From: Terrabacter aerolatus
GTDB lineage: Bacteria; Actinomycetota; Actinomycetes; Actinomycetales; Dermatophilaceae
Assembly: GCF_007991735.1 (NCBI RefSeq)
Contig: NZ_BJYX01000007.1
Location: 1-64,000, forward strand
Length of the DNA: 64,000 nt
Direction: 5' to 3'
The notes under the pieces are model-generated. The model saw nothing but the letters and a program-made list of their open reading frames with translations, did not search any database and had not been told where the DNA came from. The position numbers were made by a program, and so were the translations under genes. Positions 1-64,000 of the stretch are shown one piece after another; the first letter of the stretch is position 1, and each line of letters starts with the position of its first letter.

Positions 1-45
1 CGTCGCAGCGACCCGATCCGCTAGTCGGACTGGCATGCTGCGCGA

Positions 46-366
46 ATGCCAACGCTTGGGGAGATTCAGCAGAATGCGCTCGATCTGCGCCGCCACAACC
101 AGTGGGCGGAAACCTCTCCCGAGCGGCGGTTCCTGTTCCTCGTCGAGGAGGTTGGAGAGCTCGCCCGCGTCCTTCAGGACCGGGCCGGGGCCCCGGCGAC
201 CGATGGCGCTGAAGAGCTGTTCGACGTGATCTGGAACGTGTGCGACCTCGCCAACCTCCTGGGCATCGACCTCGACTCAGTCTCTGAACGCAAGATCTCC
301 CACAACCACGATCGCGTTTGGGGGGCGGGCGCAACGCCAAACGCAGCGAGTAGCGACGCGGGATAA
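46..366 (+). CDS. MazG-like nucleotide pyrophosphohydrolase domain protein
   Basis: This 106-residue all-helical protein looks like a single-domain MazG/iMazG-type NTP pyrophosphohydrolase. That family hydrolyses nucleoside triphosphates to monophosphates and pyrophosphate with magnesium and is often a housecleaning enzyme. The family metal-binding pattern EExxE...ExxD is visible as EEVGE at residues 34-38 and E57-x-x-D60, with the expected hydrophobic helices around it. The last 15 residues are low complexity. The preferred substrate cannot be told from the sequence. It stands alone at the window edge, and no ribosome binding site is obvious before the ATG. Confidence 0.75.
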   Translation: MPTLGEIQQNALDLRRHNQWAETSPERRFLFLVEEVGELARVLQDRAGAPATDGAEELFDVIWNVCDLANLLGIDLDSVSERKISHNHDRVWGAGATPNAASSDAG

Positions 367-483
367 CCGACGTTCTACTCGCGGCATGACCGGACGTCGC
401 AGCGCCCACATCTTGTCGGAGCGCCCAGCGGGATGTGTGCCCGGGTCTGAATGCGCGCGAGTTCCGCTGGCACACTCCAGGTC

Positions 484-957
484 ATGAGCGATGATCCGTG
501 GGGCGGTAGTCACGTGACAGGCCGCGAACCCTCGGCTTGGGACCCCGCCATCGGATGGTGGATCTTCGGATGGACTCTCTGGGTTCTTGTCTCGTTTCTC
601 GTAGCCGCTACGTCCAACTGGAACGCTCTCGGAACGGCAGCAGTGGCCCTCGTAGGCCCCCTCTTGGGGACCATCGTGCGCCCGCCGCGGCGGATGACGC
701 TGCAAGGACAGATCCTCATCTCACGAACGCCGTGGCGTAGGAGCACCTTTGACCTCGGCCTGACCCGTAGGGTTACGGGCGGTGGTCCGAGTTACGCGAC
801 TCCCGGCGAGTTGTGGATCAACTTCAACGACGGGTCTACCAACAGCTTCTTGCTGGTAACCAAGAGGCAGCGTTCCTTGGCAAAGGAAGTAGTCAAAGCC
901 ATTGACGCGGTGGGCAAGGCAGACACTGTCCCTCCATCGGTCAGAAAGCTGCTGTGA
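484..957 (+). CDS. Two-TM membrane protein with PH-like C-terminal domain, function unknown
   Basis: This protein of 157 residues has two adjacent hydrophobic segments near the N-terminus (about residues 15-35 and 43-60). They are followed by a beta-rich cytoplasmic tail of the kind seen in bacterial PH-domain (DUF) membrane proteins, with alternating hydrophobics and the stretch ELWINF. I chose the ATG at 484, which begins MSDDP, over the in-frame ATG at 451 because the upstream 11 residues look non-coding. A protein of similar build lies 650 bp downstream. No enzymatic motif is visible and the function is unknown. Confidence 0.55.
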   Translation: MSDDPWGGSHVTGREPSAWDPAIGWWIFGWTLWVLVSFLVAATSNWNALGTAAVALVGPLLGTIVRPPRRMTLQGQILISRTPWRRSTFDLGLTRRVTGGGPSYATPGELWINFNDGSTNSFLLVTKRQRSLAKEVVKAIDAVGKADTVPPSVRKLL

Positions 958-1601
958 CCGAATCCGGACCGTTGAACGTGATGGCCCGCAGGGTGACGAG
1001 CCCGTTCCGGCCCGGCGCATCCGCAACGTCCGATCATCGGCATGACAGGAAGAGTGCGTCCGTCGTTCCGGTCCCCTGACGCGCCGGGGCGCCGGAATGG
1101 TGCAACAACCTGTTGCGCCAGGTCGTGCTCGGCAGAGTGCTGATTCGTCCGAACCGCTCCCACGCCTTCTTGACGTCGAGCCCAGCATCAGCACAGTCCC
1201 TACGGACGTCCCGGTAGCTCATCTGGGCGTTCCCAGATTGGCGCGCCGCATTCCTGCCGGCAAGGGTGGCCGAGGGGGACTTTTCCGATGGCTGCAGGTC
1301 GGAATGCTTCTTCTTACCCCCCAGAGGCCCGGGGTGGGGAGTCCTGGTGCAACTTCCCGCAACTTCGGTCGGAACCACACTCGTTCACGCACCGACCGAC
1401 GCGAACCCCACGCCAGTATGCCGCAGTCGACCCGGCGCTCGACGCGAGCCCCCGCGACAGCGCTCGTGCGATGCAACGATCCGCCGGCGAGGCACCGGAC
1501 CCTCAAGCCTGATGCGCTCCCAGCCCGCATCAGGCTCCTCGCGTTCCGGCGCTCGCCCAGGGGATGCGCGTCCACGGCCCGGGTTGCGGGATGATCTGGT
1601 C
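958..1601 (+). other. Gene-poor stretch of about 640 bp
   Basis: No convincing gene is visible here. Reading frames run through it on both strands, but their protein composition (long runs of Arg, Pro and Ser) is that of non-coding GC-rich sequence. It holds one good hairpin near 1506-1536 and one copy of the dispersed octamer GTATGCCG at 1416. It may be the remains of a lost gene between the two small membrane-protein genes, but nothing recognisable is left. Confidence 0.5.
1506..1536 (+). terminator. Orphan hairpin, terminator-like
   Basis: AGCCTGATGCG and CGCATCAGGCT form a perfect 11-bp stem around a 9-nt loop. No T-run follows, which is usual for high-GC actinobacterial terminators. No gene ends just before it on either strand, so its role is unclear. 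Confidence 0.4.
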
Positions 1602-2126
1602 ATGCGTCGCCCAGGCACGACGGCCCCGCCGAGGGGCGCGTCATCCACACAGCCGACGCTCGTCCTCGCGCACGCCCGTCGGACGTTGGACACGGTCGTC
1701 GGCACGTTCCTGGGCGGGCTGGTCCTGATCGGATCCGCCTCCGGGACCCTGGCCAACTGGTCTCCGCGGGCAAGCATCGTGGTGGCTGGCCTTCTCGTCC
1801 CGGCATGGTTGATCGCGATCGTCCGCGCGACGCGAGCCCGTGTCGAGGTCAGCTCGGACGGTCTTCGGATCCGCCGGGTCTTCGGCACGCGGACCATCCC
1901 TGCGGCTGACTACGACGGAGTCACCTACAACCTGACGGTCTTTCCCCCGGGACCCTCCCTCGCGATCCGGCGCACGTCCGGCCACCCGGTCAGTGCCCCG
2001 AGCGCCTTGGACATGCGCGAGCACCCGCTGAAGAGCCTCGACGACGAGGTCGCCGAGCTCGGCCAGCTCATCGCCGCTGCGCTCGGCGGCCCATCGGCAG
2101 GCTCCCCGGCGCACTCGGGCGCGTGA
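1602..2126 (+). CDS. Two-TM PH-domain (bPH6-like) membrane protein
   Basis: The 174-residue product has an N-terminal tail, two transmembrane segments (about residues 30-50 and 55-75), and a C-terminal domain beginning RVEVSSDGLRIRRVFG. That is the typical strand pattern of actinobacterial PH-domain (bPH6-type) proteins, which are anchored on the cytoplasmic face of the membrane. The ATG at 1602 was chosen because residues encoded upstream in the same frame look random. Its GTGA stop overlaps the earliest possible start of the next gene, so the two may be co-transcribed. The role is unknown. Confidence 0.6.
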   Translation: MRRPGTTAPPRGASSTQPTLVLAHARRTLDTVVGTFLGGLVLIGSASGTLANWSPRASIVVAGLLVPAWLIAIVRATRARVEVSSDGLRIRRVFGTRTIPAADYDGVTYNLTVFPPGPSLAIRRTSGHPVSAPSALDMREHPLKSLDDEVAELGQLIAAALGGPSAGSPAHSGA

Positions 2127-2164
2127 GGCGGACACCCCTCTGGGGTTACCTGCATGATGAGCGG

Positions 2165-2971
2165 ATGGAAGCGGAGGAACCTCTTTACGGTGGGGATGTG
2201 ACCGAGGGCGTGGTGCGCGTCGGGAACACCGTGCGCCGCCCGCAGGGACCGCATTCCCCGACCGTGCACATGGTGCTGAGGCACCTTGAGTCCGTTGGCT
2301 TTGCAGGCGCGCCCAAGGTGCTGGGGGTCGACGACAAAGGCCGCGAGGTCCTGACCTTCGTCACCGGCGAGGTGGCGGGTCGTCCGTGGCCGTCCTGGGT
2401 CGCGGACGCGGACCGGGCCACGTCGGTGGCGCGTCTGGCACGCGAGCTTGACGACGCGCTCGAGCTCCTCGGCCTCCCCCGAGACACGCCAGGGGACACC
2501 GCGGCGATGCACGAAGCACCGGGACGTCCCGGACCTGAACCGTCCTTCCTGGGTCATCGCGATTTCACGCCCGAGAACACCGTCTTCCGAGGCGAGGAGG
2601 CCGTCGCGTTCATCGACTTCGACCTGGCCCGCCCGTCCACACGCATCGACGAGGTGGCAAACCTGCTGCTGTGGTGGGGTGGTTGGATGCCGCCCGAGGA
2701 CCGGGAGGAGGTGATGCAGGACGTCGACGCCGCAGGCCACGGCCGGTTGTTGGTCGACGCCTACGGCTTGGCTCCCGCCCACCGCGAGTGGCTCGTGCCG
2801 GTGTCGATCGCTGCGGCGGAGCGGTCGTGGTACTCGATGCGAGACCGCGCGCGCACTCACGGAGGAGGGTGGGCGCGGATGTGGGATGCCGGGATGGGTG
2901 ATCGCATCAAGCGCCGCGCGGCATGGCTTCGTCAGGAGCAGAGCCGTCTTCATGCCGCCGTGACTCCCTGA
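2165..2971 (+). CDS. Aminoglycoside phosphotransferase (APH)-fold kinase
   Basis: The 268-residue product has the protein-kinase-like fold of the APH/choline kinase family. The catalytic loop is visible as HRDFTPEN (about residues 131-138) and the metal-binding DFG-equivalent as DFDLA (about 151-155). The nucleotide-binding N-lobe is short and poorly conserved. Family members phosphorylate hydroxyls of small molecules (aminoglycosides, macrolides, homoserine, choline), and the substrate cannot be inferred here, so resistance should not be assumed. The ATG at 2165 is preferred; a GTG at 2123, overlapping the previous stop, is possible and would add 14 residues. Confidence 0.7.
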   Translation: MEAEEPLYGGDVTEGVVRVGNTVRRPQGPHSPTVHMVLRHLESVGFAGAPKVLGVDDKGREVLTFVTGEVAGRPWPSWVADADRATSVARLARELDDALELLGLPRDTPGDTAAMHEAPGRPGPEPSFLGHRDFTPENTVFRGEEAVAFIDFDLARPSTRIDEVANLLLWWGGWMPPEDREEVMQDVDAAGHGRLLVDAYGLAPAHREWLVPVSIAAAERSWYSMRDRARTHGGGWARMWDAGMGDRIKRRAAWLRQEQSRLHAAVTP

Positions 2972-3160
2972 CCTGCTCGGCGCGTGTGCCGGATGCCGCG
3001 CCGCGGCACGCCCGATCGGCGGAAGAGAGCACGTCTGCGTGACCCGGGTAGCGATGCGGTATGCCGGCCTGACCGCGTCGGTCCTCCTTGGTCGTTGCCG
3101 GGCTGTCGGTCGACGTAGACGGTCATCGTGAGGTCGTCCTCACCATCGGTCACTTGGGCA

Positions 3161-3880
3161 TCAACCAGCGGGCGACCTCTCGATGAGGTCGAGGTCGCGC
3201 ACGCAGAACTGGTGGTGCTCGAACTCCTCGCCGAGCACGGTGCCCAGGCACTGCCGCACCGATCGTCCGCGTGCGTACGTCGGCCACAGGTCGTTGTCGG
3301 CGAGCGGTGCCGGCTGCTGGAGCTGCTCGGAGGTCAGGGCATCGAGCCAGCGCTCGAGCTCGGCCGCTTGCTCGTCCCTGACCGTCAGCACCTCCTCGAG
3401 CGTCGGCTCCGCCGTCGGGTCGAGCCCCTGCTCCTCTCGGCTGGGCACGGACTCGATGCCCAGGCCCATCGGAGTGAAGAGGTCGGTGGACCCGAGGCAG
3501 CAGCGCCGAAACCACGAGTCGTGGACGAAGACCAGGTGTCGAAGCGTCTGCACCGCCGACCACTCGTCGTTCACGCTCTCGTGCTCGATGCCGGGCGTCA
3601 CCCGCATGCGAGCCACGGTCGCCTCCCAGTCGCTGCGCAGCTGCCGCCACCCTCGGCGCAGGTCGGCCGGGTCGTCCGACCGGATGAGCCGGCGGACGGG
3701 ATGCCGACGGTCGAGCTCGGCCTCGACGTACCCCATGACCTCGACGCCGTTCACGACGAGATTGGTGACGAGCCCGTCGATCACGGCGTCCTGCATCACC
3801 ACGCCGACCAGACGGGTGTTGCTCAGGTTGCACTCGCGGAACTCCGCGCCCTCCAGGTCCTCGTCCACGTACCGCTTCAT
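3161..3880 (-). CDS. DinB family protein
   Basis: The product is 239 residues. An N-terminal segment with weak pentapeptide-like repeats (about residues 1-45) is followed by a four-helix DinB_2-type bundle. Features of that superfamily seen here include WSAVQTLRHLVFVHDSWF, with a His on the first helix pair, and a late HHQFCVRDLD segment with paired His. DinB-like proteins are metal-binding and some act as thiol (mycothiol or bacillithiol) transferases, which would fit this mycothiol-making organism, but no activity can be assigned. A TAGCCT -10 box lies 7 nt before the ATG, suggesting a leaderless transcript. Confidence 0.75.
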   Translation of the reverse strand: MKRYVDEDLEGAEFRECNLSNTRLVGVVMQDAVIDGLVTNLVVNGVEVMGYVEAELDRRHPVRRLIRSDDPADLRRGWRQLRSDWEATVARMRVTPGIEHESVNDEWSAVQTLRHLVFVHDSWFRRCCLGSTDLFTPMGLGIESVPSREEQGLDPTAEPTLEEVLTVRDEQAAELERWLDALTSEQLQQPAPLADNDLWPTYARGRSVRQCLGTVLGEEFEHHQFCVRDLDLIERSPAG

Positions 3881-3958
3881 GCTCGGCAGGCTAGGCCCGG
3901 CCCCGGACATCGAACGACATCGGTCGGGGCGTCCGCCCTCGAGGCGCCAGGGCCGCTC

Positions 3959-4714
3959 TCAGTCGGCGGGGCGCCGGGCGTCGATGAGGTGCCGCGTCGA
4001 GTGCGCGACGAACGGGTGTCCGCTGCGCATCTGCGCGTCGAGTTCGCGCAGCGGGCCCTCGTGCGACGCGACGGAGAAGTCGGGAACCCACCACACGCAC
4101 TTGCGCAGGATCCACACGACGGCTCCGACGTCGTGGAACTCCATCCGGCACCGCGCCCGTTGCAGGCTGGCGACCTCCAGTCCGTGCGCTACGGCTGCGG
4201 CAACCTCGTGCTCGGGGTCGCGGGCCCGTCGTTCGTCGGTGAGTGTGCCCAGGAAGTGCTCGATCAGCTCGAACGCCGAGGCCGGCCCGACGTGCTGCGC
4301 GAAGTAGCGCCCACCCGGCTGCAGCACCCGCCGGATCTCGGCCCAGTCCGGCCGCACCGGGTGGCGGGCCGTGACCAGCTCGAAGGAGCTGTCAGAAAAG
4401 GGGAGTCGGCCGCCGTCGGTCTCGACGACGTGCACTCCGCGGGAACCCAGCAGCCGGCGCGCGCGCTCAGCATTGGGAGGCCAGCCCTCCGTGACCACCA
4501 TCGTCGCCGGAAGCGCTGGCGCTTCGGCGACGACCTCTCCACCGCCGGTGTCGATGTCCAGGGCCGACTGCACCTGGGCCAGACGGTCAGCGAGCAGCCG
4601 GGCGTAACCCCAGGGTGGTCGCTCTTCCGTCGCGCGGCCGTCCAGCCACCCGAATCCCCAGCCGGTGACGTCCGCCGACTCCGCTTCCGCCACCAGCTCC
4701 TCGAACGACCGCAT
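3959..4714 (-). CDS. Class I SAM-dependent methyltransferase
   Basis: This 251-residue protein has a Rossmann-type methyltransferase core. A modified motif I region (ALDIDTGGGE) is followed by VVTEGWPPNAERARRLL and an acidic post-motif, then LPFSDSSFELVTARHP and LQPGGRYFAQHVG, which match motifs of Methyltransf_11-type enzymes. The ATG at 4714 (MRSFEEL) was chosen over a GTG at 4837 because the extra 41 residues are compositionally random. The substrate is unknown. It lies 78 bp downstream of the DinB gene start on the same strand. Confidence 0.75.
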   Translation of the reverse strand: MRSFEELVAEAESADVTGWGFGWLDGRATEERPPWGYARLLADRLAQVQSALDIDTGGGEVVAEAPALPATMVVTEGWPPNAERARRLLGSRGVHVVETDGGRLPFSDSSFELVTARHPVRPDWAEIRRVLQPGGRYFAQHVGPASAFELIEHFLGTLTDERRARDPEHEVAAAVAHGLEVASLQRARCRMEFHDVGAVVWILRKCVWWVPDFSVASHEGPLRELDAQMRSGHPFVAHSTRHLIDARRPAD

Positions 4715-4876
4715 GACGGCAGGCTGACAACCACCGTGGAACGCGGTCAACTGCTTTGCGGCGTCGGCAGGTCCCCCGCAGCGCCGAGATCGGTGTCCAC
4801 CGTTGATGCGGTGCATGCGGTTGACTGTGGCTGTCACGTCACGCGTTGTTGCCCGGCGTCAGGGTGGAGGGGCTCC

Positions 4877-5452
4877 ATGGGAAATCTGATCTACGCGGCC
4901 AACGTCTCGCTCGACGGCTTCCTCGAGGACGAGACGGGTGCGTTCGACTGGTCCGTGCCCGACGAGGCCGTCCACGCGTTCTGGAACGAGCACGAGCGGC
5001 ACATCGGCACGTCGCTCTACGGGCGACGCATGTACGAGACGATGCGGGTCTGGGACAGCGACGACTGGTTGACGGACGAGCCGGAGGTGGTCCACGAGTA
5101 TGCCGGCATCTGGCGTGACGCGGACAAGGTCGTCTACTCCACGTCACTGACCGAGGTGACCACCGCGCGCACGCGGCTCGAGCGGACGTTCGAGCCCGAG
5201 GCCGTGCGACGCCTCAAGGAGACCTCCGACTCGGATCTCAGCATCGGAGGTGCGGGGATCGCGGCCGAGGCCTTCCGCCACGGTCTGGTCGACGAGTGCG
5301 TGCTGCTGCTGTGCCCGGTCGTCGTCGGCGGCGGCAAGCCGGCACTGCCTCGAGGGGTCCGACTCGACCTCGAGCTGCTCGACCACCGACGCTTCGCCAA
5401 CGGCGTGGTCTGCGTCCGTCACGCAGTCCGACACCCTGACGGGCACGTGTAG
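4877..5452 (+). CDS. Dihydrofolate reductase-like (RibD C-terminal family) protein
   Basis: The 191-residue product is a single RibD_C/DHFR-fold domain. The start IYAANVSLDGFLEDETG is the hallmark of the family, followed by GRRMYETM and the NADPH-binding stretch SIGGAGIAAEAF near residue 135. Members are NADPH-dependent reductases of mostly unknown substrate and are common as solitary genes in Actinobacteria. They are not the essential FolA, which is shorter and carries different folate-binding residues. A GGAGGGG sequence precedes the ATG. Methyltransferase and reductase genes are divergent across a 160-bp gap that shows nothing else. Confidence 0.85.
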   Translation: MGNLIYAANVSLDGFLEDETGAFDWSVPDEAVHAFWNEHERHIGTSLYGRRMYETMRVWDSDDWLTDEPEVVHEYAGIWRDADKVVYSTSLTEVTTARTRLERTFEPEAVRRLKETSDSDLSIGGAGIAAEAFRHGLVDECVLLLCPVVVGGGKPALPRGVRLDLELLDHRRFANGVVCVRHAVRHPDGHV

Positions 5453-5509
5453 GTCACGCGCTTGCCCATCGCCTCCGCGTAGGGGATCTCGCGCCGGCGG
5501 ACTGCCGCG

Positions 5510-6172
5510 CTAGAGCCCGAACGAGTGCCACTCGCCTTCGGAGATCACTTCGACGGAGTCGCCGACGACCTTGAGGGCGGTCTGCTCGTCGATGGCATAC
5601 GCCGGACCGTCGATCTCGACGGCCCACCGCTCCGCGTCCGCAAGGGTGTTCGTCGGGAAGGCGTTCAGGTGAGGGAAGATAGCGAACTCCACGAGCCCCA
5701 GCGTCCGGTCGTCGACGGCCGAGGGCCAGTTGACGAAGTCCGAGCCGATTCGGGGTGCCATGACCATGCTCCCGGCGCTCACTCCGACCCAGGTCGTGTC
5801 GGTCAGGGAGGGCAGCTGGTCCACCATGCCGGACTCCCGCAGCCAGTGGCACAGGTAGGTGGCGTCGCCTCCGTCGACGAGCAGGACGTCGGCCTCTCGG
5901 ACCCATTCGACCCATCGTTCCGGCTCGATGGTGGGAAGGGCCGTGAGCTCGAGGACACCCACGGACTTCCACCCGAGGGAGGTCATGGCGTCTCCCGGGT
6001 CCCCACCACCGACGAACCTGCGCACCGACGCAGGCCCGCAGCTGGGGTGACCCCACTGCGCGGTCGGGATGCAGAGCGCCGAGGCTTCGGAGATCGGTCG
6101 GCCGAGCATCTCGACGAGCGCATCGCGGATGCTGGGGTTCCTGACGCCGCCCGAGGTGAGAAGCAGCTTCAT
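5510..6172 (-). CDS. Peptidase E-like (S51 family) serine hydrolase
   Basis: The 220-residue product belongs to the type 1 glutamine amidotransferase-like S51 peptidases (PepE, cyanophycinase relatives), cytoplasmic enzymes that in the archetype cleave Asp-X dipeptides. Visible family signatures are LLLTSGG at the N-terminus, VDGGDATYL, the nucleophile elbow GVSAGSM with the catalytic Ser, and FPHLNAF with the likely catalytic His. AAGGAG lies 9 nt before the ATG and fixes the start. It stands alone. Confidence 0.85.
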   Translation of the reverse strand: MKLLLTSGGVRNPSIRDALVEMLGRPISEASALCIPTAQWGHPSCGPASVRRFVGGGDPGDAMTSLGWKSVGVLELTALPTIEPERWVEWVREADVLLVDGGDATYLCHWLRESGMVDQLPSLTDTTWVGVSAGSMVMAPRIGSDFVNWPSAVDDRTLGLVEFAIFPHLNAFPTNTLADAERWAVEIDGPAYAIDEQTALKVVGDSVEVISEGEWHSFGL

Positions 6173-6557
6173 CGCGGGGGACTCCTTGGTGTGACGGGGA
6201 CCGTGGGGGCGACGCACGGACGGGAAGCCCCGGGATCGTCGGGTGTTGACACCGTACACACGGACTGGCCCGCTTTGGTCCATGGGCGCGCTCCGGTTTG
6301 GTGGCGACGGTGTGTCCGTCACCCCCGATCCGCAAGAGACTCCCCGCCATGCCCGGGGCGCTGCCGAGGGGCCGCCCTCATGTCCTCCCGGCGAGTCCTC
6401 CACGAGCAGTGAGGAGCCGGCTGACACACTGCTCGAGCCGCACGCTGCGGTGCTGGTACGCCCGGCGGACGCACGCTGCCTGCATCCGCGTCCGGGTCGC
6501 ACGTCGATGGGACCGCGGCAGCCCCGTGGTCACCGCCCGTCGAAGGAGAGGCTCACC
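6173..6557. other. Intergenic region of 385 bp between divergent genes
   Basis: No gene is visible. There is a TTGACA hexamer at 6246-6251 reading rightward, but no matching -10 at a normal distance. A good ribosome binding site (AAGGAGAGG) ends the region just before the lipoprotein gene. Confidence 0.4.
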
Positions 6558-7370
6558 ATGGCTGATCATCCGCAGCAGCCCGCGCTGCAGCCCGCCCAGC
6601 AGCACCTCCCGCGCCCCGAGTCCCGACCCTTTGCCGATTCTCCCCGCGTCGGCACTCGACTGGGCCTGACCCGTCGGGCGACGGCCGCCCTCGCCCTGAC
6701 CCTCGCGGGGGTGGCTGCCGTGGCCGGGTGCAACGGTCCTTCATCGTCCGGGGCCGCCACAGGCGTCGGGGCCACGGTCTCGAACTCGTCGAGCGCACCC
6801 GCTGCCGCCACGAGCGTGCCGACGCTGGCGGCGAGCACCCCGGCGAACTCCGCCGCTTCGAGTCCGTCGTCGGCTGCGTCGACCACGGCCACCTCGACCA
6901 CGTCGCCAACTGACCCGAGTTCCGTGACTGCGGCTGTGCCCGGCTGCGTCCCGGCACAGCTGGTCGCGTCGCTGGCGGCGTCCCGTGCCGCGTCCGGGCA
7001 CGCGCTGCTGGTCATCGCGCTGCGCAACGGCGGTCCGGCCGCGTGTCACCTCGAGGGCTATCCGGGGCTGGCCCTGGTGTCCGCCACCGGGGAACCTGCC
7101 CGCACCACGGTGACGCACGTGCAGGACCAGACGTTTCCCGCCGTCGCACCCACGGCACTGACGGTGCCCGTCGGTGCGAGCGTCTCGTTCGACCTCGGCG
7201 TCACCGACGTCCCGTCGGGCTCGGACGCGTCCTGCGTCAGTGAGCCCACGCTGAGCATCACGCTTCCCGACGCGCAGGGCGCCGTTCGGCTCGCAGCGCG
7301 TGTCACGACCTGCGACCGACGTCTGAACGTCTCCCCGTTCGTCGCGGGCACCGCCGGGGTGCGCCGCTGA
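6558..7370 (+). CDS. DUF4232 domain lipoprotein
   Basis: The product has 270 residues. An unusually long 40-residue polar N-terminal tail precedes a hydrophobic signal segment ending in the lipobox LAGVAAVAGC, so Cys58 would be lipidated. A Ser/Thr/Ala-rich linker (about 60-125) then leads to a DUF4232 beta-sandwich domain beginning at CVPAQL and containing two further cysteine pairs. DUF4232 proteins are exported and common in Actinobacteria; their function is unknown. The ATG follows AAGGAGAGGCTCACC, which supports it despite the long tail before the signal peptide. Confidence 0.8.
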   Translation: MADHPQQPALQPAQQHLPRPESRPFADSPRVGTRLGLTRRATAALALTLAGVAAVAGCNGPSSSGAATGVGATVSNSSSAPAAATSVPTLAASTPANSAASSPSSAASTTATSTTSPTDPSSVTAAVPGCVPAQLVASLAASRAASGHALLVIALRNGGPAACHLEGYPGLALVSATGEPARTTVTHVQDQTFPAVAPTALTVPVGASVSFDLGVTDVPSGSDASCVSEPTLSITLPDAQGAVRLAARVTTCDRRLNVSPFVAGTAGVRR

Positions 7371-7433
7371 CGCTCGGCCGACGGAGTCGTTCCGGTCGAG
7401 GCGCCGACGGGCACGCGGTGAGGTGGAGCGGGT

Positions 7434-8024
7434 TCAGGGACGGCGCCCGCGGACCCAGTCCTCGAGGGTGCCGTCGACCCGGCCGCGCATGACGACGGCC
7501 CAGACGAGCACCGCGGCGGCGAACTCTCCCAAGGGGGCCGCGGCAGCGACCTCGTCACGCAGCGCGGCGAAGCTCGGTCCGTCGCTGGGACTGCGGAAGC
7601 GCAGGCGGGGAGACTCGAGCACCACGGCCCGAGCAGCCGCCGGAAGGCTCTCGACCGTGGCGGGGCGCGCCGATGCGACGGCCTGCCGACGCAGCACGGC
7701 ACGCCAGCGGAGAAGCCCGCCGACCGTGACGCCGACCGCCGCCGCGCCGAGGACGACGGCGCCGCCGAGCGCGACGTCGGACTCGCGCAGCTGCCAGATC
7801 CGGGCCACCTCGCCCGCCCCCGCGGCGAGCACGAGCGCGACCCCGAACGGCCACGCAAGTCGCCACCACGCCGCGTCCCGCTTGAGCCGCTCCTGCTCGT
7901 AGAGCCGGGACGCCCACTCCCGCACGGCGAAGACGGGCACAGGGCTGACGTCGTCGGTCGGAGGGTGGGGCTCGGGGTCGGGCAGCACCGGCTCGGTGCC
8001 GTGCGCCCCTCGATCTCTGCGCAT
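7434..8024 (-). CDS. Two-TM membrane protein of unknown function
   Basis: The 196-residue product has two transmembrane helices in the middle (about residues 62-82 and 90-112) flanked by cytoplasmic, charged N- and C-terminal parts. No known domain is recognised. The ATG at 8024 was chosen because the longer frame upstream is Pro/Arg/Ser-rich and would run into the neighbouring intergenic DNA. It converges on the DUF4232 lipoprotein gene. Confidence 0.55.
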   Translation of the reverse strand: MRRDRGAHGTEPVLPDPEPHPPTDDVSPVPVFAVREWASRLYEQERLKRDAAWWRLAWPFGVALVLAAGAGEVARIWQLRESDVALGGAVVLGAAAVGVTVGGLLRWRAVLRRQAVASARPATVESLPAAARAVVLESPRLRFRSPSDGPSFAALRDEVAAAAPLGEFAAAVLVWAVVMRGRVDGTLEDWVRGRRP

Positions 8025-8127
8025 CTGACCCCTGTCTGGTTTGTCACGTTCTGCGACCTCCAGACTAACGAGCCACGACATCGATCGCGGCGACGCCACG
8101 CACGCGACCCGTGGCTCCGCCGCGGTC

Positions 8128-9057
8128 TCAGCGCTCAGCCGTGGGCGCCTCGGATCCGCCGGCAGCGCCCGGGCCGGGGCGGTCGACCGGTCCCAGGGTC
8201 GCCCGGAGCTCGCGGCGGGCCGAGTCGACCACGGCCCGGCGCGCACGGAACTGATCGGGTCCGGCGCCGGGAGGGGCGGCCAGGTCGGCCCCCACCGCTT
8301 CGACGAGCCCGCGCAGCAGTCCTCGGACATCCGTGGCGCGCTCCGCGCGAGCGGCGTCCGGGGCGGTCGTCGAGAGGGTGTGGAACGTCGCGTCCGCCTC
8401 GAGCAGTCGCGGTTGCGCCGCGGTCCAGATCGTCTGGGCCTCAGCGGAGCTCGACCCGGAGATCACCTGCGACGTCAAGGAGTCCTCGATCCACGACGCC
8501 TCCCGTTCCGCCTCGGCCAGACGTTCGTCCCAGGCCTGGATCTCGGCCTGTGCCCGTCGCCGACGGAGGAGCAACCAGGCCAGCGCTCCGATCGCGACGA
8601 GGGCGAGCAGCAGCCAGGGCCACCACGTCGTCCCGCCGTCGTCGGAGGGGCTGGTCGGTGCCGGCGGGCTGGTGAGCGCCGACTCCGGCGTCGGTGTCGC
8701 CGTGACGGTCTGGGTCTCCGTCTGCGTGACGGTCGCCGTCTCCGTGGACGTCGCCGTCGCCGTCGCCGTCGCCGTGGTCGTGGTCGTCACGGTCTCGGCC
8801 GGGGAGCCCGGGGACGTCGGGGAGCTCGGGGAGGTCGGACCGGGCTTCGTCGGGAGCGTGAGCGTCGGCACCGTGACGGCGGGCAGCGACACCGAGGGCA
8901 CCGACACCGAGGGCACCGACACCGAGGGCACGCTCGGCAGGGTGATGCTCGGTCGGGAGGTCGGCAGCGAGATCGACCCGCTTCCGGAGCAGGCCGTCAG
9001 TGCGACCGTCACGAGCAGCGTGGTCACGGCGGTACCGATCGCGGGGGCACGTCTCAT
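8128..9057 (-). CDS. Lipoprotein with repetitive Ser/Thr/Pro/Val stalk and TM helix
   Basis: The 309-residue product starts with a signal sequence and lipobox ending at Cys23 (VALTAC). A low-complexity stalk (about residues 24-145) of VSVPS, TPT and TATA repeats follows. A second hydrophobic helix (about 150-170) is flanked by Arg-rich residues, and the C-terminal 140 residues form a helical, probably coiled-coil domain. If both hydrophobic segments are used, the stalk sits outside and the helical domain inside, linking the wall side to the cytoplasm. Function unknown. The Ala/Glu/Arg-rich C-terminal domain gives no match that I recognise. Confidence 0.6.
   Translation of the reverse strand: MRRAPAIGTAVTTLLVTVALTACSGSGSISLPTSRPSITLPSVPSVSVPSVSVPSVSLPAVTVPTLTLPTKPGPTSPSSPTSPGSPAETVTTTTTATATATATSTETATVTQTETQTVTATPTPESALTSPPAPTSPSDDGGTTWWPWLLLALVAIGALAWLLLRRRRAQAEIQAWDERLAEAEREASWIEDSLTSQVISGSSSAEAQTIWTAAQPRLLEADATFHTLSTTAPDAARAERATDVRGLLRGLVEAVGADLAAPPGAGPDQFRARRAVVDSARRELRATLGPVDRPGPGAAGGSEAPTAER
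8888..8931 (-). repeat. 15-bp tandem repeat inside a lipoprotein gene
   Basis: The unit GACACCGAGGGCACC is repeated about three times on the plus strand and encodes successive VSVPS blocks of the stalk on the minus strand. Copy-number change here would alter stalk length without a frameshift, because the unit is a multiple of three. Confidence 0.7.
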
Positions 9058-9210
9058 GCGTGATTGTCCGTGCACGCCACCCCGTCGCTGCCTCACCCGC
9101 CCGGGGTGAAGAGGGCCGGGAGCCCTGGCCACGGGCTTCGCGTCGGGGACGACGCGGCATACGTGCTCGTGGGTATGGTTCGAAGGTCAACGACTTCGCA
9201 GGAGGACAGC

Positions 9211-9732
9211 ATGAGCCTGGACCGACCGGTCGCCCCCAATCCCTACGACCTGCTGCCGCAGGTGCCCTCGTTCACCGTGACGAGCGCCGACGTCACGGAC
9301 GGTGCACCACTGAAGGACGACCAGGTCGCCGACGCGGGAAACACGTCCCCGCAGCTGTCGTGGAGCGGTGCCCCCGAGGGCACGCAGAGCTACGTCGTCA
9401 CGTGCTTCGACCCCGACGCGCCGACCCCCTCGGGCTTCTGGCACTGGGTGCTCGTCGACGTCCCGGCCGACGTGACCTCTCTCGACGCCGGAGCTGCAGC
9501 GGCAGCCCTGCCCGGCAAGGCTTTCCACGTGCGCAACGATGGGGGTGAGCAGGGCTTCATGGGTGCCGCGCCGCCGCAGGGCGACCAGCCGCACCGCTAC
9601 TTCTTCGTCGTGCACGCGGTCTCCGAGCCGAGCCTGGGAGTCGACGACTCCGTGTCGCCGGCGGTCGTGTCGTTCAACCTCGCCTTCAAGACGCTGGCCC
9701 GCGCCGTCATCCACGGCACCTACCAGCACTGA
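9211..9732 (+). CDS. YbhB/YbcL family Raf-kinase-inhibitor-like (PEBP) protein
   Basis: The 173-residue product is a bacterial phosphatidylethanolamine-binding protein homologue. The ligand-site signatures are [19 protein letters not shown] (about residues 71-89) and the [11 protein letters not shown] strand with its conserved His. No signal peptide is present, so it should be cytoplasmic. The physiological role in bacteria is unknown. AGGAGG lies 6 nt before the ATG. Confidence 0.9.
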
Positions 9733-9840
9733 CCGTCGCCCACGCGGTCGTATGCCGTGTGGTCCTCCTCGACCGGCCGTGCCGTCACCTGACGGCGGGG
9801 CCGGCGGGGAGGGCGCTGCCTGACTGACGCGCCGTGACGG

Positions 9841-9901
9841 TGACGACTGACGACTGACGACGGACAAGGCCCGCCCCGCCCTCGTCGGCGGTGCGGGCCT
9901 T
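9841..9901. terminator. Convergent-gene terminator with a heptamer repeat
   Basis: AAGGCCCGC (9866-9874) and GCGGGCCTT (9893-9901) form a 9-bp stem between the convergent PEBP and sigma-factor genes, so it could serve both. Just before it, TGACGAC is repeated three times in tandem at 9841-9861. Confidence 0.55.
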
Positions 9902-9956
9902 CGTCGTCGGTCATGGCCTGTGGCTACCGGTGGCTACCGGTCGTGCCGGGTGTGGG

Positions 9957-10745
9957 TCAGGCGCTGAGCAGCTCCGGGGAGTCGAGGTGCTCGCGCAGCT
10001 CGGCGAGCACGCGCCGGAGCAGGCGGCTGACCTGCATGGCGCTGAGCCCCATCGTCTGGGCGATCTCGGCCTGCGTCATGTCGTGCGCGAAGCGCAGCTC
10101 GATGATCTCCTGGTCGCGGGCGGAGAGGCGCTTGAGCGCCGTGCGCACGACGATCCCCTCGTCGAGGCCCGGGTCGGTCTGGTGGTCGGCGCGGGCGTCG
10201 ACGAGGTCGAGCACCGGTCGGCCACCGTCGGTCGTCGTCGCGTCGAGGGAGGCCGGGCGCAGGTTCGTCGAGGCGACCTGTGCCTCCTTGACCTGCTCGA
10301 CGGTCAGGTCGAGGGAGGTCGCGAGGTCGGCCTGGGTCGGCTCGTGACCCAGGGTCTGCTCGAGCCGGGTCCGGGCATCGGTGACGAGCTGGCGGCGCTC
10401 CTGCAGGCCGCGCGGCGGCCGGACGAGCCAGCCGTGGTCGCGGAAGTGGCGGCGCAGCTCGCCGGTGATGGTCGGCGTGGCGTAGGCACCGAACTCGGTG
10501 GCCTGGTCGAGGTCGAAACGGCGGATCGCCTTGAGCAGGGCGAGGAAGGCCACCTGCTCGAGGTCCTCCCGGTCGAGTCCCTTGCCGGCGTAGCGGTGGG
10601 CGAGCGAGCGGGCGAGCGGCATGTGCAGCCGCGTCACGGCTTCGAGGGCCGTCGACCTCTCGGTCTCGGAGGTCGAGGTGCGTGCAGTGACGATGAGCTC
10701 GCGGGTGCGGGCGTCCTTGCGGGGTCCGCGCGAAGGGTCGGTCAT
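9957..10745 (-). CDS. SigB/SigF-type RNA polymerase sigma factor
   Basis: This sigma-70 family protein of 262 residues has the group 3 (SigB/SigF/SigG) layout. Region 2 (about residues 45-110) includes DREDLEQVAFLALLKAIRRFD and FGAYATPTITGELRRHFRDHGW. A short region 3 follows, and region 4 (about 205-255) carries the helix-turn-helix MTQAEIAQTMGLSAMQVSRLL. Such factors direct general stress responses in Actinobacteria and are usually held by an anti-sigma factor. No anti-sigma or anti-anti-sigma gene is adjacent, which is worth noting. The ATG at 10745 follows GATGGAGA. A sigma-A-like promoter lies 51 bp upstream. Confidence 0.9.
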   Translation of the reverse strand: MTDPSRGPRKDARTRELIVTARTSTSETERSTALEAVTRLHMPLARSLAHRYAGKGLDREDLEQVAFLALLKAIRRFDLDQATEFGAYATPTITGELRRHFRDHGWLVRPPRGLQERRQLVTDARTRLEQTLGHEPTQADLATSLDLTVEQVKEAQVASTNLRPASLDATTTDGGRPVLDLVDARADHQTDPGLDEGIVVRTALKRLSARDQEIIELRFAHDMTQAEIAQTMGLSAMQVSRLLRRVLAELREHLDSPELLSA

Positions 10746-10793
10746 GACGTCTCCATCCAGAGTGGGTGGCGGCGCTTTCTTGACCGACAACGG

Positions 10794-10824
10794 GAACATT
10801 AGACAAAGTCTGAACATTGCACAA
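10794..10824 (-). promoter_or_regulatory. Promoter of the sigma-factor gene with embedded repeats
   Basis: Read on the minus strand, TTGTGC (10819-10824) and TAATGT (10796-10801) are separated by 17 nt, a good vegetative promoter for the sigma gene. The spacer contains AGACTTTGTCT, a short inverted repeat, flanked on both sides by AATGTTC, with the second copy overlapping the -10. This symmetrical layout looks like an operator set between the sigma gene and the divergent lutABC operon. Confidence 0.6.
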
Positions 10825-10907
10825 GCCCTAGACATCGAGGCCGTTCGCCGGGCCGGCACCGGGTCGCGTCCGCCCCGCGGCGCAGGGCGCTGTGCGAGGG
10901 TGAATTC

Positions 10908-11660
10908 ATGCGAGTGGCGTTGATGGTGACCTGCATCAACGACGCGATGTTCCCCGACGTCGGCAAGGCGGTCGTCACGGTGTTCCGCCGCCTGGGAGTC
11001 GACGTCGATTTCCCCGCCGACCAGACCTGCTGCGGCCAGCCCATGGTCAACACCGGCTACCTCGACGAGGCCGTCCCGCTCGTCCGCACGTTCGTCCGCG
11101 CGTTCGAGGGGTACGACGCCGTCGTCACGCCGTCCGGTTCGTGCGCCGGTTCGGCGCGCCACCAGCACGCCATCGTGGCAGGGCGATCCGGCGATGCCGG
11201 GCTCGCGACGGCCGTGGCCGAGATCTCGCCCCGCGTGCACGAGCTGTCGGAGTTCCTCGTCGACGTCCTCGGCGTCGAGGACGTCGGGGCCTCGTTCCCG
11301 CACTCGGTCACCTACCACCCGACCTGCCACTCCCTGCGGATGCTGGGAGTCGGCGACCGGCCCGAGCGGCTGCTCCGTGCCGTCCGCGGCCTTCGGCTGA
11401 TCGAGCTGCCCCGTGCCGAGGAGTGCTGCGGTTTCGGCGGCACCTTCGCGATGAAGAACGCCGACACCTCGGTCGCGATGGGGGCCGACAAGGCGCGTCA
11501 CGTCCGTGAGACGGGGGCCGAGGTGCTCGTCGCGGGTGACAGCTCCTGCCTGATGCACGTCGGTGGCCTGCTCACCCGACAGCGGGCCGGGGTTCGCGTC
11601 ATGCACCTCGCGGAGGTCCTTGCGTCCACCGGTGGCGCCGGTACCGGAGGGCGTCGATGA
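10908..11660 (+). CDS. lutA: Lactate utilization iron-sulfur protein LutA
   Basis: The 250-residue product consists of two CCG (cysteine-rich) domains. The signatures are TCCGQP with a preceding Cys in the first half and ECCGFGG in the second, which bind the non-canonical 4Fe-4S or heterodisulfide-type site of glycolate-oxidase and LutA subunits. LutABC together oxidise L-lactate to pyruvate in the cytoplasm, passing electrons onward. Its stop overlaps the lutB start by four bases (ATGA), so the subunits are translationally coupled. It is divergent from the sigma-factor gene and shares its regulatory region. Confidence 0.9.
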   Translation: MRVALMVTCINDAMFPDVGKAVVTVFRRLGVDVDFPADQTCCGQPMVNTGYLDEAVPLVRTFVRAFEGYDAVVTPSGSCAGSARHQHAIVAGRSGDAGLATAVAEISPRVHELSEFLVDVLGVEDVGASFPHSVTYHPTCHSLRMLGVGDRPERLLRAVRGLRLIELPRAEECCGFGGTFAMKNADTSVAMGADKARHVRETGAEVLVAGDSSCLMHVGGLLTRQRAGVRVMHLAEVLASTGGAGTGGRR

Positions 11661-13147
11661 GCCGCACGTTCCTCGGCATGCCGCCCTTCCCCGCCGCCGC
11701 CCGCGAGGCCCTCGCGGATCCGCAGCTGCGCAGCAACCTGGCCCACGCCACGACGACCATCCGGGCCAAGCGGGCTGCCGTCGTCGCCGAGGTCGACGAC
11801 TGGGAGAGCCTGCGGCTGCGAGCCGCCGCCATCAAGGACGACGTGCTGCTCCACCTCGACGAGCACCTGTTGCGCCTCGAGGAGTCGCTGACGGCGCGTG
11901 GAGCGGTCGTGCACTGGGCGCGTACGGCCGAGGAGGCGTCCGCGGTCGTGGCGGAGGTGGCCCGCGCCCACGGGGTAGACGAGGTGGTCAAGGTCAAGTC
12001 GATGGCCACCCAGGAGGTCGAGCTCAACGAACACCTTGCGGCGCAAGGTATCTCGGCCTGGGAGACCGACCTCGCCGAGCTCATCGTCCAGCTCGGGGAC
12101 GACCTGCCGAGCCACATCCTCGTGCCGGCGATCCACCGCAACCGGGCTGAGATCCGCGCGATCTTCGAACGCGAGATGGGACGCGTGGGGCGGCCCGCGC
12201 CCGACGACCTCACCGACGACCCGGCCCGGCTGGCCGAGGCCGCACGGCTGCACCTCCGCGAGAAGTTCCTGCGCGCCAAGGTCGGGGTCAGTGGCGCGAA
12301 CTTCGCGGTCGCCGACTCGGGGACCCTCGTCGTCGTGGAGTCCGAGGGCAACGGGCGGATGTGCCTGACCCTGCCCGAGGTGCTGGTCTCGGTCGTCGGC
12401 ATCGAGAAGGTCGTGCCGTCGTGGACCGACCTCGACGTCTTCCTCACGCTGCTGCCGCGCTCGTCGACGGGGGAGCGGATGAACCCCTACACGAGCACGT
12501 GGTCCGGGGTGACCCCGGGCGACGGACCCCAGGAGGTGCACGTCGTCCTCCTCGACAACGGGCGCAGCCGGGCCCTCGCCGACGAGGTCGGTCGCCAGGC
12601 GCTCCGCTGCATCCGGTGCTCGGCGTGCCTCAACGTGTGTCCTGTCTACGAGCGCACCGGCGGGCACGCCTACGGGTCGGTCTACCCCGGGCCCATCGGT
12701 GCCATCCTCAACCCGCTGCTCAAGGGCGTCGGCCACGACGAGCAGACCGACTCGCTGCCCTACGCGTCCACGCTCTGCGGGGCCTGCTTCGAGGCCTGCC
12801 CCGTGCGCATCGACATCCCGTCGGTTCTCGTGGACCTCCGCGCCCAGGTCGTCGACGCGCACCGCTCCGGTGTGCCCGGGCCCGAGGCCCTCGCCATGCG
12901 GGCCGCGGCCGCCACGTTCGGGTCGGGCCGGCGCCTCGCGGCGGCCGAGCGCGCCTCGGCCCTCGCCGGTCGCGCGATCGATGCGGTAGCACGAATCACC
13001 CATCGCGACAGGCGAGTCGGCGGTCGACGGCTGATCGGCCGCCTGCCCGGCCCGGGAGCCGGCTGGACCGACGCGCGTGACCTGCCGACGCCGCCCGAGG
13101 AGTCCTTCCGCGCCTGGTGGAAGCGCACCGACGGAGGCGCGCGGTGA
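11657..13147 (+). CDS. lutB: Lactate utilization iron-sulfur protein LutB
   Basis: The 496-residue product has an N-terminal LUD domain (about residues 60-300) and a C-terminal ferredoxin-like part with two 4Fe-4S clusters. The cluster motifs are CIRCSACLNVCPVY and CGACFEACPV, near residues 318 and 375. A Lys/Arg-rich tail follows. This is the usual LutB architecture and length. It overlaps lutA by ATGA and lutC by GTGA, giving a tight three-gene operon. Confidence 0.92.
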   Translation: MSRTFLGMPPFPAAAREALADPQLRSNLAHATTTIRAKRAAVVAEVDDWESLRLRAAAIKDDVLLHLDEHLLRLEESLTARGAVVHWARTAEEASAVVAEVARAHGVDEVVKVKSMATQEVELNEHLAAQGISAWETDLAELIVQLGDDLPSHILVPAIHRNRAEIRAIFEREMGRVGRPAPDDLTDDPARLAEAARLHLREKFLRAKVGVSGANFAVADSGTLVVVESEGNGRMCLTLPEVLVSVVGIEKVVPSWTDLDVFLTLLPRSSTGERMNPYTSTWSGVTPGDGPQEVHVVLLDNGRSRALADEVGRQALRCIRCSACLNVCPVYERTGGHAYGSVYPGPIGAILNPLLKGVGHDEQTDSLPYASTLCGACFEACPVRIDIPSVLVDLRAQVVDAHRSGVPGPEALAMRAAAATFGSGRRLAAAERASALAGRAIDAVARITHRDRRVGGRRLIGRLPGPGAGWTDARDLPTPPEESFRAWWKRTDGGAR

Positions 13148-13728
13148 GCGCGCGCGACGAGATCCTCGGTGCCGTCCGGGAGGCGGTCGCGGGGTGCCGG
13201 GGTCCGGTCGACGTCCCCCCGCTCGACCGCCCCGACCGGGACGGTGACGTCGACCTCTTCGCCGATCGGGTCGCCGACTACCGCGCGACCGTCGTGCGCT
13301 GCACGCCGGACGGGGTCGAGGCAGCCCTCGCGGCAGCCCTGCCCGAAGGCGCCTCCGTCGTCGTGCCCGACGGCCTGCCGTATGTCGTGGCCGGCGCGGT
13401 CGCCGACGACGGCCTCACCCCGTCCGACCTCGACGCGATCACGGCCGTGGTCACCGCGGCGACCGTCGCGATCGCGACGACCGGAACGATCGTGCTCTCG
13501 CACGGACCGGGGGAGGGTCGGCGGGTGCTCACCCTCGTGCCCGACCTGCACGTCTGCGTCGTCCGGGCCGACCAGGTCGTCGACGACGTTCCCGCCGCGG
13601 TCCGACGGCTCGACCCCGCGCGACCGACGACGTGGATCAGCGGTCCCTCGGCGACGAGCGACATCGAGCTGAGCCGCGTCGAGGGTGTCCACGGCCCCCG
13701 CACGCTGCACGTCGTCCTCGTCGGCTGA
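13144..13728 (+). CDS. lutC: Lactate utilization protein LutC
   Basis: The 194-residue product is a LUD-domain protein. The family patterns are visible as ATTGTIVLS, PDLHVCVV and TWISGPSATSDIE, the last being the highly conserved SGPSxTaDIE motif. The GTG at 13144 was chosen because it overlaps the lutB stop (GTGA), as lutB does with lutA. LutC completes the L-lactate oxidation complex. No LutR or L-lactate permease gene lies next to it. Confidence 0.92.
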   Translation: MSARDEILGAVREAVAGCRGPVDVPPLDRPDRDGDVDLFADRVADYRATVVRCTPDGVEAALAAALPEGASVVVPDGLPYVVAGAVADDGLTPSDLDAITAVVTAATVAIATTGTIVLSHGPGEGRRVLTLVPDLHVCVVRADQVVDDVPAAVRRLDPARPTTWISGPSATSDIELSRVEGVHGPRTLHVVLVG

Positions 13729-13783
13729 CACACGGCATACGCCTGCTCGTCCGTGGGGTCGGCCGCACGTGTCCGCCCGTGCG

Positions 13784-13809
13784 CCCGGAGGGCCGACCGG
13801 CCGTCCGGG
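13784..13809 (+). terminator. Probable terminator after lutABC
   Basis: CCCGGAGGGCC and GGCCGTCCGGG form an 11-bp stem with one mismatch and a 4-nt loop, 55 bp after the lutC stop. Confidence 0.45.
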
Positions 13810-13870
13810 TGGGTCGGGGCGCGCAGCGTGCCGGACCAGCACGGTCGCCGCTGCGAGCTAGCCTGCTGGG

Positions 13871-14482
13871 ATGAGCGAGAGCGACCACCGGGCCCCGAGG
13901 CGACCCGCCTTCTTCAGCGAGGCGGCCCTCGAGGCCCACGGTCCTGCCTACGACCCGACGGAGCAGATCCACGTCGCCCACGAGACCGCGCTCGCGCTCG
14001 TCCACGCCGGCCGGGCGGCCGCCGACCCGGCCGTGACGCAGAAGCTCGTCGCGCTCGTCGACGACATCGGCCTGTCGACGCTCGCCGAGCTGTGGTCGCA
14101 GCGCCCGGCCCGCTCGCTCCCGGGGGCGTTGTGGCGCCTCTACGTGCTGCGCGAATGGGTCCGGCGCGCACCCGACGAGGCGAGCCGGGAGTATGCCGCG
14201 GGCATCCGTTTCACCGGGCCCAACCACGCCGTCGCCGGGGCGGCCGAGCCTCCCGGCCCCCAGGAGATGGGTCGCGTCATCGACGAGGTGCTCCGCGGCG
14301 TCTTCGAGGGCGACCTCGCCGTCGCGCTCGAGCGGGCCGCCGCCTTCTGCCGCGTCGTCTCGGCAGGGCGAGCCGACATCTCCAGGGGCGACGAGGCGGC
14401 GGAGCAGGCCGCCAACGTCCTCGTCATGGCCGAGGACCTCACCGTCTGCGCGAGGCTGTGGCGCACCGACGCCCTCCACTGA
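13871..14482 (+). CDS. Conserved actinobacterial protein of unknown function
   Basis: The 203-residue, mainly helical, soluble protein has no signal peptide or membrane segment. Segments such as LSTLAELWSQRPARSLPGALWRLY resemble proteins found across Actinobacteria without an assigned role. No catalytic motif is seen. TAGCCT lies 6 nt before the ATG and no Shine-Dalgarno is present, which suggests a leaderless transcript and fixes the start. Confidence 0.7.
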   Translation: MSESDHRAPRRPAFFSEAALEAHGPAYDPTEQIHVAHETALALVHAGRAAADPAVTQKLVALVDDIGLSTLAELWSQRPARSLPGALWRLYVLREWVRRAPDEASREYAAGIRFTGPNHAVAGAAEPPGPQEMGRVIDEVLRGVFEGDLAVALERAAAFCRVVSAGRADISRGDEAAEQAANVLVMAEDLTVCARLWRTDALH

Positions 14483-14492
14483 GAGCCCGTCC

Positions 14493-14551
14493 AGGCGTCA
14501 CGGGGCGCTCCGCCCGCGCGGGGATCGCCCCTCTTGCGCCGTGACGCCTTT
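14493..14551 (+). terminator. Long terminator-like hairpin
   Basis: AGGCGTCACGG (14493-14503) pairs perfectly with CCGTGACGCCT (14539-14549) and is followed by TT. The 35-nt intervening sequence can pair further. It sits just after the preceding gene. Confidence 0.5.
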
Positions 14552-14585
14552 GGTGATCCGTTGAGGCGGCTTTATCCTTGAACGC

Positions 14586-14666
14586 GCGTCGGGTCGTGGT
14601 AGCCCCGGGTCCCAAATTCAGCCGCTACGAGCGGCCCTGTGCCGAGAGGCGCTCCCGACCCGACGC
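14586..14666. ncRNA. Candidate structured RNA element, class unknown
   Basis: GCGTCGGGTCG (14586-14596) and CGACCCGACGC (14656-14666) are a perfect 11-bp inverted pair enclosing 59 nt. The enclosed segment contains its own hairpin, GCCGCT/AGCGGC at 14621-14635. Two more small hairpins follow at 14717-14730 (CGGGT/ACCCG) and 14732-14754. Closing stem, internal helix and unpaired conserved-looking segments are the layout of a small RNA or riboswitch, but I could not match it to any class that I know (TPP, cobalamin, SAM, SAH, ydaO/c-di-AMP, glycine, ZTP). The strand is not determined. Confidence 0.3.
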
Positions 14667-14792
14667 AGCCCCGCCCCTCCCGTGTGTCTGCGGGCTCGGA
14701 GGCGACGGGTGAGCGCCGGGTTGCGACCCGAAAGCCCATCTCGTTGGGGGGCTTGGGCCCACCGGTCGGCGCGGGGCGTTTAAATTGGTCCC

Positions 14793-15029
14793 ATGACGCC
14801 CGCCGAGGAGCGGTCAGGTGACCTGCTCGATGTCGCACTCGCCGACGAGATAGAGCTCGTGAGCGACCTTGTCGTCGCCGCATCCTCCAGCCCCCGCCAC
14901 TTCACTCCGCAGGAGGTCGACCAGCTGCTCGGCGTCGCGGGACGGGCGGACGACGGCACCGACGCGCCCCTGGTGCCCGCGGTCGGCAACGTGCCGGACC
15001 TGCCGGACGCGCCCTCCGCGTCCGACTGA
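14793..15029 (+). CDS. Small acidic protein, function unknown
   Basis: The 78-residue product is acidic, with a predicted helix around HFTPQEVDQLLGV and a Pro/Ala/Asp-rich tail. No family is recognised. TAAATT at 14781-14786, in otherwise GC-rich DNA, lies 6 nt before the ATG, as expected for a leaderless message, and this is the main support for the gene. It precedes the phosphate-transport pair by 130 bp. Confidence 0.5.
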   Translation: MTPAEERSGDLLDVALADEIELVSDLVVAASSSPRHFTPQEVDQLLGVAGRADDGTDAPLVPAVGNVPDLPDAPSASD

Positions 15030-15067
15030 AGGTCACCGCAGGACCCGGCCGACCTCACCCGCGCCCG

Positions 15068-15122
15068 GGTGAACGCCGGATTGACGCTCGGTTGCACTGG
15101 AATGTCCACGACGCCGTAGCAT
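15068..15122 (+). promoter_or_regulatory. PHO/RegX3-like repeats and promoter before DUF47-pit
   Basis: GGTGAAC, GATTGAC and GGTTGCA start at 15068, 15079 and 15090, exactly 11 nt apart, which is the phasing of actinobacterial PHO boxes, although only the first unit is a perfect match. The last unit overlaps a TTGCAC (15092-15097), and TAGCAT follows at 15117-15122 (19-nt spacer). The unit orientation is opposite to that at pstS relative to the gene it would control, so a repressive role is possible. Confidence 0.4.
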
Positions 15123-15160
15123 CTTGCCCGGACCAGACCTCGATCGACCGGAGCATCCCC

Positions 15161-15781
15161 GTGGGTTTTCGCCTCACACCCCAGGACACGAGCTTTTTCT
15201 CCCTCTTCACCTCCTCCGCCCAACTCCTCGTCGAGGCGACCCGGGAGCTGACCCGCTTCCTCGAGGTCGAGCCCTCGAAGCGCTCGACGGTGGCAGACCG
15301 GCTCAAGGAGCTCGAGCACGCCGCCGACGACGCGACGCACGAGCTCATCAACAAGGTCAACAGCTCGTTCATCACGCCGTTCGACCGCGAGGACATCCAC
15401 AACCTCGCCGCGTCGCTCGACGACTGTATGGACTACATCGAGGAGACCGCCGACCTCATCGTGCTCTACCGCATGGGTGAGATCCCCGAGGGCCTCGCCG
15501 AGCAGTTCGAGATCCTCGCGCGGATGGCCGAGGTGACGGCCGAGGCCATGCCGCGCCTGCGCTCGATGAAGGACCTCAAGAGCTACTGGATCGAGATCAA
15601 CCGGCTCGAGAACCAGGCCGACTCGCTCCACCGCAAGATGGTGGCCGCCCTCTTCAACAACTCGCCGGACCCGATCAACGTGATCAAGGTCAAGGCCATC
15701 GTCGACGGGTTCGAGAACGCCGCCGACGCGTTCGAGAAGGTGGCCCACGTCGTCGAGGGCATCGCGGTCAAGGAGTCCTGA
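15161..15781 (+). CDS. DUF47 (PhoU-like) Pit accessory protein
   Basis: The 206-residue helical protein belongs to the DUF47/YkaA family. These PhoU-like proteins are nearly always encoded just before a Pit transporter and are thought to control phosphate flux through it. Two repeats of a three-helix unit are visible, with E/DxxxD-type metal-binding motifs such as LEHAADDATHEL and LENQADSLH. The GTG at 15161 (MGFRLTPQD) matches the usual family N-terminus. The gene ends 7 bp before pit, so the two are co-transcribed. Confidence 0.9.
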   Translation: MGFRLTPQDTSFFSLFTSSAQLLVEATRELTRFLEVEPSKRSTVADRLKELEHAADDATHELINKVNSSFITPFDREDIHNLAASLDDCMDYIEETADLIVLYRMGEIPEGLAEQFEILARMAEVTAEAMPRLRSMKDLKSYWIEINRLENQADSLHRKMVAALFNNSPDPINVIKVKAIVDGFENAADAFEKVAHVVEGIAVKES

Positions 15782-15788
15782 CCCGCTG

Positions 15789-16793
15789 ATGGACACAACC
15801 ATCCCCGTCCTCGGGGTCGGTGCGGTCATCGCGCTGGCCATGGGCTTCAACTACACCAACGGTTTCCACGACGCCGCCAACGCGATCGCGACCTCCGTCT
15901 CGACCCGCGCCCTGACGCCCCGCGTCGCACTGGCCATGGCGGCCATCGCCAACCTCTTCGGCGCCTTCTTCGGCACCAAGGTGGCCAAGACGATCGGCTC
16001 GGGCATCATCGAGCAGCCGCAGGGGGTCAACGGCCTGTGGCTCGTCGCCGCGGCGCTCGTCGGCGCCATCGGCTGGAACCTGCTCACCTGGTGGTTCGGG
16101 CTCCCGTCGAGCTCGTCCCACGCCCTCATCGGAGGCCTGGGCGGCGCTGCGCTCGTCGCCGGCGTCGCCGTCAAGTGGAGCGTCATCTGGGAGAAGGTCA
16201 TCATCCCGATGATCGTCTCGCCCATCGTCGGTCTCGTCGTCGGCTACCTCGTCATGACGGCGATCTTCTGGATCTTCCGCAACGCCAACCCGGGCCGCGT
16301 CACGCGTGGCTTCCGCCTCGCGCAGACGGCCTCCGCCGCGGCCATGGCGTTCGGTCACGGCCTCCAGGACGCCGCCAAGACGGCCGGTGTCGTCGTCCTC
16401 GCGCTGACGATCTCCGGGCACCACAGCGACGACAGCATCCCGATCTGGGTCCTCGTGCTGTCGGCCGTCGTGATCTCGCTGGGCACGTATGCCGGTGGGT
16501 GGCGCATCATGCGCACGCTGGGTCGTCGCATCATCGACCTCACGCCGCCGCAGGGCTTCGCGGCCGAGACGACGGCCGCGGCGATCCTCTACGTCGCCGG
16601 CCTCGCCTTCGGGGCCCCGATCTCGACGACCCACACCATCACGGCGGCGATCATGGGCGTCGGCGCCACCAAGCGCCTGTCGGCCGTCCGGTGGAGCGTG
16701 GCCGGCAACATCGTCGGCGCGTGGTTCCTGACGTTCCCCGGTGCCGGCCTCGTGGCCGTCGTCGCCTGGTACGCCACCTCGATCTTCCGCTGA
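15789..16793 (+). CDS. pit: Low-affinity inorganic phosphate transporter Pit
   Basis: The 334-residue integral membrane protein has about nine to ten helices. The paired Pit (PHO4) signatures appear twice, as expected from internal duplication: GFNYTNGFHDAANAIAT near the N-terminus and GHGLQDAAKTAG near residue 196. SSSSHALIGG and ISTTHTITAAI are the two matching substrate-loop motifs. Pit proteins import metal-phosphate with protons (or Na+) at moderate affinity and serve when phosphate is plentiful. Here the gene converges on the high-affinity pst operon. Confidence 0.95.
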   Translation: MDTTIPVLGVGAVIALAMGFNYTNGFHDAANAIATSVSTRALTPRVALAMAAIANLFGAFFGTKVAKTIGSGIIEQPQGVNGLWLVAAALVGAIGWNLLTWWFGLPSSSSHALIGGLGGAALVAGVAVKWSVIWEKVIIPMIVSPIVGLVVGYLVMTAIFWIFRNANPGRVTRGFRLAQTASAAAMAFGHGLQDAAKTAGVVVLALTISGHHSDDSIPIWVLVLSAVVISLGTYAGGWRIMRTLGRRIIDLTPPQGFAAETTAAAILYVAGLAFGAPISTTHTITAAIMGVGATKRLSAVRWSVAGNIVGAWFLTFPGAGLVAVVAWYATSIFR

Positions 16794-16844
16794 CCCGGCC
16801 ACCCGGCATACGCCCCGGGTTCTCCGGCACGCCCCGGCTGCTTT

Positions 16845-16920
16845 CCGCAACACACCGAACAGACGTCAACCCCGCACGGTCGTAACCGTGCGGGGTTGAC
16901 GCTTTCCCGGTGTGTTGCGG
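16845..16920. terminator. Nested palindrome, bidirectional terminator between pit and pstB
   Basis: An inner 17-bp perfect stem with a 4-nt loop (16864-16880 with 16885-16901) is enclosed by an outer 13-bp perfect pair, CCGCAACACACCG (16845-16857) and CGGTGTGTTGCGG (16908-16920). The two stems are separated by 6-nt internal strands on each side. The total is 30 bp of pairing in 76 nt, ending 8 bp before the pstB stop. It would work for both convergent operons. Confidence 0.85.
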
Positions 16921-16928
16921 GGGAGGGC

Positions 16929-17705
16929 TCAGCCGAAGCGGCCCGAGATGTAGTCCTCGGTGGCCTGCTCGGTGGGGTTGTTGAAGATGCGGGTCGTGTC
17001 GCCGATCTCGACGAGGCGCCCCGGCTCACCGGTCGCCTTGAGGTTGAAGAAGGCCGTCCGGTCCGAGACGCGGGCCGCCTGCTGCATGTTGTGCGTGACG
17101 ATGACGATCGTGAACTCGTTCTTGAGCTCGTTGACGAGGTCCTCGATGGCGAGCGTCGAGATCGGGTCGAGCGCGGAGCACGGCTCGTCCATGAGCAGCA
17201 CCTGCGGCTGCACCGCGATGGCGCGGGCGATGCAGAGGCGCTGCTGCTGACCGCCGGAGAGGCCGGCGCCCGGCTTGCTCAGGCGGTCCTTGACCTCGTT
17301 CCACAGGTTCGCGCCCTTGAGCGAGCTCTCGACGATCCCGTCGAGCGTCTTCTTGTTCTTGACGCCGTTGAGCCGCAGACCCGCCGCGACGTTGTCGTAG
17401 ATCGACATCGTCGGGAACGGGTTGGGCCGCTGGAAGACCATGCCGACGGTGCGGCGCACGGTCACGGGGTCCATCGAGCTGGCGTAGAGGTCCTGGTCGT
17501 CGAGCATGACCTTGCCCTCGACGCGACCGCCGGGGATCACCTCGTGCATGCGGTTCAGGGTGCGCAGGAAGGTCGACTTGCCGCAGCCGGACGGGCCGAT
17601 GAACGCCGTGACGGACCGGGGCTCGACCGTCATCGAGACGCCCTCGACGGCCTTGAACGAGCCGTAGTAGACGTTGAGGTCGCTGACGTCGATTCGCTTT
17701 GCCAT
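16929..17705 (-). CDS. pstB: Phosphate ABC transporter ATP-binding protein PstB
   Basis: The 258-residue ATPase of the high-affinity phosphate importer has the family length. Walker A is GPSGCGKST (about residues 37-45), the ABC signature is LSGGQQQR, and Walker B is [13 protein letters not shown]. The PstB-typical [16 protein letters not shown] is also present. The ATG at 17705 follows a GAAAGC-type weak ribosome binding site 19 bp after pstA. It is the last gene of pstSCAB. Confidence 0.97.
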
Positions 17706-17724
17706 TGCTGGGGTTCGCTTTCTC

Positions 17725-18690
17725 TTACTTCTTGACCGAGCCGTAGTGCGCGATGACACGGCCGATGAGGTTGAGCAGCAGGACGAGGATGATGAGGGTG
17801 AGCGCGGCGCCCCACATGCGCTCGGCCGCGGTGGCCAGGGCGAAGTCGCCGCGGTCCTGGTTGATCATCATGGGGAGGGTCGGGAAGTTGCCGTTGAACA
17901 GGTCCCGCTGGAAGTTCTTCGTGTACGGCGCGAGGATCAGCAGCGGCGCCGTCTCGCCCATGACGCGGGCGATGCCGAGCAGCACGCCGGTCACGATGCC
18001 CGAGAAGGCCGTGCGCAGCACGACCTTGACGACGGTGACCCACTTGGGCACGCCGAGGGCGTATGCCGCCTCGCGCAGCTCGTTGGGCACGAGCTTGAGC
18101 ATCTCCTCGGTCGAGCGCACGATCACGGGGATCATGAGCAGCACGAGGGCGAGGGACGCGGCGAACCCGGAGCGGCCGAGTCCGAACGTCGTGACCCACA
18201 CGGCATAGATGAACAGCGCCGCGACGATCGAGGGGACGCCCGAGAGGATGTCGACGGTGAAGCTGATCGCCTTCGCGAGCCGGCCGCGGCCGTACTCGAC
18301 GAGGTAGACGGCGGTGAGGATGCCGATCGGCACGGCGATGAGCGCGGTGAAGCCGACCATCTGGAGGGTGCCCTCGATGGCGTGGCGCGCGCCGCCGCCG
18401 AAGTCGTCGGAGTTGATGTTGCGCTGGTTGCCCGTCCACCACGTCGCGGTGGTGAGCATGTGGAAGCCCTTGCCGACGACGGTGCCGAGGATCCACACGA
18501 GCGGCACCATGGCCAGGGCGAAGGCGCCCCACATGACGATCCGCGCCACGACGTCCTTGATCATGCGGGCCCGGTGCGGGTTGCTCATCTCGGAGAGCGC
18601 GTCACGGCCCGGGCGGCCGCCCGGGGGCGTGGACGGGTCCCCCGGGACGGCCCGGTCGTCGGGGGCGCGGCGGTCGGTCGCGGTGCTCAT
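17725..18690 (-). CDS. pstA: Phosphate ABC transporter permease PstA
   Basis: The 321-residue permease begins with a 40-residue polar cytoplasmic tail, followed by six predicted transmembrane segments and the EAA coupling loop ([31 protein letters not shown]). The ATG at 18690 overlaps the pstC stop (ATGA), giving translational coupling. It pairs with PstC to form the membrane channel. Confidence 0.95.
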
Positions 18691-19694
18691 TCGGTGAAGG
18701 CCTTCCTGCGCTCGATGACGACCCGGGCGATGCTGTTGACGACGAAGGTCAGCACGAAGAGGACGAGACCCGCGGCGATGTAGGCGCCGGTCTTGGTGGG
18801 GTTGCTGAACTCGGCAGCGTTGTTGGCGATCTTCGAGGCGAACGTCTCGCCGCCGTTGAAGAGCGACCAGGTCCACGGGCTGCCGTCGGAGAGGGCCGAG
18901 ACGAGGAAGGTGACGGCGATCGTCTCGCCGAGCGCGCGTCCGAGCGCGAGCATCGAGGCCGAGATGACGCCGGGGCGGCCGAAGGGGAGCACGGCGGTGC
19001 GGATCATCTCCCACTGCGTCGCGCCGAGGGCGAGAGCGCCCTCCTTGTGGGCCGTCGGCGTCTGGTCGAAGACCTCGCGCGAGAGCGCCGTGACGATCGG
19101 CAGCACCATGATGGCGAGGACGATGCCGATGAAGAAGATCGTGCCACCGCTGATGCCCGTGGGGGCGAAGAGCGGGAACCAGCCGAGCTTGTCCTCGATC
19201 CAGCCCTGCACCGGCTTGAAGACCGGGGCGAAGGCGATGAGGCCCCAGAGGCCGTAGACGATGGAGGGCACCGCGGCGAGCAGGTCCACGAGACCGGCGG
19301 CGGCGCGCCGCATCCAGGTGGGGGCGTACTGCGTGATGAACAGCGCTACGGCGACGCCGACCGGGACCGCGATCACCATCGCGATGGTCGAGGCGGTGAC
19401 CGTCGTCCAGAGGAACTCGAGGATGCCGAAGGCGGGCTGGTCGCCACCCGGCGCCCACACCCGGCTCGTGAAGAAGTTCGCCGAGTTGTCCATCAGGGCC
19501 GGCACGGCCTGGACGATGAGGAAGACGGCGATCAGGGTGACGAGGGCGATGACGAGGACGCCCGAGACGGTCGCGGCGCCGCCGAAGAGCCGGTCGCCGA
19601 AACGTCCCGTCGACGCGCGGTCGCCTTGCAGGGGCTTCTGTCCGTCCGGTCCGGGGACCTGGTCCGCGGCGGACACGCCCGTCACTGTGGACAC
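18687..19694 (-). CDS. pstC: Phosphate ABC transporter permease PstC
   Basis: The 335-residue permease has a polar N-terminal tail of about 38 residues, six transmembrane helices, and the coupling motif KEGALALGATQWEMIRTAVLPFGRPGVISA. It starts with GTG at 19694, preceded by GGAAGAGG. A strong hairpin lies between it and pstS, so pstC is probably expressed at a lower level than pstS. Confidence 0.95.
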   Translation of the reverse strand: MSTVTGVSAADQVPGPDGQKPLQGDRASTGRFGDRLFGGAATVSGVLVIALVTLIAVFLIVQAVPALMDNSANFFTSRVWAPGGDQPAFGILEFLWTTVTASTIAMVIAVPVGVAVALFITQYAPTWMRRAAAGLVDLLAAVPSIVYGLWGLIAFAPVFKPVQGWIEDKLGWFPLFAPTGISGGTIFFIGIVLAIMVLPIVTALSREVFDQTPTAHKEGALALGATQWEMIRTAVLPFGRPGVISASMLALGRALGETIAVTFLVSALSDGSPWTWSLFNGGETFASKIANNAAEFSNPTKTGAYIAAGLVLFVLTFVVNSIARVVIERRKAFTE

Positions 19695-19728
19695 GTGGAG
19701 GCCTCTTCCTTCGTTCGGGTGGTACTGG

Positions 19729-19766
19729 CGCAGGGACGGGCGCCGTTTCTGGCGCCCGCCCCTGCG
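19729..19766 (-). terminator. Intra-operon hairpin between pstS and pstC
   Basis: A 16-bp stem with one mismatch (19729-19744 with 19751-19766) and a 6-nt loop lies 43 bp after the pstS stop and 34 bp before pstC. Attenuation or 3'-end protection at this point would give excess PstS over the membrane subunits. Confidence 0.7.
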
Positions 19767-19809
19767 TGGTCGACCCGCTCGGATCGCTCCGGACAGGTCA
19801 GGCGGTGGT

Positions 19810-20937
19810 TCAGGAGATCGCGTCGACCGCGGTCTTGACCTTGGTGGCGACCTCGGTCGGCAGCGGGGCGTAGCCCTTGGCCTCGAGGCCCTTCTGGACC
19901 TCGTCCGAGGAGAAGGTCTTGAGGAAGCTCTTGACCTTCTTGCCGGTCGCGGCGTCGGCGTACTTCGAGCAGACGACCTCGTACGTCACGAGGACGATCG
20001 GGTAGGCCCCGGCCTCCTTCGTGGCGTAGTCGATCTTGAGCGCGAGGTCGTTGCCGGTGCCGGTCTGCTTGGCGGTGGCGATCGTCTTGCCGGCCGACTC
20101 GGCGGTCAGCGCGACGGGGCCGGAGCCGGTGTCGATCTGGGCCATCGGGAGCTGGTTCTGCTGGGCGTAGGACAGCTCGACGTAGGTGATGCCGCCGTCC
20201 TGGTTCTTCGTGGCGGTGGCGACACCTGCCGACTTCTCCTTGCCCTCGCCCTTGCCGGTCCACTTCTTGCCGGTCTCGTAGGACCAGGCGTCGGGAGCGG
20301 CGGCCTTGAGGTACTTGGTGAAGTTCTCCGTGGTGCCCGACTCGTCGGAGCGGAAGAACACCTTGATCGGCGTCGAGGGCAGCGTGACGCCCTTGTTGAG
20401 CGCCGCGATGGCCGGGTCGTTCCATGCCGTGATCTTGCCGTCGAAGATCTTCGCGGCGACCTCGGCGTTGAGCACGAGCTTGTCGACACCCTTGACGTTG
20501 TAGGCGATCGCGATGGGGCCGGTGACCATGGGGAGGTTCCAGGCGTCGGAGCCGCAGGCGGCCTTGGCGTCCTGGGCCTCGATCTTGCCGTCCTTGGGCA
20601 CGGTCTTCAGGGCCGAGTCGGAGCCGGCGAAGTCGACCTGCTTGGCGATGAACTGCTTGATGCCGGCACCGGAGCCGGTGGGCTGGTAGTCGATGTTGGC
20701 GTCGGCGCAGGCCGTCTGGTAGGCCTTGATCGCCTCGTCGATGGCGTTCTTCTGCGCCGAGGAGCCCTCGGCCTTGAGGTCGCCGCTGAAGCAGTCGCCC
20801 GCCGCGGAGGAGGCGCCGCCGGCGCCGGTCGAGCCGGTCCCCGGCTGTGCACCGTTGTTCTCGGACGCACAGGCGGAGAGCGCAAGAGCGCCGGACAGGG
20901 CGATGGCGCCGAGAGCGCTGATACGCGAAACAGACAC
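19810..20937 (-). CDS. pstS: Phosphate-binding lipoprotein PstS
   Basis: The 375-residue product has a signal peptide with lipobox ALSAC, placing the lipidated Cys at residue 23. An 18-residue Gly/Ser/Ala linker precedes the type II periplasmic-binding fold. Phosphate-contacting segments of the family are visible: GSGAGIKQF, DFAGSDSAL and FRSDESGTTENF. It captures phosphate at the cell surface for PstCAB. The GTG at 20937 was chosen because it sits directly before the signal peptide, after GAGAGGGATC. Phased PHO boxes lie 118-157 bp upstream of this start. Confidence 0.95.
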   Translation of the reverse strand: MSVSRISALGAIALSGALALSACASENNGAQPGTGSTGAGGASSAAGDCFSGDLKAEGSSAQKNAIDEAIKAYQTACADANIDYQPTGSGAGIKQFIAKQVDFAGSDSALKTVPKDGKIEAQDAKAACGSDAWNLPMVTGPIAIAYNVKGVDKLVLNAEVAAKIFDGKITAWNDPAIAALNKGVTLPSTPIKVFFRSDESGTTENFTKYLKAAAPDAWSYETGKKWTGKGEGKEKSAGVATATKNQDGGITYVELSYAQQNQLPMAQIDTGSGPVALTAESAGKTIATAKQTGTGNDLALKIDYATKEAGAYPIVLVTYEVVCSKYADAATGKKVKSFLKTFSSDEVQKGLEAKGYAPLPTEVATKVKTAVDAIS

Positions 20938-21040
20938 GAGTGTGATCCCTCTCGATGGGGTGTTCGTGGGTGGTCGTTGGTGGTCGAACGTGGTCGTGCG
21001 GTCGGATCCGAGCGACGGTGCTGGATGGTGATCCACCGCG

Positions 21041-21094
21041 AACATAGGTGTGCAGGGTGACCAGCGGTCCACGTGCGGTTAACGCCGGGTGAAC
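21041..21094 (-). promoter_or_regulatory. PHO/RegX3 box array and -10 of pstS
   Basis: On the minus strand GTTCACC, GTTAACC and GTGGACC occupy 21094-21088, 21083-21077 and 21072-21066, with a degraded fourth unit at 21061-21055. The spacing is exactly 11 nt throughout. This matches the direct-repeat PHO box of actinobacterial PhoP/RegX3 response regulators. TATGTT (21046-21041) follows at a distance expected when the regulator replaces the -35 element. RegX3 is encoded in this window. Confidence 0.85.
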
Positions 21095-21170
21095 GACCGG
21101 CGACGTCTTGGGGTGGGGTGCCGCCTCGGGATGCGTGATGGACCGGCCCGCGTGACGATGGAGGGTTGTC

Positions 21171-21240
21171 GAGGCCGTGCAGGCCCCTGCAGACCGGTGC
21201 AGACCGGTGCAGACCGGTGCAGGCCGGTGCAGGCCCCTGC
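21171..21240. repeat. 10-bp tandem array upstream of pstS
   Basis: Seven successive 10-bp units occur, three of them identical (AGACCGGTGC) and the others one to a few changes away. AGGCCCCTGC stands near both ends, making the array roughly mirror-symmetric. The unit is close to one DNA helical turn. It lies between the mutT1 stop and the PHO boxes. Confidence 0.8.
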
Positions 21241-21293
21241 AGGTCCGGGTGCCCCGCTGCCCTCCCGCTGCACGGCGGTCGGGGGCGTTCGTC

Positions 21294-22244
21294 CTAGGTG
21301 TCGATGCGCTCCACGTCGACGACCCGGGCGTCCTCACCGCGTCCGACGAGGTGGCACACGAGCGCCTCGCCCTTGCGCATCGACTCCTCGGCGGCGACCC
21401 GCAGCTGCTCCGCCACCACCTCACCGCGCTCGGGCGATCGGCCCACCCGGGCGTGCAGCATCCCGAGCAGCGTCGGGAGCACCGGCCCGTGGCTGCACAG
21501 CGCGGAAGGGTCGCCGCGCTCGAGCAGGCGCCGGACCTGGGCGACGGCGCCCTCCCCGCTCTCGGCGAAGCCTTCCTCGGAGAGCGCGTCCCGGGTGCGC
21601 AGGCGCAGTCCGTGCTGCACGGCATACGGCTCGAGGGTGGCGACGCAGCGGTCCGAGGAGGAGGAGACCATACGGGTCACGCCGTAGGCGTCGAGCACGT
21701 CGGACAGGCTGCTCGCCTGGGCGCGGCCGACGGCGTCGAGGGGGCGTCGCCGGTCGTCGCCGCTCCAGCGGCCCCGCGGCGTGGCCTTCGCGTGCCGGAC
21801 GAGCACGAGCGGCCAGGACCGCAGCTCGTCGGCCCGCTCGGCCCGGATCAGGGCCAGCAGCTGCTCGCGGTCCCGGGCGTAGTCGAGGCGGCTGTGCGCA
21901 GTGCGAACGTCGACCCAGTCGACCTCGTCGATCTCGTGCTCGAGCACGCCCGAGCCGCCGGTGACCCGGGCCGACCAGTAGTGCACCTGCTTCGTGGCGG
22001 GTCCGCCGGTGGGGTCGAGCACCGGGTACTCCGCCGACGGCAGCGGCACGCCGAGCCGCACGACGAGCCCGGTCTCCTCCAGCGTCTCGCGCGCCGCCGC
22101 CACGCAGGCGTGCTCACCGGGGTCGAGCTTGCCCTTGGCCCACGACCAGTCGTCGTATTTCGGCCGGTGCACGAGGGCGACCTCGAGACGTCCATCGCGA
22201 CGCCGCCAGGGCAGCGTGCCGGCGGCGGGGATCACAGAGGCCAC
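21294..22244 (-). CDS. mutT1: MutT1-like Nudix hydrolase fused to histidine phosphatase
   Basis: The 316-residue product has two domains, as in mycobacterial MutT1. An N-terminal Nudix domain carries the full box G38-x5-E44-x7-REtLEEtGL. A C-terminal histidine-phosphatase domain starts near residue 144 with LVLVRHAKA, includes SSSSDRCVATLEP, and ends with SHGPVLPTLL. In mycobacteria this protein removes oxidised nucleotides (8-oxo-dGTP) and hydrolyses diadenosine polyphosphates. Its position two genes downstream of ppk is the same conserved neighbourhood as in mycobacteria. Confidence 0.85.
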   Translation of the reverse strand: MASVIPAAGTLPWRRRDGRLEVALVHRPKYDDWSWAKGKLDPGEHACVAAARETLEETGLVVRLGVPLPSAEYPVLDPTGGPATKQVHYWSARVTGGSGVLEHEIDEVDWVDVRTAHSRLDYARDREQLLALIRAERADELRSWPLVLVRHAKATPRGRWSGDDRRRPLDAVGRAQASSLSDVLDAYGVTRMVSSSSDRCVATLEPYAVQHGLRLRTRDALSEEGFAESGEGAVAQVRRLLERGDPSALCSHGPVLPTLLGMLHARVGRSPERGEVVAEQLRVAAEESMRKGEALVCHLVGRGEDARVVDVERIDT

Positions 22245-22319
22245 ACGCGCCAGTGTGCCCGACGATGCCTCCCGGGGCGGCGCGACCGGCCCGACGGGTG
22301 CGCCCTGCCCGTATGCCGG

Positions 22320-22556
22320 TCAGCCGAGGAGGTCGTCGAGCGCGCCGTCGAGCGTGGGGTGGGCGAAGGGGAAGCCCGCCTCGCGCAGCACGTCGGAGGT
22401 GCTGTGGCGCCCGCCGCCGGACCGGGGCTCGCCGTCGAGCGTCACGGCGTGGATCGCCGCGCACCACTCGAGCCACCGGCGGGGGTCACCGACGACGGAC
22501 CACACCGTCTCGGGGTCGGCGGCCAGGTGCTGTGAGTGCGTGCGCTGCCACGTCAT
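22320..22556 (-). pseudogene. Collapsed SRPBCC-DUF1731 (TIGR01777-type epimerase) gene remnant
   Basis: This 78-codon frame joins two pieces that do not belong side by side. Residues 1-50 look like the start of an SRPBCC/polyketide-cyclase-like domain (ADPETVWSVVGDPRRWLEW). The last 26 residues (DVLREAGFPFAHPTLDGALDDLL) match the extreme C-terminus (DUF1731) of TIGR01777-family NAD-dependent epimerases. An SRPBCC-epimerase fusion with a large in-frame internal deletion explains this. The frame is intact, so it may still be translated, but it can hold no complete fold. TACGGT lies 6 nt before the ATG. Confidence 0.55.
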
Positions 22557-22592
22557 GACCTCACCGTAGGAGAGGGTCGCCGAGCCGAGCGC

Positions 22593-24917
22593 TCAGCGGC
22601 GGCGCGCCTTGCGACGCCGCTTGTCGTGGCGCTCGATGAGCTTCTCCTGGAGGTCGTCGAGCGGCTCACCGGCCTCGGACTGGTGGTGGCGCACCCACCG
22701 GCCGTCGGAGCCGAGGTCCCACCGTGACGTCGTCTCGGCGAACGCGAGGTCGATGAGGTCGGCGAGCTCGTCGACGTGCCCGGGCTCGGTGATGCGCACG
22801 AGCGCCTCGACCCGGCGGTCGAGGTTGCGGTGCATCATGTCCGCGCTGCCGATGTAGACCTGGGGGTCGCCGCCGTGGTCGAACCAGAAGACCCGGGAGT
22901 GCTCGAGGAAGCGGCCGAGGATCGAGCGGACGCGGATGTGCTCCGAGAGGCCCTCGACGCCGGGGCGCAGGGCACAGATGCCACGCACCCAGATGTCGAC
23001 GCGCACGCCGGCGATGCTGGCCCGGTAGAGGGCGTCGATGAGGGCCTCGTCGACGATCGAGTTGGCCTTGATGACGATGCGGCCGGCGGGGGCGTCGTCC
23101 CGGCGCGACGTGTGCAGGTCGATCTCCTCGTCGATGAGGTCGATGAGGCCGGACCGCACCGAGCGCGGGGCGACGAGGAGGCGCTTGAACTTGCTGCGCG
23201 GGGCGAATCCCGAGAGCAGGTTGAAGAGGCGGGAGAGGTCCTCGCCGACCTGCGGGTCGGTGGTGAAGAGGCCGAAGTCCTCGTAGACGCGCGCCGTCTT
23301 CGGGTTGTAGTTGCCGGTGCCGATGTGGCAGTAGCGCACGAGGCCCTCGGACTCCTGGCGCACGACGAGGCAGAGCTTGGCGTGGGTCTTGAGCCCGACG
23401 ACGCCGTAGACGACGTGGACGCCCGCCTCCTCCAGCTTGCGTGCCCAGGAGATGTTGTTGACCTCGTCGAAGCGGGCCTTGATCTCGACGACGGCGAGCA
23501 CCTGCTTGCCGGCCTCGGCGGCGTCGATGAGGGCGTCGATGATGGGGGAGTCACCCGAGGTGCGGTAGAGCGTCTGCTTGATGGCGAGGACCTTGGGGTC
23601 CCCTGCGGCCTGCTCGATGAAGGCCTGCACCGAGGTCGAGAACGAGTTGTACGGGTGCTGGACCAGCACGTCCTTCTGCCGCACCGCGGTGAGCAGGTCG
23701 ATGGCCTTGGCGCTCTCGGTCGGGGCGAAGTCGGGGTGCGTGCGCGGGAAGAACTTCGGGAACTCGAGGTCGCTCCGGTCGACGTCGGCGATGGTGAAGA
23801 GACCGCGCAGGTCGAGCGGCGTCGGCAGCCGGTAGATCTCGCGGTCGCTGATCTGCAGCTCGCGGGCCAGCATGTCGAGCACCTTGGGGTCGATGTCCTC
23901 CTCGACCTCGAGCCGGATCGGCGGGCCGAAGCGGCGCCGGGTCAGCTCCTTCTCCAGCGCGGTGAGCAGGTTCTCGGCGTCGTCCTCCTCGACCTCGAGG
24001 TCCTCGTTGCGGGTGACGCGGAAGGAGAAGTGCTCCTGCACGAGCATGCCGGGGAAGAGCTGGTCCAGGTGGCTCGCGATGACGTCCTCGAGGGGGACGA
24101 AGCGCTTGCGCTCGACCTCGGCGTCGACGTCCTCCTCGACGAGGATGAAGCGGGGGAGGCTCGGCGGCACCTTGACGCGGGCGAAGTGCTCGGTGCCCGT
24201 CTTGGGGTTCTGCAGGAGCACGGCGAGGTTGAGCGACAGCCCGGAGATGTAGGGGAACGGGTGCGCCGGGTCGACGGCGAGTGGCGTGAGCACCGGGAAG
24301 ACGCGGTCGGCGAAGAAGAAGTGGAGCGGCTCGCGGTCGTCCTCGTCGAGGTCGCCCCAGCGCACCACGGTGATGCCCTCGTCCTCGAGCGCCGGGCGCA
24401 CGTCGTGCTGGAAGACACCGGCGTGCTGCTGCATCAGCTCGTGCGCGAGGCGGGCGACCCGCTCGATCAGCTCGCGCGGCTCGAGCCCGGCCGCGGTGCG
24501 CACCGCGAGCCCGGTCGCGATGCGCCGCTTGAGGCCGGCGACGCGCACCATGAAGTACTCGTCGAGGTTGTTGGCGAAGATCGCGAGGAAGCGGGTGCGC
24601 TCGAGGAGGGGCACGGCCGGGTCCATGGCGAGCTGGAGCACCCGCTCGTTGAACTGCAGCCACGACAGCTCGCGCTCGAGGTAGCGGTCGGCCGGCAGGT
24701 CGTCCTCGTCGTCGCCCTGTCCCCCGGCGCCGACGAACCGGCCGTTGGGGGCGCGGGCGGGCACGCGCCGGGTGGGCACGGTGCTCGTGAACGAGCTGAC
24801 CTCCGCCGACTCGCTCCCGGACTCGTTCCCGGAGTCGTCGGCGGACGGGTCACGGGTGTCCGCGACCCGGGAGTCCTGCTCGTCGACGTCGGGGGTGGTG
24901 AGGCTGCCGGTGCTCAT
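22593..24917 (-). CDS. ppk: Polyphosphate kinase Ppk (Ppk1)
   Basis: The 774-residue enzyme reversibly polymerises the terminal phosphate of ATP into polyphosphate. After a low-complexity acidic N-terminal tail of about 75 residues, the Ppk1 domains follow in order: N ([13 protein letters not shown]), head, C1 ([15 protein letters not shown]) and C2. The two catalytic-loop regions are [11 protein letters not shown] and [24 protein letters not shown]; the first contains the His expected to be autophosphorylated. The C-terminus is Lys/Arg-rich. A PHO box lies directly upstream. The pseudogene remnant and mutT1 follow on the same strand. Confidence 0.95.
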
Positions 24918-24938
24918 GCGCCCATCGTGGCACCGAAA

Positions 24939-24956
24939 GGTGGCCCGAGGGTGAAC
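24939..24956 (-). promoter_or_regulatory. PHO/RegX3-like box before ppk
   Basis: On the minus strand GTTCACC (24956-24950) is followed exactly 11 nt on by GGCCACC (24945-24939), with a weaker third unit GGTGCCA in phase. The box fills the 44-bp gap between the mshD stop and the ppk start, so ppk could be induced apart from mshD when phosphate is low. No clear -10 is seen. Confidence 0.6.
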
Positions 24957-24961
24957 TCGTC

Positions 24962-25912
24962 TCAGCCCGGAGCCGTGGCGGAGGCCGCGTCGAGGCTTCC
25001 GGCGCGCGCGTACTGCCGGTGCACCTCGACGTCGGTGAAACCGAGGGCGGCGTAGGTGCGCACGGCGGCGACGTTGTCCTCGTCGACGTAGAGCACGACG
25101 CGGTCGAGGCCGAGGCTGCGCAGGTGGTCCAGGCCCAGCACCGTGACGGCGCGACCCAGCCCCTGGCCCTGCCGGTCCGACGAGACGGCCACGACGTAGA
25201 CCTCGCCCACGTCGCCACCCGGAGGGTCGACCTTCGTCCAGTGCGAGGCCGCGAGGACGTCCGGGGCGTCCGCCTCGACGACGAGGATGAGGCCGGCCGG
25301 GTCCCACCACGGCTCGGCCGTCCGCTGGTCGAGGTCAGCCCGGCGCAGCGACCCCTGCTCCGGGTGGTGCGCGAAGGCCGCCGCGTTGAGGGCCAGCCAC
25401 GCGTCCTCGTCACGTCCGGGCTCGAAGGAGCGGACGGCATACCTCCCGTCGAGCGACGCCGTCGGCCAGGCCGGCCCGTCGCGCAGGGAGCGCCCCATGA
25501 CGTGGAGGGAGCGGACGGCCACGAGGCCGTTGGCGCGGGCGAAGGAGGTCGCCGCGTCGGCGGCCGCACCCGTCGCGTGGCTCCACACGCGGACGCCGTC
25601 CGGCAGGCTCGCGAGCAGGGCGCTGCCCACGCCGGTGCGCCGGGCCGCCGGCGCGACGACGAGCTCGGCAGAGGGAGGCCCCTCGCCGGTGCGCGACTGC
25701 GCGTAGCCGACGAGCGTGCCCCCGGCGTCGGTCGCGAGCAGGTGGTCCACCCCGTCGTGCTCCCGAGCGCGCACCGACAGCCGGAACTGCTCCGACAGTG
25801 CCGGTGAGCCGTCGACGCCGGCGGCGTCTGCGGCCAGGGCGAGGACGGCGTCGGCCTCGTCGGCGGTGAGCGGGTGCTGGGCGTCACGCAGGGCGACGTT
25901 CGGGCGCGGCAT
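24962..25912 (-). CDS. mshD: Mycothiol synthase MshD
   Basis: The 316-residue product has two tandem GNAT domains, the mark of MshD. MshD acetylates Cys-GlcN-Ins with acetyl-CoA in the last step of mycothiol synthesis. The N-terminal copy is degenerate ([19 protein letters not shown]). The C-terminal copy is well conserved ([31 protein letters not shown], then [19 protein letters not shown]). The ATG lies inside a copy of the dispersed octamer GTATGCCG. mshA lies 12 kb away. Confidence 0.85.
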
Positions 25913-26165
25913 ACGGCGATTCCACCACAGCGTCGCCCGGCGGTCTCCCGCCCGTCGCCGGTCGCGGCTAAGGTCCCGGTCAGGGCTCGGGGGCCCTGCA
26001 CGCAACTCAAGACGCCGGGCCGGACGCTGCACGGCCCGGGGTCCACGCCGTGCCAGCAGTTCGCCAACACCATCACTCGGCAAGCCCCTCCGGCGACCCC
26101 CGGGGCACTAGCCTCCGTGGGTGCCGACGGGCACGCAACCCACACCGCTGAACAAGGGGAGACAC

Positions 26166-27938
26166 ATGTCCCGCACCACCCGCCGCCTCACGGGCGTCGC
26201 CGTCGCAGGCATCTGCGCCGCGGCCCTCGCGGCACCGGCCCTCGCCGCACCCACCGCGGGGCCCGGCACGAGCACCGCCCCGGGCAAGACCCAGTTCCCG
26301 ATCCAGATCCTGTCGTTCAACGACTTCCACGGGAACCTCGAGCCCCCGTCGGGCTCGAGCGGCCGCATCCAGACGGGTCCCGCGAGCACCGACACCACCA
26401 ACGTCGGTGGCGTCGAGTACCTCGCGACACACCTGAAGCAGGCCCGCGTCGGGCACCCCAACACCGTGACCGTCGCCGCCGGTGACATGGTCGGCGCCTC
26501 GCCGCTGCTGTCGGCCGCGTTCCACGACGAGCCGACCGTCGAGGCGCTCAACACCCTCGGCCTCGACATCACCGCCGTCGGCAACCACGAGTTCGACGAG
26601 GGCTACAAGGAGCTGCAGCGCCTCCAGCACGGCGGCTGCATCGACGACGGCCCCGACGGCCTCAACAACCAGAACTCCTGCGCCGCCGGGACCTTCACCG
26701 GGGCGAAGTTCCAGTACCTCGCCGCGAACGTCCTCGAGAAGGCCACCGGCAAGACGATCCTGCCGCCCTACGCCGTCAAGAAGTTCAACGGCGCCAAGGT
26801 CGGCTTCATCGGCATGACCCTCAAGGACACCCCGTCGATCGTCACGGCCTCCGGCGTCGCCGGCCTCGAGTTCACCGACGAGGTCAAGACGGCCAACGCG
26901 CTCGTCCCCGTGCTCAAGGCGCAGGGCGTCAACGCGATCGTCGTGCTCATCCACCAGGGCGGCAACGTCCCGGCCTCGACGCCCTACGACTTCACCTGCC
27001 AGGGCGGCGGCACCCTCTCGGCCAACTCGCCGATCATCCCGATCGCCGAGGGCCTCGACCCGGCCATCGACATGATCATCTCGGGCCACACGCACCAGCC
27101 CTACGTGTGCAGCCTGCCCGACCCGGCCGGCAAGCCGCGCCTCATCACCTCGGCCTCCTCGTTCGGTCGCCTGTTCAACGAGACCGACGTGACCTACGAC
27201 CGCCGCACGAGCGACATCGTGCGCCCGACGACGGCCGACTCGCGCAACATGCTCGTGACCCGCACCGTGGCCAAGGACGCCGCCGAGACCGCGCTCATCG
27301 CCAAGTACAAGGAGCTCGTCAAGGCCATCGCGACCAAGGTCATCGGCCAGCTCACCGTCCCGCTCGTGAGCCGCACGGCCAACGCCGCCGGTGAGTCGCC
27401 CCTCGGTGACCTCATCGCCGACGCCCAGCGCGCCGACGCCTCGGTCATCCCGTCCGGCGGGACCGCGCCGGTCATCTCGTTCATGAACGCCGGGGGCATC
27501 CGCGGCGACCTCGTCGCCGACGCCAACGGCAACGTGACGTACGAGGCGGCCTTCACGGTCCAGCCCTTCAACAACTACCTCGTCTCGATGGACCTCACCG
27601 GACAGCAGGTCATCGACGTGCTGAACCAGCAGTTCATCAACTCGGCCGGCAACCCGGCGAGGCCGTACGTCCTCGCGACGAGCGCGGGCCTGACCTACAC
27701 GCACGACAAGGTCACGGTCTCGAACGTCAAGCTCGACGGCGTGGCGATCAACCCGGCGGCGACCTACCGCATCGTGACGAACAACTTCCTGTCCGACGGT
27801 GGTGACGGCTTCCCGGCCTTCCGCACCGGCGCCAACAAGTACTTCGGTGGCCTCGACATCGACGCCTTCGCGAACTACCTCACCAAGAAGTCGCCGTACA
27901 CCCCCGGCGCCCTCGACCGCGTCACGCTCGCCCCGTGA
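26166..27938 (+). CDS. Secreted bifunctional metallophosphatase/5'-nucleotidase
   Basis: The 590-residue product has a signal peptide (cleavage likely after APALA-A near residue 27). A metallophosphatase domain follows, with NDFHGN, AAGDMVGAS, GNHEFDEG and SGHTHQPY holding the dinuclear metal site. The C-terminal 5'-nucleotidase substrate domain contains NAGGIRGDL and NNFLSDGGDGF. It should release phosphate from extracellular nucleotides. There is no wall-anchor motif. It is a natural partner for the phosphate importers here, but no clear PHO box precedes it. AAGGGGAGA lies before the ATG. Confidence 0.92.
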   Translation: MSRTTRRLTGVAVAGICAAALAAPALAAPTAGPGTSTAPGKTQFPIQILSFNDFHGNLEPPSGSSGRIQTGPASTDTTNVGGVEYLATHLKQARVGHPNTVTVAAGDMVGASPLLSAAFHDEPTVEALNTLGLDITAVGNHEFDEGYKELQRLQHGGCIDDGPDGLNNQNSCAAGTFTGAKFQYLAANVLEKATGKTILPPYAVKKFNGAKVGFIGMTLKDTPSIVTASGVAGLEFTDEVKTANALVPVLKAQGVNAIVVLIHQGGNVPASTPYDFTCQGGGTLSANSPIIPIAEGLDPAIDMIISGHTHQPYVCSLPDPAGKPRLITSASSFGRLFNETDVTYDRRTSDIVRPTTADSRNMLVTRTVAKDAAETALIAKYKELVKAIATKVIGQLTVPLVSRTANAAGESPLGDLIADAQRADASVIPSGGTAPVISFMNAGGIRGDLVADANGNVTYEAAFTVQPFNNYLVSMDLTGQQVIDVLNQQFINSAGNPARPYVLATSAGLTYTHDKVTVSNVKLDGVAINPAATYRIVTNNFLSDGGDGFPAFRTGANKYFGGLDIDAFANYLTKKSPYTPGALDRVTLAP

Positions 27939-27965
27939 CCCGCTGACCCCAGCGGGCAGCGACGA

Positions 27966-27999
27966 GACGGCCCGGTTCCCCTCGGGGAGCCGGGCCGTC
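27966..27999. terminator. Terminator after the 5'-nucleotidase gene
   Basis: A 16-bp stem (one G-U pair) runs from GACGGCCCGG to CCGGGCCGTC around a 2-nt apex. It lies between the convergent nucleotidase and glnR genes. Confidence 0.8.
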
Positions 28000-28073
28000 C
28001 CACGTCCTGCGGCCGCCCAGCAGGGCCGACCGATGGCGTATGCCGTGTGCCTGATCGAGCGATCGAGCGTCGG

Positions 28074-28778
28074 TCAGGCGTCGGCGGACTCGGTCGCCGG
28101 GGCCTCGGCGCGGTCGGGCACGAGGCGGTAGCCGACGTTCCGGACCGTGCCGATGAGGGTCTCGTGGTCGGGTCCGAGCTTGGCGCGCAGGCGGCGCACG
28201 TGCACGTCGACGGTGCGCGTGCCGCCGTAGTAGTCGTAGCCCCAGACCTCCTGGAGCAGCTGGGCGCGCGTGAAGACGCGGCCGGGGTGCTGCGCGAGGT
28301 ACTTGATGAGCTCGAACTCCTTGTACGTCAGGTCGAGCGGGTGGCCCCGGAACTTCGCGGAGTAGGAGGACTCGTCGATGACGAGCTCGCCGGAGGTGAT
28401 CGGCAGGTCGAGGTCGGCGTCGTCGTCCTGGCCCTTGGTCATCGCGAGGCGCAGCCGGGCGTCGACCTCGGCCGGACCGGCGGAGTCGAGCAGCACGTCG
28501 TCGAGGCCCCACTCGGCCGTGAGACCAGCGAGGCCGCCCTCAGTGAGGACGGCCAGCAGCGGGGTGCCGATCCCGGTGGTGCGCAGCACTCGGCACAGGG
28601 AGCGGGCGCTGGCCAGCTCCCGTCGCGCATCGACGATGACGACGTCGCAGTCGGGCGAGTCGACGAGCGCCGTGGCCTCGGCGGGGAGGATGCGCACCGT
28701 GTGGCTCAGCAGCCCGAGGGCAGGCAGCACCTCGGCGCTCGGGGCGAGCGCGTTGGTGAGCAGCAGCAGGCGGGCCAT
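28074..28778 (-). CDS. glnR: GlnR-type OmpR-family nitrogen regulator
   Basis: The 234-residue product matches actinobacterial GlnR, the orphan response regulator controlling nitrogen assimilation genes. The receiver-like N-terminal domain has the family start [21 protein letters not shown] and keeps Asp50 in [11 protein letters not shown], but it lacks the acidic pocket of typical receivers. The C-terminal winged helix has [27 protein letters not shown] and [17 protein letters not shown]. GlnR works without a partner kinase, and none is adjacent. TATCCT lies 7 nt before the ATG, suggesting a leaderless message. Confidence 0.85.
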
Positions 28779-28843
28779 CTCATGCAGGATAGGCGAGACT
28801 GGTCACCTGCGAACCAGACCGCGTCAAGATGAGACGGAGCGAG

Positions 28844-29134
28844 ATGTCCCCGAGTGCACCCGAGCCGCGCACGTCCCCGATCGCCGGGGCGGCCGTCTCG
28901 ACGGCCACGGTGCGCTACTGGGCGGCCGCCCGGGCCGCCGCCGGCACGGACAGCGAGACGGTGGCGGGTGCGACGGTGCGCGAGGTCGTCGACGCGGCCG
29001 TCGTCGCCCACCCGGATCTCGCGCGGGTGGCCGCCGTGGCGACCTTCCTGCTCGACGGGCGTGCCGTCGGCCGGGACGAGCCGGTGCCCGACGGCGGCAC
29101 CGTCGAGGTGCTGCCTCCGTTCGCCGGCGGGTGA
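28844..29134 (+). CDS. MoaD/ThiS family sulfur-carrier-like protein
   Basis: The 96-residue ubiquitin-fold protein has the beta-grasp pattern of MoaD/ThiS and ends in the Gly-Gly pair (PPFAGG) that is activated by adenylation and carries thiocarboxylate sulfur. The ATG at 28844 is preferred (GGAG 5 nt upstream); an in-frame ATG at 28829 is possible. No molybdopterin or thiazole genes are adjacent, so its partner pathway cannot be assigned. It is divergent from glnR. Confidence 0.8.
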   Translation: MSPSAPEPRTSPIAGAAVSTATVRYWAAARAAAGTDSETVAGATVREVVDAAVVAHPDLARVAAVATFLLDGRAVGRDEPVPDGGTVEVLPPFAGG

Positions 29135-29140
29135 TGCACA

Positions 29141-30028
29141 ATGGCCCCCGTGCCTGAGGACAACCCGGCCCCGCGCCCGCCCGGCCCCGATGCCTCGGGC
29201 GCCCCGGGCGCCCCGGGGGCCCTGGACGCCTCCGGCGCCTCGGGCGGGGCTTCGGTGACGGCCGGCTCGCTGAACCTGCCGTTGTCACCGGTGGCCGCGG
29301 ACCGCGTCCGCTGGTCCAGCGTCGTCGCGACGCTCGTCGCCGCCGTGGCGCTGCTCGTGGCCCAGGACTCCGGCTATGCCGCGACGCTGGGGGTGACCCT
29401 CGTGCTCGGCCTCGCGCTGGCCTGGGGGTGGCCGCTGCTCAGCGGCTCCTGGACGCCCGAGGCGACGACCGTCGTGCTCGCCGTCGCGTCCGTCGCCATC
29501 GTGCTGAGCGCGCTGCGTGAGGACCTGCTGTGGGTCCCGGCGGCGGTGGCGTTCGGCATCGTCCTGTCGTTCTTCGGCCAGCTCGTGCGGCGCACCGGCC
29601 GCGAGGGGCTCGTCCTGACCCTGCTCTCCTCGTTCGGCGGGCTCGTCGTCATCGCATCGGGCACGACGGCGGTCGTCGCCGCCGACACCGACCGGGGTCA
29701 GGCCGTCGCCGTGGTGGCGATGGCCGCGGTCGGGGCCGCCGTCGTCACCGACCTGCTCGCCGGGGTCCGGGCCGCGGTGCCCGTGCTCGGCTTCGTGGCG
29801 CTCGCCGTGGCCGTGCTCGCAGCGGTCGTCGCGGCGTCACGCTTCGCCGGGGTCGGCACGCTCGAGGCGCTCGGCATCGGAGCCGCGGCCGGCACGGTGT
29901 CGTGGTCCTTCCGCCGCGTCCTCGCCCTCCAGCCGGCGATGCTGACCGTCCGCGGGCAGGTCGGTGCGGGGGTCGGCTCGGTGCTCGTGGTCGGTGCGGT
30001 CGTCCACCTCTTCGCCGTCCTCGCCTGA
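29141..30028 (+). CDS. Polytopic membrane protein, function unknown
   Basis: The 295-residue product has a Pro/Ala/Gly/Ser-rich cytoplasmic N-terminal tail of about 55 residues. About eight hydrophobic helices with Ala/Val-rich composition follow. No transporter motif is recognised. It starts 6 bp after the MoaD-like gene and is probably co-transcribed. Confidence 0.7.
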   Translation: MAPVPEDNPAPRPPGPDASGAPGAPGALDASGASGGASVTAGSLNLPLSPVAADRVRWSSVVATLVAAVALLVAQDSGYAATLGVTLVLGLALAWGWPLLSGSWTPEATTVVLAVASVAIVLSALREDLLWVPAAVAFGIVLSFFGQLVRRTGREGLVLTLLSSFGGLVVIASGTTAVVAADTDRGQAVAVVAMAAVGAAVVTDLLAGVRAAVPVLGFVALAVAVLAAVVAASRFAGVGTLEALGIGAAAGTVSWSFRRVLALQPAMLTVRGQVGAGVGSVLVVGAVVHLFAVLA

Positions 30029-30098
30029 CCCCAGCCCCCTCGACCGTCGAGAGGCCGCTGTGCCGGTGCGGCACCGTCGAGTGGCCCCACCGTGCGGC

Positions 30099-30470
30099 TC
30101 AGTAGACGAGCGCCTGGGCGCCGGCGGTCATGACCTCCTCGACGAAGACGGCCGCGCCCTTGACGACCGCGCCCGCGACGAGCTGGTCCTCGGTCAGGTC
30201 GCGCCGAGCGGCGCACTGGCTGCACACCGTGACCCGGCCACCCGCGAGCACCGCGTCACGCAGGTCGACGAGCGGCGCGGCATACGGCAGCTCGAACTCC
30301 TCGGCCCGCCCCGGCACGGCCATCCACGTCGACTCGCCGGTCAGCCAGAGCGACACCTCGACGCCGCTCGCGACGGCCGTCGCGGCGACGGTGAAGGCCT
30401 GCGAGAGACGTTCGGGAGCCTCGGTGCCGGCGGTGACCTTGACGACGAGCGAGCGTGCGGGGGAGTCCAT
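30099..30470 (-). CDS. DsrE/DsrF-like protein
   Basis: This soluble 123-residue protein has a DsrE-type alpha/beta fold. It starts with LVVKVTAGTEAPERLSQAFTVA, contains VEVSLWLTGESTW, and has a cysteine pair in VTVCSQCAARRDL that could carry sulfur. Homologues act in sulfur relay or are of unknown function. TAGCCT lies 6 nt before the ATG and its -10 overlaps that of the divergent nitrobindin gene. Confidence 0.8.
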   Translation of the reverse strand: MDSPARSLVVKVTAGTEAPERLSQAFTVAATAVASGVEVSLWLTGESTWMAVPGRAEEFELPYAAPLVDLRDAVLAGGRVTVCSQCAARRDLTEDQLVAGAVVKGAAVFVEEVMTAGAQALVY

Positions 30471-30476
30471 GGGATC

Positions 30477-30486
30477 AGGCTACGAT
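30477..30486. promoter_or_regulatory. Overlapping divergent -10 elements in a 23-bp gap
   Basis: Only 23 bp separate the two start codons. TACGAT (30481-30486, plus strand) stands 7 nt before the nitrobindin ATG. TAGCCT (30482-30477, minus strand) stands 6 nt before the DsrE ATG. The boxes share the TA at 30481-30482, so RNA polymerase cannot occupy both at once. Both spacings imply leaderless transcripts. Confidence 0.6.
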
Positions 30487-30493
30487 CGGGCGC

Positions 30494-30991
30494 ATGTTCA
30501 ACCTCGACCAGGACATCCCGGAGCCGCTGCGACCCCTCGCGTGGCTCATCGGCCGCTGGGAGGGCGCCGGCGTCGTGGGCTACCCCACGATCGAGTCGGC
30601 GCACTTCGGCCAGGAGGTCGAGGTGACCCACGACGGTCGAGGCTTCCTCAAGTGGGAGAGCAAGGCGTGGATCCTCGACTCCGAGAACGGCGCCAAGGTG
30701 CGTCCGGCCGCGGTCGAGTCCGGCTTCTGGCGCCCCCTCGAGAACGGTGAGGTCGAGCTGCTGCTCGCGCACCCGACCGGCATCCTCGAGCTGTACTACG
30801 GCACGATGGAGCCGGCCAAGATCCAGCTCAAGACCGACGGCGTCCTGCGCGCCCCCGGTGCCAAGGAGTACAACGCCGCCACGCGCATGTACGGCCTCGT
30901 CGAGTCCAACCTGCTCTGGGTCATGGACATGGCGGCCGTCGGCCAGGAGCTCCAGAGCCACGTGTCGGCCACCCTCAAGCGCGTCGAGTGA
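30494..30991 (+). CDS. Nitrobindin-like heme-binding protein (FABP family, DUF1794)
   Basis: The 165-residue product is a ten-strand beta-barrel of the nitrobindin/THAP4 family. The family signature GxWxGxG is GRWEGAG (residues 20-26), and the proximal heme ligand is expected to be His156 near the C-terminus (QSHVSATLKRVE). Nitrobindins bind ferric heme and isomerise peroxynitrite or bind NO. The product is cytoplasmic. The start is fixed by the leaderless promoter. Confidence 0.88.
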   Translation: MFNLDQDIPEPLRPLAWLIGRWEGAGVVGYPTIESAHFGQEVEVTHDGRGFLKWESKAWILDSENGAKVRPAAVESGFWRPLENGEVELLLAHPTGILELYYGTMEPAKIQLKTDGVLRAPGAKEYNAATRMYGLVESNLLWVMDMAAVGQELQSHVSATLKRVE

Positions 30992-31024
30992 CCCACCCCG
31001 TGACCTCGGAATGAGGCGTATGCC

Positions 31025-32086
31025 GTGAGCGTTCCACCCAGCATGAGCGACGTGGAGCTGCCCACCCGACCGGTGACGACGAGCCCGCTGCTGTCGCGGC
31101 CGGGGGCCGTGGCCGGCGAGGGTCTCGAGTCCGGCGTCGCGCTTCACTACGGCGACCCGATGCGCGAGCAGCGCCTGCTCGAGGAGGGCCTGGCCGTCGT
31201 CGACCTGTCGAACCGCGACGTCGTCACGGTCACCGGCGTCGACCGGCTCACCTGGCTCCACTCCCTGACCACCCAGCACCTCCTCGGCCTCGAGCCGCAC
31301 CAGTCGCGCGAGGCCCTGGTCCTGACGCCCAAGGGCCACGTCGAGCACTCGCTCCACCTCGTCGACGACGGTGCGACGACGTGGATCACGACCGAGCCGG
31401 GTGCGGGGCAGGCGCTGGCCGACTGGCTCGACAGGATGCGCTTCATGCTCCGGGTCGAGGTCGCCCTCGTCACCGACGACTGGGCCGTGCTCGGTGAGCC
31501 GCACGCCAGCGAGTCCGTCGACGGCGAGCCGCTCGCGTGGCGCGACCCGTGGCCCGACCTCGTCGGCGACACCACGGCATACGGCCCCGTCGAGGACCAT
31601 CCGGGCACCGAGCGCGCCTGGCGTGAGGTCATCGTGCCCCGCGCCGATCTCGTTGCGGCGGTGGCGGATCGGCCGCTCGCCGGCCTCTGGGCCGCCGAGG
31701 CGCTGCGCATTGCAGCGTGGCGTCCCCGACTCGGCCTCGAGACCGACCACCGCACGATCGTCCACGAGGTCGACTGGCTCCGCACGGCCGTGCACCTCCA
31801 CAAGGGGTGCTACCGCGGGCAGGAGACGGTGGCGCGCGTCCACAACCTCGGCCGCCCACCGCGCCGTCTCGTCTTCCTCCACCTCGACGGGTCCGGGCAC
31901 GTCCTGCCGGCCCAGGGGAGCGAGGTCCGCCTGGGCGACCGCGTCGTCGGCCGCGTGACCTCCGTCGGACGCCACCACGTCGACGGGCCCATCGCCCTCG
32001 CGGTCATCAAGCGCAACACCGACCCGGAGGCCGAGCTGCTCGTCGACGACCTCTCCGCGGCACAGACGACCGTCGTCGCTCCCTGA
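31025..32086 (+). CDS. ygfZ: YgfZ/GcvT-like folate-binding protein
   Basis: The 353-residue product has the aminomethyltransferase-like fold of YgfZ. The diagnostic motif KGCYRGQETVARVHNLGRPPRRL lies near residue 260, with the key Cys. YgfZ proteins use tetrahydrofolate and assist maintenance of certain Fe-S enzymes such as MiaB. A GTG at 31025 follows GAGG with 8 nt; an in-frame ATG at 31043 is possible. It lies 33 bp after the nitrobindin gene, probably in the same operon. Confidence 0.88.
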   Translation: MSVPPSMSDVELPTRPVTTSPLLSRPGAVAGEGLESGVALHYGDPMREQRLLEEGLAVVDLSNRDVVTVTGVDRLTWLHSLTTQHLLGLEPHQSREALVLTPKGHVEHSLHLVDDGATTWITTEPGAGQALADWLDRMRFMLRVEVALVTDDWAVLGEPHASESVDGEPLAWRDPWPDLVGDTTAYGPVEDHPGTERAWREVIVPRADLVAAVADRPLAGLWAAEALRIAAWRPRLGLETDHRTIVHEVDWLRTAVHLHKGCYRGQETVARVHNLGRPPRRLVFLHLDGSGHVLPAQGSEVRLGDRVVGRVTSVGRHHVDGPIALAVIKRNTDPEAELLVDDLSAAQTTVVAP

Positions 32087-32122
32087 CGTGAGGCGGCCGC
32101 CTGCGCTGGCAGGATGAGCCGC

Positions 32123-32977
32123 ATGAGCACCGCACGCAGCGCCGCGAGCACGCTGATCACCGTCGCCCCCACGGGCGCCGAGAGCGCCAAGGCCGACGTG
32201 CCGGCGCTCCCGACGACCCCCGAGGAGCTGGTCGAGACCGCCGTCGCCTGCGAGCGCGCGGGCGCGGCCCTGATCCACATCCACGTCCGCGACCGGCAGC
32301 ACCAGCCGACGCTCGACCGTGTCCTGCTCAAGGAGGCGGTGGACGGGGTGCGCGAGGCCACCGACCTCGTCGTCCAGCTCTCGACCGGTGGGGCCGTCAC
32401 CGACCCGCTCGACCAGCGGCTCACGGTCCTCGACGTCGACCCCGACTCGTGCTCGCTCACGTGCGGCACGACGAACTTCGGCGACGGCGTCTTCCTCAAC
32501 CCCTGGGGGTTCATGGTCGACCTCTACCGCCAGGCGCAGGAGCGCGAGGTCGTGCCGGAGTTCGAGCTGTTCGAGCTCGGTCACGTGCACGCGCTCCGTC
32601 GGCTCATCGACGAGTGCGGGCTCCCGTACGGCGGCAAGGTCCACGTCGACTTCGTCACGGGGGTGCCGGGTGCCATGCCGGGCACGCCGCAGGCGCTGCT
32701 GGCCGGCGTGGCGATGCTGCCGCCGGAGGTCACGAGCTGGTCGGCGACCGGGATCGGCCGCGCCCACCTGCCGATCGTCGCCGCGGCCCTGTCGACCGGT
32801 GGTCACCTGCGCGTCGGCATGGAGGACAACCTCATGTATGCCAGGGGCCGGGCCGTCGTGCACAACAGCGAGCTCGTGGCACGGGCCGCGGAGCTCGCGA
32901 CCCTGATGCAGCGACCTCCGATGACGACCTCCGAAGCGCGTGAGGCGCTCGCGATCAAGGACCGCCGCACCCGCTGA
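32123..32977 (+). CDS. BKACE family beta-keto acid cleavage enzyme (DUF849)
   Basis: The 284-residue TIM-barrel protein belongs to the DUF849/BKACE family, which cleaves beta-keto acids with acetyl-CoA to acetoacetate and a new CoA ester using zinc. Family motifs are ITVAPTGAES near the N-terminus, the metal-binding IHIHVRD, TCGTTNFGDGVF, and HLRVGMEDN. The substrate (3-keto-5-aminohexanoate or another) depends on a few pocket residues and cannot be named. It is shorter at the C-terminus than some members. It lies 36 bp after ygfZ. Confidence 0.82.
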   Translation: MSTARSAASTLITVAPTGAESAKADVPALPTTPEELVETAVACERAGAALIHIHVRDRQHQPTLDRVLLKEAVDGVREATDLVVQLSTGGAVTDPLDQRLTVLDVDPDSCSLTCGTTNFGDGVFLNPWGFMVDLYRQAQEREVVPEFELFELGHVHALRRLIDECGLPYGGKVHVDFVTGVPGAMPGTPQALLAGVAMLPPEVTSWSATGIGRAHLPIVAAALSTGGHLRVGMEDNLMYARGRAVVHNSELVARAAELATLMQRPPMTTSEAREALAIKDRRTR

Positions 32978-33139
32978 CGCGGCCGCGTCAGCGTGCCGAC
33001 GTGCCCACTCGACGTCCGACGTCGGGTGCGCACGGTGCACCCTCGGATGGGCCGCGGCGGCAGCGGGGCGCAGGGGTGTGGGGCGTCTCACGCTGTCCAG
33101 AGTTTGCATTTTGCTTGCTGTAGTTAGCACAATGGAGGT

Positions 33140-33628
33140 ATGAGCAAGCTTCCGCTACCCGACCTCGGGGCCTACTTGCGCGAACAGCGCGAGAGCGCCC
33201 AGCTGTCGCTGCGCCAGCTCGCCGAGATGGCCGGTGTCTCCAACCCCTACCTGTCGCAGATCGAGCGCGGGCTCAAGCGCCCGAGCGCCGAGATCCTGCA
33301 GCAGATCGCCAAGGGGCTGCAGGTCTCCGCCGAGTCGCTCTACGTCCGTGCCGGCATCCTCGACGAGCGGGTCACCGATGGTGACCCTGCCGCCGTGCCC
33401 GACGTCCTCTCCGCCATCGCCGCCGACCCGGTCCTGACCGACCGTCAGCGCGCGGTGCTCGTCGACATCTACCTGTCCTTCGTCGGCACCGACGAGGCGA
33501 CACCGTCCCCGGCGGTCGAGCCTCCGCGTGCCCCCCGCGTCACCCCGAAGCCGGCAGCAGCACCCCGCCGGCGCCCGCGCAGCACGACCGCTGACGCGAC
33601 CCCCGAGCTCAACGAGAAGGAGAACTGA
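33140..33628 (+). CDS. XRE-family transcriptional regulator
   Basis: The 162-residue product has an N-terminal Cro/C1 helix-turn-helix (about residues 8-63: LREQRESAQLSLRQLAEMAGVSNPYLSQIERG). A short regulatory helix region and a Pro/Arg-rich tail follow. Next to an HBHA-like gene and near a DUF2516 gene, it matches the conserved mycobacterial neighbourhood of Rv0474-Rv0476. GGAGG lies 4 nt before the ATG. The upstream 40 bp are unusually AT-rich (TTTGCATTTTGCTTGC), probably its promoter. Confidence 0.88.
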   Translation: MSKLPLPDLGAYLREQRESAQLSLRQLAEMAGVSNPYLSQIERGLKRPSAEILQQIAKGLQVSAESLYVRAGILDERVTDGDPAAVPDVLSAIAADPVLTDRQRAVLVDIYLSFVGTDEATPSPAVEPPRAPRVTPKPAAAPRRRPRSTTADATPELNEKEN

Positions 33629-33629
33629 G

Positions 33630-34670
33630 ATGGCACTGACCAAGAAGATCACCAAGGCCGTCAAGGACGCACAGAAGCAGGCCGAGGCCGCCGTCGCCGA
33701 CGTGCGCGGCCAGCTCGTCCAGGTCGAGGGCCGCATGCCCGAGGTCCAGGTCGACCCGACCCCGTTCTACGCCGTCGTCGGCGCCGCCAACATGGCGATC
33801 GACACGGTGCGCACCGCGGGCGAGCAGCTCGAGGTCGCCCGCCGCCAGGCCAAGGGTGCCGACCTGCGCAAGGGCGCCAAGAAGGAGGCGAACCAGCTGC
33901 AGAAGGACCTCCAGAAGCGCATCGTCGACCTCCAGAGCCGCACCGCCGAGCTCCAGAAGCTCGCGACGACGTATGCCGAGCGCTTCGTCACGCAGGCGCA
34001 GGACCTCCCGGCCCGCGTCCTCAACGAAGGCCTCGTCATCGCGAGCAACGCCAAGGACCAGTACGACGCCGCGGCTGCCCGTGGCGAGAAGGTCGTCACC
34101 GACCTGCGCGCCCAGGGCGAGCGCACCGCCATCGACCTCAGCGAGCGGGGCACCGCCACCGTGACCCGTGGCCGTCGCGTCGCCGAGACCGCCGTCAGCG
34201 AGGGTGAGAAGGTCGCCAAGAGCCTCAAGGACGTCGTCGCCAAGGACGCCTCGAAGATCGGCTCGCAGGTCGAGGCCTCCGTCGAGGCCGTCGAGTCCGC
34301 CGCCGCCCCGGTGCCGGCCAAGCGCACGGCCGCCCACCAGCGCGCCATCCGCAAGTCCGCTGCGCAGAAGGCTGCCGCCACGCGCAAGGACAACGCGGTC
34401 GAGGCGACGACGACCCGCAAGGTCGCGGCCCGCAGCTCGGCCACGACGGACGACGCCAACGCCACGGTGGCCCGCAAGGTCGCCCCGGCCAAGCGCGCCG
34501 CCAAGAAGACGGTGAAGAAGGCTGCCGCCAAGACCACCGCCGCCACCAAGAGCGCGTCCTCGACCGCCAAGACGGCCGCGAAGAAGTCCGCTCCGTCCAC
34601 GTCGACGACCACGTCCACGACCACGTCGACGACCCCGGCCAAGAGCGCCTCGGACACGACCTCCAGCTGA
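33630..34670 (+). CDS. HBHA-like heparin-binding hemagglutinin family protein
   Basis: The 346-residue product has a long helical, coiled-coil N-terminal half (about residues 1-215). A C-terminal half rich in Lys/Ala repeats (AAKKTVKKAAAKTT, KTAAKKSAPS) follows, and the last 30 residues are Ser/Thr repeats. This is the layout of mycobacterial HBHA, whose Lys-rich tail binds sulfated glycans and which also affects membrane or lipid structure. No signal peptide is present, as in HBHA. The gene begins one base after the XRE gene stop, so the two are coupled. Confidence 0.8.
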   Translation: MALTKKITKAVKDAQKQAEAAVADVRGQLVQVEGRMPEVQVDPTPFYAVVGAANMAIDTVRTAGEQLEVARRQAKGADLRKGAKKEANQLQKDLQKRIVDLQSRTAELQKLATTYAERFVTQAQDLPARVLNEGLVIASNAKDQYDAAAARGEKVVTDLRAQGERTAIDLSERGTATVTRGRRVAETAVSEGEKVAKSLKDVVAKDASKIGSQVEASVEAVESAAAPVPAKRTAAHQRAIRKSAAQKAAATRKDNAVEATTTRKVAARSSATTDDANATVARKVAPAKRAAKKTVKKAAAKTTAATKSASSTAKTAAKKSAPSTSTTTSTTTSTTPAKSASDTTSS

Positions 34671-34693
34671 CCCGTCGTCAGCTCCACCGGTCG

Positions 34694-34729
34694 GCAGGGC
34701 CGCCACCCCACCCGGGGTGGCGGCCCTGC
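34694..34729 (+). terminator. Terminator after the HBHA-like gene
   Basis: A perfect 16-bp stem (34694-34709 with 34714-34729) with a 4-nt loop, 24 bp after the stop. Confidence 0.85.
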
Positions 34730-34755
34730 TGCGTGCCTCCGGCATACTGCGGGGC

Positions 34756-35754
34756 GTGACCGATGACCTGGCTGCCACGCCCGTCCCCGCCTCCGCCAGT
34801 GCGGCCCTCACCGACGCCCCGATCGTCGCGCACGTGGTGCGTGCCGGCTTCGTCGAGTCGGTGCACCACGGCACTGCCGTCGTCACGGCGCCCGACGGCT
34901 CGGTCGAGCTGGAGATCGGCGACGCGAGCGGTGCCGTCTTCCCCCGCAGCTCGAGCAAGCCCCTCCAGGCGCTCGCGATGGTCCGCAACGGCCTGGCCAA
35001 CGAGGGCCGGCTGCTGTCGCTGGCGTGCGCGAGCCACTCGGGTGAGGACTTCCACGTCGAGGCGGCCCGCGAGATCCTCGCCGGGGCCGGCCTCACCGAG
35101 ACCGACCTGCAGAACACCCCGGACTACCCCTACGACGAGGCGGCCCGCATCGGCTGGATCGCGAGCGGTCGTCCGAAGCAGTCGATCGTGCAGAACTGCT
35201 CGGGCAAGCACGCCTCGATGCTCGCGACGTGCGTGATCAACGGCTGGGACCTCGCGACCTACCGCGACCCGAGCCACCCGCTCCAGGTCGCCATCACCGA
35301 CACGGTGCGCGAGCTCACCGGCGCCGAGCCGAGCGCCGTCGCCGTCGACGGGTGCGGCGCCCCGATCCACGCCGTGCCGCTGAGCGCCCTCGCCCTCTCC
35401 TTCGGCCGCCTCGCCGCCGCCACGGACGGCCCGGAGGCCAGGATCGCCCAGGCCATCCGTGCGTTCCCGGAGTACCTCGGTGGCACCCACCGGGACGTCA
35501 CCGCGCTGATCCGTGGCGTCGACGGGCTCGTGGCCAAGGACGGCGCCGAGGCCGTGTGTGCCGTGGGGCTGGCCGACGGCCGGGGCGTCGCGGTCAAGGT
35601 CGCCGACGGGTCGTCCCGTGCCCGCAGCGTGCTGCTCGCGGCGGTGCTGCGGCGCATCGGTGTCGGCAGCGACGACGTGCTGGGCATGCTCGAGCACCAG
35701 CCGGTGCTGGGACACGGGCAGCCCGTCGGCTCGGTCGTCGCCGTCGGGGTCTGA
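34756..35754 (+). CDS. Asparaginase (AnsA/thermolabile rhizobial type)
   Basis: The 332-residue product belongs to the Asparaginase_II (rhizobial, serine-beta-lactamase-like) family, unrelated to the E. coli enzymes. Family motifs visible are [14 protein letters not shown], with the Ser-Ser-x-Lys catalytic pair, [21 protein letters not shown] and DGCGAP. It hydrolyses L-asparagine to aspartate and ammonia in the cytoplasm. The GTG at 34756 was chosen because an upstream in-frame ATG lies inside the preceding terminator. Confidence 0.85.
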
Positions 35755-35762
35755 GTCCACCC

Positions 35763-36188
35763 GTGAGGGCGGTCCTGCAGCGCGTGACGAGCGCCCGCGT
35801 CGAGGTCGAGGGTGAGGTCGTCGGCGCCATCGACCGTCCCGGTCTGCTCGCCCTCGTCGGGGTCACCCACGACGACGGTCCGGAGCAGGTCGAGCGGATG
35901 GCGCGCAAGATCGCCGAGCTCCGGATCCTGCGCGACGAGCAGAGCCTGACCGATGCCGGGGCTCCAGTCCTCGTCGTCAGCCAGTTCACGCTCTACGCCG
36001 ACACCCGCAAGGGGCGACGTCCCTCGTGGAGCGCGGCGGCTCCCGGTCCCGTGGCCGAGCCGGTCATCGCCGACCTCGTGGCCGCGATCCGGGCCCGGGG
36101 CATCGAGGTCGAGCAGGGCCGGTTCGGCGCGATGATGCAGGTCTCGCTCGTGGGCGACGGTCCCGTCACCCTCGTCGTCGACGCCTGA
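35763..36188 (+). CDS. dtd: D-aminoacyl-tRNA deacylase Dtd
   Basis: The 141-residue product matches the family length. Characteristic motifs are [12 protein letters not shown] at the N-terminus, the catalytic [16 protein letters not shown], and the C-terminal GPVT ([10 protein letters not shown]) that forms the chiral-selective pocket. It removes D-amino acids and glycine mischarged onto tRNA. It starts with GTG 8 bp after the asparaginase stop. Confidence 0.95.
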
Positions 36189-36287
36189 CGACGCGTCGAA
36201 GGGCCTTCGCCGCGGCCGGGCGAGCAGGCTGTCCGAGGCGGGTCGCCGGGAGGCCGTTCGCAGGGGTCGGCGGGTTACGCTGGAGCC

Positions 36288-36602
36288 ATGCAGCTCTACG
36301 CCGGCTACCAGAGCCTCGTCACCCTCGTCCTCGGGGTGGTGGCCCTCGGCTGCGAGGTCTTCGCCTTCGTCGACGCCCTGCGCCACCCGGAGAACGCCTT
36401 CGTCGCGGCCGGCAAGCGCACCAAGCGCTTCTGGCTGCTCATCACCGGGGTGGCCCTGCTCTTCGGGTCGATCTCGGTGTTCGACCCGATCGGGCTGCTG
36501 GGACTGGCCGCCTTCCTCGGCGCTGCCGTCTACCTCGCCGACGTGCGCCCGGCGCTGCGGCAGGTGCGGGGGCTCGGGGGCCGTTCCAGCTCCGGCTGGT
36601 AG
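36288..36602 (+). CDS. DUF2516 family membrane protein
   Basis: The 104-residue product has about three transmembrane helices and the DUF2516 pattern FAFVDALRHPENAFVAAGKRTKRFW. The family is actinobacterial and found next to HBHA genes; here the two are separated by asparaginase and dtd. The function is unknown. TACGCT lies 6 nt before the ATG, indicating a leaderless message. Confidence 0.85.
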   Translation: MQLYAGYQSLVTLVLGVVALGCEVFAFVDALRHPENAFVAAGKRTKRFWLLITGVALLFGSISVFDPIGLLGLAAFLGAAVYLADVRPALRQVRGLGGRSSSGW

Positions 36603-36679
36603 GCCCGTTAGGCTCCGTCTGGCGCACCAGCCCGGCTCTTTGCGGCACACTGGGCCTTCACCGACGATGGGGGAACCCT

Positions 36680-37117
36680 ATGACCGACCAGTACCGCGCC
36701 GGCGCCGCCGTGGCGCCTGGCCAGGGCCCGGCGCACTCGCCTGACGACTACGAGGTCAGCGACCGCAACCCGGCCCAGGACATCTTCGTCGCCGAGCGGC
36801 CGTGGGGGCAGTTCCAGCAGTTCGTCTCCAACGAGCAGGTCACCGTCAAGATCATCACGGTGCAGCCGGGTCATCGGCTCTCGCTCCAGCGCCACGACCA
36901 CCGGGGCGAGATGTGGCAGGTCCTCGACGTGCCCATCGACGTCACGGTCGGCGACCGCACGTGGAGCGCCCAGCCCGGCGAGACCGTCTGGGTCCCGCGC
37001 AACTCGGTCCACCGCATGGGCAACTCCGGCAGCCGTCCGGGCCGTCTGCTCGAGGTCGGCTTCGGACACTTCGACGAGTCCGACATCGAGCGCCTCGAGG
37101 ACGACTACGTCCGCTGA
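36680..37117 (+). CDS. Cupin domain protein like the C-terminus of type II phosphomannose isomerase
   Basis: The 145-residue single cupin carries the motifs of the isomerase domain of GMP-type phosphomannose isomerases: RPWGQFQQF, VTVKIITVQPGHRLSLQRHDHRGEMWQVL and PRNSVHRMGN. The metal-binding His and Glu (HDHRGE) are present. No nucleotidyltransferase domain is attached, so this is a stand-alone version, either a mannose-6-phosphate isomerase or a sugar-binding protein. Confidence 0.85.
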   Translation: MTDQYRAGAAVAPGQGPAHSPDDYEVSDRNPAQDIFVAERPWGQFQQFVSNEQVTVKIITVQPGHRLSLQRHDHRGEMWQVLDVPIDVTVGDRTWSAQPGETVWVPRNSVHRMGNSGSRPGRLLEVGFGHFDESDIERLEDDYVR

Positions 37118-37151
37118 CCGCGCCCGACCCCACCAGCAGACCCACGCTCCT

Positions 37152-37177
37152 GTGCCGCCCGCCTCGCCGGGCGGCAC
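37152..37177. terminator. Convergent terminator
   Basis: GTGCCGCCCG and CGGGCGGCAC form a perfect 10-bp stem with a 6-nt loop between the convergent cupin and methyltransferase genes. Confidence 0.7.
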
Positions 37178-37194
37178 CCGTGCGTCCGGGGGAG

Positions 37195-37995
37195 TCAGCC
37201 CTCCCGCGGCGCGACGGCAGCCCAGTCGACGGTGACCTCGCCGAGGCGCCACCGCGCGGGCCCGTCGAGCAGGGGCCAGCGCTCACGCACCTCGGCCACG
37301 GTGGCGAGGAAGCGTTGCCGGGCGCCCCAGGACGACTGCGGGGCGTGGCGCGCCCACGCCCGGTCGAGGTCCGCGAGGTACGCGTGGACCGGCTCGCCGG
37401 GGACGTTGCGGTGGATCAGGGACTTCGGCAGCCGCTCGGCCACGTCGGAGGGACGCTCGAGCCCGCCCATCCGGAGCGAGAGCGTCAGGCTGACCGGGCC
37501 CCGCGCGTCGACCGCGACCCAGGCGGCTCGCCGGCCGATCTCGTCGCACGTCCCGTCGACGAGCAGGCCGTCGGGCGCCAGCCGCTCCTGCACGAGGGCC
37601 CACGCCGCCGGCACCTCGTCCTCGGGGTACTGCCGCAGCACGTTGAAGGCCCGGACGACGCTCGGGCGCGCCCCGGAGTCCAGGGGGACCTCGAAGCCGC
37701 CGAGCCGGAAGCTCAGGCCGTCGCGCTCGAGCGGCTTGCCGGCGGCGACCCGGGCGGGGTCGATCTCGATGCCGACGACCTGGACGTCGGGGCGCACGCG
37801 CCGGAGCCGGTCGTGCAGCTCGACGGCCGTCGTGGGTGATGCGCCGTAGCCGAGGTCGACGATGACGGGGGGCGTGACGCTGCGCCGCAGCCGCCAGGCC
37901 TGGGGACCGGCGATCCACCGGTCGCACCGCCGCAGGCGGTTCGGGTTGGTCGTCCCCCGCGTCACCGTGCCGACGGGGCGCTGGCGGGAAGGCAC
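37195..37995 (-). CDS. Class I SAM-dependent methyltransferase-like protein
   Basis: The 266-residue product has a Rossmann methyltransferase core. Motif I is [13 protein letters not shown] (about residue 45), followed by [11 protein letters not shown] and a late [14 protein letters not shown] motif. The N-terminal 40 residues are basic. The substrate is unknown. It starts with GTG at 37995, with TAGCCT 6 nt upstream (leaderless). It is divergent from mshA across a palindromic promoter region. Confidence 0.75.
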
Positions 37996-38028
37996 GTCCG
38001 CAGGCTACGCGCGCCGCACCGGTTCGAG

Positions 38029-38080
38029 GTATTCCGCGCCCACCCGGGATCGCGGAATACATCGAATCCGGGGTGTGGTT
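38029..38080 (+). promoter_or_regulatory. SigR/SigH-like promoter of mshA with a 10-bp palindrome
   Basis: GGAAT (38054-38058) and GTT (38078-38080) are 19 nt apart, matching the GGAAT-N18/19-GTT promoter of the thiol-stress sigma factors SigR/SigH. Known regulons of these factors include mycothiol genes. The -35 lies in the right arm of a perfect 10-bp inverted repeat, GTATTCCGCG (38029-38038) and CGCGGAATAC (38051-38060), separated by 12 bp. The left arm presents the same GGAAT toward the divergent gene, but no proper -10 follows there. Confidence 0.55.
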
Positions 38081-38125
38081 GAGTCGAGGAGGAGCAGGAC
38101 CCAGCAAGCGGAGCAGGACGAAGGG

Positions 38126-39448
38126 ATGCCGATGGCGGCGGTCGAGCCGAGACGGGTGGCGATGATCAGCGTCCACACCTCGCCCCTGGAGCAGCCGGGC
38201 ACCGGCGACGCCGGCGGTCTCAACGTCTACGTCGCCGAGACCGCCAGGGAGCTCGCGGCCCGCGGCATCGAGGTCGACATCTTCACGCGTCGGACCACCG
38301 GTGAGACGCCCGTCGAGGCCGACCTCGTCCCCGGTGTGCGGGTGCGTCACGTGACCGCCGGGCCCTACGAGGGGCTCGCCAAGGAGGACCTCCCGGGACA
38401 GCTCTGTGCGTTCTCCGCCGGCATCATGCAGGCGGGGCTCTCCGTCCCCGAGGACCACTACGACCTCGTCCACTCCCACTACTGGCTCTCGGGCCAGGTC
38501 GGGTGGCTCGCCGCCGACCGGTGGCGCGTGGCCCTCGTGCACACCATGCACACGATGGCCCGCGTCAAGAACCTCCACCTCGCCGATGGCGACCCGCCCG
38601 AACCGCGCGGTCGCGAGATCGGTGAGGTCCAGGTCGTCGAGGCCGCCGACCGGCTCATCGCCAACACCGACGACGAGGCGCGCGAGCTCATCGAGCTGTA
38701 TGCCGCCCCGCCGGCCAAGGTGTCCGTCGTCCCGCCCGGCGTCGACCTCACGACGTTCACGCCCGGCGACCGTCGCGAAGCCCGTCGGGCCCTGGGTCTG
38801 CCCGTCGACGGCGAGCTGCTGCTCTTCGTCGGCCGCATCCAGCCCCTCAAGGCGCCGGACGTGCTGCTCCGGGTCGCCGGGGAGCTGCTGCGCCGCGACC
38901 CCGCACGTCGGGAGCGCCTGACCGTCGCGGTCCTCGGCGGACCGAGTGGCAGCGGGCTGACCCGCCCGCACGAGCTCGAGGAGCTCGCCCGCGGTCTCGG
39001 CATCGACGACGTCGTCCGCTTCGTGCGCCCGGTCGCGCGGCCGGTGCTCGCCCAGTGGTACCGCGCCGCCGACCTCGTGCTCGTGCCGAGCCACTCGGAG
39101 TCCTTCGGCCTCGTCGCCATCGAGGCACAGGCCTGCGGCACGCCGGTCGTGGCCGCCCACGTGGGAGGCCTGCCCACCGCGGTCGGAGACGCCGGCGTGC
39201 TCGTCGACGGTCACGCCACCCCCGCGTGGGCCGACGCCGTCGAGTCCCTGCTGCGGGACGACCGCAGACGCCTGGCGCTCGGCTCCGCCGCCGTGTCGCA
39301 CGCGGCCCAGTTCGGCTGGGGTGCGACCACCGACCGGCTGCTCGAGGTCTACCAGCAGGCCATCCGCGAGCGGGCCAACGGCACCAACGAGTCACCCATC
39401 GACGAGGGCCAGAGCCTCGTCGGCGTCCCCACGGCGGTGATCCCGTGA
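38126..39448 (+). CDS. mshA: D-inositol-3-phosphate glycosyltransferase MshA
   Basis: The 440-residue GT4 (GT-B fold) enzyme starts mycothiol synthesis by joining GlcNAc from UDP-GlcNAc to inositol-3-phosphate. The N-terminal domain has [18 protein letters not shown]. The C-terminal domain has [16 protein letters not shown] and the sugar-nucleotide motif [22 protein letters not shown]. An in-frame ATG two codons later (38132) has the better spaced AAGGG and may be the real start. It overlaps the YbjN gene by GTGA. Confidence 0.95.
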
Positions 39449-39987
39449 GCGCCGCACCGCAGGAGGTCGACGAGGCCGACGGGTCGCCGCGCGCGGCCGC
39501 GGAGGCCCGCCTCACGGCATACCTCGACTCCGTCGGTCTCGAGTGGGAGCTCGGCGGGCGCGCGGGGGAGTACGTCGTGACGCTACCCGGCGAGAAGAAG
39601 CTCAAGACGGTGGTCTCGGTGCTCGTGCGCGACCGCACCACGAGCATCAGCGCGTTCGTCATCCGCAACCCGGACGAGAACCACGAGGTGTTCTACCGCA
39701 CCCTGCTGCGCAAGAACCTCCGGCTGCAGGGGGTCGCCTACGCCATCGACACCGACGGAGACGTCTACCTGCGGGGCGAGATCCCCACCGTGGCGGTCGA
39801 GGCCGACCACCTCGACCAGGTCTTCGGCATCGTGCTGTCGGCGAGCGACGACGCCTTCAACGAGCTGCTCGCGCTCGGCTTCCTCGGCTCGATGAGGAAG
39901 GAGTGGGCCTGGCGCGTGTCGCGCGGCGAGTCCACCCGCAACCTCGACGCGTTCCGACACCTGTTGGACGACGGGTCGGACGCCTGA
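39445..39987 (+). CDS. YbjN domain protein
   Basis: The 180-residue product has a YbjN-type (type III secretion chaperone-like) alpha/beta domain. Its role is unknown, but it sits between mshA and gpmA as Rv0487 does in M. tuberculosis. Visible family segments are [39 protein letters not shown] and DVYLRGEIP. The GTG start overlaps the mshA stop, so it is translationally coupled to mycothiol synthesis. Confidence 0.88.
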
Positions 39988-40010
39988 TCGGCCGTCGCTA
40001 GGCTGGCGCC

Positions 40011-40754
40011 ATGACCTACACGCTCGTCCTCGTCCGTCATGGCGAAAGCGACTGGAACGCCAAGAACCTCTTCACCGGCTGGGTCGACGTCGACCTCACC
40101 GACAAGGGCCGCGCCGAGGGCGTGCGCGCCGGTGAGCAGCTCAAGGCCGCCGGCATCCTGCCCGACATCGTGCACACCTCGCTGCTGCGCCGGGCCATCA
40201 CGACCGCGAACCTCTCGCTCGACGCGGCGGACCGCCACTGGATCCCGGTCAAGCGCGACTGGCGCCTCAACGAGCGCCACTACGGCGCGCTCCAGGGCAA
40301 GGACAAGAAGCAGACGCTCGAGCAGTTCGGGGAGGAGCAGTTCATGCTGTGGCGCCGCTCCTACGACGTGCCGCCGCCGCCCATCGAGGTCGACGACGAG
40401 TTCTCGCAGCACGGCGACCCCCGCTACGCCGGGCTCGGACCCGCGATGCCGGCCACCGAGTGCCTCAAGGACGTCGTGACGCGCCTGATGCCCTACTGGG
40501 AGAACGACATCCAGACCGACCTCGCCGACGGCCTGACGGTCATGGTCGCCGCGCACGGCAACTCGCTGCGTGCTCTCGTCAAGACCCTCGACGGGATCTC
40601 CGACGACGACATCGCCGGCCTCAACATCCCCACCGGCATGCCGCTCGTCTACGAGCTCGACGAGTCGTTCCGTCCGGTGACCCCCGGCGGCCGCTACCTC
40701 GACCCGGAGGCTGCGCGCGCCGCGGCCGAGGCCGTGGCCAACCAGGGCCGCTGA
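40011..40754 (+). CDS. gpmA: 2,3-bisphosphoglycerate-dependent phosphoglycerate mutase
   Basis: The 247-residue glycolytic enzyme has the catalytic [18 protein letters not shown], with the phospho-accepting His near residue 10, plus [11 protein letters not shown] and a second catalytic His in [13 protein letters not shown]. The length is typical. TAGGCT lies 6 nt before the ATG with no Shine-Dalgarno, suggesting a leaderless message even though the upstream genes run the same way. Confidence 0.96.
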
Positions 40755-40773
40755 CCCGCCGCAGCAGACGCGC

Positions 40774-40807
40774 AGAGGCCACGAACCGGAGACGGTTCGT
40801 GGCCTCT
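40774..40807. terminator. Convergent terminator between gpmA and phoU
   Basis: A perfect 15-bp stem, AGAGGCCACGAACCG with its complement, around a GAGA tetraloop. Confidence 0.88.
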
Positions 40808-40821
40808 CGACGTGCTGGGCG

Positions 40822-41541
40822 TCAGGCGGGAGCGGTGCCCCGCTCGATCTCGGCGATGACGTCGGCGTCCTCGTCGTCCTCGTGGTCGAAGCTGACGTCG
40901 GAGTCGTACTCACCCGTGACGAGGTAGACGACACGACGGGCCACCGAGACGGCGTGGTCGGCGAAGCGCTCGTAGTAGCGGCCGACGAGCGTCAGGTCGA
41001 GGATCGAGCTGCGCGACCACGACGTGTTCTCGTCGAGCAGCGCCGCGAAGAGCTCGCGGTGCAGGTCGTCCATCGCGTCGTCGTCCTTCTCGAGCGCGAT
41101 GGCCGCGGCGACGTCCTTGCTGGCGATGATCGAGCCGCACTTGGCCACGATCGCCTCGGCGACCTGGCCCATCTGCAGGATGTGCGCACGCAGCTCGGGC
41201 GGCACGGCCGAGTCGGGCGTGCGCAGGCGCGCGACCTTGGCGACGTGACGGGCGAGGTCGCCCATCCGCTCGAGGTCGGAGCTCATGTGCATCGCCGTGA
41301 CGACGATGCGCAGGTCGGTCGCGACGGGCTGCTGTCGAGCGAGCAGGTCGATCGACAGCTCGTCGAGCTCGATGCGGATGTCGTCGAGCTTGCGGTCCGC
41401 CTCGATGACCGACTCGGCGAGATGCACGTCGGCGTCGAGGAGCGCGGTCGTGGCGCGGGAGATGGCCGACCCCGCGAGCCTCGTCAGCTCGACGAGCTGG
41501 TCCGAGATCGTGTCGAGGTCCTCGTGGAACTGGTCGCGCAT
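40822..41541 (-). CDS. phoU: Phosphate signalling regulator PhoU
   Basis: The 239-residue helical protein is built of two three-helix bundles with metal-binding E/DxxxD motifs (ADRKLDDIRIELDE, EKDDDAMDDLHREL). SSDLERMGDLARHVAKVA and YYERFADHAVSVARRV are the conserved helices of the two repeats. PhoU couples Pst transport to the sensor kinase and keeps the PHO response off when phosphate is sufficient. It is divergent from senX3 with a PHO box between them. AGGAAG lies before the ATG. Confidence 0.95.
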   Translation of the reverse strand: MRDQFHEDLDTISDQLVELTRLAGSAISRATTALLDADVHLAESVIEADRKLDDIRIELDELSIDLLARQQPVATDLRIVVTAMHMSSDLERMGDLARHVAKVARLRTPDSAVPPELRAHILQMGQVAEAIVAKCGSIIASKDVAAAIALEKDDDAMDDLHRELFAALLDENTSWSRSSILDLTLVGRYYERFADHAVSVARRVVYLVTGEYDSDVSFDHEDDEDADVIAEIERGTAPA

Positions 41542-41713
41542 GGTCTTCCTGTCGGTCGCCGGTCGTGCGTCGTCGTGCCGCCACGACTGGCCGTCGCGGT
41601 CACGAGGGCCAGCCTGTCATCCCGGGACGTGTCCGGGACGGCATACGGACGGGGCGGCACGTCCCCGCTGGTGCAGAGGCTCGCAGGGCTGCGTGAATGG
41701 GTGGGGACGCTCA

Positions 41714-41731
41714 GGTGAACACTGGGTACAC
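41714..41731 (-). promoter_or_regulatory. PHO/RegX3-like box between phoU and senX3
   Basis: GGTGAAC (41714-41720) and GGTACAC (41725-41731) are 11 nt apart. Read toward phoU they are GTGTACC and GTTCACC, the orientation used at pstS. The box lies 173 bp from the phoU start and 63 bp from the senX3 start, so it could serve autoregulation of either. Confidence 0.6.
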
Positions 41732-41793
41732 GCACCGCACGGGCGGTCCGTGCGTGGCGCGAGCGTCCCACGCCGATGCGTACGCTGAGTGTC

Positions 41794-43029
41794 GTGGACC
41801 CGACGACCGCGGCAACGCTCGGTGGCATCGCCGGCCTCGCCCTCGGCGGCCTGGCGATGGTCGCCGTGCGCCTGTCGGACCGCTCGACCGCGGCCGAGGT
41901 CCCCTCGCCGCCCGAGCCGCTGCTGCCGCCCGGCGTGGGGGAGGTCATCGCGGTGCTGCGCTCGAGCGGGATCCTCGTCGACTCCTCGGACCGTGTCGTC
42001 AACAACTCGCCCGCCGCCGTCGCGCAAGGCCTCGTGCGGGGGCAGGAGCTCGTGCACCCGGAGCTGCTCCACCTCGCCCGTGCGGTGCGCCGCGACGGCA
42101 TCATCCGCGAGGCCGAGCTCACCCTGCAGAAGGGCATCGGCGACGGGCGCCTCGTCGTGGCCGCCCGGGTCGCACCCCTCGGCGCCGACCACGTGCTCCT
42201 CCTCGTCGAGGACCGCTCCAAGGCGGCCCGCGTCGAGGAGATCCGCCGCGACTTCCTCGCCAACGTCAGCCACGAGCTCAAGACCCCGGTGGGCGGCATC
42301 TCGCTCCTCGCCGAGGCCGTGCTCGACGCGCACGACGACCCCGAGGCGGTCGCGCGGTTCGCCCGGCGGATCAGCGTCGAGTCCGACCGCCTGACCCGTC
42401 TCGTCAAGGAGATCGTCGAGCTCTCGCGCCTGCAGGGGGCCGACGTCATCAAGGACCCCACGCTCATCGACGTAGGAGAGTGCGCGCGCGACGCCACCGA
42501 GCGCAGCCGCCTCATCGCCGACGAGCACCGCATCGAGCTCGTCACGGCCATCGACGAGGGCTGCGAGGTGTGGGGCGACGCCGAGCTCGTGACGACCGCG
42601 ATCAGCAACCTCGTCGGCAACGCCATCGCCTACTCCGACAGCGGCACGCGCGTGGGGGTCATGGTCCGCCGCGGCCGCCCGGGGGTCATCGACGTCTCCG
42701 TCACGGACCAGGGGCTCGGCATCGCACCGGACGAGCAGCAGCGCATCTTCGAGCGCTTCTACCGCGTCGACACGGCGCGCTCGCGCGCCACCGGTGGCAC
42801 GGGGCTCGGGCTCGCGATCGTCAAGCACGTGGCCGACAACCACGGCGGCAACGTGTCGGTGTGGTCCGAGCCCGGACGCGGCTCGACCTTCACGATCGGG
42901 CTGCCCGCGGCCAACGCCTCCGGCGCCATCGACGCTGCCGACGCGACGGAGCCCGCCGAGGCGGGCGAGCCGACCACGTATGCCGTCCTGCCGCACGACA
43001 CGGGCCCGACCTCGTCCGTGAGCGCCTGA
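41794..43029 (+). CDS. senX3: Phosphate-sensing histidine kinase SenX3
   Basis: The 411-residue product has a single N-terminal transmembrane helix (about residues 3-25) and a PAS-like linker (about 50-140). The dimerisation/phosphoacceptor box is RRDFLANVSHELKTPVGGI with the His. The ATPase domain has the N box (ISNLVGNAIAYS), G1 (DQGLGI) and G2 (GGTGLGLAIVKHV). The GTG at 41794 is preferred because TACGCT (41781-41786) lies 7 nt before it, as in other leaderless genes here; the ATG at 41776 would lie upstream of that -10. It signals to RegX3, encoded just downstream. Confidence 0.93.
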   Translation: MDPTTAATLGGIAGLALGGLAMVAVRLSDRSTAAEVPSPPEPLLPPGVGEVIAVLRSSGILVDSSDRVVNNSPAAVAQGLVRGQELVHPELLHLARAVRRDGIIREAELTLQKGIGDGRLVVAARVAPLGADHVLLLVEDRSKAARVEEIRRDFLANVSHELKTPVGGISLLAEAVLDAHDDPEAVARFARRISVESDRLTRLVKEIVELSRLQGADVIKDPTLIDVGECARDATERSRLIADEHRIELVTAIDEGCEVWGDAELVTTAISNLVGNAIAYSDSGTRVGVMVRRGRPGVIDVSVTDQGLGIAPDEQQRIFERFYRVDTARSRATGGTGLGLAIVKHVADNHGGNVSVWSEPGRGSTFTIGLPAANASGAIDAADATEPAEAGEPTTYAVLPHDTGPTSSVSA

Positions 43030-43081
43030 CCCACCCGAGCCACCCCGCCAGCCCACGCTGCCAGACCCCGAGAGGCCTGTC

Positions 43082-43765
43082 TTGAGTCGCATTCTCATCG
43101 TCGAGGACGAGGTGTCGTTCTCCGACCCCCTGTCCTACCTGCTGAAGAAGGAGGGCTACGACGTCGCCGTGGCCGAGACCGGCCCGGACGGCCTGGCCGA
43201 GTTCGACAAGAACGGCGCCGACCTCGTGCTCCTCGACCTCATGCTGCCAGGCCTGTCGGGCGTCGACGTCTGCCGCGCCCTGCGCCAGCGCTCGTCGGTG
43301 CCCGTCATCATGCTGACCGCCAAGGACAGCGAGATCGACAAGGTCGTGGGCCTCGAGATCGGCGCCGACGACTACGTCACCAAGCCCTACTCCAGCCGCG
43401 AGCTGCTCGCCCGCGTCAAGGCCGTGCTGCGCCGCCTCGCCGAGCCCGAGGACCTGCTGCCCTCGACGCTCGAGTCGGGACCGGTGCGGATGGACGTCGA
43501 GCGACACACGGTCAGCGTCGAGGGGCGGTCGGCGTCGCTGCCGCTCAAGGAGTTCGAGCTGCTCGAGATGCTGCTGCGCAACTCCGGCCGGGTGCTGACC
43601 CGCATGCAGCTCATCGACCGGGTCTGGGGGAGCGACTACGTCGGCGACACCAAGACGCTCGACGTCCACGTCAAGCGCCTGCGCGCCAAGATCGAGCCCG
43701 ACCCGGCGAACCCGGTCCACATCGTCACGGTCCGAGGGTTGGGCTACAAGTTCGAGGCGGGCTGA
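43082..43765 (+). CDS. regX3: Phosphate response regulator RegX3 (OmpR/PhoB family)
   Basis: The 227-residue product has a receiver domain with phospho-acceptor Asp52 (LVLLDLMLPG), acidic pocket EDE at 8-10 and Lys in LTAKDSEID. The winged-helix domain has LPLKEFELLEMLLRNSGRVLTRMQLIDRVWG and LDVHVKRLRAKIE. It binds the 11-nt repeats found before pstS, ppk and senX3/phoU by analogy with other actinobacteria. It starts with TTG, preceded by GAGAGG. Confidence 0.95.
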   Translation: MSRILIVEDEVSFSDPLSYLLKKEGYDVAVAETGPDGLAEFDKNGADLVLLDLMLPGLSGVDVCRALRQRSSVPVIMLTAKDSEIDKVVGLEIGADDYVTKPYSSRELLARVKAVLRRLAEPEDLLPSTLESGPVRMDVERHTVSVEGRSASLPLKEFELLEMLLRNSGRVLTRMQLIDRVWGSDYVGDTKTLDVHVKRLRAKIEPDPANPVHIVTVRGLGYKFEAG

Positions 43766-43835
43766 GCGACGCGCGACCGGCGGTCGTCAGGTGAACGCCC
43801 CCGGCCCGCGCCGTCCGAGGACGCGCCCACACGCA

Positions 43836-43873
43836 CGATGCCCGGTCCACCCGCGAGGGTGGGCCGGGCATCG
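43836..43873. terminator. Convergent terminator after regX3
   Basis: A 17-bp stem with one G-U pair and a GCGA loop between the convergent regX3 and lpqE-like genes. Confidence 0.88.
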
Positions 43874-43890
43874 TCGTCCGTGCGGCGGTG

Positions 43891-44412
43891 TCAGCTGCCG
43901 GTCGGCGCGGGCGTGACGGTGGAGTAGTAGTCGGTGGCAGCGAGCACGGGGACCTTGACCACGGTCGTGCCGCCTGTGCTCGACGTGACGGTCACGGGCA
44001 CGAGGCCGCCCGGCTTGGTCTTGACGCCGCTCAGCTGCAGGCCCTTGGTGGAGAGGTTGACCTGCTCGCGCGGACCCAGCTGGACCTCGGAGCCGGTGGG
44101 CGCGGCCGTCGCGTTCGGATCGGCCTGGGCGGCGATCTGCACCGTCATGTCCTGGTCGCCGAGGTTGACGGCCGACCCGGAGACGACGACGGTGCCGGTG
44201 CCGTCACCGATGAGCGCCAGGTCCCGGAGTGCGAGCTGGCCGACGTCGGCCGGCACACCGTCGGCCGGGAGGTAGGCGACGTCCGTCTGGACGGGCGAGT
44301 TGACCTGGCATCCGGTGGTGGCGAGGGCGAGGGCCACGCCGGCGAGCACCGTCGTCACCCGGCGGGTGGACGGGCGACGTGCGGGGGCCGGGGCGAGGAA
44401 TCGACGCTTCAC
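43891..44412 (-). CDS. lpqE: LpqE-like lipoprotein
   Basis: The 173-residue product has a basic N-terminus, a hydrophobic signal segment and lipobox ATTGC (Cys35). A beta-sandwich domain resembling the copper-chaperone-like fold of LpqE proteins follows (LPADGVPADVGQLALRDLALIGDG...). Its divergent position to carD is the arrangement of Rv3584-Rv3583c in M. tuberculosis, which supports the assignment. It starts with GTG at 44412, and TAGGCT 7 nt upstream suggests a leaderless message. Confidence 0.72.
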   Translation of the reverse strand: MKRRFLAPAPARRPSTRRVTTVLAGVALALATTGCQVNSPVQTDVAYLPADGVPADVGQLALRDLALIGDGTGTVVVSGSAVNLGDQDMTVQIAAQADPNATAAPTGSEVQLGPREQVNLSTKGLQLSGVKTKPGGLVPVTVTSSTGGTTVVKVPVLAATDYYSTVTPAPTGS

Positions 44413-44753
44413 GGGCGACAGCCTACCGGCGCGCCGCCGGGCCGGCCCGTGCACCCGCCGCAACGGTCCGGACGTGAGCGCTGCCGGGGATCTGGGGGAC
44501 TTCCGTGGGGCTCGTGTCGGAGCGCTCTCGGTGTCCGGCGGGACGGAGGTCGGCCGCGACGGTCGCTCCCACGTGCCCTCCGACGCCCGTCCGACGGACC
44601 CAGCGATGCATGCCGACCGGCGTTCTGTCAAGACGTCAACCGCCGTTCACCGACCGGCAATCAAGGCTCTGACCTGCGACGATGCCAGTTCCTGAGATCG
44701 CCATGTGCCTCGGTTCGTGATAATCTGGAGGTCGCGAAAGGGGAAAACAGCAG
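44413..44753. promoter_or_regulatory. Divergent lpqE-carD regulatory region
   Basis: This 341-bp gap holds no gene. It carries the carD promoter with an extended -10, TG (44718-44719) before TAATCT (44721-44726), but no good -35. A PHO-like pair, CGTCAAC and GTTCACC, lies 11 nt apart at 44634-44651, weak and of uncertain meaning. AAAGGGGAAA precedes the carD ATG. Confidence 0.5.
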
Positions 44754-45236
44754 ATGGTTTTCAAGGTCGGCGAGACGGTCGTGTACCCCCACCACGGGGC
44801 TGCACTGATCGAAGAGATCAACACACGAACGATCAAGGGAGAGGACAAGCTCTACCTGAAGCTCAAGGTCGCTCAGGGTGACCTGACGATCGAAGTCCCC
44901 GCCGAGAACTGCGACCTCGTGGGTGTCCGCGACGTCGTCGGCCAGGAGGGTCTGGACCGGGTGTTCGAGGTCCTGCGCACGCCGCACACCGAGGAGCCGA
45001 CCAACTGGTCGCGTCGCTACAAGGCGAACCTCGAGAAGCTCGCGTCGGGCGATGTCATCAAGGTCGCCGAGGTCGTGCGCGACCTGTGGCGTCGCGACCA
45101 GGACCGCGGTCTGTCGGCCGGTGAGAAGCGGATGCTCGCCAAGGCCCGCCAGATCCTCGTCTCCGAGCTCGCGCTCGCGGAGAAGACCGACGAGGAGAAG
45201 GCCGAGACCATCCTCGACGAGGTCCTCGCCTCCTGA
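44754..45236 (+). CDS. carD: CarD-family RNA polymerase-binding regulator
   Basis: The 160-residue product has the RNA-polymerase-interacting Tudor-like domain at the N-terminus ([21 protein letters not shown]) and a helical DNA-binding C-terminal domain. The latter has a conserved Trp in [15 protein letters not shown] and ends [10 protein letters not shown]. CarD stabilises open promoter complexes, above all at rRNA promoters, and is essential in mycobacteria. The ispD, ispF, cysS and rlmB order after it is conserved. Confidence 0.97.
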
Positions 45237-45249
45237 TTCGAGCGAGATC

Positions 45250-45972
45250 CTGATCAACGAGACCGGAGCCGGTCGCGTCGGCGTCATCGTCGTCGCGGCC
45301 GGCTCCGGTTCGCGTCTGGGGGCCGCGGTCCCCAAGGCGTTCGTGCCCCTCGCCGGGGTGCCCCTGCTGGGGCACGCCCTGCGGGGGGTTCTCTCGTGCG
45401 CCGCGGTGTCCGAGGTCGTCGTCGTCGCGCCCCCCGCTCACCGGGGTGACGCCGAGACCCTCGCCGACGAGGTATGCCGTGAGCTCGGGTCCACGACGCG
45501 GGTCACCGTGGTGCCCGGCGGGGCCGAGCGGGGCGACTCCGTCGCGGCGGGCCTGGGCGTGCTCGGTGACGACGTCGAGGTCGTGCTGGTCCACGACGCC
45601 GCCCGGTGCCTGACGCCGGTCGCCGTCTTCGACCGGGTCGTGGCTGCCGTCGCGGCGGGTGCGGTCGCGGTCGTGCCCGGCACCGCCGTCGTCGACACCG
45701 TCAAGCAGGTCGACGCGGACGGCCTCGTCGTCGCGACCCCCGAACGCGCGTCGCTGCGCGCGGTGCAGACGCCTCAGGGTTTCCGGCGCGAGGTGCTCGA
45801 GCGGGCCCACGCGGTCTCCAGCGACGCCACTGACGACGCCGGTCTCGTCGAGCGCCTCGGCGAGCGCGTGCTCGTCGTCGAGGGAGACCCTCGGGCGCTC
45901 AAGGTGACGACGCCCGCGGACCTCGAGTCCGCCGCCCGCCTGCTCACCACCGGGCCGCCTCCACCCGGGTGA
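45250..45972 (+). CDS. ispD: 2-C-methyl-D-erythritol 4-phosphate cytidylyltransferase IspD
   Basis: The protein of about 240 residues carries out the third step of the MEP isoprenoid pathway. The CTP-binding VIVVAAGSGSRLGAAVPKAFVPLAG is followed by HDAARCLTP, ATPERASLRAVQTPQGFRREVL and TDDAGLVE. The start is a problem: no ATG, GTG or TTG occurs in frame between the carD stop and the conserved motif. CTG at 45250 or ATC at 45247/45253 are the only near-cognate candidates, and the coordinate given is a guess. The protein itself is intact. Confidence 0.9.
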   Translation: MINETGAGRVGVIVVAAGSGSRLGAAVPKAFVPLAGVPLLGHALRGVLSCAAVSEVVVVAPPAHRGDAETLADEVCRELGSTTRVTVVPGGAERGDSVAAGLGVLGDDVEVVLVHDAARCLTPVAVFDRVVAAVAAGAVAVVPGTAVVDTVKQVDADGLVVATPERASLRAVQTPQGFRREVLERAHAVSSDATDDAGLVERLGERVLVVEGDPRALKVTTPADLESAARLLTTGPPPPG

Positions 45973-46038
45973 GGTGGACGCGCGGCTGGGAGTGACCGCC
46001 GCACACCTCCAGCCGGTGCGCGGCCTATCCTCGGCAGC

Positions 46039-46716
46039 GTGACCGATGTGACGACCCAGCAGACCGCCCAGCCCCAGCCCCGCCCCCTCGCGCTCGTCAC
46101 CGGTGGCGGCACCGGCATCGGTGCGGCCACCGCGAGGCGCCTCTCGCGCGACGGGTTCGACGTCGTCGTCGCCGGTCGCCGCCGGGAGAAGCTCGACGAG
46201 GTGGTCGCCGGCATCGGGGCCGAGGGCGGCACGGCGCGATCGGTCGTCTTGGACGTCACCGACGCGGAGTCGGTCGCGGCCGGGGTCGGCTCGCTCGACC
46301 GGTGCGACGTCGTCGTCAACAACGCCGGCGGCGCCCTGGGGGTCAACCGCGTCGAGGACGGCGACCCCGCGGAGTGGGAGCGGATGTACGCGACGAACGT
46401 CATCGGCACCATGCGGGTCGTCCAGGTGGTGCTGCCGCTGCTCCGTCGGTCGGCGCGGGCCACCATCGTCGACATCAGCTCGATCGCGGGCGAGCGCGTC
46501 TACGAGGGAGGCGCCGGTTACGTCGCTGCCAAGCACGGCACGTCCGTCGTCTCCGAGACCCTGCGCCTCGAGCTCAACGGCGAGAACATCCGCGTCGTCG
46601 ACATCCGCCCCGGCATGGTGCGCACCGAGGAGTTCTCCCTGACGCGCCTGCACGGCGACCAGGCGGCCCCGCACAAGATCCACCGCGGCCCCATCGACTG
46701 GAAGGACGCCCGGTGA
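46039..46716 (+). CDS. Short-chain dehydrogenase/reductase, apparently C-terminally truncated
   Basis: The 225-residue product is a classical [11 protein letters not shown] is the cofactor motif, NNAGG follows beta-4, and the Ser-Tyr-Lys catalytic set is ISSIAGER...GYVAAKHG. The start of the substrate loop, [12 protein letters not shown], is also present. Normal members of this YdfG-like group go on for about 25 more residues (a final helix and strand); here the protein ends at DWKDAR, where the ispF GTG overlaps the stop. TATCCT lies 7 nt before the GTG start. Confidence 0.8.
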
Positions 46717-47201
46717 CGACGCTCCCGCGGGTCGGTGTGGGCGTCGACGTCCACGCCTACGCCCCGGAGGAGTCGGGCCGTGAGCTGTGGGTGGCGGGCC
46801 TGCAGTGGCCGGGGGAGCGCGGCCTCGACGGCCACTCCGACGCCGACGTCGCGGCCCACGCGGCGTGCGACGCGATCTTCTCCGCCGCCGGCATCGGTGA
46901 CCTCGGCGCACACTTCGGCACGTCCCGTCCCGAGCTCGCCGGAGCCTCCGGAGCCACTCTCCTGGCCGAGGCGGCACGCCTCGTGCGTGAGGCCGGCTAC
47001 GAGATCGGCAACATCGCGGTCCAGGTCGTCGGAAACGCGCCCAAGGTCGGCACCCGCCGGGCCGAGGCCGAGGCAGCCCTCTCCGAGGCGGCCGGCGCGC
47101 CGGTCTCGGTCAGTGGCACGACGACCGACGGGCTCGGCCTCACCGGTCGCGGCGAGGGAGTCGCTGCCATCGCCACCGCCCTCGTCGCGCCGACCGCCTG
47201 A
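46713..47201 (+). CDS. ispF: 2-C-methyl-D-erythritol 2,4-cyclodiphosphate synthase IspF
   Basis: The 162-residue product has the usual length. Metal ligands lie in GVGVDVHAY and in [16 protein letters not shown], with IGDLGAHF and the C-terminal [19 protein letters not shown]. It converts CDP-ME 2-phosphate to MEcPP. The GTG overlaps the SDR stop by GTGA, and ispD lies on the other side of the SDR gene. Confidence 0.95.
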
Positions 47202-47385
47202 GGACGGCCGCCCGGTCCGGTGGGCTGGGTCCGGCCGGGTGACCCGGGTTCGGTCCGGCGACATGTCGTGGGACCAGACCGGCATCGGCGCACCGAGCGC
47301 TCGTTGCGCGCGGAGGCCCGGGGCGTTTGGGTAGGTCATGGAAGGCCCCTCGGGTCGCACATCCGCACGATCGACAGGAGCAGTC

Positions 47386-48468
47386 ATGCCGCAGACCGTC
47401 AAGGGCGTCATCAGCCGTAGCAAGGGAGCCGACGTCGAGGTCGTCGACGTCGTCGTGCCCGACCCCGGCCCCGGCGAGGCGGTCGTCACGATCAAGACGT
47501 GCGGCGTGTGCCACACCGACCTGCACTACCGCGAGGGCGGCATCAACGACGACTACCCCTTCCTGCTGGGGCACGAGGCGGCCGGCTACGTCGAGGCCGT
47601 CGGTGAGGGCGTCACCGACGTGGCCCCCGGCGACTTCGTCATCCTCAACTGGCGCGCCGTGTGTGGACAGTGCCGCGCCTGCGCTAAGGGCAAGCCGTGG
47701 TACTGCTTCAACACCCACAACGCCACGCAGAGGATGACGCTGACCGACGGCACCGAACTGACGCCCGCGCTCGGCATCGGTGCCTTCATCGAGAAGACGC
47801 TCGTCGCCGCCGGCCAGTGCACCAAGGTGCCCGAGGCCGACGCCGCCGCGGTCGGACTGCTCGGGTGCGGCGTCATGGCCGGCTTCGGAGCCGCCGTCAA
47901 CACCGGTGGCGTGACGCGTGGTGACTCGGTGGCCGTCATCGGCTGCGGCGGTGTCGGCAACGCCGCCATCGCCGGCGCCAAGGTGGCCGGCGCGACGACG
48001 ATCATCGCCGTGGACGTCAACGACGCGAAGCTCGAGCAGGCCAAGCACTTCGGAGCGACCCACACGGTCAACAGCACGCAGGGCGACGCCGTCGAGGCCA
48101 TCCGCGGCCTGACCGGTGGCAACGGCGCCGACGTCGTCGTCGAGGCGGTCGGCCGTCCGGAGACCTACGAGCAGGCCTTCTACGCCCGCGACCTCGCCGG
48201 CACCGTCGTCCTCGTCGGCGTGCCGACCCCGGACCAGCAGGTGACCCTGCCGATGATCGACATCTTCGGCCGCGGTGGCTCGCTCAAGTCCAGCTGGTAC
48301 GGCGACTGCCTGCCGAGCCGGGACTTCCCGATGCTCGTCGACCTCTACAAGCAGGGTCGCTTCGACCTCGCCGCGTTCGTCACCGAGCGCATCGGCCTCG
48401 GCGACATCGAGGCGGCCTTCGACAAGATGCACGCCGGCGAGGTCCTGCGATCGGTCGTGGAGCTGTGA
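47386..48468 (+). CDS. mscR: S-(hydroxymethyl)mycothiol dehydrogenase
   Basis: This zinc-dependent alcohol dehydrogenase of 360 residues oxidises the mycothiol adduct of formaldehyde with NAD+. Catalytic zinc ligands lie in [16 protein letters not shown] and [15 protein letters not shown]. Structural zinc cysteines are clustered in [15 protein letters not shown]. The NAD-binding fold has [20 protein letters not shown] followed by a conserved Asp. The length and the [11 protein letters not shown] segment match mycothiol-dependent enzymes (Rv2259 type). AGGAG lies 7 nt before the ATG. Confidence 0.9.
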
Positions 48469-49139
48469 GCGACGACGCGGCGGCCGACCAGGTCAAGCCC
48501 TCGCAGGGCGGGGTCCGCATCGACCACACGACGACTGCGGGCACCTTCAGCCTCGACGGCGGCACGTGGGAGGTCGAGAACAACGTCTGGGTGGTCGGCG
48601 ACGACACCCAGTGCGTCGTCATCGACGCCCCGCACGAGGCCGGTCCCATCCTCGAGCTCGTCGGTGACCGCCGGCTGACCCACGTCCTGCTGACCCACGC
48701 GCACGACGACCACGTCACCGTCGTGCCCGACCTGCTCGCGGCCCACCCCGGGGCGAGGGTCGCGCTCCACCCCGACGACCGCGTGCTGTGGGACCGGACG
48801 CATCCCGACCTCGCACCGACCCAGGACCTCGCGGACGGCGACGTCGTGCAGGTCGGCGACGTCGAGCTCTTCGTGCTGCACACGCCGGGCCACGCACCCG
48901 GGGCGTGCTGCTTCCACGCCCGAGACCTGGGCGTCGTCTTCACCGGCGACACGCTCTTCCAGGGCGGCCCGGGTGCGACGGGCCGGTCGTACTCCGACTT
49001 CCCGACCATCGTGAACTCGATCCGCGACCGGCTCCTCGCCCTGCCGCCCGAGACGGTCGTGCTCACCGGGCACGGCCGCGCCACGACGATCGGCGACGAG
49101 AAGCCCGACGTCGAGGAGTGGATCCGCCGCGGTCACTGA
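48465..49139 (+). CDS. MBL-fold metallo-hydrolase next to mscR
   Basis: The 224-residue metallo-beta-lactamase-fold protein has the metal motif [12 protein letters not shown], followed by [19 protein letters not shown] and LTGHGRATT. The overlap with mscR (GTGA) is the same pairing as Rv2259/Rv2260 in M. tuberculosis. It therefore probably acts in mycothiol-dependent formaldehyde detoxification, possibly as an S-formylmycothiol hydrolase, though this is inference. Confidence 0.85.
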
Positions 49140-49156
49140 CCGCTGACGCGCGCGGT

Positions 49157-49202
49157 CCGGGCCACCCGGCATACGCACGACGGCGTATGCCGGGTGGCCC
49201 GG
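49157..49202 (+). terminator. 20-bp perfect hairpin containing the dispersed octamer
   Basis: Positions 49157-49176 and 49183-49202 pair perfectly around a 6-nt loop, 17 bp after the metallo-hydrolase stop. Each arm contains a complete CGGCATACG / CGTATGCCG motif, so the two octamer copies form the stem. Confidence 0.88.
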
Positions 49203-49270
49203 GCGAGCGACGCAGCCACCTCGCTCGTGCGTGGTCGGGTGCGCGGCGGCACGCCGATAGACTTCGGCGG

Positions 49271-50782
49271 GTGACGCTACGACTGTTCGACACCGCGACC
49301 CGGGAGCTGCGCGACTTCACGCCGCGCGAGGCGGGCAAGGTCGGCATGTACATCTGTGGTCTCACGACGCAGGGCGCGCCGCACATCGGCCACATCCGTT
49401 TCGCCGTCGCGTTCGACGTGCTGCGCCGCTGGCTCGAGACGGGCCACGGCTACGACGTCACGCTCGTGCGCAACGTCACCGACATCGACGACAAGGTGCT
49501 GCGCAAGGCCGCCGAGGCCGGCGAGCCGTGGTTCGCCCTCACGTACCGCAACGAGCGCCTCACCTCGCAGGCCCTCGACGCGCTCGGTGTCGTCCCGGCG
49601 ACCTACGAGCCGCGGGCCACCGGCCACGTGCCCGACATGGTCACCCTCATGGAGACGCTCGTCGAGAAGGGCCACGCGTACGCCGCTCCCGACGGCAGCG
49701 GCGACGTCTACTTCGACGTGCGCTCGTGGCCGGACTACGGCTCCCTGACGGGGCAGTCGCTCGACGACATGGCGAACGCCGACGACGCCGACCCGCGCGG
49801 CAAGCGCGACCCGCGCGACTTCGCCCTGTGGAAGGGCCGCAAGGCCGACGAGCCCGAGAGCGCCTCGTGGCCCACGCCCTTCGGCCCCGGCCGCCCGGGC
49901 TGGCACCTCGAGTGCTCGGCGATGGCCCGGCGCTGGCTCGGCGACGAGTTCGACATCCACGGCGGCGGCATCGACCTGCGCTTCCCACACCACGAGAACG
50001 AGCAGGCGCAGTCGCGCGCGGCCGGTCTCGGCTTCGCCCGCTACTGGCTCCACAACGCGTGGGTCACCGTCAAGGGCCAGAAGATGGGCAAGTCGCTCGG
50101 CAACGCCCTCGAGGTGCGTCACCTGCTCGAGGAGACCCGGCCGCTCGTGCTGCGCTACTACCTCACCGCGGCGCACTACCGGTCGATGATCGAGTACCAC
50201 GCCGGCTCCCTCGACGAGGCCGCCGGCGCGGTCGAGCGCATCGAGGGCTTCCTCGAGCGCGCGTCCCGTCGCGGTGCGATCGAGCCCGTCGCCGCCGCAG
50301 ACCTGCCCGCCGCGTTCGTCGCGTCGATGGACGACGACCTCGGCGTCAGCGGCGCGCTCGCCGTCGTGCACGACACGGTGCGCGCCGGCAACAGCGCCCT
50401 CGACGAGGACGACGACGAGGCGGCCCTGTCGGCGGCCGCAGCCGTCGTCGCCATGACCGAGGTGCTCGGCGTGAATCCTCTTGCCGCACACTGGGGCTCG
50501 GGCAGCAGCCGGGAGGACGCGGCCGCCGAGCTCGCCCTCGAGGCGCTCGTCCGGGCCCAGCTCGACGCTCGCCAGGTCGCCCGTCAGGAGCGCGACTTCG
50601 AGCGCGCCGACGAGATCCGCGACACGCTGACCGCCGTCGGCATCGAGATCACCGACACCCCGTCCGGGGCCCAGTGGTCGCTCGCCCGCCAGGCGCGCAG
50701 CGACGCCGACCAGGCTGCGGACCCCACCGACACCACCCACACCACCAGCGCGGCCCGCGGGGCCGAGAAGGCACAGGGCTGA
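49271..50782 (+). CDS. cysS: Cysteinyl-tRNA synthetase
   Basis: The 503-residue class I synthetase has the zinc-binding Cys29 in [10 protein letters not shown], the HIGH motif at residues 38-41 and KMGKS as the KMSKS variant. [10 protein letters not shown] and the zinc-binding [12 protein letters not shown] are conserved. The C-terminal 30 residues are a variable Asp/Thr-rich tail. TAGACT lies 6 nt before the GTG start (leaderless). MshC, the related mycothiol ligase, lacks this tail and differs in motifs, so this is CysS. Confidence 0.96.
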
Positions 50783-50783
50783 C

Positions 50784-51755
50784 ATGCCAGGCAACTCCCA
50801 GAGGCGCGGCGCCATCCGCAAGGGCGGCAAGGGCGCGACCGTCGGTTCCGGCGGCCAGCGTCGCCGTGGGCTCGAGGGCAAGGGACCGACCCCCAAGGCC
50901 GCCGACCGCGAGTACCACCCCGCCCACAAGCGGGCCAACGCCGCCGCCAAGCGTTCCGGCTCCGGGGCTCCCGGACCGGGAGGCCGTGGCCAGACGCGTT
51001 CCAAGAGCCGCAGCAAGGCCTCGAGCGAGATGGTCTACGGCCGCAACTCGGTCGTCGAGGCGCTGCGCGCCGACGTGCCCGTGGCCACGATGTACGTCGC
51101 GACCCGGATCGACACCGACGACCGCGTGCGCGAGGCCCTCAAGCTCGCCACCGAGCGCGGCCTCGCCATCCTCGAGACCCCGCGTGGCGAGCTCGACCGG
51201 CTGACCGACGGCGGCGTGCACCAGGGCCTGGCCCTGCAGGTGCCGCCCTACGACTACGCGCACCCCAACGACCTCATCGACCCCGAGATGCCCGGCATCC
51301 CGCTCGTCGTGGCGCTCGACGGCATCACCGACCCGCGCAACCTCGGCGCCATCGTGCGCTCCGTCGCGGCCTTCGGCGGCCACGGGGTCGTCGTGCCGGA
51401 GCGTCGCTCGGTCGGCATGACGGCGTCGGCGTGGAAGACCTCCGCCGGCGCGGCCGCCCGCATCCCGGTGGCCCGCGCGAGCAACCTGACCCGGACGCTC
51501 GAGGAGTTCAAGAAGGCCGGCTTCTTCATCCTCGGCCTCGACATGGACGGCGACGTCGAGCTGCCCGACCTGGCCCTGGCGACCGAGCCGCTCGTCATCG
51601 TCACCGGCTCGGAGGGCAAGGGCCTCTCGCGCCTCGTCCGCGAGACGTGCGACCAGATCGTCTCGATCCCGATGAGCTCGGCCGTCGAGTCGCTCAACGC
51701 CGGTCTCGCCACCGGCGTCACCCTCTACGAGATCGCCCGTCAGCGCCGTCGCTGA
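50784..51755 (+). CDS. rlmB: 23S rRNA 2'-O-methyltransferase RlmB (TrmH family)
   Basis: The 323-residue SPOUT methyltransferase has a basic, Gly/Lys-rich N-terminal extension (about residues 1-80), then the substrate-binding domain ([11 protein letters not shown]) and the knotted catalytic domain. The latter has [37 protein letters not shown] and [21 protein letters not shown]. It methylates a guanosine of 23S rRNA. The start is one base after the cysS stop, so the two are coupled. Confidence 0.93.
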
Positions 51756-51879
51756 CCGGTGGGCGCAGGTCGCCCTCGGTCGTCGCCGGAGTCTCCCGAG
51801 GCCCTTCCCGAGAGGTGGCTCAGGAGCGGCTGTGAGTTCGGGAACTTCGAGCGGCCCTGCCACGCTGGTCAGAGGGTGC

Positions 51880-51917
51880 TCGATTAGAGTGCTGTCGAAT
51901 CGACTACGCCCCGTAGT
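51880..51917 (+). promoter_or_regulatory. Two adjacent palindromes before the DUF929-VKOR operon
   Basis: TCGATT (51880-51885) and AATCGA (51898-51903) form one inverted repeat with a 12-nt spacer. ACTACG (51903-51908) and CGTAGT (51912-51917) form another with CCC between. They share one base. TAGAGT lies inside the first and could be a -10. They are plausible operator sites for an unknown regulator. Confidence 0.35.
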
Positions 51918-51978
51918 ACCCGGCGGGACGTGACGCTTGCACGCTGCTGACGAGCAGCCGGACCGAAGGACGATACCC

Positions 51979-52839
51979 GTGGCGAAGAGCACCCGCGCCG
52001 AGACCGCCGCCCGAGCGGCGCAGCTACGGGCCGAGGCCGCCCGCAAGGACCGCCAGCGCAAGCAGGTCATCGCGGCGTCGGTGGCCGTCGTCGTCGTCGT
52101 CATCGCCGTCGTCCTCGGTGTCGTCATCTCCAACCAGCCCAAGGACGCGCCGGCCGCGTCGGCGGGCGGCAAGGGCGCCGCAGCGCTCGCCACCCTCGAG
52201 AAGCTGCCGGCCTCGCTTCTCGACAAGGCCCCGGCGCCGTCACCGGCCCAGGCCCCGGCCAAGCTGCAGGGTGGCACGGCCCTGACGCAGGACGGCAAGC
52301 CGAAGGTGCTCTACATCGGCGCCGAGTACTGCCCGTTCTGCGCCATGGAGCGCTGGGCGCTCATCGGGGCGCTCTCGCGCTTCGGCACCTTCACCGGCAT
52401 CACCGAGACGACGAGCTCGAGCACCGACGTGCACCCCGACACCCCGACCTTCTCGTTCAAGGACGCGACGTTCACGAGCGACGTCCTCGCCTTCCAGGCC
52501 ATCGAGACCCAGGACCGCGACGGCAAGCCGCTCCAGACCCTCGACGGCGCGAACCTCGCGCTCTTCCAGAAGTTCAACCCCGGCGGCGGCATCCCGTGGA
52601 TCACCTACGGCGGCACGACGGCCACGAGCGGTGCGACCGTCGACACCAACGCGTTCGAGGGCAAGACCTACGACCAGATCATCGCCGGCATCCAGGACCC
52701 CACCTCCGACATCGGCAAGACGGTCACCCCGGCCATCAACATGATCACCGCACAGATCTGCGACCAGACCAAGGGGCAGCCGGCCAACGTCTGCACGAGC
52801 CAGGGCGTGCAGTCCGCGTCCGTGCTGCTCAAGCGGTGA
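51979..52839 (+). CDS. DUF929 thioredoxin-fold membrane-anchored protein
   Basis: The 286-residue product has a basic cytoplasmic N-terminus and one transmembrane helix (about residues 30-52, a long run of Val/Ile). An Ala/Pro-rich linker follows, then an extracytoplasmic thioredoxin-like domain with the redox motif CPFC in YIGAEYCPFCAMERW (about residues 113-127). A second cysteine pair lies near the C-terminus (ICDQTKGQPANVC). It starts with GTG and ends 6 bp before a VKOR gene, so the two probably form a disulfide-generating pair, with VKOR reoxidising this protein. Confidence 0.82.
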   Translation: MAKSTRAETAARAAQLRAEAARKDRQRKQVIAASVAVVVVVIAVVLGVVISNQPKDAPAASAGGKGAAALATLEKLPASLLDKAPAPSPAQAPAKLQGGTALTQDGKPKVLYIGAEYCPFCAMERWALIGALSRFGTFTGITETTSSSTDVHPDTPTFSFKDATFTSDVLAFQAIETQDRDGKPLQTLDGANLALFQKFNPGGGIPWITYGGTTATSGATVDTNAFEGKTYDQIIAGIQDPTSDIGKTVTPAINMITAQICDQTKGQPANVCTSQGVQSASVLLKR

Positions 52840-52845
52840 CCCGCC

Positions 52846-53379
52846 GTGAGCTCGCTGCGTGACGACGTGACCACCGGTCGCACCGCACCGGTCGTGGGTC
52901 GGGAGCGCCCGGCCTGGCTGGCGACCGTGTCGCTGGGGCTGTCCGTCGTCGGTTTGCTCGTCTCCGCCTACCTGACGTTCGAGCACTTCACGTCCAACGC
53001 GACCCTCGCCTGCAGCATCGGTGGCCTCGTCGACTGCGCCAAGGTCACCACGAGTGCGTGGAGCACCTTCATGGGGGTGCCGGTGGCGCTGCTCGGACTC
53101 GTCTTCTTCGTCGTCACGCTCGCGCTCTGCCTGCCGACGGCGTGGCGCCGTCCCGAGCGGTGGCTCGACCTGGCCCGGATCGGCTGGCTCACGGTCGGCC
53201 TCGGCATGGTGCTCTACCTCGTGTGGGCCGAGCTCTACCGGATCCACTCGATCTGCCTGTGGTGCACGGCTGTCCACGTCGTGACGTTCCTGCTGTGGAT
53301 CGTCGTCCTCTTCGGCCAGATCCTCTCGGGGCCGGCCGAGGCGTCCGACGTCCCGGGTGGGGGTATGCCGTCGCGCTGA
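52846..53379 (+). CDS. Vitamin K epoxide reductase (VKOR) family protein
   Basis: The 177-residue product has four transmembrane helices. The active-site CxxC is CLWC in IHSICLWCTAVH, and the shuttle cysteines are ACSIGGLVDC in the first outer loop, as in bacterial VKOR. These enzymes pass electrons from newly formed disulfides to menaquinone. Many actinobacterial VKORs are fused to or paired with a thioredoxin-like partner; here the partner is the DUF929 protein just upstream. It starts with GTG. Confidence 0.92.
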   Translation: MSSLRDDVTTGRTAPVVGRERPAWLATVSLGLSVVGLLVSAYLTFEHFTSNATLACSIGGLVDCAKVTTSAWSTFMGVPVALLGLVFFVVTLALCLPTAWRRPERWLDLARIGWLTVGLGMVLYLVWAELYRIHSICLWCTAVHVVTFLLWIVVLFGQILSGPAEASDVPGGGMPSR

Positions 53380-53447
53380 GCTGCGACGTCGGGTGCCGAC
53401 CACGCCGGGCGGGGACGTGTCCGGGCGACGGGGCGGACGGCATACGT

Positions 53448-53468
53448 CATCAGTCGAAGCGACTGATG
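53448..53468. terminator. Hairpin overlapping the DUF4032 stop codon
   Basis: CATCAGTCG and CGACTGATG form a perfect 9-bp stem around AAG, overlapping the last codons and stop of the DUF4032 gene and facing the convergent VKOR gene. Confidence 0.5.
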
Positions 53469-54694
53469 ACCGGCATCTCCTCGGTGTCGACGCCGAGCAC
53501 GGCCTTCTCCTCAGGCTTGGCCGGCAGGACCGTCTGCACGTAGTCGCGCAGGGCGTCCTCGATCGGGGTGTCGTGACCGGCTCGCTCGCTCATGTACCAG
53601 CGGTGCTCGAGCACCTCGTGGAAGATCTCCGCCGGCTCGAGGCGACCGGTCAGCTCGCGCGGCACGGCCCGGGTCACCGGCTCGTAGATCTTGGCGAGCC
53701 AGTCGTGCGCGACGATCTCCTCGTCGTCACCCTGACGGTCGGTCGCGGCGGCGTACGCGTCGAGGTCGTTGAGCAGGCGGCGCGCCTGGTTCTCGCCGAC
53801 GTCGAGGCCGGTGAGGCGCAGCAGTCGGCGCGAGTGGTGCCCGGCGTCGACGACCTTGGGGGTGATGACGATCTCGGTGCCGCCGATGTCGGTCGTGATC
53901 GACAGCTCGTCGACGTCGAAGCCGAGCTCGTTGAGCCGGCGAATGCGCTCGTCGACCCGCCACCGGTCACCGGCCTCGAAGCGCTCCGTGCCGGTCAGCG
54001 CGTGCCACAGCGTGTGGTAGCGCTCGATGATCGAGGCGGACACCTCGAAGGGGTCCGCGTGCTCCTCGAGGAAGCCCCCGGCCGCGAGGTCCATCAGCTC
54101 GCCCGCGATGTTGACCCGCGCGATGTCGAGGTCGTGCTCGCGCTGCCCGTCGGACAGGCGCGAGTGCAGCTCGCCGGTCTCGGCGTCGACGAGGTAGGCG
54201 GCGAAGGCACCCGCGTCGCGGCGGAAGAGCGTGTTGGACAGCGACACGTCGCCCCACCAGAACCCCTCGAGGTGCAGGCGCACGAGCAGGACCGCGAGGG
54301 CGTCCATGAGGCGCACCGCCGTGTCGGGCCGGAGGTTCTGGCTGTAGAGGGCTCGGTAGGGGAGCGAGAACTGCAGGTGGCGCGTGATGAGGCACGCGTC
54401 GAGCGGCTCGCCGTCGGCAGTGGTGCGACCGTGGACGACGCCGAACGGCTCGACGCACGGCACGTCGAGTCGACGCAGGCTGCGCAGCATGGCGTACTCG
54501 CGGTCGGCGATGTCGTCCTTGATCTCCTTGACCGCCAGCACCCGCGGGCCGAGCTTGACGAAGCGCACGACGTGGCGCGAGATGCCCCGCGGCAGCGCGG
54601 CGAGGTGGCTCTCGGGCCACTCCTCGAGCGGGGTCGACCAGGGCAGGTCGAGCAGGGCGGACTCGGGCCTGGCGGTGGTGATCTCGAGCGTCAC
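53450..54694 (-). CDS. DUF4032 / LPS-kinase-like protein
   Basis: The product of 414 residues has a kinase-like fold N-terminal part (about residues 1-230) and a C-terminal DUF4032 domain. FVKLGPRVLAVKEIKDD could provide the ATP-binding Lys, and GFWWGDVSLSNTLFR resembles the catalytic loop with Asp and Asn. The C-terminal domain includes EIFHEVLEHRWYMSE. Homologues are widespread in Actinobacteria (Rv2226-like) and have no known substrate. It overlaps the upstream Pr6Pr gene by four bases. Confidence 0.82.
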   Translation of the reverse strand: MTLEITTARPESALLDLPWSTPLEEWPESHLAALPRGISRHVVRFVKLGPRVLAVKEIKDDIADREYAMLRSLRRLDVPCVEPFGVVHGRTTADGEPLDACLITRHLQFSLPYRALYSQNLRPDTAVRLMDALAVLLVRLHLEGFWWGDVSLSNTLFRRDAGAFAAYLVDAETGELHSRLSDGQREHDLDIARVNIAGELMDLAAGGFLEEHADPFEVSASIIERYHTLWHALTGTERFEAGDRWRVDERIRRLNELGFDVDELSITTDIGGTEIVITPKVVDAGHHSRRLLRLTGLDVGENQARRLLNDLDAYAAATDRQGDDEEIVAHDWLAKIYEPVTRAVPRELTGRLEPAEIFHEVLEHRWYMSERAGHDTPIEDALRDYVQTVLPAKPEEKAVLGVDTEEMPVISRFD

Positions 54695-55347
54695 GCGCTC
54701 ATCGTGGCACGCTCGCGCGACAGGCGTCGATCAGCCCACAGCGCGAGGGCCCCCAGGGCCAGGAAGAGCACGGCGATCACGGCGCAGTTGACGAGGGTTC
54801 GGCCCAGGCCGATCTGGTCGACGTTGATGAACGGGTAGGGGTACCAGCCGACGAACGGGCCGAGCGCGAGCGTCGCGGCGAGCCACAGCACCGGCCAGAT
54901 GAGCGAGGGCAGCAGGTCCTGCCGCGTGACCCGGTGGCGGGGCCCGAAGGCGACCCAGCCGACGAACGCCAGCGCCGGCACCACGACGTGGAGCAGGCGG
55001 TCGCAGACGAGGCTCCCCGTCGTGTAGTTCGGCGACGGCGGGAGCGCGACGGCCGCCACGATCCCGGTGACCGTGATGCCGATGAGCGACGCGAGCCGGA
55101 CGACCCGGAACAGCTGGGTCCCCGTGCGGTCGCGGACGATGAGCCACATCGACACGGCCACGAGGAAGTTGGACTGGATCGTGAAGTAGGAGAAGTAGCG
55201 CCGTGTCTGCTCGAGCCGGCCGGCCGCGGCGGTCGAGTCGAGGATGTTGTCACCCGACAGGATGAGGGCCAGCTGCAGCACGAGGGCGACCACGGCCACG
55301 ACGAGCGTCACGGTGTGCCACGTGCGTCCGATCCGCGATGTCGTCAC
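54691..55347 (-). CDS. Pr6Pr family membrane protein
   Basis: The 218-residue product has six transmembrane helices and the Pr6Pr pattern RRYFSYFTIQSNFLVAVSMW, HVVVPALAFVGWVAFGPR and GWYPYPFINVDQIG. The family is related to FAR-17a/AIG1-like membrane proteins that include fatty-acid ester hydrolases; its bacterial role is unknown. It starts with GTG at 55347 with TAGGCT 7 nt upstream (leaderless). It is coupled to the DUF4032 gene by overlap. Confidence 0.82.
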   Translation of the reverse strand: MTTSRIGRTWHTVTLVVAVVALVLQLALILSGDNILDSTAAAGRLEQTRRYFSYFTIQSNFLVAVSMWLIVRDRTGTQLFRVVRLASLIGITVTGIVAAVALPPSPNYTTGSLVCDRLLHVVVPALAFVGWVAFGPRHRVTRQDLLPSLIWPVLWLAATLALGPFVGWYPYPFINVDQIGLGRTLVNCAVIAVLFLALGALALWADRRLSRERATMSA

Positions 55348-55440
55348 ACGCGCGAGCCTAGAGCCTGGGGCGTCGCGCGCGCCCGAACCTGTCCAGCGTT
55401 GCGCCACGGCGGTGGCACGTCGGATCCCACCCGAACGACG

Positions 55441-55473
55441 CTGGGCCGGCACCCACGAGGGGTGCCGGCCCAG
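55441..55473 (-). terminator. Terminator after malK
   Basis: A perfect 14-bp stem, CTGGGCCGGCACCC with its complement, around a 5-nt loop, 38 bp after the malK stop. Confidence 0.85.
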
Positions 55474-55511
55474 CGGCATGCACACGCTGTCCGCGCCGGA
55501 GGCGCGTCGGG

Positions 55512-56615
55512 TCAGTCGCCGACGCGCAGGCCCGACTCCGAGTTGAAGACGTGCACGTGGCCGGCCTTGGGCTTGAGGTAGATCTTCTCGCCCTTCTCCG
55601 GGGGGCGACGACCGTCGACGCGGGCGATGAACGGCACGGCGCCGGCGTTCTCGCCCGTGGCCTCGAGGAGCTTCTGCTCCGTCGAGCCGTAGATGTAGGC
55701 GTCGGCGCCGAGCTCCTCGACGACGTCGACCGTGACGGGGATGCCCGACTGGTCGGAGCTCAGCTCGAGGTCCTCGGGACGGACACCCAGCGTCACGTCC
55801 TTGCCGACACCGGAGAGGTCCTCGCGCGAGATCGGCACGGTGTGGCCGTGGAGGTCCACGCCGCCGTCGGTGACGGCCACGTTCATGAGGTTCATGGCGG
55901 GGGAGCCGATGAAGCCGGCGACGAAGACGTTGGCCGGGTGGTCGTACATGCGGCGCGGGCTGTCGCACTGCTGGAGGATGCCGTCCTTGAGCACCGCGAC
56001 GCGGTCACCCATCGTCATGGCCTCGACCTGGTCGTGCGTGACGTAGACCGTCGTGACGCCGAGGCGGCGCTGGAGCGAGGCGATCTGCGTACGCGTCTGG
56101 ACGCGGAGCTTCGCGTCGAGGTTGGACAGCGGCTCGTCCATGAGGAAGACCTGGGGCGAGCGCACGATCGCACGACCCATGGCCACGCGCTGGCGCTGAC
56201 CACCCGAGAGGGCCTTCGGCTTGCGGTCGAGGTAGGGCGTCAGGTCGAGGATCTTGGCGGCCTCCTCGACGCGCTTGCGGATCTCGGCCTTGTCGACGCC
56301 GGCGATCTTGAGCGCGAAGCCCATGTTGTCGGCGACCGTCATGTGCGGGTAGAGCGCGTAGTTCTGGAACACCATCGCGACGTCGCGGTCCTTGGGGGAC
56401 AGGTTCGTCACGTCGCGGTCACCGATGAGGATGCGGCCGCCGTTGACCTCCTCGAGGCCGGCGAGCATGCGCAGGGAGGTGGACTTGCCACATCCGGAGG
56501 GACCGACGAGGACGAGGAACTCCCCGTCCGCGATCTCGATGTTGAGCTTGTCGACGGAGGGGACCGGGTTGCCCGGGTACTGCCTCGTCGCGTTGTCGAA
56601 CGTCACTGTTGCCAT
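55512..56615 (-). CDS. malK: Sugar ABC transporter ATPase (MalK/UgpC/MsiK type)
   Basis: The 367-residue ATPase has Walker A (GPSGCGKST, about residues 37-45), signature LSGGQRQR, Walker B VFLMDEPLSNLD and the H-loop YVTHDQVEAMT. A C-terminal OB-fold regulatory domain follows (LGVRPEDLELS). It is divergent from malEFG, which carries no ATPase gene of its own, so it probably energises that importer. In Streptomyces a similar ATPase (MsiK) serves many sugar systems, so it may be shared. AAGGAAGG lies before the ATG. Confidence 0.92.
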   Translation of the reverse strand: MATVTFDNATRQYPGNPVPSVDKLNIEIADGEFLVLVGPSGCGKSTSLRMLAGLEEVNGGRILIGDRDVTNLSPKDRDVAMVFQNYALYPHMTVADNMGFALKIAGVDKAEIRKRVEEAAKILDLTPYLDRKPKALSGGQRQRVAMGRAIVRSPQVFLMDEPLSNLDAKLRVQTRTQIASLQRRLGVTTVYVTHDQVEAMTMGDRVAVLKDGILQQCDSPRRMYDHPANVFVAGFIGSPAMNLMNVAVTDGGVDLHGHTVPISREDLSGVGKDVTLGVRPEDLELSSDQSGIPVTVDVVEELGADAYIYGSTEQKLLEATGENAGAVPFIARVDGRRPPEKGEKIYLKPKAGHVHVFNSESGLRVGD

Positions 56616-56721
56616 GGCTTCATTGCCTTCCTTCACCGGCAGGAACGTGCCGGACGATCCGTTGTAAAGGTGCCTGCCCGGCTGAGCAGGCCTCGCCATC
56701 ATGTCCCATGCGTCGCGGGTT

Positions 56722-56820
56722 GACCACCCCCGGACCACCCCCGGACCACCCCCGGTGCGCCGTCGATGCTCTCTCGGCGCTCCTTCGATGCTCCCTCGGC
56801 GCTCCCTCGGTGCGCCGGAC
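56722..56820. repeat. 11-bp tandem array upstream of malK
   Basis: Nine consecutive 11-bp units occur. The first three are identical (GACCACCCCCG). The next six follow a looser consensus close to RTGCTCCCTCG (ATGCTCCCTCG, GCGCTCCCTCG, GCGCTCCTTCG and similar). The 11-bp period places each copy on the same face of the helix. Located 107-205 bp upstream of the malK start. Confidence 0.75.
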
Positions 56821-56904
56821 CGGTGTCGGGTGGGCGTCGACAGCGGGTCCGGAGCCGTGCCCGGGGTCGCCGATCGACGTCGCGACGCGGCCGTGTCCAG
56901 AACG

Positions 56905-56952
56905 TTGCAAAAACTTGCTGCAAGCAAGTGGCCGCCGTCTGCAACTTCTTGC
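56905..56952 (+). promoter_or_regulatory. LacI/MalR-type operator cluster before malE
   Basis: TTGCAA (56905-56910), CTTGCTGCAAGCAAG (56914-56928, a palindrome with arms CTTGC/GCAAG), TGCAA (56940-56944) and CTTGC (56948-56952) crowd within 48 bp. CTTGCAG-like half-sites are the recognition elements of Streptomyces MalR. The cognate regulator is probably the LacI-family protein at the end of this operon. Confidence 0.65.
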
Positions 56953-57006
56953 TAGATTCCGGGGCACCGGTGGCGGCGTGTGCCACCTGGCTTCAAAGGA
57001 GAATCC

Positions 57007-58326
57007 ATGCACAAGCGTGCGCTCGGCGCTGCTGCTGTCACGGGTGTTGCCGCCCTGGCCCTCAGCGCCTGCGGTGGGTCCAGCCCCACCACCCCGTCCA
57101 ACACCGGTGCCGCCGGCACGAGCAAGGCCACGACCTCCGGCACCCCCGAGACGCCGAGTGGCACCGCCGCTCCCGTCCGTGACGCCAACGTCGACCTCGT
57201 CATCTGGACCGACGCCGACCGTTCCAAGGCCGTGCAGAAGTACGCCGACCAGTTCGCCGCCGAGAACGGCGTGACGGTCAAGGTCCAGATCTCGACCGAC
57301 ACCCGCGCCCAGTTCAAGGACGCGACCAAGGTCGGCAAGGGCCCGGACGTCATCGTCGGTGCCCACGACTGGCTCGGCGAGCTCGTCCAGAACTCGACGG
57401 TCGCCCCGGTCAACCTCAGCCCCGACGTCGCGGCGAAGTTCCTGCCGAGCGCCATCGCTGCCACGAAGTTCAACGGCCAGTCCTACGGTGTGCCCTACGC
57501 CATCGAGAACATCGGCCTCATGTACAACAAGGACCTCGTCCCGAACCCGCCCAAGACCATGGACGAGCTCGTCGCCACCGGCGAGAAGCTCGTCAAGGAG
57601 GGCAAGGCCAAGCAGGTCCTGAGCCAGTTCGTCTCCAAGGTCGGCAACGCGTACTTCGCCTACCCGTACCTGTCGGCCTTCCCCGAGGGTGGCATCTTCG
57701 CCACGAAGTCCAACGGCGACTACGACCCCAACAAGCTGATCGTCAACAGCGCCGGCTCCGTCAAGGGTGGCGAGGAGCTCGCCAAGCTCGGTGCGGCCAA
57801 GGTCCTCTCGACCAACGTCGACGACACGAACCAGGACGCGCTCTTCGACACGAAGGCCGCCCCGTTCATGATCTCCGGCCCGTGGAGCGTCGCCAAGGCC
57901 AAGGACGCCGGTATCAACTATGGCATCGCCCCGCTGCCCAGCCTCACGGGCGGCGGCGCCATGCAGCCGTTCCTCGGTGTCCAGATGTTCTACGTCTCGA
58001 GCAAGGCCAAGAACGCCGCCCTCGCGCAGGAGTTCGTCACGAACTACATCCCGCGCAAGGACGTCCAGCTGGCCCTCTTCGAGGTCGGCAAGCGTCCGCC
58101 GGCCCTCAAGGAGGCCTACGACCAGGTTGCCGCCACGGACCCCGACGTCAAGGCGTGGTACGAGGCCGGTCTCGGTGGCAAGCCGATGCCGAACATCCCC
58201 GCGATGAACTCGGTCTGGGGCCCCTTCGGCCAGGCGACCGCTGACATCATCGCCGGCAAGGCTGGTGCGAAGGAGCGTCTCGACGCTGCGGCCAAGGAGA
58301 TCGCGGCCAACATCGCCAAGGGCTGA
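57007..58326 (+). CDS. malE: Maltose/maltodextrin-binding lipoprotein
   Basis: The 439-residue solute-binding protein has a signal peptide and lipobox LSAC (Cys22). A Thr/Ser/Pro-rich linker of about 35 residues precedes the cluster B (family 1) fold: VDLVIWTDADRSKAV, GKGPDVIVGAHDWLGEL, YGVPYAIENIGLMYNKDLV and FMISGPWSVAKAK. It delivers malto-oligosaccharides to MalFG. AAAGGAGAATCC before the ATG is a strong ribosome binding site. Confidence 0.93.
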   Translation: MHKRALGAAAVTGVAALALSACGGSSPTTPSNTGAAGTSKATTSGTPETPSGTAAPVRDANVDLVIWTDADRSKAVQKYADQFAAENGVTVKVQISTDTRAQFKDATKVGKGPDVIVGAHDWLGELVQNSTVAPVNLSPDVAAKFLPSAIAATKFNGQSYGVPYAIENIGLMYNKDLVPNPPKTMDELVATGEKLVKEGKAKQVLSQFVSKVGNAYFAYPYLSAFPEGGIFATKSNGDYDPNKLIVNSAGSVKGGEELAKLGAAKVLSTNVDDTNQDALFDTKAAPFMISGPWSVAKAKDAGINYGIAPLPSLTGGGAMQPFLGVQMFYVSSKAKNAALAQEFVTNYIPRKDVQLALFEVGKRPPALKEAYDQVAATDPDVKAWYEAGLGGKPMPNIPAMNSVWGPFGQATADIIAGKAGAKERLDAAAKEIAANIAKG

Positions 58327-58343
58327 GCTCCCTCGGTCCGAGA

Positions 58344-58426
58344 GGGTTCCGGGTCCCGCCGTCATGGCGGGCCCGGAACCCCCCGGCCCGGGATCGGGCC
58401 ACCGGGGAGCTCCTGAGGGGCTCCCC
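58344..58426 (+). terminator. Two hairpins between malE and malF
   Basis: The first is a 16-bp stem with one bulged T (58344-58360 with 58366-58381). The second is GGGGAGC/GCTCCCC (58404-58410 with 58420-58426). Such intercistronic structures commonly lower permease expression relative to the binding protein. Confidence 0.7.
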
Positions 58427-58476
58427 TTCGTGCATCTACGGCAACGGCGCCGGTCCGGCGCAAAAGGACGTGTCAC

Positions 58477-60021
58477 ATGACCAAGCCCCTCGCGCTCGCG
58501 ATCAAGTGGGTTCTCATCGTCGCGACGATGGCCGGCATCCTGTGGATCGCCACCAAGCTCGCCCAGGCAGGCAACACGATGGCCGTCGTCATCGCCGGAC
58601 TCGTGGGGATGGGCATCCTCGCGGTCTACGCGACCCGCCGGTCCGTTCCCCTGAAGTACCTCGTCCCGGGTCTGCTCTTCATGACCCTCTTCCAGCTCTG
58701 GCCGGTGCTCTACACCGCGAGCCTCTCGACGACCAACTACGGCGACGGACACCTCTACAGCAAGGAGGAGTCGGTCACCGACATCATCGCCCAGTCGGTG
58801 CGTGAGGTCGCCGACACCCCGCGCTACAAGATGTCGATCGCGACGAAGGAGGGCGGCGACCCCGCCACCGCCGACCTCGTCCTGCTCCTGACCAAGCCCG
58901 ACGGGTCGATGTACGTCGGCGACAAGGCCGGCCTGCAGCCGCTGCCCGCCACCGGCGTCGAGAAGACCTCGATCGGCAAGATCACCAAGGCTCCCGGCTA
59001 CACCGTCCTCAACGCTCGCCAGGCCAACGCCCGCAGCAAGGACCTCTCGGCCATCGCCATCCCGACGAGCGACGGCGGCGGCATCAAGCCGGTCGGCCTC
59101 TCGGAGGCCTTCGAGGGACGCGCGACGGTGACCTACGACGCCAAGGCCGACAAGCTCACCGACGCTTCGACGCAGCCACCGACGGTCTACGCGCCCAAGG
59201 ACGCCCGCTGGGTCAACGTGGCCGACCCCACCATGAGCTTTCCCCAGGGCTGGAAGGAGAGCGTCGGGTTCGCCAACTACACGCGGATCTTCACCGACGA
59301 CACGATCCGCAGCGGCTTCCTCGGCATCTTCATCTGGAACGTCGTCTTCGCCATCGTCTCGGTGCTGTCGACGTTCCTGCTCGGGATGCTCATCGCGCTG
59401 CTCTTCAACGACCCGAGACTGCGTGGCAAGGCGATCTACCGATCCCTGCTCATCCTTCCCTACGCCCTGCCCGGCTTCGTGACGGCGCTGGTGTGGAAGG
59501 GCATGTTCAACCAGGACTACGGCATCATCAACCAGACCCTGGGACTCGGGATCGACTGGCTCGGCACGCCGTTCGGGGCCAAGGCCGCGATCCTCATCAC
59601 GAACCTGTGGCTCGGCTTCCCCTACATGTTCATCGTCTGCACCGGTGCCCTGCAGTCGATCCCGCAGGACGTGCGTGAGGCGGCGACCATCGACGGCGCC
59701 AACGCCTTCCGGACGCTGCGTTCGATCATCATGCCGCTGCTGCTCGTCGCCGTCGGCCCGCTGCTGCTCGCGTCGTTCGCCTTCAACTTCAACAACTTCG
59801 GGCTCATCTACCTGCTCACCAAGGGCGGCCCGTTCAACGGCGCCGACACGAGCATCGGCTCGAGCGACCTGCTCATCACGTATGCGTTCCGGCTGGCCTT
59901 CTCGGGCAGCGCGCCGAACTACGGTTTCGCAGCCGCGGTCTCCGTCATCATCTTCCTGCTCGTGGCGCTGATGAGCATCCCGGGCTTCCGTCGCACCAAG
60001 GCTCTCGAGGAGGTCAACTGA
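58477..60021 (+). CDS. malF: Maltodextrin ABC transporter permease MalF
   Basis: The 514-residue permease has two N-terminal helices, another helix and a large extracytoplasmic domain of about 190 residues (about 85-265). The permease core follows with the EAA loop DVREAATIDGANAFRTLRSIIMPLL. This matches MalF of enterobacteria, including the large P2-like domain that contacts MalE, and is not the short actinobacterial sugar permease of about 300 residues. Its stop overlaps the malG start (TGATG). Confidence 0.92.
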   Translation: MTKPLALAIKWVLIVATMAGILWIATKLAQAGNTMAVVIAGLVGMGILAVYATRRSVPLKYLVPGLLFMTLFQLWPVLYTASLSTTNYGDGHLYSKEESVTDIIAQSVREVADTPRYKMSIATKEGGDPATADLVLLLTKPDGSMYVGDKAGLQPLPATGVEKTSIGKITKAPGYTVLNARQANARSKDLSAIAIPTSDGGGIKPVGLSEAFEGRATVTYDAKADKLTDASTQPPTVYAPKDARWVNVADPTMSFPQGWKESVGFANYTRIFTDDTIRSGFLGIFIWNVVFAIVSVLSTFLLGMLIALLFNDPRLRGKAIYRSLLILPYALPGFVTALVWKGMFNQDYGIINQTLGLGIDWLGTPFGAKAAILITNLWLGFPYMFIVCTGALQSIPQDVREAATIDGANAFRTLRSIIMPLLLVAVGPLLLASFAFNFNNFGLIYLLTKGGPFNGADTSIGSSDLLITYAFRLAFSGSAPNYGFAAAVSVIIFLLVALMSIPGFRRTKALEEVN

Positions 60022-60965
60022 TGTCGACCGTCAACGCTCCTGTCCCTGCTGACCCGCGGATGGACGCCCGCGTCTCCGAGGAGACCGGTGTCACCCGGCC
60101 GCCGTCCCCGAAGCGTCGCGGCGCGGGCGGCTCCGTATGGTGGCGGCACGCGCTGGGGATCATCGCCCTGATGTGGGCGCTCTTCCCGATCCTCTTCATC
60201 TACTCGGCCGCGACCAACCCGAGCGGCACGCTCAACACGGCGAGCCTGTGGCCGTCGGGCTTCTCGACGAAGAACTTCACCGACCTGTTCAACGACAGCT
60301 CGCGCCCGTTCTGGACCTGGTACAAGAACTCGATGATCATCTCGTTCGTCGGGGCGCTCGGGGCGGTCTTCATCGGCGCGTGCGCGGCGTTCGCCTTCTC
60401 GCGCCTGCGGTTCAAGGGTCGTCGCGGCGGGATGATGTTCCTGCTGCTCACGACGTTCTTCCCGGCGCTCCTCGCCATCGTCGCGACGTACATCATCTTC
60501 GCCGGCATCGGTGACGTGCTCCCGGCCTTCGGCCTCAACACCGTGACCGGCCTCATCCTGGCCTACCTCGGTGGAGCGCTCGGTGCCAACGTGTGGCTGC
60601 TCAAGGGCTACTTCGACACGGTGCCACGTGAGCTCGACGAGGCCGCGATCGTCGACGGGGCCAGCCATGCACGCATCTTCTTCACGATGACGCTGCGGCT
60701 CGTCATGCCGATCCTCGTCACGGTCTTCATGCTCGTCTTCGTGGGCCTCTACGGCGAGTTCATGCTGGCCAGCGTCTTCCTCACCGACGTCGACAACCAG
60801 ACGCTCGGTGTCGGGCTCTACGGCATGACGCTCGGCAACGACGCCAACACCCTGTTCGGTCGGTTCACGGCCGGCGCGCTCCTGGGCTCGATCCCCGTCA
60901 TGCTCCTCTACCTGGCCTTCCAGCGGCAGCTCGTCGGTGGCCTGACCACGGGATCCGTGAAGTGA
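60021..60965 (+). CDS. malG: Maltodextrin ABC transporter permease MalG
   Basis: The 314-residue permease has six helices after a 40-residue polar tail. The EAA coupling motif is ELDEAAIVDGASHARIFFTMTLRLVMPIL. The C-terminus ends QLVGGLTTGSVK, like MalG, where it contacts the MalK ATPases. It overlaps malF by one base and the GH13 gene by four. Confidence 0.94.
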   Translation: MSTVNAPVPADPRMDARVSEETGVTRPPSPKRRGAGGSVWWRHALGIIALMWALFPILFIYSAATNPSGTLNTASLWPSGFSTKNFTDLFNDSSRPFWTWYKNSMIISFVGALGAVFIGACAAFAFSRLRFKGRRGGMMFLLLTTFFPALLAIVATYIIFAGIGDVLPAFGLNTVTGLILAYLGGALGANVWLLKGYFDTVPRELDEAAIVDGASHARIFFTMTLRLVMPILVTVFMLVFVGLYGEFMLASVFLTDVDNQTLGVGLYGMTLGNDANTLFGRFTAGALLGSIPVMLLYLAFQRQLVGGLTTGSVK

Positions 60966-62848
60966 CCGCTGCCCCGACCCGCCAGCAGACGTGGCTGAGC
61001 CAGCCGCACCACGACGGGTCGGGGCGGTACGTCTCCAACCAGACGCCCCGCCTCGGCGACAGCGTCGACGTGCTCGTCCGGGTCCCGATCGAGGCCGACG
61101 TCAGGGCTGTGCACGTGCGCACCGCCCCGGACGGTGAGGCGACCTTCACCGTCGCGCGCAAGGTCCGCACGACGGCGGCCGACGACTGGTGGCGTGCCAC
61201 CCTGACCTGCCACAACCCGGTCACGAACTACCGCTTCCTGCTGACCGGTGGTCCCACGAAGTACCTGTGGCTCAACGGAACCGGGATCCACGAGCGCGAC
61301 GTGCCCGACTCGAGCGACTTCCGGCTCGTGGCGCACGCCGCCCCGCCGCCCGCGTGGGCCCTCGGCTCCGTCGTCTACCAGATCTTCCCCGACCGCTTCG
61401 CGCGCTCGAAGGCCGCCGACCGGCACGAGACCCCCGAGTGGGCGATCCCGGCCGCCTGGACCGACCCGGTCGACCTCAGCCCGACGGGCGTCGCCCACCA
61501 GCTCTACGGCGGTGACCTCGACGGCATCACCGAGCACCTCGACCACCTCGAGTCGCTCGGCGTCGACGTCGTCTACATGACGCCGTTCTTCCCGGCCCGC
61601 TCGAACCACCGCTACGACGCGTCGTCCTTCGAGCAGATCGACCCGCTCCTCGGCGGAGCCCAGGCGCTGCGGCGCCTGACCCGGGCGGCGCACGAGCGCG
61701 GCATGAAGGTCATGGGCGACTTCACGACGAACCACACCGGCGACGCCCACGAGTGGTTCCTCAAGGCGGCCGGCCCGGGCGGCAGGAACACCCCGGAGCG
61801 GGACTACTACATCTGGGAGGACGGCACCTACGTCGCGTGGCTCGGCGTGCCCTCCCTGCCGAAGCTCAACCACCTCAACGAGGCCCTGCGCCACCGCATC
61901 TTCGAGCACCCGCAGGGGGTCGTGCGCAAGTGGCTCGGTCGCTCAGGCGGCCTCGACGGGTGGCGCGTCGACGTGGCCAACATGACCGGTCGCTGGCGGG
62001 CCACCGACGTCAACCACGACGTGGCCCGGCAGATGCGCGACGTCATGGGCCGGGTCGCGCCGGACGCACTGCTCGTCGGGGAGCACTTCCACGACTACAC
62101 CCCCGACATGCCCGGTGACGGGTGGCACGGTGTCATGAACTACGCCGGCTTCTGCAAGCCGGCGTGGACGTGGCTGCGCCAGGAGCCCAAGGACCCCCGC
62201 TTCCTCGCGGCGCCGGTGCCGCTGCCGCTCCTCGACGCCGGCGCGGTCGTCGACACGATGCGCGACTTCACCTCGCGGATCGCCTGGCAGTCGCTCGTCC
62301 ACTCGTTCAACCTCGTCGGGTCGCACGACGTCCCGCGCATCCGCACCCTCGTCGGCCCCGGGTCGGTCGAGGCGGCCGCCGGCCTGCTCTTCACCTTCCC
62401 GTCGATGCCGATGATGACCTACGGCGACGAGATCGGCATGGAGGGGACCTTCGGCGAGGACGGGCGACGCCCGATGCCGTGGGACGAGGACGACTGGGAC
62501 GCGGACACGCTCGCGGTCTACCGCGGACTCATCGACGCGCGCCGTCGGTCGGTCGCCCTGCGCCGGGGAGGTATGCGGTGGGTGCACGCCGAGGGCGACG
62601 CCATGGTCTACCTCCGCGAGACGCTCGACGAGGTGGCACTGGTCCACATCGCCCGCGCGGCCCACGAGCCGGTCGTCCTCGCGCCGCGGCACCTGGCCGG
62701 CATCGAGTCCGGCTCGCCGCTCTACGGACCCGCGATCAAGGTCGGCAAGCGGGCTGTCACACTGAGCGCCTCGGGGCCTTCTGTCCGCATCTGGACGTGG
62801 CGCCCCACCGACGACGGTCCGCGCCACGTGCGACGAAGGGGGAGGTGA
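60962..62848 (+). CDS. GH13 alpha-glycosidase (neopullulanase/maltogenic amylase-like)
   Basis: The 628-residue product has an N-terminal beta-sandwich (about 1-125, CBM34-like), a GH13 barrel and a C-terminal beta domain. Region I is DFTTNH (253-258). The nucleophile is Asp337 (GWRVDVAN), the acid/base Glu374 (LLVGEHFHD), and the transition-state stabiliser Asp456 (VGSHDVPR). No signal peptide is present, so it acts on imported malto-oligosaccharides. The GTG overlaps the malG stop (GTGA). Confidence 0.92.
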   Translation: MTAAPTRQQTWLSQPHHDGSGRYVSNQTPRLGDSVDVLVRVPIEADVRAVHVRTAPDGEATFTVARKVRTTAADDWWRATLTCHNPVTNYRFLLTGGPTKYLWLNGTGIHERDVPDSSDFRLVAHAAPPPAWALGSVVYQIFPDRFARSKAADRHETPEWAIPAAWTDPVDLSPTGVAHQLYGGDLDGITEHLDHLESLGVDVVYMTPFFPARSNHRYDASSFEQIDPLLGGAQALRRLTRAAHERGMKVMGDFTTNHTGDAHEWFLKAAGPGGRNTPERDYYIWEDGTYVAWLGVPSLPKLNHLNEALRHRIFEHPQGVVRKWLGRSGGLDGWRVDVANMTGRWRATDVNHDVARQMRDVMGRVAPDALLVGEHFHDYTPDMPGDGWHGVMNYAGFCKPAWTWLRQEPKDPRFLAAPVPLPLLDAGAVVDTMRDFTSRIAWQSLVHSFNLVGSHDVPRIRTLVGPGSVEAAAGLLFTFPSMPMMTYGDEIGMEGTFGEDGRRPMPWDEDDWDADTLAVYRGLIDARRRSVALRRGGMRWVHAEGDAMVYLRETLDEVALVHIARAAHEPVVLAPRHLAGIESGSPLYGPAIKVGKRAVTLSASGPSVRIWTWRPTDDGPRHVRRRGR

Positions 62849-62851
62849 CGA

Positions 62852-63865
62852 GTGAAGGCACGACTGCGCGACATCGCCGACCAGGCGAGCGTCTCCGAGG
62901 CCACGGTCTCGAGAGTGCTCAACGGCAAGCCGGGGGTCGCCGAGTCGACCCGGCAGGCGGTGCTGACGGCGCTCGACGTCTTGGGCTACGACCGCCCGAG
63001 TCGCCTGCGCCGCAAGAGCGCCGGACTCGTCGGGCTTATCGTCCCGGAGCTGACCAACCCGATCTTCCCGGCCTTCGCGCAGATCATCGAGAACTCGCTC
63101 GCCCAGAACGGCTACACGCCGGTGCTCTGCACGCAGGTGGCCGGGGGAGTGCACGAGGACGACTACGTCCAGATGCTCCTCGAACGGGGCGTCGCGGGGA
63201 TCATCTTCATCTCCGGCCTGCACGCCGACACCACGACCGACCCCGACCGCTACATCGCGCTCCGTGACCGCAACCTGCCGCTCGTCCTCGTCAACGGCTT
63301 CATCGAGGGTGTCGACGCGCCGTTCATCAGCAACGACGACGTCGCCTCGATGGGGCTCGCGCTCGAGCACCTCGTCAGCCTGGGGCACCGCGAGATCGGG
63401 CTCGCCGTCGGTCCGGACCGCTACGTGCCGGTCATCCGCAAGATCGCCGGCTTCCGGCACTCCATGCAGGAGCTGACCGGGCGGCCCGACGTCGACGACC
63501 TCATCGAGCGCTCGCTCTTCTCCGTCGAGGGCGGCGCGACGGCGGCCGGGCGTCTGCTCGACCGCGGTGCCACGGCGGTCGTCTGCGGCTCGGACCTCAT
63601 GGCGCTCGGCGCCATCCGCGAGGCGCGCAAGCGGGGCCTCAGCGTGCCGCGAGACTTCTCCGTCGTCGGCTACGACGACTCGACCCTCATCGCCTTCACT
63701 GACCCGCCGTTGACGACGGTCCGCCAGAGCGTCAACGCCATGAGCGCGGCGACGGTGCGGGCCCTGCTCGACGAGATCGCCGGGCAGCCTTCTCCCCGTG
63801 CGGAGTACGTCTTCCGTCCCGAGCTCGTGGTGCGTGGTTCGACGGGCGCGGTCCGACGCCACTGA
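62852..63865 (+). CDS. LacI-family transcriptional regulator of the mal locus
   Basis: The 337-residue product has a LacI helix-turn-helix (LRDIADQASVSEATVSRVLNG, about residues 5-25), a hinge helix segment and a periplasmic-binding-like effector domain with VPELTNPIFPAFAQIIE and VVGYDDSTLIAFTDPPLTTV. As the last gene of malEFG-GH13 it probably represses the locus through the CTTGC/GCAAG sites and responds to maltose or maltodextrin. GGGGGAGG lies 5 nt upstream of the GTG. Confidence 0.93.
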   Translation: MKARLRDIADQASVSEATVSRVLNGKPGVAESTRQAVLTALDVLGYDRPSRLRRKSAGLVGLIVPELTNPIFPAFAQIIENSLAQNGYTPVLCTQVAGGVHEDDYVQMLLERGVAGIIFISGLHADTTTDPDRYIALRDRNLPLVLVNGFIEGVDAPFISNDDVASMGLALEHLVSLGHREIGLAVGPDRYVPVIRKIAGFRHSMQELTGRPDVDDLIERSLFSVEGGATAAGRLLDRGATAVVCGSDLMALGAIREARKRGLSVPRDFSVVGYDDSTLIAFTDPPLTTVRQSVNAMSAATVRALLDEIAGQPSPRAEYVFRPELVVRGSTGAVRRH

Positions 63866-63919
63866 GCCCGCGCGCCCGCCCGGCCCGACCGCATACGCCA
63901 GCCTGCGCACCCGCGACCC

Positions 63920-63996
63920 CGACAGCTCCGCCGGGGCGGAGAAGGGGAGGCGTTTCGTGGCGAAGCGGCCGCGACAACTCCGCCGGGGCGGAGAAG
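63920..63996. repeat. Direct repeats carrying a hairpin at the window edge
   Basis: Two 25-bp copies, 63920-63944 and 63972-63996, differ at a single base. Each contains the stem CTCCGCC/GGCGGAG. They are 52 bp apart start to start, with 27 bp of different sequence between. The second copy lies 4 bp from the end of the window, so more copies may follow. Confidence 0.75.
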
Positions 63997-64000
63997 CGGA

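Follow-up and report, generated by a model that had tools for sequence, protein, structure and literature searches.

Why does one octamer, GTATGCCG, recur 29 times in the first 64,000 nucleotides of a contig of the actinobacterium Terrabacter aerolatus (NZ_BJYX01000007.1; this whole stretch is "the window" of what follows), and what might be served by its repetition? Among the ways in which bacteria mark DNA as their own, uptake sequences are the clearest, and the available portions of PMC12616744 treat them as a feature of the Neisseriaceae and Pasteurellaceae, both Gram-negative; the open-licence literature yielded no description of such a word in actinobacteria. We argue, from sequence, that GTATGCCG probably acts as the DNA uptake sequence in Terrabacter and in much of its family, and that it would serve a competence machine built around a Flp/Tad pilus.

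The octamer in the window and in the genome

The first-pass annotation of the window had picked out the word by eye. Each of its 29 positions is an exact match, there are no further copies, and the orientations divide as it had said, 16 on the + and 13 on the - strand (Table 1). Shuffles of the window that preserve dinucleotides yield a mean of 0.73 copies and a maximum of 3 (100 shuffles), an order-2 Markov model predicts 0.77, and GTATGCCG ranks top by z-score among all 8-mers of the window. The longer form noticed by the annotation, CGTATGCCG, is indeed read at 19 of the 29 copies; the fuller form of the word is CGTATGCCG followed by T/G and then G/C. Nearly half of the copies had been placed between genes: 14 of the 29 are intergenic, in a window of which 14.2% is intergenic (binomial p 1.2e-5), the gene calls being those of a simple purpose-written gene finder and the exact intergenic share of the word varying with the gene finder. 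The right end of the window (53446-64000) is free of the word. This stretch is common to five congeners, and gaps of ~10 kb between copies are the chance expectation at the observed density, so that there is no evidence of a horizontally acquired island, an explanation that was rejected.

Table 1. Copies of GTATGCCG in the window and the inverted repeat formed by two of them; the last column gives the number of five congeners with the identical word
Feature	Position	Strand	Context	Congeners
GTATGCCG	1416..1423	+	intergenic	
GTATGCCG	3059..3066	+	intergenic	
GTATGCCG	5098..5105	+	within predicted gene	
GTATGCCG	9155..9162	-	intergenic	5/5
GTATGCCG	9750..9757	+	intergenic	
GTATGCCG	13733..13740	-	intergenic	
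GTATGCCG	14191..14198	+	within predicted gene	5/5
GTATGCCG	16487..16494	+	within predicted gene	
GTATGCCG	16804..16811	-	intergenic	
GTATGCCG	18061..18068	+	within predicted gene	0/5
GTATGCCG	21620..21627	-	in or touching predicted gene	
GTATGCCG	22311..22318	+	intergenic	0/5
GTATGCCG	25435..25442	-	within predicted gene	5/5
GTATGCCG	25907..25914	-	within predicted gene	
GTATGCCG	28038..28045	+	intergenic	
GTATGCCG	30278..30285	-	within predicted gene	5/5
GTATGCCG	31018..31025	+	intergenic	
GTATGCCG	31575..31582	-	within predicted gene	
GTATGCCG	33971..33978	+	within predicted gene	
GTATGCCG	34740..34747	-	intergenic	5/5
GTATGCCG	38698..38705	+	within predicted gene	
GTATGCCG	39515..39522	-	within predicted gene	5/5
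GTATGCCG	41639..41646	-	intergenic	
GTATGCCG	42978..42985	+	within predicted gene	0/5
GTATGCCG	45472..45479	+	within predicted gene	5/5
GTATGCCG	49167..49174	-	intergenic; left arm of hairpin 49160..49199	
GTATGCCG	49185..49192	+	intergenic; right arm of hairpin 49160..49199	
Inverted repeat from two GTATGCCG	49160..49199	.	17-bp stem, 6-nt loop, terminator-like	
GTATGCCG	53363..53370	+	within predicted gene	0/5
GTATGCCG	53438..53445	-	intergenic	

The genome as a whole (4.42 Mb) holds 2163 copies, 1072 on one strand and 1091 on the other; the reversed word has 195. Hundreds to thousands of copies are what DNA uptake sequence systems have. The Markov-corrected count that the annotation had proposed as a check leaves the excess in place: 239 copies observed and 11.6 expected in 435 kb under an order-3 model, with TATGCCGT and GTATGCCG, which overlap each other, as the two 8-mers of highest z. 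Among the 24 single-base neighbours of GTATGCCG only GGATGCCG shows a large excess (94 vs 47), and those altered at positions 6 and 7 lie at or below expectation. Beyond the octamer, conservation is limited to a few G/C-rich flanking positions, on which ground a longer mobile repeat containing the word was rejected.

Might the word be a methylation or defence self-mark, recognised by a DNA methyltransferase or a similar system? It is non-palindromic and differs between relatives, as such sites do; restriction sites are usually depleted in genomes, whereas this word is raised twenty-fold, and we consider this origin very improbable. The octamer length and high frequency of GTATGCCG are also within the range of Chi-like recombination or KOPS-like segregation words. 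Words of that type, however, are strongly oriented along replication arms, while GTATGCCG divides 99 to 111 between the strands over 371 contiguous kb, with no bias that persists across seven 53-kb bins. Strand bias would be expected of a replication or segregation word and is absent here, so we give such a role scant credence.

A DNA word rather than a peptide

Fourteen copies lie wholly within predicted genes, and in these the word is read, as the annotation had said, in different frames: TAT GCC in nine, antisense GCA TAC in three, GTA TGC in one and ATG CCG in one, four frames in all. Could a favoured Tyr-Ala codon pair account for the excess? Codon usage argues against this: in 371 kb of contig C1 the Tyr codon is TAT in 99 of 163 cases (61%) before GCC-G and in 41 of 1708 (2.4%) elsewhere, and this usage together with the varied frames rules out a codon-pair origin. 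The five congeners hold 31-37 copies apiece in 62-75 kb. Set against these, intergenic copies are conserved in 29 of 56 comparisons and their flanking DNA in 87 of 442; for coding copies and their flanks the figures are 42 of 65 and 200 of 520. There is turnover as well, some copies being identical in all five congeners and others in none (Table 1). Reading frames, TAT usage, intergenic enrichment and conservation above the flanks together support the annotation's claim that selection (or, as we would add, a drive) targets the DNA word and not a peptide.

Intergenic placement and hairpins

On contig C1, 57 of 210 copies are intergenic, the intergenic share of C1 being 9.8%. Density peaks where genes converge, with 19 copies in 5.6 kb; where they diverge there are 8 in 12.1 kb. 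An inverted neighbour lies within 70 bp of 18 of 71 intergenic copies and a direct neighbour of 2; close pairs are inverted in 10 of 12 cases. Folding of four examples gave z values of -8.0, -10.3, -6.6 and, for the fourth, only -1.3. The first of these values belongs to the hairpin of Table 1, downstream of a gene ending at 49139: its predicted stability, -39.3 kcal/mol, was equalled by none of 200 shuffles. Inverted pairs are thus predicted to be able to form terminator-like hairpins.

Is GTATGCCG, then, a part of transcription terminators, with its coding copies incidental? The strength of these hairpins and the crowding of copies between convergent genes would suit such an origin, but of the 210 copies on C1, 153 lie outside intergenic DNA, 53 of the 71 intergenic copies lack an inverted partner within 70 bp, and the coding copies are likewise conserved above their flanks. 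As a general account of the word this is highly improbable, and as its sole explanation a terminator role is refuted; as a secondary use of the word it may apply.

Dialects among relatives

At least 400 copies of GTATGCCG are found in 106 of 186 genomes of the family, with a forward-strand share of 0.474-0.531 in those 106; from other families of the order 362 genomes were sampled, and in every one the count stays at or below 180. Other words are abundant within the family. GTACGCCG is present at 785-4185 copies in G012, G013, G014, G015 and G084, and likewise in each of the three genomes sampled from genus g3 and from genus g35. For CGAAGGGG the counts are 1198-3180 throughout g27 and g36 (19 of 19 genomes) and never above 396 in the 167 genomes outside them. 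GGATGCCG is the word of one family genome, G178 (89 observed vs 10.5 expected in 100 kb); counts of this word cover 34 genomes of the family. A second family, probably Microbacteriaceae, is also rich in GGATGCCG; in Microbacterium loci this word shows no intergenic enrichment (40 of 269 copies, with 15.6% intergenic). Samples of 60-100 kb from G011, G021, G022, G038, G161 and G184 yielded no clear word for genera g5, g11, g12, g16, g47 and g53; for G010, which with G011 makes up g5, absence was judged from genome counts alone. The word even changes within a genus: in g33, G085 has 3681 and G086 has 1062 copies of GTATGCCG, while G084 has 19, with 1463 of GTACGCCG. An inner core, A(T/C)GCCG, is common to GTATGCCG, GTACGCCG and GGATGCCG, and CGAAGGGG has no core in common with them, so that three of the four words qualify as dialects in the sense of sharing a core.

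Would the site of a chromosome-associated protein (for nucleoid architecture, condensation or global regulation) that differs between lineages explain as much? The genome-wide, strand-balanced spread of GTATGCCG and its conservation above flanking DNA would fit, and in five Microbacterium phages the density of the host word is 0.23/kb, as against 0.96/kb in host loci, which would suit any role confined to the chromosome. For a housekeeping site, however, several features would be unusual: 1) inverted pairs are concentrated between convergent genes, with few copies between divergent ones; 2) the sharp core is non-palindromic; 3) the word is lost or changed within a genus; 4) it is nearly absent in some genera of the same family. 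We consider a chromosomal protein unlikely to be the explanation.

Predicted competence genes

What might read such a word? The genome encodes a ComEA-like HHH protein, ComEC and two tad loci (tad-1 and tad-2) of kinds matching those of Micrococcus luteus, and to judge from these predicted genes the Flp/Tad plus ComEA/ComEC set is complete. In M. luteus both kinds of tad locus are required for transformation, and deletion of tad or comEC abolishes it, according to the available portions of PMC4322843. Among genomes of at least 90% completeness, uncorrected for kinship, 119 of the 150 that have the tad-1 pilin Flp1 carry a word, as do 3 of the 13 that lack it. The remaining 31 of the 150 have none of the counted words, GGATGCCG having been counted in 34 family genomes; an intact tad-1 locus is found in G008 and G114, yet 40 kb of sequence shows no enriched word in either. 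Conversely, G074 (2535 copies of GTATGCCG), G093 (3180 of CGAAGGGG) and G178 (GGATGCCG) have a word and no Flp1 match. The second family shows no association of Flp1 with the word: Flp1 is matched in 31 of 33 genomes (in one only at E 0.003), the two genomes lacking it have 4082 and 2327 copies of GGATGCCG, and the genome poorest in GGATGCCG has Flp1. Flp1 as a strict requirement was rejected because of these three exceptions and the second family. ComEC, found in 180 of 186 family genomes, consequently does not discriminate between genomes with and without the word, and was discarded as a marker.

Nor do the tad-1 pilins track dialect when their identities are compared by dialect. Within g33, TadE1, TadF1 and TadG1 of G084, a GTACGCCG genome, resemble those of G086 more closely than do those of G085, although G085 and G086 both carry GTATGCCG. 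This comparison of tad-1 pilins thus gives no signal and singles out no receptor, and these pilins were set aside as candidate dialect readers.

A proposal for DNA uptake

The first-pass annotation had listed DNA uptake, methylation, nucleoid binding and replication without choosing, and its interpretation is therefore only partly supported: copy number, strand balance, hairpin pairs, dialects and gene set fit DNA uptake best, and the absence of strand bias tells against replication or segregation. We know of no report of competence in Terrabacter. The uptake mechanism that we propose is as follows. A natural-competence protein would bind GTATGCCG on outside DNA, the machine in question combining ComEA and ComEC with a Flp/Tad pilus in place of a classical type IV pilus. 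Binding would confer a preference for the DNA of close relatives; word-bearing DNA would enter cells and recombine more frequently, and copies arising by point mutation would spread as a result. This molecular drive could bring the word to about one per 2 kb on both strands, copies settling mainly at tolerant sites: between genes, where inverted pairs would also make terminator-like hairpins, and in permissive codons. A lineage that changed its binding protein would change its word, and dialects would result.

More broadly, we lean toward the view that Gram-positive actinobacteria evolved a sequence-tagged form of DNA uptake, in two or more families of a single order and with at least four words, its reader belonging to a Flp/Tad pilus and not being a ComP-like type IV pilin. 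If so, this would be an independent case with a different pilus, in which receptor, drive and dialect change could be compared across more than 100 genomes; the change of word within g33 (G084 vs G085 and G086) would be a natural experiment on rewriting a species boundary for gene exchange. There may be a practical use: adding the right word to DNA may ease transformation of strains in these genera.

Comparison with known uptake systems

Genomes with published uptake sequences contain hundreds to thousands of motifs, with inverted repeats, and dialects are the rule, as the available portions of PMC12616744 and PMC3630211 describe them. The DUS of the Neisseriaceae, whose reader is the minor pilin ComP, resembles GTATGCCG in its thousands of copies on both strands, in its inverted pairs at terminators and in its dialects with a partly common core (PMC3630211, PMC12616744, in the same portions). 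It differs in that the sequence here is another, the bearers are Gram-positive high-GC actinobacteria and the pilus genes are of Flp/Tad type; among the tad-1 pilins compared by dialect no counterpart of ComP was identified. The USS of the Pasteurellaceae is alike in its short core, thousands of copies and inverted pairs, but is flanked, two helical turns downstream, by AT-rich segments (PMC12616744, available portions), whereas the conserved flanks of GTATGCCG are few and G/C-rich. In machinery the likeness is to the Flp/Tad transformation system of M. luteus. For that system no uptake word is mentioned, the phrase 'uptake sequence' being absent from PMC4322843 and five related terms from PMC8467076, but the first of these papers describes two tad loci, ComEA and ComEC, just as in the genome of T. 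aerolatus.

Abundance and shape of the octamer

The 29 positions that the first-pass annotation had listed for GTATGCCG in the window all prove to be exact copies, and the only ones, 16 on the plus strand and 13 on the minus strand. Dinucleotide shuffling of the window (100 times) yields a mean of 0.73 copies and a maximum of 3, and the octamer has the top z-score among the window's 8-mers (29 vs 0.77 expected; order-2 Markov model). The excess withstands Markov correction on a larger scale: 371 kb of contig C1 of the same genome plus the window hold 239 copies vs 11.6 expected (order-3 model), TATGCCGT and GTATGCCG being the two top-z 8-mers. The genome as a whole (4,420,518 bases, 62 contigs, of which C7 contains the window) has 1072 forward and 1091 reverse copies; the backward-read word GCCGTATG, a conservative control because it partly coincides with the motif's extended form, has 195. 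Strand balance holds locally (99 vs 111 over 371 contiguous kb, and likewise in seven 53-kb bins), which speaks against a Chi-like or KOPS-like role; that reading is disfavored.

The core is sharp. Just one of the 24 single-base neighbors of GTATGCCG stands far above expectation, GGATGCCG (94 vs 47); CTATGCCG reaches 10 vs 3.2 expected (C1 plus window), and variants altered at positions 6 and 7 do not exceed expectation. Outside the octamer, the 71 intergenic copies and the 168 remaining ones favor the same bases, in part through codon structure: C at -1 (73% and 55%, respectively), G at -3 (70% in both) and T at +8 (63% and 48%); A is never seen at +12 in either set. The extended form CGTATGCCGT occurs 85 times vs 0.8 expected (C1 plus window).

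Coding context, layout and conservation

Could codon usage be the source? The Tyr-Ala codon pair fails as a full explanation: on C1, TAT is used for 99 of 163 Tyr codons before GCC-G vs 41 of 1708 elsewhere, and in the window for 11/23 vs 6/292. The octamer had been noted in differing frames, and on C1 all six are occupied: TAT GCC (92), ATG CCG (12) and GTA TGC (3), and in antisense GCA TAC (31), GGC ATA (11) and CGG CAT (1). TAT usage before GCC-G and six-frame use together rule out a codon effect.

With intergenic classes assigned by a purpose-made gene finder, nearly half of the window's copies are indeed intergenic (14/29, in an intergenic share of 14.2%; p 1.2e-5), as are 57/210 on C1 (share 9.8%; p 7e-13), where convergent-gene gaps hold 19 copies in 5.6 kb, divergent-gene gaps 8 in 12.1 kb and tandem-gene gaps 30 in 18.1 kb. 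Close neighbors are mostly inverted: 10 of 12 pairs at most 60 bp apart, and, for 71 intergenic copies, a neighbor within 70 bp that is inverted for 18 and direct for 2. Besides the window hairpin (Table), predicted folds of two C1 pairs have z -10.3 and -6.6, and a fourth example z -1.3.

Located features (window positions unless a locus is given)
Feature	Location	Strand	Evidence	Remark
Segment lacking an alignable homolog	1 to ~7500		fetched stretches of five Terrabacter genomes	yet three GTATGCCG copies
Hairpin of an octamer pair	49167 + 49185		predicted fold: 17-bp stem, 6-nt loop, -39.3 kcal/mol, z -8.0	
msiK RNA motif	56622-56678	-	RF01747, 59.4 bits	within octamer-free stretch
Lamin-tail-domain protein	L093:14461-14919 (fetched locus, own genome)		PF00932, 1.1e-26	immediately next to tad-1 pilins

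Five congeners have DNA homologous to 77-88% of the window, at 84-87% identity; there, intergenic copies are kept in 29/56 comparisons vs 87/442 for flanking 8-mers, and coding copies in 42/65 vs 200/520. Many differences are single substitutions, and each congener has 31-37 copies in 62-75 kb. Copies 1416, 3059 and 5098 lie outside these counts, toward the window's left end, where the five have no homolog; the segment is probably strain-specific or rearranged.

Distribution and dialects

At least 400 copies of GTATGCCG are found in 106 of the 186 genomes of the Terrabacter family, in 30 of 53 genera (forward share 0.474-0.531); of 396 genomes sampled across the order, 34 belong to the family and the other 362 all have at most 180. 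Some relatives are enriched in a different word, a "dialect". GTACGCCG is raised in two genera, g3 (785-2618 copies, 3 genomes) and g35 (2111-4185, 3 genomes), and in genomes G012, G013, G014, G015 and G084; G144, G147 and G175 combine GTATGCCG with a lesser rise of GTACGCCG. (The top TadA1 match in G147 and G175 is weak or short, perhaps through a frameshift.) Genus g33 is split: GTATGCCG numbers 3681 in G085, 1062 in G086 and 19 in G084, which has 1463 GTACGCCG. All 19 genomes of g27 and g36 carry 1198-3180 copies of CGAAGGGG; none of the remaining 167 has more than 396. In 100-kb samples, G178 has 89 GGATGCCG vs 10.5 expected, and G083 has 67 CGATGCGG vs 15.9 (loci L078-L080, L122-L123), which may be a further word. 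Recurrent AACTCGCAATCAGT-like and AATTACCCC-like words in G161 (L058-L060) and Actinomyces-type loci L180, L206, L215 and L240 are perhaps local repeat arrays.

A second family, f19, which we infer from named Microbacterium loci to be Microbacteriaceae, has GGATGCCG at 0.5 or more per kb in 22 of its 33 genomes in the order sample (up to 4831 in 4.2 Mb); the highest density among the 363 others, read off with rounded genome sizes, is ~0.38. Microbacterium loci chosen for encoding the tad-1 pilin Flp1 hold 269 in 280 kb (reversed word 16; Markov expectation 52). Intergenic enrichment is absent there (40/269; intergenic share 15.6%), which counts against an uptake word in Microbacterium. Five Microbacterium phages have 44 in 190 kb, ~1/4 of the host density and twice their own Markov expectation.

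Competence and pilus genes

The T. aerolatus genome encodes a ComEA-like protein (HHH_3 + SLBB) adjoining ComEC, a Flp/Tad-pilus locus, tad-1 (TadA, TadB, TadC, Flp1, TadE1, TadF1, TadG1), and a second, tad-2, with another Flp pilin. Flp1 is detected in 166/186 family genomes. Of the family genomes, 163 reach 90% completeness; within these, 119/150 with Flp1 have a word vs 3/13 lacking Flp1 (Fisher p 6e-5, kinship not corrected; G178 enters through a sample only). The exceptions are G074, G093 and G178, with G008 and G114 as further ones, and 31 Flp1-positive genomes carry no counted word. Flp1 and word show no association in f19, and sequence identity between tad-1 pilins does not parallel dialect.

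The tad-1 operon is split between TadC1 and Flp1 by ~37 kb of foreign DNA in G084 (L101, L132) and by ~10 kb in G184 (L131, L134); by eye, the latter insert begins with a serine-recombinase-like ORF. In G178 (L109), Flp1, TadE1 and TadF1 are gone and a TadG1 remnant remains; an ORF of DWQRQLFQKPLVP repeats stands in their place.

Interpretation

The octamer is abundant, strand-balanced and sharp in its core, occurs in inverted hairpin pairs, varies as dialects within the family and is maintained with turnover; together these features lead us to favor, by analogy, the reading of GTATGCCG as a candidate DNA uptake sequence. Recognition of the octamer by a chromosome-binding protein seems unlikely, and its being a methylation mark very improbable. 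No report of an actinobacterial uptake word was found in the open-licence literature searched, so that novelty for actinobacteria is likely.

As described in excerpts of PMC12616744 and PMC3630211, genomes with the uptake sequences of Neisseriaceae (DUS) and Pasteurellaceae (USS) match those features of GTATGCCG jointly. Transformation of Micrococcus luteus requires two tad clusters and also comEC, according to an excerpt of PMC4322843; T. aerolatus, as judged from its genes, likewise has tad-1, tad-2 and ComEC.
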